19,826 nucleotides of DNA from Oscillospiraceae bacterium (GTDB taxonomy: Bacteria; Bacillota; Clostridia; Oscillospirales; Oscillospiraceae): positions 1 to 19,826 of the forward strand of contig JAGBGB010000292.1 in NCBI GenBank assembly GCA_017936205.1, written 5' to 3'. Below the pieces are notes generated by a model. It had not been told where the DNA came from. It saw only the letters and a list, made by a program, of their open reading frames with translations, and did not search any database. Positions 1 through 19,826 of this stretch are shown here, one piece after another; within the stretch, counting starts at the first letter, position 1; every line of letters starts with the position of its first letter. Both the position numbers and the translations under genes were made by a program.

Positions 1-978
1 GAAGTCCAGGCCGCCGCTTTTAAAACCTTCCAACAGCTCTGCCAGCCGTGCTGTTGTAGGGACCGAGAACGGACCCTCCTCATCTTTCCCACGATCCAGC
101 AGCATGGGCGAGAAGCCGGTCTCGCTGTCGGGATCCATAACTGGCAGCCCTACGGCGTCTGAATCACCAAATGAAGTAAGGGCAGATCGGAATGCTCCTA
201 ATTTGCCGTGGAATATCGCATAGGCGAGGGCATCCAGAGCATCGTCTACCGTGCCGCTGAAATTCGGGATATATGCAGGAGCTGCTCCGATGTCTTCACC
301 GGCCAGAACATCTAATGCATTCTTGAGCAGGAGCTTCACTGTCCCTACAGTAGGTACAGGAAGGATGTCCTTTTCATTCTCTTGACTCTGCACTTCCATG
401 GGCGTGAATCCTGTTTCAGAATTACCATCCACAATGGGAAGACCAAGCAGATCGCAATCTGCAAAGTCTGACAGAGCTTTCTCATAAGCTCCCAGAAGTC
501 CCTGATACACATAGGTGTAAATGCTGTTAATAGCAGCCACAATCGTTTCACGGTCGCTCGTTTTCAAATTTGCGAGATTGCCAATCTGAGCGAGGATCTG
601 TGCACCTAATTCTGGCGTTATTGCAGTACTGCCGTCTGCAGTATCGCTTTCTGACTCATGAACATCGATGGGCGTTACCATTTTTGCGGTAGTTAGCTTT
701 TTTGAGCCATCTGCGCCATAACCGGTCACACCGAGATAGAGAGCGCCGGGAATCAGGTTCTCGTGCGGGATCGTTACGTTTGAGGGATTAAGCGCAGATA
801 CAGTCCTTGTCTCCACACCGACGAAATACACCGTTCTGCAGGTCAACGTCAGAGTCAAACCGTCCCAGGCTTCATCTGCAATGATGCGTATCGAGACAGT
901 CTCTCTTGCGCCTGCCGCAAGTACAAGGTCTGAAGGGACGCTCAGACTTTGGCCTTTAAGCGTTATATCAAAAATCAT
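1..978 (-). CDS. Baseplate upper / receptor-binding tail protein, partial (C-terminus beyond left edge)
   Basis: The frame is open from an ATG at 978 to base 1 (326 codons, no stop), so the C-terminal part lies outside the window. The ATG overlaps the upstream Tal stop as ATGA, implying translational coupling. Residues 1-105 form a beta-rich N-terminal domain (starts MIFDITLKGQSL) like the BppU N-terminal domain that attaches lactococcal-type phage baseplates to the tail. A helical stretch follows (about 125-158, LKTSDRETIVAAIN), of a kind common in trimeric tail fibres. Two related units then occur at about 161-222 and 259-319; both contain GLP-[IV]-x-D-x-[ND]-SETGF-[TS]-PM and a following VPT. 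It probably anchors or forms the host-recognition device at the tail tip. The BppU assignment rests on position and the N-terminal look; the role in host binding is inference. Confidence 0.75.
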   Translation of the reverse strand, partial: MIFDITLKGQSLSVPSDLVLAAGARETVSIRIIADEAWDGLTLTLTCRTVYFVGVETRTVSALNPSNVTIPHENLIPGALYLGVTGYGADGSKKLTTAKMVTPIDVHESESDTADGSTAITPELGAQILAQIGNLANLKTSDRETIVAAINSIYTYVYQGLLGAYEKALSDFADCDLLGLPIVDGNSETGFTPMEVQSQENEKDILPVPTVGTVKLLLKNALDVLAGEDIGAAPAYIPNFSGTVDDALDALAYAIFHGKLGAFRSALTSFGDSDAVGLPVMDPDSETGFSPMLLDRGKDEEGPFSVPTTARLAELLEGFKSGGLDF

Positions 979-2036
979 GTTAAGCCTCCGATCATATCAC
1001 TCAAGGCACGGATGGAGGTGCCAAGAGTTATTTTTGTGTTTTTGCAATCATAGAAAAAGCGCTCAACAGCTACGCACGGAAGCGTTAAGGTCTTATCCAT
1101 CAAATTGACATCAACATCCATATCAACCTCAATAGCCTCTGTATTGTGAGAGTCATCAAGATCTATTGCTGTTAATTCAACAGAATGAAAGGAAGAAAGG
1201 CGAGACTCCAGGTCTGCTCTACCCTTTTCTAAAAGCTTTACAGGATCCTCAATAGAGCTGTCTCTAACGCTATCCTCGATCCATCCAAATGCCGCTACAG
1301 CTACGGTGTCGCAGACATAGGGCTTTCCATCGTTCACAGAGGTTACGGTTAATGTCGCATCCTCTGTGACTTTTCCAAAAGGATAAATCACAGTAGCCAA
1401 ACGGTCTACATCAGAGCTTTTAATACAGTCAAGCAGATTGAGACCGAGGGTGATTGCCTGGGAGCATTTAGGTCTTGCTCCACAAGTCCAATCAATGATA
1501 TTTTTCCCATCCACTCGACGGAGTCTGATGCGGCCGCCGTAGAGTTTCACGAGCCGTTTAAGGACATCCCAGGTTTTTTCGCCGTTGGATATACGAAAGT
1601 CCTTCGGGGTTCCGGTGACATCAACTATACCGAGTTGGAACTGCTTGTTTGCGGCTATGGGCTTCCCATTGTGGGCAGATATAAGCAAAGTAAAGGCTTC
1701 GGCAGCACTGCACGAAAGGCTTTGCTCTTCCTGAATCGTATCTCGCAGATAGTCCAGGCAGCCCTTGGCTGTGAGCTGGACCGTGCCCTGCAGTACGCTT
1801 CTGGGTGCAAGAAGCCTTCCTCTCCAATGCTCCACACCATTCTTCTCGACCACAAGCTCGGAGGCCAGGGGCGACAAGTACGGCACTTCAGGATTACTTG
1901 ACAGAGCAGTCAGAGAAAGGGTGCCGCTGTCATTCACTGCCGTCTTCAAGGAAAAGTCCCATGCGACAAAGGCTTTATCTTGCAGCGAGGCAAGAAGTCC
2001 TCTGTGTCTGCCGATTTCATGATACAGCTCGTACAT
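975..2036 (-). CDS. Tail-associated tip protein (Tal / prophage endopeptidase tail N-domain)
   Basis: 353 aa starting at the ATG at 2036, two bases after the Dit stop and preceded by AGAGGTG at 9-nt spacing. An in-frame ATG at 2150 lies deep inside dit and is unlikely to be used. The protein starts MYELYHEIGRHRGLL and has the mixed beta architecture of phage minor structural/Tal proteins, which form the trimeric hub below the Dit ring and close the tail tube. The length matches the bare hub domain; no lysozyme, CHAP or NlpC/P60 extension is seen, so any cell-wall-degrading activity must reside elsewhere. The position after tape measure and Dit is the standard siphovirus order. Family assignment is by position and general sequence character rather than a single diagnostic motif. 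Confidence 0.8.
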   Translation of the reverse strand: MYELYHEIGRHRGLLASLQDKAFVAWDFSLKTAVNDSGTLSLTALSSNPEVPYLSPLASELVVEKNGVEHWRGRLLAPRSVLQGTVQLTAKGCLDYLRDTIQEEQSLSCSAAEAFTLLISAHNGKPIAANKQFQLGIVDVTGTPKDFRISNGEKTWDVLKRLVKLYGGRIRLRRVDGKNIIDWTCGARPKCSQAITLGLNLLDCIKSSDVDRLATVIYPFGKVTEDATLTVTSVNDGKPYVCDTVAVAAFGWIEDSVRDSSIEDPVKLLEKGRADLESRLSSFHSVELTAIDLDDSHNTEAIEVDMDVDVNLMDKTLTLPCVAVERFFYDCKNTKITLGTSIRALSDMIGGLT

Positions 2037-2037
2037 A

Positions 2038-3051
2038 TCAGAAGTCACCTCTTCTCCAGGACACGGGAACAGGAGCCTCCGGAGCACCCCATGAATAGAA
2101 TACAAGCGGTTGCCTGCCCGGCTGAAGTGTGATTGATCCATTGTAAACATTGTTCAAGGCTCCTGTTGTGCCATACGACAGTAAAAACATTGTCGCTCCG
2201 GGGAATGGAGCTGTTAGATCAAGGGAAGCCTTCGCCGGTGTAGCACCATTATCGATCAGGGGAATATCCGCTGCACGGAGAATAACAAAGGGATAAAGCA
2301 CAAGCCAATCAGTGGAGTAAGACAGCATTCTGAGGAATACAAGTCCTGTGTCATCTGTCCGGATCCCGCCGATCGTCCACTCTTCAGCCTCAGCCTTTGT
2401 CGCACAGCCCCATGTTCCCCGCCCATCTCTGATCCGAGAGGAGACGAAGTAGGAGGTATTGGGCTCCAGCTCGATCATCCACATGCTGATACGACCGATA
2501 TCTCCGGAAGATGTAAAGGAGCCGATAGTCTCTGTGTCCGCTGTTTTAGAGCTTGCAGTGCTGAGATCTTCCAGATAGGTCACTGTAGCTCCAAGAAGAA
2601 GGTTATCTGATGGTGTTTGAATCTTGACCAGCTCACAGGAGAGAGCTGAGGAATACCGCCATGGGTCGCAAACGGCCTCCAGCTGCAGCTGTCCATAGCT
2701 TGGCCTATTAAAATCCTGTGTGATGTATACGCGGCCGTAGAAGTAGCTCTTGGGATGATCCGGATCGCTGATCTTAACCTGACGGCCGTTGACCTGTGCG
2801 ATGAGCCGGTCGAAGATTCGCTGTCGCTCCTCTCTGGATCCACGGGAGCACTCAAAGGTGGCTTTGACTGTCCGGGACTCATAAGCGGGACGACCTAAGG
2901 GAAGATCAGAGAGATCCAGATCACCGTCATATCCGGGCACCGTCTGCAGGATCTGCCGAGGACGGGCAGTAGGAGCGCTGAAAGCTGTCATGGTAAACCG
3001 ACCATGCTCCCATGTATCGAAGCAGTCTATGATCATTTTTCGATGCTGCAT
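2038..3051 (-). CDS. Distal tail protein (Dit)
   Basis: 337 aa. The ATG at 3051 overlaps the tape-measure stop by one base (TAATG), typical of coupled tail genes. Residues 40-120 carry the Dit N-terminal signature: VPGYDGDLD, a stretch of paired beta strands (RTVKATFECS), the helix REERQRIFDRLIAQVNG, then PDHPKSYFYGRVY. Dit forms the hexameric ring joining the last tail-tube ring to the Tal hub or receptor-binding apparatus. It is longer than a minimal Dit, with about 200 residues after the N-terminal belt domain; these probably form the galectin-like C-terminal domain with an insertion (residues about 150-300) that may be a carbohydrate-binding module. The insertion's function is inference. 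Confidence 0.85.
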   Translation of the reverse strand: MQHRKMIIDCFDTWEHGRFTMTAFSAPTARPRQILQTVPGYDGDLDLSDLPLGRPAYESRTVKATFECSRGSREERQRIFDRLIAQVNGRQVKISDPDHPKSYFYGRVYITQDFNRPSYGQLQLEAVCDPWRYSSALSCELVKIQTPSDNLLLGATVTYLEDLSTASSKTADTETIGSFTSSGDIGRISMWMIELEPNTSYFVSSRIRDGRGTWGCATKAEAEEWTIGGIRTDDTGLVFLRMLSYSTDWLVLYPFVILRAADIPLIDNGATPAKASLDLTAPFPGATMFLLSYGTTGALNNVYNGSITLQPGRQPLVFYSWGAPEAPVPVSWRRGDF

Positions 3052-6000
3052 TACTTCTCCAACCTCCCTCTGGCAGCATGTGCAGACTTTACGCCGAGAT
3101 AAGTGTCAAAATCGCCCGGTGATATCCTGACAACTGCCACAAGCTCTTTATTGTTTATTGCTTTTTGAACCTGTCCAAGACCTTCCTGCATCTTCTGAGA
3201 CGCAGCCTCAGAGGACTTCCAAATAGCATCCGTCATGGTTGATGCAGTAGCAAGGGAACTTTGGGAAATGGACGAAATAAGCCCTTCCGCAGCAAGTTCA
3301 GAGCTCCTGTCATAGGCTTCAATCAGAGTGCCGGCTGCAGTGTCCGAGAATGATTGGATTCGTTCCAGGCCCACCTGACTCATCAGTTCATTTTTATCCA
3401 TCATTTTCCCCAAGCTCTGCAGGATCTGTTGTGGAGCACCCTGCGCCTGAGCCGCCATATATGCCTCATAAACAGCTTTCTCTGCGAGAGCCTGCATCTC
3501 CGAAAGCTGGCTCTGCTGATAGGTAGACCCTTTATTCTGGGACATTTTAACGGCGTCAGAATGAGCCTGATACAATTCAACAGCCTGATCATACAAGGTT
3601 GTGTAGGCTGCTCCCTGGGAGAATGTGGCCATTCCGGTCTCCATCGCCTTGGTAGCCGCAAGGATCTGTTCTGTAGAGCCGCCATAAATAGCTTCTGTCA
3701 AATCCTCATAGAGATCAATTGAAGCACGTGCGGCATCATACTCAGCCCTGGTATACCGCTGATTTGCGTATACATCTCCGGCTTCGGCAAACCATGCTTT
3801 AGCTTCAGCAATATCCGCTTCCATCTGCTCAGCCATCTCAGACCATTCGACCTCCCAAGAGGGGCCTTCCTCACTTCCGTCAAAGGTGACAGCAAGATGA
3901 TCTGCATATTGACGTTGGAGATTCGCGTATTCCTGCATTTTCTGTTCGTATTCAGGAATCATGGAATTAGCACGCTCATATGCCGCTTGCTTTTCGCTGA
4001 GAGTATCCTTGGCCTCGTTGTAGTCGCCCTCCAGCTTGGCAGCCATTGCTTCGCCCCGTTTCAGAGCCAGAGTGTCGGCAATGGTGTTCTTCAGATCCTG
4101 ATACTTCTGGATCTGACCGTCTACCAGCTCGATCTCTTCCCCAATGGCATCGGAGAGGACGCCACGGATAAAGTCTACTCGTTCCTCGTTGCCCTTCAGG
4201 ACATTGCCTTCGGCGTCTACAAGATTCTCCAGCTCATCCATGAGCTTGCCGTAGCTGTCGTATTCGTCATTAATGGCACCAGCTGTATCCCGGCGCGCTG
4301 CAGCCGCATCGAAGGCAGCTTGAGCAGAATCACGATAAACAGCAGTCTGTTCTTCTGCAGCCGCTTTCAGCTCTCTCAGGTGCTCTCTGGCAGCCTCTTC
4401 AGCTTCCCGTTCCGCAGAGGCAAGACTGATCACAGAGCCGACCACAAGGCCGATAGCTGCGCCGATCGCGCCCCAGGGCGTGGCAGCCATGGCAGCATTA
4501 GAGGCAAGTGTTGCCGTTTTGAGAGCCTTAAATGCTTGTACCAGCTTCACGACTGCCCCTGCCATCTGTGCCGCCTTCATGCCCACATAGATGGATGCGG
4601 CTGTGGTAGCAACCTTCTTGATGGTAGGAATAAGACTGTCAAGATTCTGGCTTAAATAGCTGCAGAATTTCTTTGCGGTGGGGAGCAGCTTCTCCCCCAT
4701 AGGAGTGATCAGCTCCGTCTGCACGGTTCTGCCTAACTTCTTCCACTCATTGGAGGTGGTTCCGTATTTAATGTCCCGGATCTCCTGCATGGTGTCCTTT
4801 GTGGAATCCATGCTTGTGTTGACATTGGCCAGGGATGCAATGGCATCCACACCAAGATCCTCCCACATGGTTCCAAACAAGGCTACACCGATCTCATTCT
4901 GAGCGACCTGATTGTCCATGAGAAGCAGTGCATTGATCACCTCAGAGCTTGCCTGTTGAGCCGCAGGGCCGCCGGCTGCAATTCGCTTCCGGAATTCCTC
5001 TGCATCGAAGCCCAAACGAGCAAGAGCCTCAGTATTGCTGTCTGCTGTGTCAAGCAGACGGATCTTCAGCTCCTTGGCTGCGTCACCTACCTTGTCCAGA
5101 GAGAAGGCTCCGGAGGCAGCGCCGGACTTCAGAACACCGAGCATGCCCTCGGCATCATAGCCAAGACCCTTAAAATGAACACTGTACTCATTGAGGATAT
5201 CCAGAAGGTCGCCGTTGCGGTTAAGCCCCTTCTGGGTCGCCTGTGCAATTAGGTTGAAGGATGCCTTGTAGCTGAGCCCGAACTGATCCACCAACATTTT
5301 AGAGGTTCGCATGCTCTCCTGGGTCTCATACCCAAAGGTATCTCGGAGGGCAATTGCATCCTTTGTCAGGTCATTCAGAGCATCAGAGCGAGTCTCTCCG
5401 CTGAGCTGCTTAATAGTAGCCATGGTATTGGCTATATCGTCCAGATCCTCACCAAAGCCCTCACCATAGATATCGTCTATACCCTTTTCATACAGGACCA
5501 TTTCGGAAGCTGAAGCACCGGAACCGGCTTGAATAGATGCTAAGGCATCCTCCTTTCCGCTTGCCGGCACAAGAACAGCTGCTCCAGCTGCAATGCCTGC
5601 CGCACCGATCTTTCCCAGATCGGATACTGCATCCTTAGCAGCTTCCTTTGCATCCTGGTATTTCCCCTTCAGGTCATCCAGACTATCTGCAAGATCCCCT
5701 GTTTTCTGGGCTGCAGTATCGGCAGCATTCCCGGCGTCCCGGACGGCACCGGCGGCATCATCAGCAGATTGTGTCACATCCTTGGCGGCTTGCTCCGTAT
5801 CGGCAAGCTGCTTTTCTAACTTGTGGAGCTGGTTCTCGGCGCGGATAGTCTCACGCTGCAGGGCACGGAATTGCTCTTGGCCGATATCGCCCCGTTCAAG
5901 CTGATCCCTTGCAGACTTCTCGGCTGCCTTCAGAGTTTCCAGCTTTTTGGAGGCTCCTTCTATAGCGGAAGCAAGAGCAGCCTGCTTCTGTGCAAGAAGC

Positions 6001-6164
6001 TCTGTGCTTTTAGGATCCAGCTTCAGAAGATTATTGATATCCCGAAGCTCCTCGTTAGATTTTCGGGATTGTTTTTCGATTGATTTTAACTCTTTATCCA
6101 GATCGGAGGCATCTCCGCCGATCTCCACCGTTAAGCCCTTGATTTGGCTACGGTCAGTTGCCAC
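3051..6164 (-). CDS. Tail tape measure protein
   Basis: 1037 aa from the GTG at 6164 (AAGGAGG with 8-nt spacing). A GTG nine bases further upstream overlaps the ribosome binding site and is less likely. It is the longest gene here, as expected for the protein that sets tail length. Residues 20-150 form a long charged coiled coil. This is followed by Ala/Gly-rich hydrophobic stretches near 185-200 and 545-585 (for example AIGLVVGSVISLAS), thought in this family to help DNA cross the membrane. Residues about 200-500 resemble the TP901-type phage tail tape measure domain (GYETQESMRTSKMLVDQFG region). No peptidase or lytic transglycosylase motif was seen. It overlaps the upstream GT frame by 11 nt and the downstream dit by 1 nt. 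Length suggests a tail of very roughly 150 nm by the usual 1.5 angstrom per residue rule (inference). Confidence 0.93.
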   Translation of the reverse strand: MATDRSQIKGLTVEIGGDASDLDKELKSIEKQSRKSNEELRDINNLLKLDPKSTELLAQKQAALASAIEGASKKLETLKAAEKSARDQLERGDIGQEQFRALQRETIRAENQLHKLEKQLADTEQAAKDVTQSADDAAGAVRDAGNAADTAAQKTGDLADSLDDLKGKYQDAKEAAKDAVSDLGKIGAAGIAAGAAVLVPASGKEDALASIQAGSGASASEMVLYEKGIDDIYGEGFGEDLDDIANTMATIKQLSGETRSDALNDLTKDAIALRDTFGYETQESMRTSKMLVDQFGLSYKASFNLIAQATQKGLNRNGDLLDILNEYSVHFKGLGYDAEGMLGVLKSGAASGAFSLDKVGDAAKELKIRLLDTADSNTEALARLGFDAEEFRKRIAAGGPAAQQASSEVINALLLMDNQVAQNEIGVALFGTMWEDLGVDAIASLANVNTSMDSTKDTMQEIRDIKYGTTSNEWKKLGRTVQTELITPMGEKLLPTAKKFCSYLSQNLDSLIPTIKKVATTAASIYVGMKAAQMAGAVVKLVQAFKALKTATLASNAAMAATPWGAIGAAIGLVVGSVISLASAEREAEEAAREHLRELKAAAEEQTAVYRDSAQAAFDAAAARRDTAGAINDEYDSYGKLMDELENLVDAEGNVLKGNEERVDFIRGVLSDAIGEEIELVDGQIQKYQDLKNTIADTLALKRGEAMAAKLEGDYNEAKDTLSEKQAAYERANSMIPEYEQKMQEYANLQRQYADHLAVTFDGSEEGPSWEVEWSEMAEQMEADIAEAKAWFAEAGDVYANQRYTRAEYDAARASIDLYEDLTEAIYGGSTEQILAATKAMETGMATFSQGAAYTTLYDQAVELYQAHSDAVKMSQNKGSTYQQSQLSEMQALAEKAVYEAYMAAQAQGAPQQILQSLGKMMDKNELMSQVGLERIQSFSDTAAGTLIEAYDRSSELAAEGLISSISQSSLATASTMTDAIWKSSEAASQKMQEGLGQVQKAINNKELVAVVRISPGDFDTYLGVKSAHAARGRLEK

Positions 6165-6450
6165 GAATCCCACCTCCTTGTGCCATTAAGGATCTGAGGG
6201 CAGCTCTGTCCGGCTCCGTCTGGATCCGGTTCCAAGCGTTGACGAGGTATTCTCGCCCTTCCTTCGTCCGGCTCAGAGCCTGAACATAGGCGTCAAATCG
6301 TAAAATCAGATAGTCAATGATATCCAGATCATTGATATCCGCAATCGAGATATGGGCATAGTCCGCAATCAAGCGTAGCAATGAAGTATTTGTCTTGAAT
6401 CCGTGCCGTATGTCCCCGTCCTCGTCTTTCGGGTAATACGGCAGCTTCAG
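6154..6450 (-). CDS. Tail assembly chaperone, frameshifted extension (T part of gpG-T)
   Basis: This second frame has no good start of its own: upstream of a TTG at 6381 with no clear ribosome site, it stays open back to a stop at 6460-6462, which overlaps the end of the gpG frame. A -1 slip on A_AAA_AAC at 6450-6456 joins it to gpG, adding 98 residues (LKLPYYPKDEDG onward) to give a fusion of about 260 aa spanning 6935 to 6154. In lambda and most siphoviruses the G and G-T products form the chaperone that coats the tape measure and recruits tail-tube protein; the T part is thought to contact the tube subunit. The extension is helical and ends 11 nt inside the tape-measure start. The assignment is strong from position, slippery site and downstream stem-loop. 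Confidence 0.85.
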   Translation of the reverse strand: MKLPYYPKDEDGDIRHGFKTNTSLLRLIADYAHISIADINDLDIIDYLILRFDAYVQALSRTKEGREYLVNAWNRIQTEPDRAALRSLMAQGGGIRGN

Positions 6451-6456
6451 TTTTTT
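6404..6456 (-). promoter_or_regulatory. -1 programmed ribosomal frameshift signal
   Basis: On the minus strand the gpG frame ends TCA AAA AAC TGA, so the heptamer A_AAA_AAC (6456-6450) is in the correct phase for a tandem -1 slip. Six bases after it, TGCCGTAT (6443-6436) can pair perfectly with ATACGGCA (6411-6404), an 8-bp stem; an inner CCCG/CGGG stem (6433-6430 with 6418-6415) can form within the loop. Slippery heptamer, short spacer and stimulatory hairpin are the standard bacterial and phage arrangement. Slippage enters the 6154-6450 frame directly. Confidence 0.88.
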
Positions 6457-6935
6457 GATTCAATAACCTTCGTGAGCCATGACATGTAGTCACTGAGCAG
6501 CTCTGTCAGCTCTGCCAAGGTCAGGTCGTCCATCATCTTCCGGGCATCTACCTGCAGAGCTGCGGTATTGTGGGACAGGATCTTAGATGCCAGCAGGTAC
6601 AGCTCCTGCTCCTCAGTAGCAGATTGTCTCCCGCAGCCAATACGCTGCAGGAGCACGCCGATTCGTTCAAAGCTGTCTGCTACAGCCTTGGTGGGGGTTC
6701 TCAGATGTATAACCTGTCCATCACGCAAGACAAGCCTGTAAGTGTCTCTGGGAGTGCCGCTAAGATCTAAGCCTGCATAGCTGGTGTCCAAATTGGACAC
6801 CGCTTTCTTAGGTGGTTCTACAGGCTGCACAGGAGGAGTGGAAGGTGCAGAAAAAGCTTTCCGCTTCCACAAAACAAAGCAGAAAATGATTAACATGATC
6901 ACAAGGATCATGTTGAAAACAATAAGAAATTTCAT
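6447..6935 (-). CDS. Tail assembly chaperone gpG-like, with N-terminal membrane segment
   Basis: 162 aa; the ATG at 6935 is preceded by AGGAGG five bases away. Residues 46-162 (starting LDTSYAGLDLSG, then YRLVLRDGQVIHLRTPT and a helical remainder) look like a siphovirus tail assembly chaperone, and the location between major tail protein and tape measure fits. The N-terminus is unusual: residues 1-23 are a strongly hydrophobic segment followed by WKRK and a Pro-rich linker (residues 30-44), so the protein would be membrane anchored with its chaperone domain cytoplasmic. No alternative start with a good ribosome binding site is visible that would skip the segment. The palindrome at 6783-6801 encodes the VSNLDT stretch at the linker/domain junction. 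The last sense codons contain the frameshift heptamer. Confidence 0.8.
   Translation of the reverse strand: MKFLIVFNMILVIMLIIFCFVLWKRKAFSAPSTPPVQPVEPPKKAVSNLDTSYAGLDLSGTPRDTYRLVLRDGQVIHLRTPTKAVADSFERIGVLLQRIGCGRQSATEEQELYLLASKILSHNTAALQVDARKMMDDLTLAELTELLSDYMSWLTKVIESKN
6783..6801. promoter_or_regulatory. 19-bp palindrome copy 1 (parS-like / operator candidate)
   Basis: GGTGTCCAAATTGGACACC: two 9-nt arms that are perfect reverse complements around one central base. It is identical to the copies at 12414 and 18986 except for the central base. It lies inside the tail-chaperone gene, encoding V-S-N-L-D-T on the minus strand, at the boundary between the membrane/linker region and the chaperone domain. 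The likely reader is the phage ParB, but this is inference. Confidence 0.75.
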
Positions 6936-6953
6936 AGATCCTCCTACATTGGA

Positions 6954-6986
6954 AGCTGTGCGGATCCACAGGGGTCACGCACAGCT
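6954..6986 (-). other. Intergenic hairpin between major tail protein and chaperone genes
   Basis: AGCTGTGCG and CGCACAGCT are perfect 9-nt arms around a 15-nt loop in the 61-bp gap after the major tail protein stop. There is no T-run on either side, so it is not a classic intrinsic terminator. It may act as an mRNA 3'-end stabiliser or partial attenuator that lets the abundant tail-tube protein be made in excess of the chaperone (inference). Confidence 0.5.
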
Positions 6987-6996
6987 CCGTTTGTGA

Positions 6997-7656
6997 TTAT
7001 TCGGCTTCGGTGCCGGAATCGGGCTCAGCGCCACCGTTATCAGCAGGCTGATCTCCCGTAGTGGAAGCGGTTGCTTCCGTCTGAGTGCCACGATCCTCAA
7101 AGATCAGTGCGAGAGTACCACCCTTATCATGAGGCTCCGCTTGGAACTCCGGCTCCAGCTTGGATGTGTTGTTCCGAGCAAAGGGGACGGTCAGACCTGC
7201 TCCGTTGGTGCCCATGATCGCAATATACAGAGGTGCATACTTGGGATCTGTGTGTTCAAAGACAATAACATAGGTCTCTTCGTTGTCATTGTCCAAGCCT
7301 CCGATGCGGAGCACCTTGAATCTGCCATTATCGGCTTCTTCCACTCTTCCAGTACTGATCAGATCTGCCATTGCATCGAGGCCCCATGAGAAAAGCCCAC
7401 CTTTCAGGGACACTGCTTCGTCAATCAAAACATTGCGAGACAAAGTCCCATGGTCATCTTTTTCTTCGTGTCTCTCGCAGGAATAGTTAAAGGTTGCGCC
7501 ACCGGTAGTCTCACCAATGAGGTTTTCGCTTTCACAAAGTGCCACAAGCTCTGCAAAAGAAGGCATCGTACGGCTCGGGCATTTAACCAGATAAAACCGC
7601 CCGCTTCCAATCGGGACAGATGTCTTATCACGAACAGGCCGATTAAGTTCAGACAT
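6997..7656 (-). CDS. Major tail protein (tail tube)
   Basis: 219 aa, ATG at 7656 with AGGAGG (7668-7673) upstream. The size, mostly beta composition and location right after the neck/tail-completion genes and before the chaperone pair are those of siphovirus tail-tube proteins. These stack as hexameric rings around the tape measure. Segments such as IGSGRFYLVKCPSR, ALIFEDRG and the NDNEETYVIVFEHTDP strand region fit the tube fold. The last 27 residues after ALIFEDRGTQ are low-complexity, acidic and Ala/Thr/Gly rich, probably a disordered surface tail. No Ig-like C-terminal domain is seen. Confidence 0.85.
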   Translation of the reverse strand: MSELNRPVRDKTSVPIGSGRFYLVKCPSRTMPSFAELVALCESENLIGETTGGATFNYSCERHEEKDDHGTLSRNVLIDEAVSLKGGLFSWGLDAMADLISTGRVEEADNGRFKVLRIGGLDNDNEETYVIVFEHTDPKYAPLYIAIMGTNGAGLTVPFARNNTSKLEPEFQAEPHDKGGTLALIFEDRGTQTEATASTTGDQPADNGGAEPDSGTEAE

Positions 7657-7676
7657 AAATTTAATCCTCCTTATTT

Positions 7677-8000
7677 TTACACTCTCTCAGTGTACGAGAA
7701 AGTATATCTTGTCATAAATAGCCGGAGTTGAGGATCCAGAACACGAGGTTCCTTCCTCCAGTGCATGGCTTCTGCATTAAAAGCCTCCTGCAGTCGTTCG
7801 TGAGCTTCCGGATCCGGCTTGTCCATAAGCTCATACAATTCGATCTCAACATCATGGTCCAGAAGCTCGTTGTGATAGTCAGAGCCATCTGCTTGGATGG
7901 TATCGCCCCATGCGGCATAGGTCTCTCTGGGCTGTTCGTTCCAGTAGGTCTCGCCGCCGGGAATTTTGGCATTTTGCAAAAGTACATCTACAAAGTTCAT
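7677..8000 (-). CDS. Tail terminator / tail completion-like protein
   Basis: 107 aa, starting with an ATG that overlaps the previous stop (ATGA), so translationally coupled. It is acidic and small, begins MNFVDVLLQNAKIPGGETYW, and sits between the gp10-like gene and the major tail protein. In HK97/SPP1-type gene orders this is the place of the tail terminator or tail-to-head joining protein, which caps the tail and stops tube polymerisation. No diagnostic motif was recognised, so the assignment is mainly positional. Confidence 0.6.
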   Translation of the reverse strand: MNFVDVLLQNAKIPGGETYWNEQPRETYAAWGDTIQADGSDYHNELLDHDVEIELYELMDKPDPEAHERLQEAFNAEAMHWRKEPRVLDPQLRLFMTRYTFSYTERV

Positions 8001-8410
8001 TGAGCGAACTCCCCTCTGATTGCATCATCGTAATTCTGCAGAACACGCTGCAAGGCATTCTGCAGGAAGGGATTAGGTGCAAGGATCCTGCCATCCTTCG
8101 TCCGGTGAGCCTTTGCCAAAAGATGTGTCAACCTGCTGTTGGGTGCTTTGACATACCACAAAAATCGGCTGGCCCCAAATGCAGAATTCTGAATCCTTTT
8201 AGAAGCTATCGATTCAAAGAAGTGGGATCTGCTCTTAGATCTATCCCATGCACCGATCGGAGCGTCGGACTTTGTCAGACGCACAAGCTCTTTTGTGGCT
8301 GCTGCAGTCAGCTCATCCAGACGGTCCACCTTTTGGAGAGCGTACTGTTGCAGCAATGCCCGGAGAGCATCGTCAAGTTGTCCGGGAGAGATAGGCGGCA
8401 GCTCAGCCAC
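7997..8410 (-). CDS. HK97 gp10-like neck / head-tail protein
   Basis: 137 aa from a GTG at 8410, preceded by GGGGGTGAG at short spacing and overlapping the previous gene by 8 nt. The segment RLTHLLAKAHRTKDGR followed by NPFLQNAL resembles the conserved core of the HK97 gp10 family (RLTHLLE-x-GH-x2 ... P-x2). This family is found in siphovirus connector regions and involved in neck or tail completion. The neighbours on both sides are also connector-sized proteins. Family assignment is good; the precise structural role is inferred. Confidence 0.75.
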   Translation of the reverse strand: MAELPPISPGQLDDALRALLQQYALQKVDRLDELTAAATKELVRLTKSDAPIGAWDRSKSRSHFFESIASKRIQNSAFGASRFLWYVKAPNSRLTHLLAKAHRTKDGRILAPNPFLQNALQRVLQNYDDAIRGEFAQ

Positions 8411-8723
8411 GGTAGCTCACCCCCGTCAGACGGACATTGCGGTGACGCTCGAAGTAGTCATCGTACTCCGTCACCTTGAAAAAGGCAGGCTGTCCGTCAC
8501 CGTCTTTGCCGTAGCGAATACGGTAGTCCTGAGTATTGAGCCGCATTGCAGCCACTACAGAGCTGTAGCGGACATCAAAGTTCAGGGTCATGGGAGCCTG
8601 GATCGCTGCACCATCCAGGCCCTCCGTTCCCTTAGCCTTGTTAACCTTGGCATGGACAGTAGACACCAGCTCCCAATCGGTACCGGATTTCCGCTCCAGA
8701 TGAATGATCTGATTTCGGTTCAT
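8403..8723 (-). CDS. Head-tail adaptor / head closure protein
   Basis: 106 aa, ATG at 8723 behind TAGGAGG. The layout IIHLERKSGTDWELVST near the N-terminus and IRYGKDGDG...FFKVTEYDDYFERHRNVRLTG at the C-terminus resembles the small beta-barrel head-closure (stopper) family represented by SPP1 gp16. Members dock under the adaptor ring to retain packaged DNA and provide the tail attachment surface. It is the second of the four connector genes downstream of the capsid gene. Confidence 0.75.
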   Translation of the reverse strand: MNRNQIIHLERKSGTDWELVSTVHAKVNKAKGTEGLDGAAIQAPMTLNFDVRYSSVVAAMRLNTQDYRIRYGKDGDGQPAFFKVTEYDDYFERHRNVRLTGVSYRG

Positions 8724-8732
8724 AGTAACCTC

Positions 8733-9011
8733 CTAAAAGGCAGGATCTGTCTGATTTGACACAGCCTCGTGCTTGAGCTGATTGATCAAAGAGCGAAGTC
8801 CAATGGTCAAATTCCCGGTCACACCGCCGTCGAACCACTCCAGGACAAGCGAGAACGCCGCCAGGTGATACTTTTCGCTATCTGACTCCTGTATACCTGC
8901 CCCGCCTAAATAGTCTCTTGCGGCGTGATACAGCATTGTCAAATAGCTGTCATCCTCATCGTGATCGATCCGGCAGTGCGCCGTTAACAGGCGCCGGACT
9001 TCCGGATCCAA
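8733..9011 (-). CDS. Head-tail connector (gp6/gp15-like adaptor)
   Basis: The open frame reaches an ATG at 9074, but that start lies 90 nt inside the capsid gene. The family usually begins a few residues before the helical phrase ending in L-R-I-D-H-D-E-x-D. Here that phrase is LLTAHCRIDHDEDDSYLTML, and a TTG at 9011 gives a 92-aa protein of the usual size. The ribosome site for the TTG is weak, so coupling to capsid translation (28-nt overlap) is likely; the start is uncertain. Members form the ring that extends the portal and receives the head-closure protein. The following helices (YHAARDYLGGAG, YHLAAFSLVLEWFD) match the all-helical fold. Confidence 0.78.
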   Translation of the reverse strand: MDPEVRRLLTAHCRIDHDEDDSYLTMLYHAARDYLGGAGIQESDSEKYHLAAFSLVLEWFDGGVTGNLTIGLRSLINQLKHEAVSNQTDPAF

Positions 9012-10249
9012 AAGACGGGAATGCCACGCTTCAGCATGGAAGAGGAATCCATCTCCTGAGCATCCATGGAGCACATGACACGAGCTTCCCAGCCGCCCTT
9101 TGCCCAGGCTTCGCCGCCAACATTGGTGGTGTTCATGGTCATGCCGTTACGGACAAACAGACCTGCAAAGGCTGCAAGATTGCCGCCGTACAGAGGAGCG
9201 TAGGCGACTCCCTCTTCTTCGATATCGGGGATCAGATCTACATCAGCGTAGACTACGCGGCGACCCTTGATACGGTCGAAATCGCCGGAGATATCCGGCT
9301 TGAAGAAGGCACGACCGTCCTTGTCTACCCATTGATCCATATCATCGTAGCCGTTGGCGTTGGTCAGGAACATAGCTGCACGGGAGTGGAAGGTGTTCAG
9401 TTCCTTGTTCAGCATACGCTTGACAGCTGCAATCTTGGCATTATCATCATCCCCGGTAAGAGCAGTGAAGGGCAGCTTGTTCAGCATGGCAAGGATCAGG
9501 CCGTTCTTGGTCGCAACATAGCGGCCGGCAAACCATTCAGCCAGGTAGTCCATAAGCCCCTGAGCATTGGACATCAGTTCACCGGAGATAGCGACACGAT
9601 CGCCGTAGCTGTGGCAGTTATAGCCGATCCGCTTGACCTTGGGACCCTCGCCCATGGGGATGGGAGCGTCCTCTTCCACAGAGCTAAGAGGTGCTCTGCC
9701 TGCAGACAGTTCGATATTCCGCCAGCCCTTCAGGGTAGATACATTCTCCACATGAGCAAACTGGGACAGATCCACATAGTCCTTGCTGAGACGCTGTACA
9801 GCGAGCTCGAAGCTCTCAGGAACGAGAAATCCGCCATCTGCACCCGCAGGATCGCCGCCGGCTACGGTCATAGCCTTATGCAGGATCTCAAGACCATCGT
9901 GATGAGTAGCAGGACGGGCTCCCATCTGCATAGCCTTCAGCCATGCGTTAGTATACTCGTTACAGCTACGGATGTCAGAAAGCTGCTTTGCCTTGGACAC
10001 ATCCTCTGCAGAGGTACCCTGGGTGCCGGGAGCAGAGATGTTTTCGGGGGCAGGGCTGCCGGATGTGCCGAAGCGGGACTTTTCGGCAAGCAATGCTTCA
10101 CACTTCTCGATCTCAGGCACAAAGCTCTTGGCTTCTTCCAGGGCTTTGTCGTAAGCAGCCTGATCTCCGGCTTCCAACGCCTTCTCGGCAGCTTCGAGCT
10201 GAGCGAATCGCTTATTCTTCAGCTCCTGGCACTTTCTAAAAAGACTCAT
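8984..10249 (-). CDS. Major capsid protein (HK97 fold)
   Basis: 421 aa, ATG at 10249 with GGAGG upstream. Residues 1-60 form a charged coiled-coil delta/scaffold domain (helix rich in Lys/Glu/Ala). This is followed by a Ser/Gly/Pro linker to about residue 85 where the prohead protease is expected to cut. The HK97 fold follows: the GADGGFLVPE entry strand (about 135-144) and the G-E-L-M-S-N-A helix region, as in HK97-family capsids. It lies directly after the protease and overlaps the connector gene by 28 nt, the standard head-gene order. A long open frame on the opposite strand over this gene is a codon-usage shadow. Confidence 0.95.
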   Translation of the reverse strand: MSLFRKCQELKNKRFAQLEAAEKALEAGDQAAYDKALEEAKSFVPEIEKCEALLAEKSRFGTSGSPAPENISAPGTQGTSAEDVSKAKQLSDIRSCNEYTNAWLKAMQMGARPATHHDGLEILHKAMTVAGGDPAGADGGFLVPESFELAVQRLSKDYVDLSQFAHVENVSTLKGWRNIELSAGRAPLSSVEEDAPIPMGEGPKVKRIGYNCHSYGDRVAISGELMSNAQGLMDYLAEWFAGRYVATKNGLILAMLNKLPFTALTGDDDNAKIAAVKRMLNKELNTFHSRAAMFLTNANGYDDMDQWVDKDGRAFFKPDISGDFDRIKGRRVVYADVDLIPDIEEEGVAYAPLYGGNLAAFAGLFVRNGMTMNTTNVGGEAWAKGGWEARVMCSMDAQEMDSSSMLKRGIPVFWIRKSGAC

Positions 10250-10254
10250 TTTGT

Positions 10255-10908
10255 TTAACCTCCAAATCTTAATTTTTCGATGGCAAGCCGGGCTTTGGCG
10301 GCTTCCACATCGTTTATGGACATATTGGACATTTCAGCGGATTTCTGCACACCCGCTGCAGGTTGAGCAGGAACTGCCACAAAGGAAGCCTCGTAGGCGT
10401 CCTTTGCCTCGCTCAGGATCACATGGCAGGTTTTGCCTTCGTAAACACCGCCTCTGCGGTGATCACATTCCCAAAAGGCTTTGCCGCAAATGCTGCAGGT
10501 GGCTTTGCCTACGGCACAGCCCACGCTTACCTCTTTCAGGATGCCTCCGTCGATCATAGCGATCAGATCCTCGTTCCCGGAAAGGCGAAGCATATAAACA
10601 TCGGAAATGAGGCAAGTTACCGATCCCTCTGTCTCCACACGGGTGGCATAGATTCGTGCAGTCTGCTTAGAGGCCGCCCAAATATGATCAAAGAGGAAGG
10701 GCTTCCCCAAGAACAGTGTTGCAAGCTCCTTGAGGGTATCGGGATGGAATTTCTCATTATCCCGATCCACGATGTCATCGCACAAACGGACAGGGAAAGT
10801 GTAGACCTCCTCCGCTGTCAGCTCCTTGCGACTTAGACGGTTAATGGCTGCCATATCAGGAGCTCCGGTGGGTGAAGCAACAGATGCGGACTTATTTACT
10901 CGGAACAC
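10255..10908 (-). CDS. Prohead protease (HK97 U35-like) with Cys/His insert
   Basis: 217 aa from a GTG at 10908, right after the portal stop and within reach of GGAGG; an ATG at 10854 is an alternative start. It matures the capsid by removing the scaffold/delta domain. The phrase INRLSRKELTAEEVYTFPVR, H75 in FLFDHIWA, S128 in KEVSVGCAVG and E173 in DAYEASFVAVPAQPAAGV fit the His/Ser/acidic catalytic pattern of this protease family. Between S128 and the C-terminal strand is an insert with C138, C141, C148, H150, C161 and H162 that looks like a zinc site. Upstream portal and downstream capsid support the call. The last about 30 residues are helical, reminiscent of a self-cleaved tail. Confidence 0.88.
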   Translation of the reverse strand: MFRVNKSASVASPTGAPDMAAINRLSRKELTAEEVYTFPVRLCDDIVDRDNEKFHPDTLKELATLFLGKPFLFDHIWAASKQTARIYATRVETEGSVTCLISDVYMLRLSGNEDLIAMIDGGILKEVSVGCAVGKATCSICGKAFWECDHRRGGVYEGKTCHVILSEAKDAYEASFVAVPAQPAAGVQKSAEMSNMSINDVEAAKARLAIEKLRFGG

Positions 10909-12195
10909 TTACGGTTCCACCTCCTTCTTTTGATTTGCATTACGGGCAATGCTCAGTGCCTCAAACTGATCAAGTGGCACAAAGTTCAAGCTGGCTTTTC
11001 GTACGTGGCCACCGGGGACAGAGGGACGATCTTCCAGTTCAAGGATGTCATCCACGCTGTAGGCTCCAATATCATGCATCGTTCGGTAATAGTTGGCTCT
11101 GGCTGCTGTGTCGCCTCTAAGGCGGCCGTCCAGGTTGTGCTTGATCCTCAGCCGGTTCAGATCACTATCGAAGAGGAGCTTATAGGAATCCTCCTCTTCC
11201 ACCATCTTCAGGAGAGCCATGCCGTGACCTTGGATAAACTCCAGGTTGTTCTGTTCATTGGAAGCGTAGGTCTGTTTTCCTGCCATGATCGCATGAAGGG
11301 GCACCATGAAGAATCGGGCAATGTCAGCAACGCTAACCTCCTTCGACAAGACGAAGCTCTGATCGTAGGGGTCGATCTTAATAGGCTTGTATTCCAAGCC
11401 ATTATCCAGAATTGCAATACGGGCAGTATTGGCACTGCCGCCGTGAGCACGCTCCCACGCTCGACGTAAGTTTTCCTTACGAGTCAGGAACCTTGTGCCC
11501 GTTTTGTCGTTGGGATCCTGAACCTCAGAAAAGCCGCTTAGATCGGTATCTGTAGTCAGGACACCACCGGGCTGAGAATTGTTGCGATAGACAGAAGCCT
11601 CGTACTCCTCGCCTGCGGTGATTTTTGCAAGGGTCCGGGACGCATAATGTAGGGGGCTAACTCCGGTATATCCATCCCGGCTGCCCATATTGTAGTGGCT
11701 GATCTCCTCGGAATCGAAAGCATATTGCTTGCCGGTTGTCGGATGGGAATAGACATACAGCAGCTTGCCGTCTAACCATTCCAGGCTGACACAGTCAGGG
11801 TGGAGGGGAACACGCTCTACCACTCTTCCGCTTTTCGGATCCCGGTAGTTGTACGAGTATCCGCTGCCTCGGAGCAGCATACACCGCATCGAATACCGCT
11901 TAAAGGCACTGGGCGTCTGATATGGATTCGGACGAACATTCAGGACTCGGTGCAGTTCGTGGTCTGTGATACGCTTTCGGGACTGCGTATCAAAAACATA
12001 CATAGGTAAGGCACAGTAGAAATCGCAAATATACTCGACGCAGGCATATACAGCAGATAGTTTCAGTGCATCCTCAGAGGACAGGCTCGGATCTATCCCC
12101 TGCAGCCAGCCCTCAGGGCTGTCCAAGGTAAGGATCTGGGAACCGGCAGCCACAGCAGAGGGAGCTGGAGCAGCCTTGATCTTGCGTAATATCAC
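10909..12195 (-). CDS. Portal protein (HK97 family)
   Basis: 428 aa from a GTG at 12195 behind AAGGAGG (7-nt spacing). Recognisable portal features include ALKLSAVYACVEYICDF near residue 45 and HELHRVLNVRPNPYQTPSAF near 80. Later come MLLRGSGYSYNYRD, a stretch of beta strands (VPLHPDCVSLEW), GVSPLHYASRTL and ARFFMVPLHAIM. This family forms the dodecameric ring at one capsid vertex through which the terminase pumps DNA. Position between terminase and protease is canonical. The last 30 residues (KASLNFVPLDQFE) correspond to the usual C-terminal tail after the crown region. Confidence 0.95.
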   Translation of the reverse strand: MILRKIKAAPAPSAVAAGSQILTLDSPEGWLQGIDPSLSSEDALKLSAVYACVEYICDFYCALPMYVFDTQSRKRITDHELHRVLNVRPNPYQTPSAFKRYSMRCMLLRGSGYSYNYRDPKSGRVVERVPLHPDCVSLEWLDGKLLYVYSHPTTGKQYAFDSEEISHYNMGSRDGYTGVSPLHYASRTLAKITAGEEYEASVYRNNSQPGGVLTTDTDLSGFSEVQDPNDKTGTRFLTRKENLRRAWERAHGGSANTARIAILDNGLEYKPIKIDPYDQSFVLSKEVSVADIARFFMVPLHAIMAGKQTYASNEQNNLEFIQGHGMALLKMVEEEDSYKLLFDSDLNRLRIKHNLDGRLRGDTAARANYYRTMHDIGAYSVDDILELEDRPSVPGGHVRKASLNFVPLDQFEALSIARNANQKKEVEP

Positions 12196-12207
12196 AGGCT
12201 CACCTCC

Positions 12208-12399
12208 TTAGGGTGCGGTCAGATAGCCCAGAACAATGAGTTCAGCACCACCTACCACATATCCTGCCGGAGGATAGATCATTCCGGCACCGGCTGCCAC
12301 TGCCACAATTCCGACAATAATCACAAGATCACTGAACAGCTCAGACAGGATCCTGCCCATGGGCTTCTTTTCACGAGGCTTTTTTTCCTTATCGTCCAT
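12208..12399 (-). CDS. Small membrane protein of unknown function
   Basis: 63 aa; ATG at 12399 preceded by AAGGAGTGAGCA, a strong ribosome site. A Lys/Arg/Glu-rich N-terminus (residues 1-15) is followed by hydrophobic residues 24-40 (DLVIIVGIVAVAAGAG) and 44-61 (AGYVVGGAELIVLGYL), so two closely spaced membrane spans or a hairpin are likely. It resembles small membrane proteins often found next to packaging or portal genes in siphoviruses, but no function is established here. It is not in the usual lysis position, although a holin-like protein cannot be excluded. The 19-bp palindrome at 12414 lies just upstream of its ribosome site. Confidence 0.65.
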   Translation of the reverse strand: MDDKEKKPREKKPMGRILSELFSDLVIIVGIVAVAAGAGMIYPPAGYVVGGAELIVLGYLTAP

Positions 12400-12413
12400 T
12401 GCTCACTCCTTTC

Positions 12414-12432
12414 GGTGTCCAATTTGGACACC
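12414..12432. promoter_or_regulatory. 19-bp palindrome copy 2 (parS-like / operator candidate)
   Basis: GGTGTCCAATTTGGACACC with perfect 9-nt arms, located in the short gap between the terL stop (12440) and the small membrane gene (12399). It is the only one of the three copies outside coding sequence. It is not followed by a T-run, so terminator function is unlikely. The likely role is ParB or repressor binding. Confidence 0.78.
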
Positions 12433-12439
12433 ATGTTTT

Positions 12440-14239
12440 TTACATTTCATAGTCCGCACCGGCAGCTGCCCTGCTCAGATCCGGCTTGGTCTCACGGAGG
12501 AGAGCGAGAGACAAAGCATTCATCACGGCCGCCAGTGGGTCTATACGCTCCGAATCGTCCTTGTGCTTCTTGGATAATCTCAGATCTCCGTAGTAGTTTT
12601 CAAACTCTATGGCATTACGAAGGCACCACATCAGCAACGGTGACCGTTCGAATACCAGTTTACCGGCAAGAAGCAGTTCTCGGAAGGTCTTGACCGCCAA
12701 GGTCTGACCGGCACAGGTCTGACGCACTTCAACACAAAAGTCCTCATTTCGGCGGTCTGCGTTAATGTGATTGGCAAGGTCAACAGCATTGTGACCGTCA
12801 TAGCCCAGATTAATCAATTTCAATTTCCGAGACTCTTCCTGCCTGCAGATCCAGTCATAAGCAAAGTGATTTTCAGTGGATTCGCCCGGAGTGAGAGTGC
12901 AGCAGCCTTGCCTTGCCCAATCCCTGTAGGGGACCTTGTCGCTGTGTTCATGCCGAGTGGCCCCTGCTTCCGGCATGAAGCCGTGAGCTGTAATTGCATA
13001 ACGACCATCCGGGAGAGGAATCACCATGCCGGTGCCGGTCAGGTCGATACGCTTACCTAAGTCAAAGCCGGGCCATGCGTCAAGGCCCGTGACAAGCTTG
13101 GTAAACTCCTCAGAAGATACCTGCAGCTCCTTCGCCTTAGCTCTCTGCACCTCGTTCAGATAGCTGTTTGGGCTTGCGGTCTGCCATTGGCACAGACGGC
13201 GGGACAGGAAGCGGCGGATCTTAATAGCATCACCGCTTCCATAAGCAGCGGTGTACTCGCTCTCGATCTGCGTCAGGAGATCCTTTGCATATTCGCTGCC
13301 ATAGCGGAGCATTGGATTTGCCCAGCACCACTTTGTTTTGTCATGAGGATCCTCACCAAATGGAAGTTGCCGGATCATAACAAAGTAATGGTCATCCCGA
13401 ATCTCACCGTCCAAGATAGACTTTGCATACAGCTCCTCGGTCATGGCGGGGCGGTTGTCTGCATCATCTCCGGCAGTCATGATGCAGTCCAGCAAGCATT
13501 GAGGGCGTTTACCCAAGGCATCAAAGCCTGTATTGTAGAGCGTGGCATCCGGGTGAGACTCATACTCATCAACGCAGTAATAGCTGGGAGCAAGACCTTC
13601 CTTGTTCTTTGTATCGGAGGACAGCGCGCGCATGTGACCACCACGGGTCTTGTTGGTGATCGGATTGCTCCGTGGGATTTTCAGCCTTTTCGCATAAGCG
13701 GGAGAAATCTTCGCTATGGCTCTGGCATCGTCCATTACGCGCTTCGCCTGTTCCCGGTCCACTGCGACACACTCCACCTCAGGCTGCAGGTCAAAGACAG
13801 CTAACTCCGGATGGTACGGAGGATAGTAGCAGTCACAACTCATGTGGTACAAACCCTTCACCGAGTTTTCTGAGGATTTTCCTTGTCCACGACCACGCTC
13901 ATTCAAGCTGCGCTTAAATCGACGCTTGCCGGTGTCCTTATGGACCCATCCATAAAGGACACCAAGGTCAAACTGCTGCCAAGGCTCCAGCTCTATGGGC
14001 TGTCCCTGCAGGACTCCTCGACAATGTCGCGCCAGTTGGAAAGCCTTGTAGATCCGATCGGCGCGGGTTTCATCGAACACATATGGGAAGGCTTCTGTCC
14101 CCTGCCGTGCAAGATCGTCCAGATGTCGTTGACAAGCCTTGATCTCATAGGGACCGCACAGATCATGGAGCCGGCCTTGGGTGACCTGCTTGGCATACAC
14201 CGCTGCCGGGTGGTGTTTACCGTTGGGATAGTTGGGCAT
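12440..14239 (-). CDS. terL: Terminase large subunit
   Basis: 599 aa from an ATG at 14239, one base after the terS stop; an in-frame ATG at 14329 lies 90 nt upstream inside terS and is unlikely. ATPase motifs: Walker A ERGRGQGKS (about 114-122) and Walker B YYCVDEYE (D224, E225). The C-terminal nuclease shows candidate acidic metal ligands at D393/D399, D481 (LGYDGHN) and D567 (RIDPLAAVMNA). It is the motor/nuclease that cuts concatemers and translocates DNA through the portal. Together with the P27-type small subunit and HNH nuclease it forms the packaging set typical of cos phages. A near-palindrome with GGTGTCC/GGACACC ends lies within it at 13931-13963. Confidence 0.95.
   Translation of the reverse strand: MPNYPNGKHHPAAVYAKQVTQGRLHDLCGPYEIKACQRHLDDLARQGTEAFPYVFDETRADRIYKAFQLARHCRGVLQGQPIELEPWQQFDLGVLYGWVHKDTGKRRFKRSLNERGRGQGKSSENSVKGLYHMSCDCYYPPYHPELAVFDLQPEVECVAVDREQAKRVMDDARAIAKISPAYAKRLKIPRSNPITNKTRGGHMRALSSDTKNKEGLAPSYYCVDEYESHPDATLYNTGFDALGKRPQCLLDCIMTAGDDADNRPAMTEELYAKSILDGEIRDDHYFVMIRQLPFGEDPHDKTKWCWANPMLRYGSEYAKDLLTQIESEYTAAYGSGDAIKIRRFLSRRLCQWQTASPNSYLNEVQRAKAKELQVSSEEFTKLVTGLDAWPGFDLGKRIDLTGTGMVIPLPDGRYAITAHGFMPEAGATRHEHSDKVPYRDWARQGCCTLTPGESTENHFAYDWICRQEESRKLKLINLGYDGHNAVDLANHINADRRNEDFCVEVRQTCAGQTLAVKTFRELLLAGKLVFERSPLLMWCLRNAIEFENYYGDLRLSKKHKDDSERIDPLAAVMNALSLALLRETKPDLSRAAAGADYEM
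13931..13963. repeat. Near-perfect inverted repeat inside terL with palindrome-like ends
   Basis: Arms of 14 and 15 nt (GGTGTCCTTATGGA and TCCATAAAGGACACC) differ by one inserted A and flank a 4-nt centre. The outer GGTGTCC/GGACACC are the same half-sites as in the three 19-bp palindromes. It encodes GVLYGWVHKDTG, a segment that may be conserved in large terminases, so coincidence is possible. Confidence 0.5.
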
Positions 14240-14240
14240 A

Positions 14241-14729
14241 TCAATCACCGAATAAGTCACTGTCCGGATCCAGCTCGGCGGCAGCTCGCTTCTGTGCCAG
14301 TCTGGCGCGGGACTGAGGAGTGAAGCCAAGCTTATCTGCGTAGCTCATGAGGCTGCGCTCCAAGGCTGCGATCTTGGTAAGCAAACTCTCCAGCTTATCC
14401 GTGGATTCCGTGGTAGCTTTATCGTTGTCTGCCTTAACCGCGTCGGACAGAAGCTTCTCACACAGAGCGTTTAGAGCATCACGGCGAGCAAGCTGCTGAC
14501 AGTAGGACATGAACATTTCCTGATCCAGGCAGTCAAGCAGATCCACCCCTTCGACACGTTCAAGGATGCTGTCCCAGTATTTCTTCGCAGGCTTCGAGAA
14601 ACCCCTTGGAGCTTTAAGCTTGATAGGGTCATCTCTGGTCAATGATTTCTCGGCATCTGTACGCGCCTGCTTTTCAGCCTGTGTCGTATGCTTGCTCTGG
14701 TTGCCGAGGATCTTGGGTGCTGAGCTCAA
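14241..14729 (-). CDS. terS: Terminase small subunit (P27 family-like)
   Basis: 162 aa from a TTG at 14729, chosen because AGGAGG lies 8 nt upstream; a longer open frame up to an ATG at 14822 runs through low-complexity GC-rich DNA. Recognisable phrases include APRGFSKPAKKYWDSILERVEG, LDQEMFMSYCQQLARRD and the C-terminal LGFTPQSRARLAQKR. The last (GxTPxSRxRL) is typical of P27-type small terminases, which recognise DNA for packaging. It lies directly upstream of terL (stop at 14241 next to the terL start) and downstream of an HNH gene. The DNA-binding site may be the GC-rich intergenic just upstream. Confidence 0.9.
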   Translation of the reverse strand: MSSAPKILGNQSKHTTQAEKQARTDAEKSLTRDDPIKLKAPRGFSKPAKKYWDSILERVEGVDLLDCLDQEMFMSYCQQLARRDALNALCEKLLSDAVKADNDKATTESTDKLESLLTKIAALERSLMSYADKLGFTPQSRARLAQKRAAAELDPDSDLFGD

Positions 14730-14943
14730 ACTGCTCACCTCCTGGGGTGGGCCCATGCTTGGAAATTCCGTTGGGGGAAATTTTTTCGCAAACGAGGGGG
14801 GCCGCGGTATTTTGAGAGCCACCCCAAAACTTTTTCAGGGTGGGGGGGGGAGGTCTGCCCGAAGGGCCGTGCGCGCACCCAAGGCGCTGCGTGAGCGTGC
14901 ATGGGCGGATGTGCAGGCAGGCGGACGAAGGTTGACCGGGAGA
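14730..14943. other. GC-rich intergenic between HNH and terS; cos-site candidate
   Basis: 214 bp without a credible gene. On the minus strand it contains a C9 run (14842-14850) and a CCACCC/GGGTGG hairpin (about 14819-14842). It then has the GC palindrome CCGCGG (14802-14807) followed by six Cs, an AT-rich run (AAAAAATTT, 14779-14787) and the terS ribosome site. Position beside terS/HNH and the mix of GC-rich clamp and A-tract suggest a cohesive-end site, but the exact nick positions cannot be read here. Confidence 0.4.
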
Positions 14944-15318
14944 TTACTTGCGTTTTTCTGTGCTGTTTTGCCGCATTTCTGCAGCTGTCTTTCGGCTGTG
15001 GCAAGCATGACAGAGAGACTGATGGTTCTTGGGGTCGATGAACAATGCCCAGTTGCCACGGTGGGGCTGGATGTGGTCCACATCTGTCGCGCGGACTCGC
15101 AGACCCCGGCGAGAGCACTCACGGCAGAAGGGTTCACGCAGAAGCTGCGCCGGCCGAAGATTGTCCGTCCAGATCGGAAGGCCGTACCACCGGTGCCAGG
15201 CTGCAGCCTCTGCACTTCGCCTGGATGCGTCCTTAGGCTTATGCTTGGGACAGTAGCCCTCCCGGGTCAGGACACCGCACCCCGCATGGGCACATAGACG
15301 AATTGGTTTCTTTGCCAT
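14944..15318 (-). CDS. HNH endonuclease (packaging-associated)
   Basis: 124 aa from the ATG at 15318, preceded by GGAGGTGATCCT; a longer frame to 15363 runs into the terminator and is not likely. The N-terminus has a Cys/His set (C9, C14, C23, H26). C65/C68 with C103/C106 form the structural zinc pairs, and the HNH core is DVDHIQP (H82), N98 and H107 in NHQSLCHACHSRKT. HNH proteins encoded beside P27-type small terminases are known to be needed, with the large subunit, for specific cos cleavage in several phages. Its gene starts 17 bases after the T-run of the upstream terminator, which is odd for expression of the packaging operon. Confidence 0.9.
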   Translation of the reverse strand: MAKKPIRLCAHAGCGVLTREGYCPKHKPKDASRRSAEAAAWHRWYGLPIWTDNLRPAQLLREPFCRECSRRGLRVRATDVDHIQPHRGNWALFIDPKNHQSLCHACHSRKTAAEMRQNSTEKRK

Positions 15319-15334
15319 AGGATCACCTCCGGAG

Positions 15335-15388
15335 AAAAACAAAAAGAGCCTGAACCAACACACCTACTCGGTGATTGGCTCAGGCTCT
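15335..15388 (-). terminator. Intrinsic terminator upstream of the packaging operon
   Basis: On the minus strand AGAGCCTGAGCCAA (15388-15375) pairs with TTGGTTCAGGCTCT (15358-15345), 14 bp with a single G-T wobble. An inner CACC/GGTG stem extends it, and TTTTTGTTTTT follows (15345-15335). The KTR stop codon TGA (15382-15380) lies inside the left arm, so a ribosome finishing that gene would block hairpin formation. A second copy of AAGAGCCTGA just upstream (15403-15394) can compete for the right arm. Confidence 0.85.
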
Positions 15389-15571
15389 CAGGCTCAGGCT
15401 CTTAGGATCGATATTGACGATGGACTCTTTGCGGCAAAGTTTGCAATAAACGGAGATGTTTTTTCCCTCCGTTCCCGGCAACAAGCGCAGCACCTTGTGC
15501 CGGTTGCATTTGGGACAAAGCAGGTATCCACCCTTCGTGGATATTTTACCACAGATCTTTTCGTTTTGCAA
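15380..15571 (-). CDS. Cys-rich KTR family zinc protein
   Basis: 63 aa from a TTG at 15571 with GAGGTG eight bases upstream. CPKC (about 19-22) and CKLC (about 42-45) frame a small beta region (KVLRLLPGTEGKNISVYCKLCRKESIVNID). This matches the Cys-rich KTR family, small zinc-ribbon proteins common on Firmicutes phages and conjugative elements, whose function is unknown. The gene is sandwiched between rep and the terminator; its stop codon is inside the terminator stem, so its translation may modulate read-through into the packaging operon. Confidence 0.75.
   Translation of the reverse strand: MQNEKICGKISTKGGYLLCPKCNRHKVLRLLPGTEGKNISVYCKLCRKESIVNIDPKSLSLRA
15543..15571 (-). promoter_or_regulatory. 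Candidate sigma-70/sigma-A promoter upstream of packaging operon
   Basis: TTGCAA (15571-15566), 17-nt spacer, TAAAAT (15548-15543), with TGG just before the -10 (extended -10). Four of six and five of six consensus bases. It lies in the start of the KTR gene and would send transcripts into the terminator at 15388-15335 before the HNH gene. It may be fortuitous because the region is AT rich. Confidence 0.35.
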
Positions 15572-15614
15572 GAGTTTTGCACCTCATTTCTTTTAATTCT
15601 CCAGAAAATAAACA

Positions 15615-16385
15615 TTACCTCAAGGCTGAAATTAGCGCGAGGTCTTCTTCAATTGTTCCCTCCGGCAGAAGGGCCTCCAGGAAGTGAAATTCACCATAGC
15701 CATTGTTCCGAGAGAGGTTGTCCAGAACAAATGAATCAGGCGGCAAATCGTGAAACTGATCTCTTGCAGAGACCCAGCCGGTGTAGATATGGGGCTTTTT
15801 CAATCCCAAGGAGCTGCGCCACATTCGTTCACCAACAAAGTTCCGGCCGTTTTCTCTGGGTTCCTTGCTGAGATATCGTGCCCAGCCGTCATAGCCCTTG
15901 GCAGAGATAAGCTGTATATCCACATCGCTGCCGTTTCTTTCCCAGAGTCTTCGGATCGTTTCATAATCGTCCCCGGTGGATGTAGTGATCAGATGGTGGT
16001 GGAGTCTGCCGGAACTGTGCCCCATCTCAGTCACATAGAGGTAAGGCAGCTCCTGCCCGGCAGTTCTCCGATCCGCACGAAGACGGCGGATAAAATACTT
16101 CAATTGGTTCTCTGCATCCTTGCGACGCTTCGGAAGTCGTTCGTCTCGGTAGGTCAGCGTTACCACGAGATCCTTAGGACCAAAGTTGGCAGCAATCACA
16201 GCTTTCAGCTTCTGCCAGGAGTGCTTTAGGTTCATGGCCTCCTGAGCTACCGAGGAGATCTGAGTCTTAGGCAGTCTCTCCTTCTGTGCCTCCCTCTCAT
16301 GGGAGAGGGAGTATTGAATAGATCTAACATAGTTTCCGGCAATGACTACCTTTCTTCGTTGCTTTCGATCAGCCAGAAGGATCAC
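15615..16385 (-). CDS. HUH rolling-circle-type replication initiator (Rep)
   Basis: 256 aa from a GTG at 16385; the open frame reaches an ATG at 16517, deep inside the lipoprotein gene, so the start is uncertain. It carries the Rep motifs in order. Motif I is LVVTLTYRDE (about 73-82), motif II is GRLHHHLIT (H129-H131, the HUH metal site), and motif III is WARYLSKE with catalytic Y171 and K174. This is a single-tyrosine HUH nuclease of the kind that nicks a replication origin and primes rolling-circle replication in small plasmids and ssDNA phages. Here it sits in a tailed-phage genome between parAB and the packaging genes. Origin nicking, transfer-like functions or phage replication are possible; no nick site was identified. 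Confidence 0.85.
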   Translation of the reverse strand: MILLADRKQRRKVVIAGNYVRSIQYSLSHEREAQKERLPKTQISSVAQEAMNLKHSWQKLKAVIAANFGPKDLVVTLTYRDERLPKRRKDAENQLKYFIRRLRADRRTAGQELPYLYVTEMGHSSGRLHHHLITTSTGDDYETIRRLWERNGSDVDIQLISAKGYDGWARYLSKEPRENGRNFVGERMWRSSLGLKKPHIYTGWVSARDQFHDLPPDSFVLDNLSRNNGYGEFHFLEALLPEGTIEEDLALISALR

Positions 16386-16659
16386 CGGCCTTCCCGGCAC
16401 AAAAGGGGCAAGGTTTATCGCCACTGAGGAGAATATATGTACCTTCCGAGGCGAACACAGGACCGGCCTCAGATGTTCGGACTTCAATGCCGCTTTCGCT
16501 TTCATACCACTGTTCAACCGTCAGGCAGCCGGAATAGTGATGTGTGTCGATATGGATCTTCTCGTAGTTGAAGCTGCCAAACCCTATCGACTTATTGCCG
16601 CAAGCAGTAAGGCTGATAATGCAAAGCACAATCAGTGCAAGGGCTAAAATCTTCTTCAT
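16369..16659 (-). CDS. Small lipoprotein
   Basis: 96 aa from the ATG at 16659, with AGGAGG nine bases upstream. A longer frame upstream lacks a suitable start. Residues 1-20 are a signal peptide (MKKILALALIVLCI) ending in the lipobox LTAC with C20 as the lipidated cysteine. The mature part is small and soluble, containing a CPFC pair near the C-terminus (residues 84-87). Phage-encoded lipoproteins often act at the host surface, including superinfection exclusion, but nothing in this sequence identifies the function. The last bases overlap the start of rep. Confidence 0.8.
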   Translation of the reverse strand: MKKILALALIVLCIISLTACGNKSIGFGSFNYEKIHIDTHHYSGCLTVEQWYESESGIEVRTSEAGPVFASEGTYILLSGDKPCPFCAGKAGDPSG

Positions 16660-16693
16660 AGACTGTAACCTCCTATTCAAAAAAAACAATGAA

Positions 16694-16831
16694 TCAATCT
16701 CTATTTGCTTCCTCTTTCCCTGCCTCCACAGCAGCTTCCAGAGTCTTTTGGGTCTCAGACTTCCGAGTAGCGGCAGATGATACAGCAGCCACAAAAACCA
16801 CTGCTGCAATCACAAGCAAGATCTTAAACAT
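16694..16831 (-). CDS. Single-span membrane peptide (45 aa)
   Basis: A short ORF with a good ribosome site: GGAGGAGG then ATG at 16831, ending TGA at 16694-16696. It encodes MFKILLVIAAVVFVAAV (one hydrophobic span, residues 4-20) followed by a charged helical tail (KSETQKTLEAAVEAGKEEANRD). It lies in the gap between the 73-aa unknown and the lipoprotein gene and fits the operon spacing. No function is recognised; a membrane-anchored regulator or lysis/exclusion accessory is possible. Confidence 0.6.
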   Translation of the reverse strand: MFKILLVIAAVVFVAAVSSAATRKSETQKTLEAAVEAGKEEANRD

Positions 16832-16855
16832 CAGTGCTCACCTCCTCCTTCAGCA

Positions 16856-17077
16856 CTATGAAAAGTCGTAATGGTCAAACAACCATCTCAAAGCACGAAC
16901 TAAATCGTCCTTTTTTATGCTGTTATGGGTTTCCATTCGTGCTACTGCTTCAATAGCTAAAACCTTTGTGGGAATTGCTATGGTATCATCATCAAGCATG
17001 GCTTCAACGATGGCACATGCCGCCCCAAGCGAGACATTATAGGTGGGAAAAGGGATTAACTTCCCTTCATTATCCAT
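16856..17077 (-). CDS. Hypothetical protein, 73 aa
   Basis: ATG at 17077 behind GGGGGGAGCAGG, overlapping the previous gene by 8 nt. The sequence (MDNEGKLIPFPTYNVSLGAAC ... DLVRALRWLFDHYDFS) is largely helical with no known motif, signal or zinc site. It lies within the replication/partition accessory cluster, with coupling to its upstream neighbour. No function can be assigned. Confidence 0.65.
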   Translation of the reverse strand: MDNEGKLIPFPTYNVSLGAACAIVEAMLDDDTIAIPTKVLAIEAVARMETHNSIKKDDLVRALRWLFDHYDFS

Positions 17078-17399
17078 CCTGCTCCCCCCGGTCCATCCTT
17101 GTACCGCATTGAGAGCAGAAGGGATTTAAATCATACACATCTTCGGCGTTCATTTCTTCACCGAAAGTCAAACGCCTTGCACAAACGGAGCAGTCCCATT
17201 CATCGCACTCCTGCGTACCATCAACAGATATCCACTGCCCATATACCACAGGAACGGCATCCACGGCAGAGATGGCGCGAACGATCCGCATAAGCTCTAC
17301 GATATCATCGACGGTATCCAGACTCTTTCGACCATCGTTTATGGCTACGATCCCATATTGCTCGATAGCCTTTACAGCAGCATCTCTGTCAATCAGCAT
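17070..17399 (-). CDS. Zinc-ribbon protein, 109 aa
   Basis: ATG at 17399 preceded by AGGAGG with 8-nt spacing; a GTG nine bases upstream overlaps the ribosome site. Residues 1-50 are helical (MLIDRDAAVKAIEQYGI, VDDIVELMRIVRAI). The phrase QWISVDG introduces a C-terminal zinc ribbon with WDCSVC and FCSQCGTRM. Small proteins of this layout are common in Clostridia phages, with unknown function. It overlaps the upstream Cys-rich gene by 11 nt and the downstream gene by 8 nt. Confidence 0.7.
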   Translation of the reverse strand: MLIDRDAAVKAIEQYGIVAINDGRKSLDTVDDIVELMRIVRAISAVDAVPVVYGQWISVDGTQECDEWDCSVCARRLTFGEEMNAEDVYDLNPFCSQCGTRMDRGEQDG

Positions 17400-17589
17400 T
17401 GGATGCACCTCCTACAGGCTTTGCCCTGAAGCGGATCGGTTCAAAATCGCATTTTGTATTACTTGCTTTCACACCGTAAAAGACGGTGCAATGCGAGAAG
17501 TAGCCACAATCTCCGCAAGTCTTACCCTGAGGCAGGTCCATGCATTGATGTCTGCAGCTCTTACGATTTGGGCAGTCTCTACATTCCAT
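17389..17589 (-). CDS. Cys-rich small protein, 66 aa
   Basis: Starts MECRDCPNRKSC at the ATG at 17589, behind GGAGGTGC with 10-nt spacing, and overlaps the parB 3' end by 11 nt. Eight cysteines (CRDC, C12, C16, CGDC, C34, C47) suggest one or two zinc sites, followed by a basic FEPIRFRAKP tail. A longer frame reaching 17661 is inside parB and does not have a better start. The cysteine pattern recalls the cluster in the middle of ParB just upstream. Function unknown. Confidence 0.65.
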   Translation of the reverse strand: MECRDCPNRKSCRHQCMDLPQGKTCGDCGYFSHCTVFYGVKASNTKCDFEPIRFRAKPVGGASNAD

Positions 17590-19045
17590 CGTCTGAAGCA
17601 CCTCCGAGGAAGAAAGTGAAGCCGGTCGGGGCAGCCGTGCAGGCAGGTGCCGCAGCGACAAGGACTTCTTTGCTAACGGCCGAGAAGTGAAGAAGGACCT
17701 TAGCCATAGCGGAATACCACTGGTTCCCCTTTCGCAACGCCAACCTTGTATGGATCAAGGGCACACCGTCATCTGCCTTATCGAGTTTTTCCGGTGATTC
17801 CGCCCTGTAGTGGTAAGCAAGCGTATAAAAGCCATCCGGCAGATCTCCGATCTGATCGGCAGGGATCCACTGAGGGAAGCTGCCGGGAGCTGCGGAGGGA
17901 GTCGGGGAATCAAAACCAAGAAGCTCATTGGGAGTGATGCCGTACGCTTTGCCATATTCAGCAAGTGTTTTTGCTGTATGGGTTTGGTTGGTTTCATCTT
18001 TATAGACCGAAGATATGTCCGACTTCATTGCAAGAGCTGCTTCCTTGAGGGACAAGCCGGCATTTACTCGCGCAGCTCGTATAGCTTGACAGATCTGCCC
18101 ATCGTAAGTCTTCAGAAGCTCCTGGGCTTGCTTCTTGACGATCGAGCAAACATCCTCACAGTCAAATTTGTAATCGCAATACTTACAACAAGAGCTCCCA
18201 CATTTCTGCCATTTGGGAAGTGTCTTATTTTGTCTCGCATCAATTACGGCTGCATGAGTACAAGCCTTGTAATTTCCACTTTTGTCCTTCTTTTGCTCAT
18301 AGCAGTCTCTGGGAGGAGGCGGCGGTACATAAAAAGGATCTCTTCCGGCTTGGAGGTTTTCTTTGTATCTCTTAATTGCAGAGTTGGTCAAGTTCCATAG
18401 GTTTCCCTTGTAATGCTGATATAGCTCCTTCTGCTGCTCCTCCGGGAGATGAGCCAAAGCATAGGCTTCGGAGTCATTCAAGTATTTGTGCCCTTCGAAG
18501 ACCTTGATAAGATGCTCACTGATGTACTTAGCCCTTGCAAGCTGGCTCTCGGAAGTTTTGAGGATCTTTGCCACATGCTTTCGCATCTTGCCGGGCAACT
18601 CCATTCCCTGCTTCTGCAGTTCGATCAAGATTTCCTCCACACGCTCTGCAGACTTGGATTTTTCCCTCCATCCCAGCTCACGGGCCTCGGTGTTGGTCTG
18701 AATGAGCATCAGCTCCTCCAGCTCCGGGGAGCTGGGGCGGACGACGCGGCAGAGGACGGTGCCGAACTTGTCGGGCAGCTCCTGTGCCAGAGACTGCAGA
18801 GCCTTATGCCGACGGTGGCCGGCAATGATGCGATAGCGGCCGTTCTCGGCAGGAGTGACCACAGGGGGCTGCAGGATACCGTTTAGCTTGATGGACTCAC
18901 ACAGATCTGTGATGTCTTCCTCTACCGAGAAGAAGTTGTTTGGGTTGGGATCCATCAGGGAGACCTTGATCTCCTGCATTTCTCCGGTGTCCAATTTGGA
19001 CACCGATCTCAGATTGAGCGCATCCGCAAGACTAAATCCTGCCAT
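17579..19045 (-). CDS. ParB-like partition protein with Cys cluster and XRE-like domain
   Basis: 488 aa; ATG at 19045, overlapping parA by 14 nt, with GGAGG upstream. Residues 22-126 form a ParB/Spo0J N-terminal domain: GILQPPVVTP, then RYRIIAGHRRHKAL, the GxRR-type nucleotide (CTP)-binding motif, and QTNTEARELGWREK, corresponding to the second conserved box. Residues 150-180 carry a central DNA-binding HTH region. Unlike ordinary ParB it continues with a Pro run, a cysteine cluster (C248, C262, C282, C286, C287, C290, C296, C300) and an XRE-like HTH (about 317-376, AIRAARVNAGLSLKEAALAM ... GITPNELLG). A C-terminal module beginning QWIPADQIGDLPDGFYTL ends the protein. It likely binds the 19-bp palindromes, one of which is inside its own gene, and may autoregulate parAB. 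Partition versus regulatory role is inference. Confidence 0.87.
   Translation of the reverse strand: MAGFSLADALNLRSVSKLDTGEMQEIKVSLMDPNPNNFFSVEEDITDLCESIKLNGILQPPVVTPAENGRYRIIAGHRRHKALQSLAQELPDKFGTVLCRVVRPSSPELEELMLIQTNTEARELGWREKSKSAERVEEILIELQKQGMELPGKMRKHVAKILKTSESQLARAKYISEHLIKVFEGHKYLNDSEAYALAHLPEEQQKELYQHYKGNLWNLTNSAIKRYKENLQAGRDPFYVPPPPPRDCYEQKKDKSGNYKACTHAAVIDARQNKTLPKWQKCGSSCCKYCDYKFDCEDVCSIVKKQAQELLKTYDGQICQAIRAARVNAGLSLKEAALAMKSDISSVYKDETNQTHTAKTLAEYGKAYGITPNELLGFDSPTPSAAPGSFPQWIPADQIGDLPDGFYTLAYHYRAESPEKLDKADDGVPLIHTRLALRKGNQWYSAMAKVLLHFSAVSKEVLVAAAPACTAAPTGFTFFLGGASDDGM
18986..19004. promoter_or_regulatory. 19-bp palindrome copy 3 inside parB (parS-like / operator candidate)
   Basis: GGTGTCCAATTTGGACACC with perfect 9-nt arms, encoding V-S-K-L-D-T of ParB residues 15-20 on the minus strand. 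It is just upstream of the ParB domain. Centromere or operator sites close to or inside par genes are common; binding here could also give autoregulation. Confidence 0.8.
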
Positions 19046-19811
19046 CCTTCAGCCCTCCATTCTTCACGAATTCGGCGACAAAATCACGGTAGTCCTTGGC
19101 GGTCGAGCTGTACTTGCTGTACTCACAGATGGGACTGTGGAACCAGGTGGACTCATCTGCCTTGTCAGATCTGCGAATATGGGTCTCAAATACCTTGATC
19201 CCTCGGCGGCGGAGTTCAGCTTCCCCTTGGACATTGCAGGGGGTGTTGTGCCAGAGAGTAACAAGCACCCCGGCAAGGTCTGCGTTCCCGTTGATCTTGC
19301 AAACAGCAGCGATCTGATCCAGAAGGAATTCCATGCCGTCCACGGAGAAGGCATCCATCTTTACCGGAACGATCACGCTGTCAGCCGCTGCCAGAGCGGA
19401 GATTGCTGATGCGGTAAAGCTGGGTGGACAGTCTACCAGGACGATGTCGCAAGCATCATCCTCAGTCAGAGCGTCCTTCAGATCCACCAGCACCTTGCGA
19501 GGATCCACGCAGCCATGATCAGGACGGAGATCTACATCGAACAAGCTGCTGTCGCAGCCGATAAGCTGAAGGTGCTTGTACTCCGTATCCTGAACCACTT
19601 CGTCATAACAGGTGGCAAGTCCGGTCAGCAGCTCCGTCAGGCCGCCGTCCTGGGCGGAGCGATTAAAAAAGGCAGTTGCGTTTCCCTGGGGATCCGCATC
19701 AATCAGAATAACCCTCTGCTTGTATACATCTGCTAAAATATGGGCCATGTTGCAGGCAGTTAGGGTCTTCCCAACGCCACCTTTCACATTCATGATCGCG
19801 ATTAGTTTCAT
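19032..19811 (-). CDS. parA: ParA partition ATPase
   Basis: 259 aa, ATG at 19811 with AGGAGGG eight or so bases upstream. Deviant Walker A KGGVGKT (residues 10-16), the A' region VILIDADPQGNAT (about 34-46), Walker B-like IVLVDCPPS and the following AADSVIVPVKMDAFSVDGM region identify a ParA/MinD-family ATPase. It is of the short type without an N-terminal DNA-binding domain, comparable to Soj and type Ib plasmid ParA. It would drive segregation of ParB-bound DNA over the nucleoid. It is the first visible gene of the operon and overlaps parB; the promoter lies outside the window. Confidence 0.95.
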   Translation of the reverse strand: MKLIAIMNVKGGVGKTLTACNMAHILADVYKQRVILIDADPQGNATAFFNRSAQDGGLTELLTGLATCYDEVVQDTEYKHLQLIGCDSSLFDVDLRPDHGCVDPRKVLVDLKDALTEDDACDIVLVDCPPSFTASAISALAAADSVIVPVKMDAFSVDGMEFLLDQIAAVCKINGNADLAGVLVTLWHNTPCNVQGEAELRRRGIKVFETHIRRSDKADESTWFHSPICEYSKYSSTAKDYRDFVAEFVKNGGLKDGRI

Positions 19812-19826
19812 AATATCCCTCCTACA

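What the first reader, a model, noticed from the sequence alone, without database searches (positions are those of the whole stretch)
6783..19004. Three dispersed identical 19-bp palindromes on an element that encodes ParA and ParB
GGTGTCCAA-N-TTGGACACC occurs at 6783, 12414 and 18986, with perfect 9-nt arms in each and only the central base varying by strand. Chance occurrence of an 18-base fixed motif three times in 20 kb is negligible. One copy is in parB, one in a gene junction and one in a tail gene; the two coding copies encode the same V-S-x-L-D-T phrase in the same frame. This looks like a distributed centromere (parS set) or operator regulon read by the phage ParB or its XRE-like domain, placed inside late structural genes. 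It may couple partition or prophage maintenance with silencing of late genes.
Basis: partly seen in the sequence, partly recalled or inferred. Interest (0 to 1): 0.82.

Follow-up and report, generated by a model that had tools for sequence, protein, structure and literature searches.

The report
Scattered ParB docking sites on prophages
A family of gut-bacterial viruses, many of which can integrate into their host's chromosome, carries several copies of one short mirror-image DNA sequence along its genome, usually including one at the start of the gene for the DNA-clamp protein ParB, and the evidence indicates that these are ParB's own landing sites.

Summary
The three palindromes are real (0 of 200 shuffles give three) and belong to a conserved set. 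The nearest long relative has eight sites on 37.6 kb, including counterparts of all three. Of 16 protein-found ParB loci scoring at least 100 bits, 14 carry the motif; of 32 below 55 bits, none. In 19 of 20 ParB-bearing records one site lies at the parB start. Diverged ParBs carry repeated sites of the same build with changed letters. The peptide there changes while the palindrome survives. The XRE-like domain is missing from nine motif-bearing relatives, so ParB's own HTH region is the likely reader: a distributed parS set.

Unlike published parABS phages, 17 of 21 long ParB-bearing records encode an integrase, and Cormatin is an inducible chromosomal prophage (PMC10197239). Half the sites (56 of 113, against 11% of random positions) sit just upstream of a ribosome-binding site, which would suit KorB-like regulation. 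Apart from the parB site, positions turn over. Fifteen of 51 long site-bearing records lack a ParB match. Binding, CTP use, partition and late-gene silencing are untested.

The parts
6783..6801 (.). Predicted ParB site 1 (GGTGTCCAAATTGGACACC), inside ORF 6935-6447
   Evidence: Exact match; counterpart at G001 11325
12414..12432 (.). Predicted ParB site 2 (GGTGTCCAATTTGGACACC), in the gap between the terminase stop and the RBS of the next gene
   Evidence: Exact match; sequence; counterpart at G001 16949
18986..19004 (.). Predicted ParB site 3 (GGTGTCCAATTTGGACACC), codons 15-20 of parB; a site at the parB start is the one conserved position of the family
   Evidence: (19 of 20 ParB-bearing records); counterpart at G001 24232
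17579..19045 (-). parB, 488 aa: ParB_N, HTH, C-terminal XRE-like domain
   Evidence: Pfam PF02195 E 3.1e-11, HTH_19 E 5.8e-4 below its cut-off; fold matches Noc, ParB and KorB
18512..18592 (-). Helices 152-163 and 166-178 of the ParB model: the HTH that I propose reads the site, with R171
   Evidence: Model; alignments
17912..18112 (-). XRE-like domain of ParB (residues 312-378), not needed for the site in relatives
19032..19811 (-). parA, 259 aa ATPase
   Evidence: AAA_31 E 9.7e-34, PHROG 164 ParA-like partition protein
12208..12399 (-). 63-aa membrane protein gene whose RBS follows site 2
   Evidence: PHROG 502; site just upstream in 3 of 9 records with a homologue
6447..6935 (-). Late ORF of unknown function that contains site 1 as V-S-N-L-D-T
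12440..14329 (-). Terminase large subunit upstream of site 2
   Evidence: TerL domains

Best explanation
The three palindromes are members of a distributed parS set (consensus GTGTCCRANTYGGACAC, mostly flanked by G..C or T..A) read by the phage's own ParB through its HTH region. Shown here by sequence: conservation, dispersal, linkage to parB, and drift of the site along with ParB. Inferred from established ParB biology: each site is a loading point where ParB binds CTP, closes as a clamp and slides off, so that 3-9 sites load ParB over most of a 30-40 kb element. Inferred function: ParA moves and separates ParB-loaded DNA while the phage is not integrated (after entry or excision), and the loaded ParB can also restrain transcription from sites beside gene starts, KorB-style, parB itself and in some phages the integrase included. 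I put that ParB reads the sites at about 0.9, partition in a non-integrated phase as the main selected function at about 0.5, and a regulatory role as well at about 0.5. The confidence given is for the whole statement.
Against: No binding, CTP or partition data. 15 of 51 long site-bearing records have no ParB match, and the fetched site-bearing stretches of G116, G297, G213, G242 and G317 hold none. L018 has no site; L015 (G008), L101 and L140 have sites but none at parB; no site was found in the short stretches held around the ParBs of G304 and G306-C89. Most of the long records encode integrases, so partition of a plasmid prophage is not an obvious need. In KorB the specific contacts lie outside the HTH (PMC5016525, passage), so the HTH reading is inference. 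G306-C44 keeps the peptide VSNLNT although its DNA there is no longer a palindrome. The ParB lacks the canonical ParA-binding motif defined in PMC12704722. Cormatin shows no 3C signal (PMC10197239, Table 2).
Confidence: 0.6

Rival explanations
1. Mainly an operator regulon: ParB is a global repressor like KorB, the sites beside gene starts silence genes in the lysogen, and partition is secondary or absent.
For: 56 of 113 sites lie just upstream of an RBS and start against 1021 of 9200 random positions (p=4e-24), with the start codon 11-42 nt after the site. Of 19 integrase genes in 17 records, 4 have a site within 50 nt upstream, one at offset 0, two at 154 and 276 nt. KorB does long-range silencing (PMC11790492, abstract listing and passages).
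Against: Apart from parB no reference gene has a site in most phages. About half the sites are not at gene starts, and in tightly packed phage genomes any site in a gap tends to precede an RBS. The promoter scan of the window shows no excess (10 found, 11.0 expected). parA is kept beside parB in 19 of 20 ParB-bearing records.
Confidence: 0.25
2. The sites are read by another protein: the XRE-like domain, a DUF3102 protein, or an unknown phage or host regulator.
For: 15 of 51 long site-bearing records show no ParB match. G049 and G069 have the sites, lack this ParB and encode DUF3102 proteins, in G049 directly after parA; 5 of 29 site-bearing records without an A1-type ParB have DUF3102.
Against: XRE missing from 9 of 9 motif-bearing relatives. 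DUF3102 absent from all 20 ParB-bearing records and not associated with the motif in whole genomes (5 of 10 with, 5 of 16 without, p=0.42). A contig with a 63%-identical DUF3102 protein lacks the motif in the 21 kb held (L252). Host genomes rarely have it (10 of 245). The drift of the site with ParB is not explained.
Confidence: 0.08
3. An RNA hairpin next to ribosome-binding sites that acts on translation or mRNA stability.
For: The RNA folds into an 8-bp stem with a triloop (-11.7 kcal/mol), and half the sites precede an RBS.
Against: The stem hardly varies in sequence and shows almost no compensatory change inside the 17-mer, as expected for protein reading. One-sided variants at pair 6/10 on the sense strand are G.T 6 and A.C 2 at RBS-adjacent sites but A.C 3 and G.T 0 at parB, so no clear preference for pairs an RNA would tolerate. 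In G001 one site (32291) lies between the ends of two converging ORFs.
Confidence: 0.05
4. Chance, shared ancestry of the flanking genes, or a mobile repeat.
For: The three window sites have counterparts in G001, as ancestry alone would give.
Against: 0 of 200 shuffles, 0 in three shuffles of 24 records with 116 sites; positions differ between phages; the sequence outside the one flanking pair is not conserved; coherent variants in other lineages.
Confidence: 0.02

Closest known systems
KorB and its dispersed O_B operators, IncP-1 plasmid RK2/RP4
   Different: O_B is a different palindrome (recalled as 13 bp, TTTAGCSGCTAAA); conjugative plasmid, not an integrating phage; 18% identity over the fold
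Dispersed Sop sites of phage-plasmid N15
   Same: A temperate phage with partition sites far from the par genes (N15 is named as such in PMC3235114, passage seen; details recalled)
   Different: Linear plasmid prophage of E. coli; here most long records encode integrases
parABS of cluster A mycobacteriophages (RedRock and others)
   Same: Phage-borne parA, parB and parS
   Different: There parABS replaces the integrase, the prophage is extrachromosomal, and parS is two loci of 8-bp direct repeats (PMC7157519, abstract and passages)
Plasmid pMF1 parCAB with dispersed iterons
   Same: ParB sites spread along the element, some inside ORFs (PMC3235114, passages)
   Different: Small plasmid, short repeat units, ParB without GenBank homologues at the time
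Chromosomal ParB-parS (Spo0J, Noc)
   Same: ParB_N fold and HTH; several sites per replicon; palindromic site
   Different: Site sequence and odd length differ from the recalled TGTTTCACGTGAAACA; canonical ParA-binding motif absent

Membership tests
ParABS partition system | ParB-type protein with ParB_N domain and HTH | tested here: met
   PF02195 over cut-off; fold matches to ParB, Noc, KorB
ParABS partition system | Adjacent ParA-type ATPase | tested here: met
   AAA_31 and PHROG 164; ParA match in 19 of the 20 ParB-bearing records
ParABS partition system | Palindromic sites near or in the par genes that go with the ParB | tested here: met
ParABS partition system | Specific ParB binding, CTP-dependent clamp, stabilisation of a replicon | not testable with these tools
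   Needs protein and cells
Canonical chromosomal ParB | N-terminal ParA-binding motif (L/F/I)G(K/R)G(L/F/I), as defined in PMC12704722 | tested here: not met
   N-terminus MAGFSLADALNLRSVSKLDTGE has none
KorB of IncP-1 plasmids | KorB-like fold of the N-terminal and HTH domains | tested here: met
KorB of IncP-1 plasmids | O_B operator sequence (recalled: TTTAGCSGCTAAA) | tested here: not met
   The site is GTGTCCAANTTGGACAC; the consensus is recalled, from no call
Phage-plasmid (extrachromosomal prophage) | No integrase; plasmid prophage | tested here: inconclusive
   Window is cut at parA; nearest long relative G001 has a tyrosine integrase; 17 of 21 long ParB-bearing records have a recombinase
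N15-like dispersed centromere | Partition sites spread over the phage genome | tested here: met
   24 records, 116 sites; G001 eight sites
N15-like dispersed centromere | Linear prophage with telomeres and protelomerase | not tested
   Not looked for

The most novel reading that the evidence does not exclude
Probability: 0.3. Interest if true: 0.85.

Novelty: new variant of a known kind. Interest (0 to 1): 0.7.

Why it matters
It gives a family of phage ParBs, many of them in gut Clostridia, a defined DNA target and a natural series of matched ParB and site variants for working out ParB specificity. It also poses a question open to direct test: why phages that integrate keep a full ParABS with dispersed centromeres. 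If the sites also regulate, KorB-type long-range control would extend from conjugative plasmids to prophages. An inducible prophage for the test exists (Cormatin in Flavonifractor plautii YL31; PMC10197239).

Tried and rejected
XRE-like domain as the family's reader: rejected, since 9 of 9 motif-bearing relatives have no such match at E 0.01, nor has L147 at E 1. The domain is variably present: G055, G035 and G007 have weak matches to that part inside the ParB frame. Chance: rejected. A host-genome motif: rejected (10 of 245 genomes, on few contigs). RNA hairpin: disfavoured. DUF3102 as replacement reader: looked promising in phage records but shows no association in whole genomes; kept as a lead. 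Promoter scan: no excess around the window's sites (10 found, 11.0 expected); around G001's early sites 12 found, 8.4 expected (sd 3.1). Both scans also list some of the palindromes as terminator-like, which I take as a side effect of the stem. Even spacing: p=4e-4 over 18 records but 0.013 without G037, so suggestive only. Searching papers for the half-site letters returned 2,399 papers, of which the 20 listed are unrelated by title. Searches for phage ParB with parS or palindromes listed no description of this motif; only open-licence PMC papers are held and only listings were seen, so this is no proof of novelty. The fold second look covers only chains that Foldseek ranked.

Dropped before counts: the window's own three sites were left out of the 113 because G001 holds their counterparts (the 116 includes them); ParBs identical over the first 300 residues were counted once (34 of 49 have a site within 2 mismatches near the start, but that set includes loci fetched by the motif). 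L010 and L041 score and match alike (the same ParB hit) but both count in the 16; L004 and L005 likewise. Most records came from the motif scan, so sites per record there are not independent evidence; the protein-found sets are. Tallies over several calls (14 of 16, 1 of 7, 0 of 32, 17 of 21, 36 of 51) were added up by hand from the cited outputs. The 21 are the records of 28 kb or more with a ParB match; the records were not searched for integrases. At least one pattern-scan record of over 20 kb (L130) was not put through.
Full report
WHAT IS IN THE WINDOW. The contig is part of a tailed phage or prophage. On the minus strand, from high to low coordinates, it has parA, parB, small genes, a Rep protein (REP_ORF2-G2P), a cysteine-rich and an HNH protein, small and large terminase subunits, a 63-aa membrane protein, portal, further late genes and the tape measure protein. 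It ends just beyond the start of parA, so the early and lysogeny region is missing. In its own assembly (2.46 Mb, 72.5% complete) the motif occurs only on this contig.

THE SET IS LARGER THAN THREE. A search with the ParB protein found a 37.6-kb IMG/VR phage (G001, ParB 83% identical). It has eight sites, six perfect and two with one mismatch. Those at 11325, 16949 and 24232 are the counterparts of the window's sites. Four others lie beyond the parA side, where the window is cut off; the eighth, at 4627, has no counterpart in the window. The named phage Cormatin (ON453905) has a closely similar gene order and four sites, one of them a two-mismatch variant in parB.

THE SITES GO WITH THIS PARB. 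I took ParB relatives found by protein alone and scored them with an HMM of alignment A1. Of 16 loci of 100 bits or more, 14 have the motif within two mismatches; L016 and L018 do not. Of 7 loci at 55-100 bits, 1 has it; of 32 below 55 bits, none. L016 has a near form, GTGACCGAATCGGACAC, 36 nt upstream of parB. Of 51 site-bearing records of 20 kb or more that I put through searches have a ParB match (four of the 51 had also been found by protein). Across 245 genomes of the host's order, 10 have the exact motif and 8 have this ParB at E 1e-20. Four have both (p=9e-5), or three without the window's own genome (p=0.001), and in three of the four both lie on one contig.

A SITE WRITTEN INTO PARB. 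In 19 of 20 ParB-bearing records a site lies between 35 nt before and 57 nt after the parB start; G008 is the exception. In the main group it is read as V-S-x-L-D-T (L18, D19 and T20 invariant in 25 aligned ParBs). This segment is disordered in the model (residues 1-19 below pLDDT 50). The DNA is what is kept: the codons needed have a probability of 0.002-0.03 under each gene's own usage in the parBs with an exact site, and relatives have changed the peptide to VSDSDT or VPESGT while the palindrome stays complete. In a low-GC group the site sits upstream of parB instead. One result runs the other way: G306-C44 keeps VSNLNT although its DNA there is no longer a palindrome.

SITE AND READER DRIFT TOGETHER. 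In the 245-genome sample, ParBs without the exact motif carry coherent variants of the same build. G241 has six copies of GTGTTCAANTTGAACAC. G264 (6 and 3 on two contigs) and G296 (5) have sites of one CC and one TC half, or of two TC halves. G306 has three copies of GTGGTCCAANTTGGACCAC. L022, L024 and L045 carry GTGTCAGANTCTGACAC three to four times inside parB. L020, L021 and L023 have one TTGACCAATTCGGTCAA upstream of it. No site was found in the short stretches around the ParBs of G304 and G306-C89. In the model's HTH (helices 152-163 and 166-178) the residue aligned with R171 is R in the GTGTCC group, K in G241 and I in L022. The mixed-site ParBs and L020 keep R, so this points to a contact but is no code. 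In KorB the specific contacts lie outside the HTH (PMC5016525, passage), so the exact contacts here are open. The XRE-like domain is missing from all 9 motif-bearing relatives tested and only weakly matched in three others, so it is unlikely to be the family's reader.

LAYOUT. 24 records hold 116 sites within one mismatch of GTGTCCRANTYGGACAC, 0.8-2.1 per 10 kb (G052: 5.05), against 0 in three shuffles of the set. The pair flanking the 17-mer is symmetric too: complementary in 72 of 113 against 42.8 expected. Gaps are more even than random over 18 records (p=4e-4; 0.013 without G037, whose gaps are 5.7-6.6 kb). Half the sites (56 of 113) stand just upstream of an RBS and start, against 1021 of 9200 random positions. 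Apart from parB, no reference gene with many homologues has a site in most phages. Of 19 integrase genes in 17 records, 4 have a site within 50 nt upstream of the first RBS-start, one at offset 0, two at 154 and 276 nt.

LIFESTYLE. In cluster A mycobacteriophages parABS stands where relatives have the integration cassette (PMC7157519, abstract and passages). Here, 17 of the 21 records of 28 kb or more with a ParB match encode a tyrosine or serine recombinase, G001 among them. Cormatin matched neither family, yet Table 2 of PMC10197239 (section 23 read) places it at 1,128,657-1,164,096 of the F. plautii genome, with a circularisation signal and a virome signal in vitro and in vivo. The same table gives no 3C signal for it, so there is no support for strong ParB-driven folding in the lysogen. 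parAB lie beside the helicase and replication genes, so expression in the replicating phase is likely; this is inference.

MECHANISM. Best supported: ParB reads the sites through its HTH region. By analogy with ParB and KorB (PMC12704722 and PMC11790492, passages) it would load there as a CTP clamp and slide. Sites every few kilobases would cover most of the element. Partition of the non-integrated form by ParA and restraint of nearby transcription both fit the layout. The turnover of positions speaks for selection on number and spread; the bias to gene starts leaves room for regulation. Binding, CTP use, partition and silencing are not shown.

KNOWN OR NEW. Dispersed ParB-type sites are reported for N15, RK2, pSM19035 and pMF1 (PMC3235114, passage). 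A 2025 survey of the ParB-CTPase fold (PMC12704722, section 7 and passages) describes divergent and fused ParBs in prophages; 'palindrom' and 'dispersed' do not occur in its main text. My searches listed no paper that describes this motif; they cover open-licence PMC papers. I file it as a new variant: a ParABS-like system with dispersed, parB-embedded sites in phages that mostly integrate. It lacks the canonical ParA-binding motif and the KorB site sequence, so it belongs to neither of those subfamilies.

WHAT DOES NOT FIT. Fifteen of the 51 long site-bearing records have no ParB match, and the site-bearing stretches of G116, G297, G213, G242 and G317 hold none. G049 and G069 carry a DUF3102 protein, in G049 directly after parA, but DUF3102 is not associated with the motif in whole genomes (5 of 10 against 5 of 16, p=0.42). 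These elements may have lost ParB, be incomplete, or use a resident ParB, as is reported for an integrative element that hijacks a plasmid's parABS (PMC10954446, title and start of abstract in a listing).

Noticed in passing
L234 (G049) 11543-12670; L249 (G069) 9408-10466: DUF3102 (PF11300) proteins in two site-bearing phages that lack this ParB, in G049 directly after parA; possible replacement of ParB, but no association with the motif in whole genomes.
   Followed up: partly
L252 3171 and 6680: A phage contig with a related DUF3102 protein has two copies of CTGGACACNGTGTCCAG, the half-sites in the opposite order.
   Followed up: no
L035 4906, 8703, 9863: Another phage with a distant ParB has three copies of a different odd palindrome, TGATTTNNGAAATCA-like, one just before parB: dispersed sites may be commoner among phage ParBs.
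   Followed up: no
L184 2695-3024 (G001 21695-22024): A DUF3850 gene lies downstream of parAB in G001; PMC12704722 reports ParB-DUF3850 fusions next to parA in prophages.
   Followed up: no
L145 1251 and 1320: Two sites 69 nt apart in the frame of a distant ParB (60 bits), downstream of its ParB_N part rather than at its start.
   Followed up: no
L308 3525, 4155, 10501 and the parB start near 9600: G306-C44 has moved to GTGGTCCAANTTGGACCAC sites while its parB start keeps the peptide VSNLNT with a decayed palindrome.
   Followed up: partly
L297-L299 (G213): Sites in pairs about 18-19 kb apart on two contigs of one genome, without a ParB in the stretches held.
   Followed up: no
window 15615-16517: A REP_ORF2-G2P replication protein in a tailed dsDNA phage; homologues in 22 of the 24 records.
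   Followed up: no
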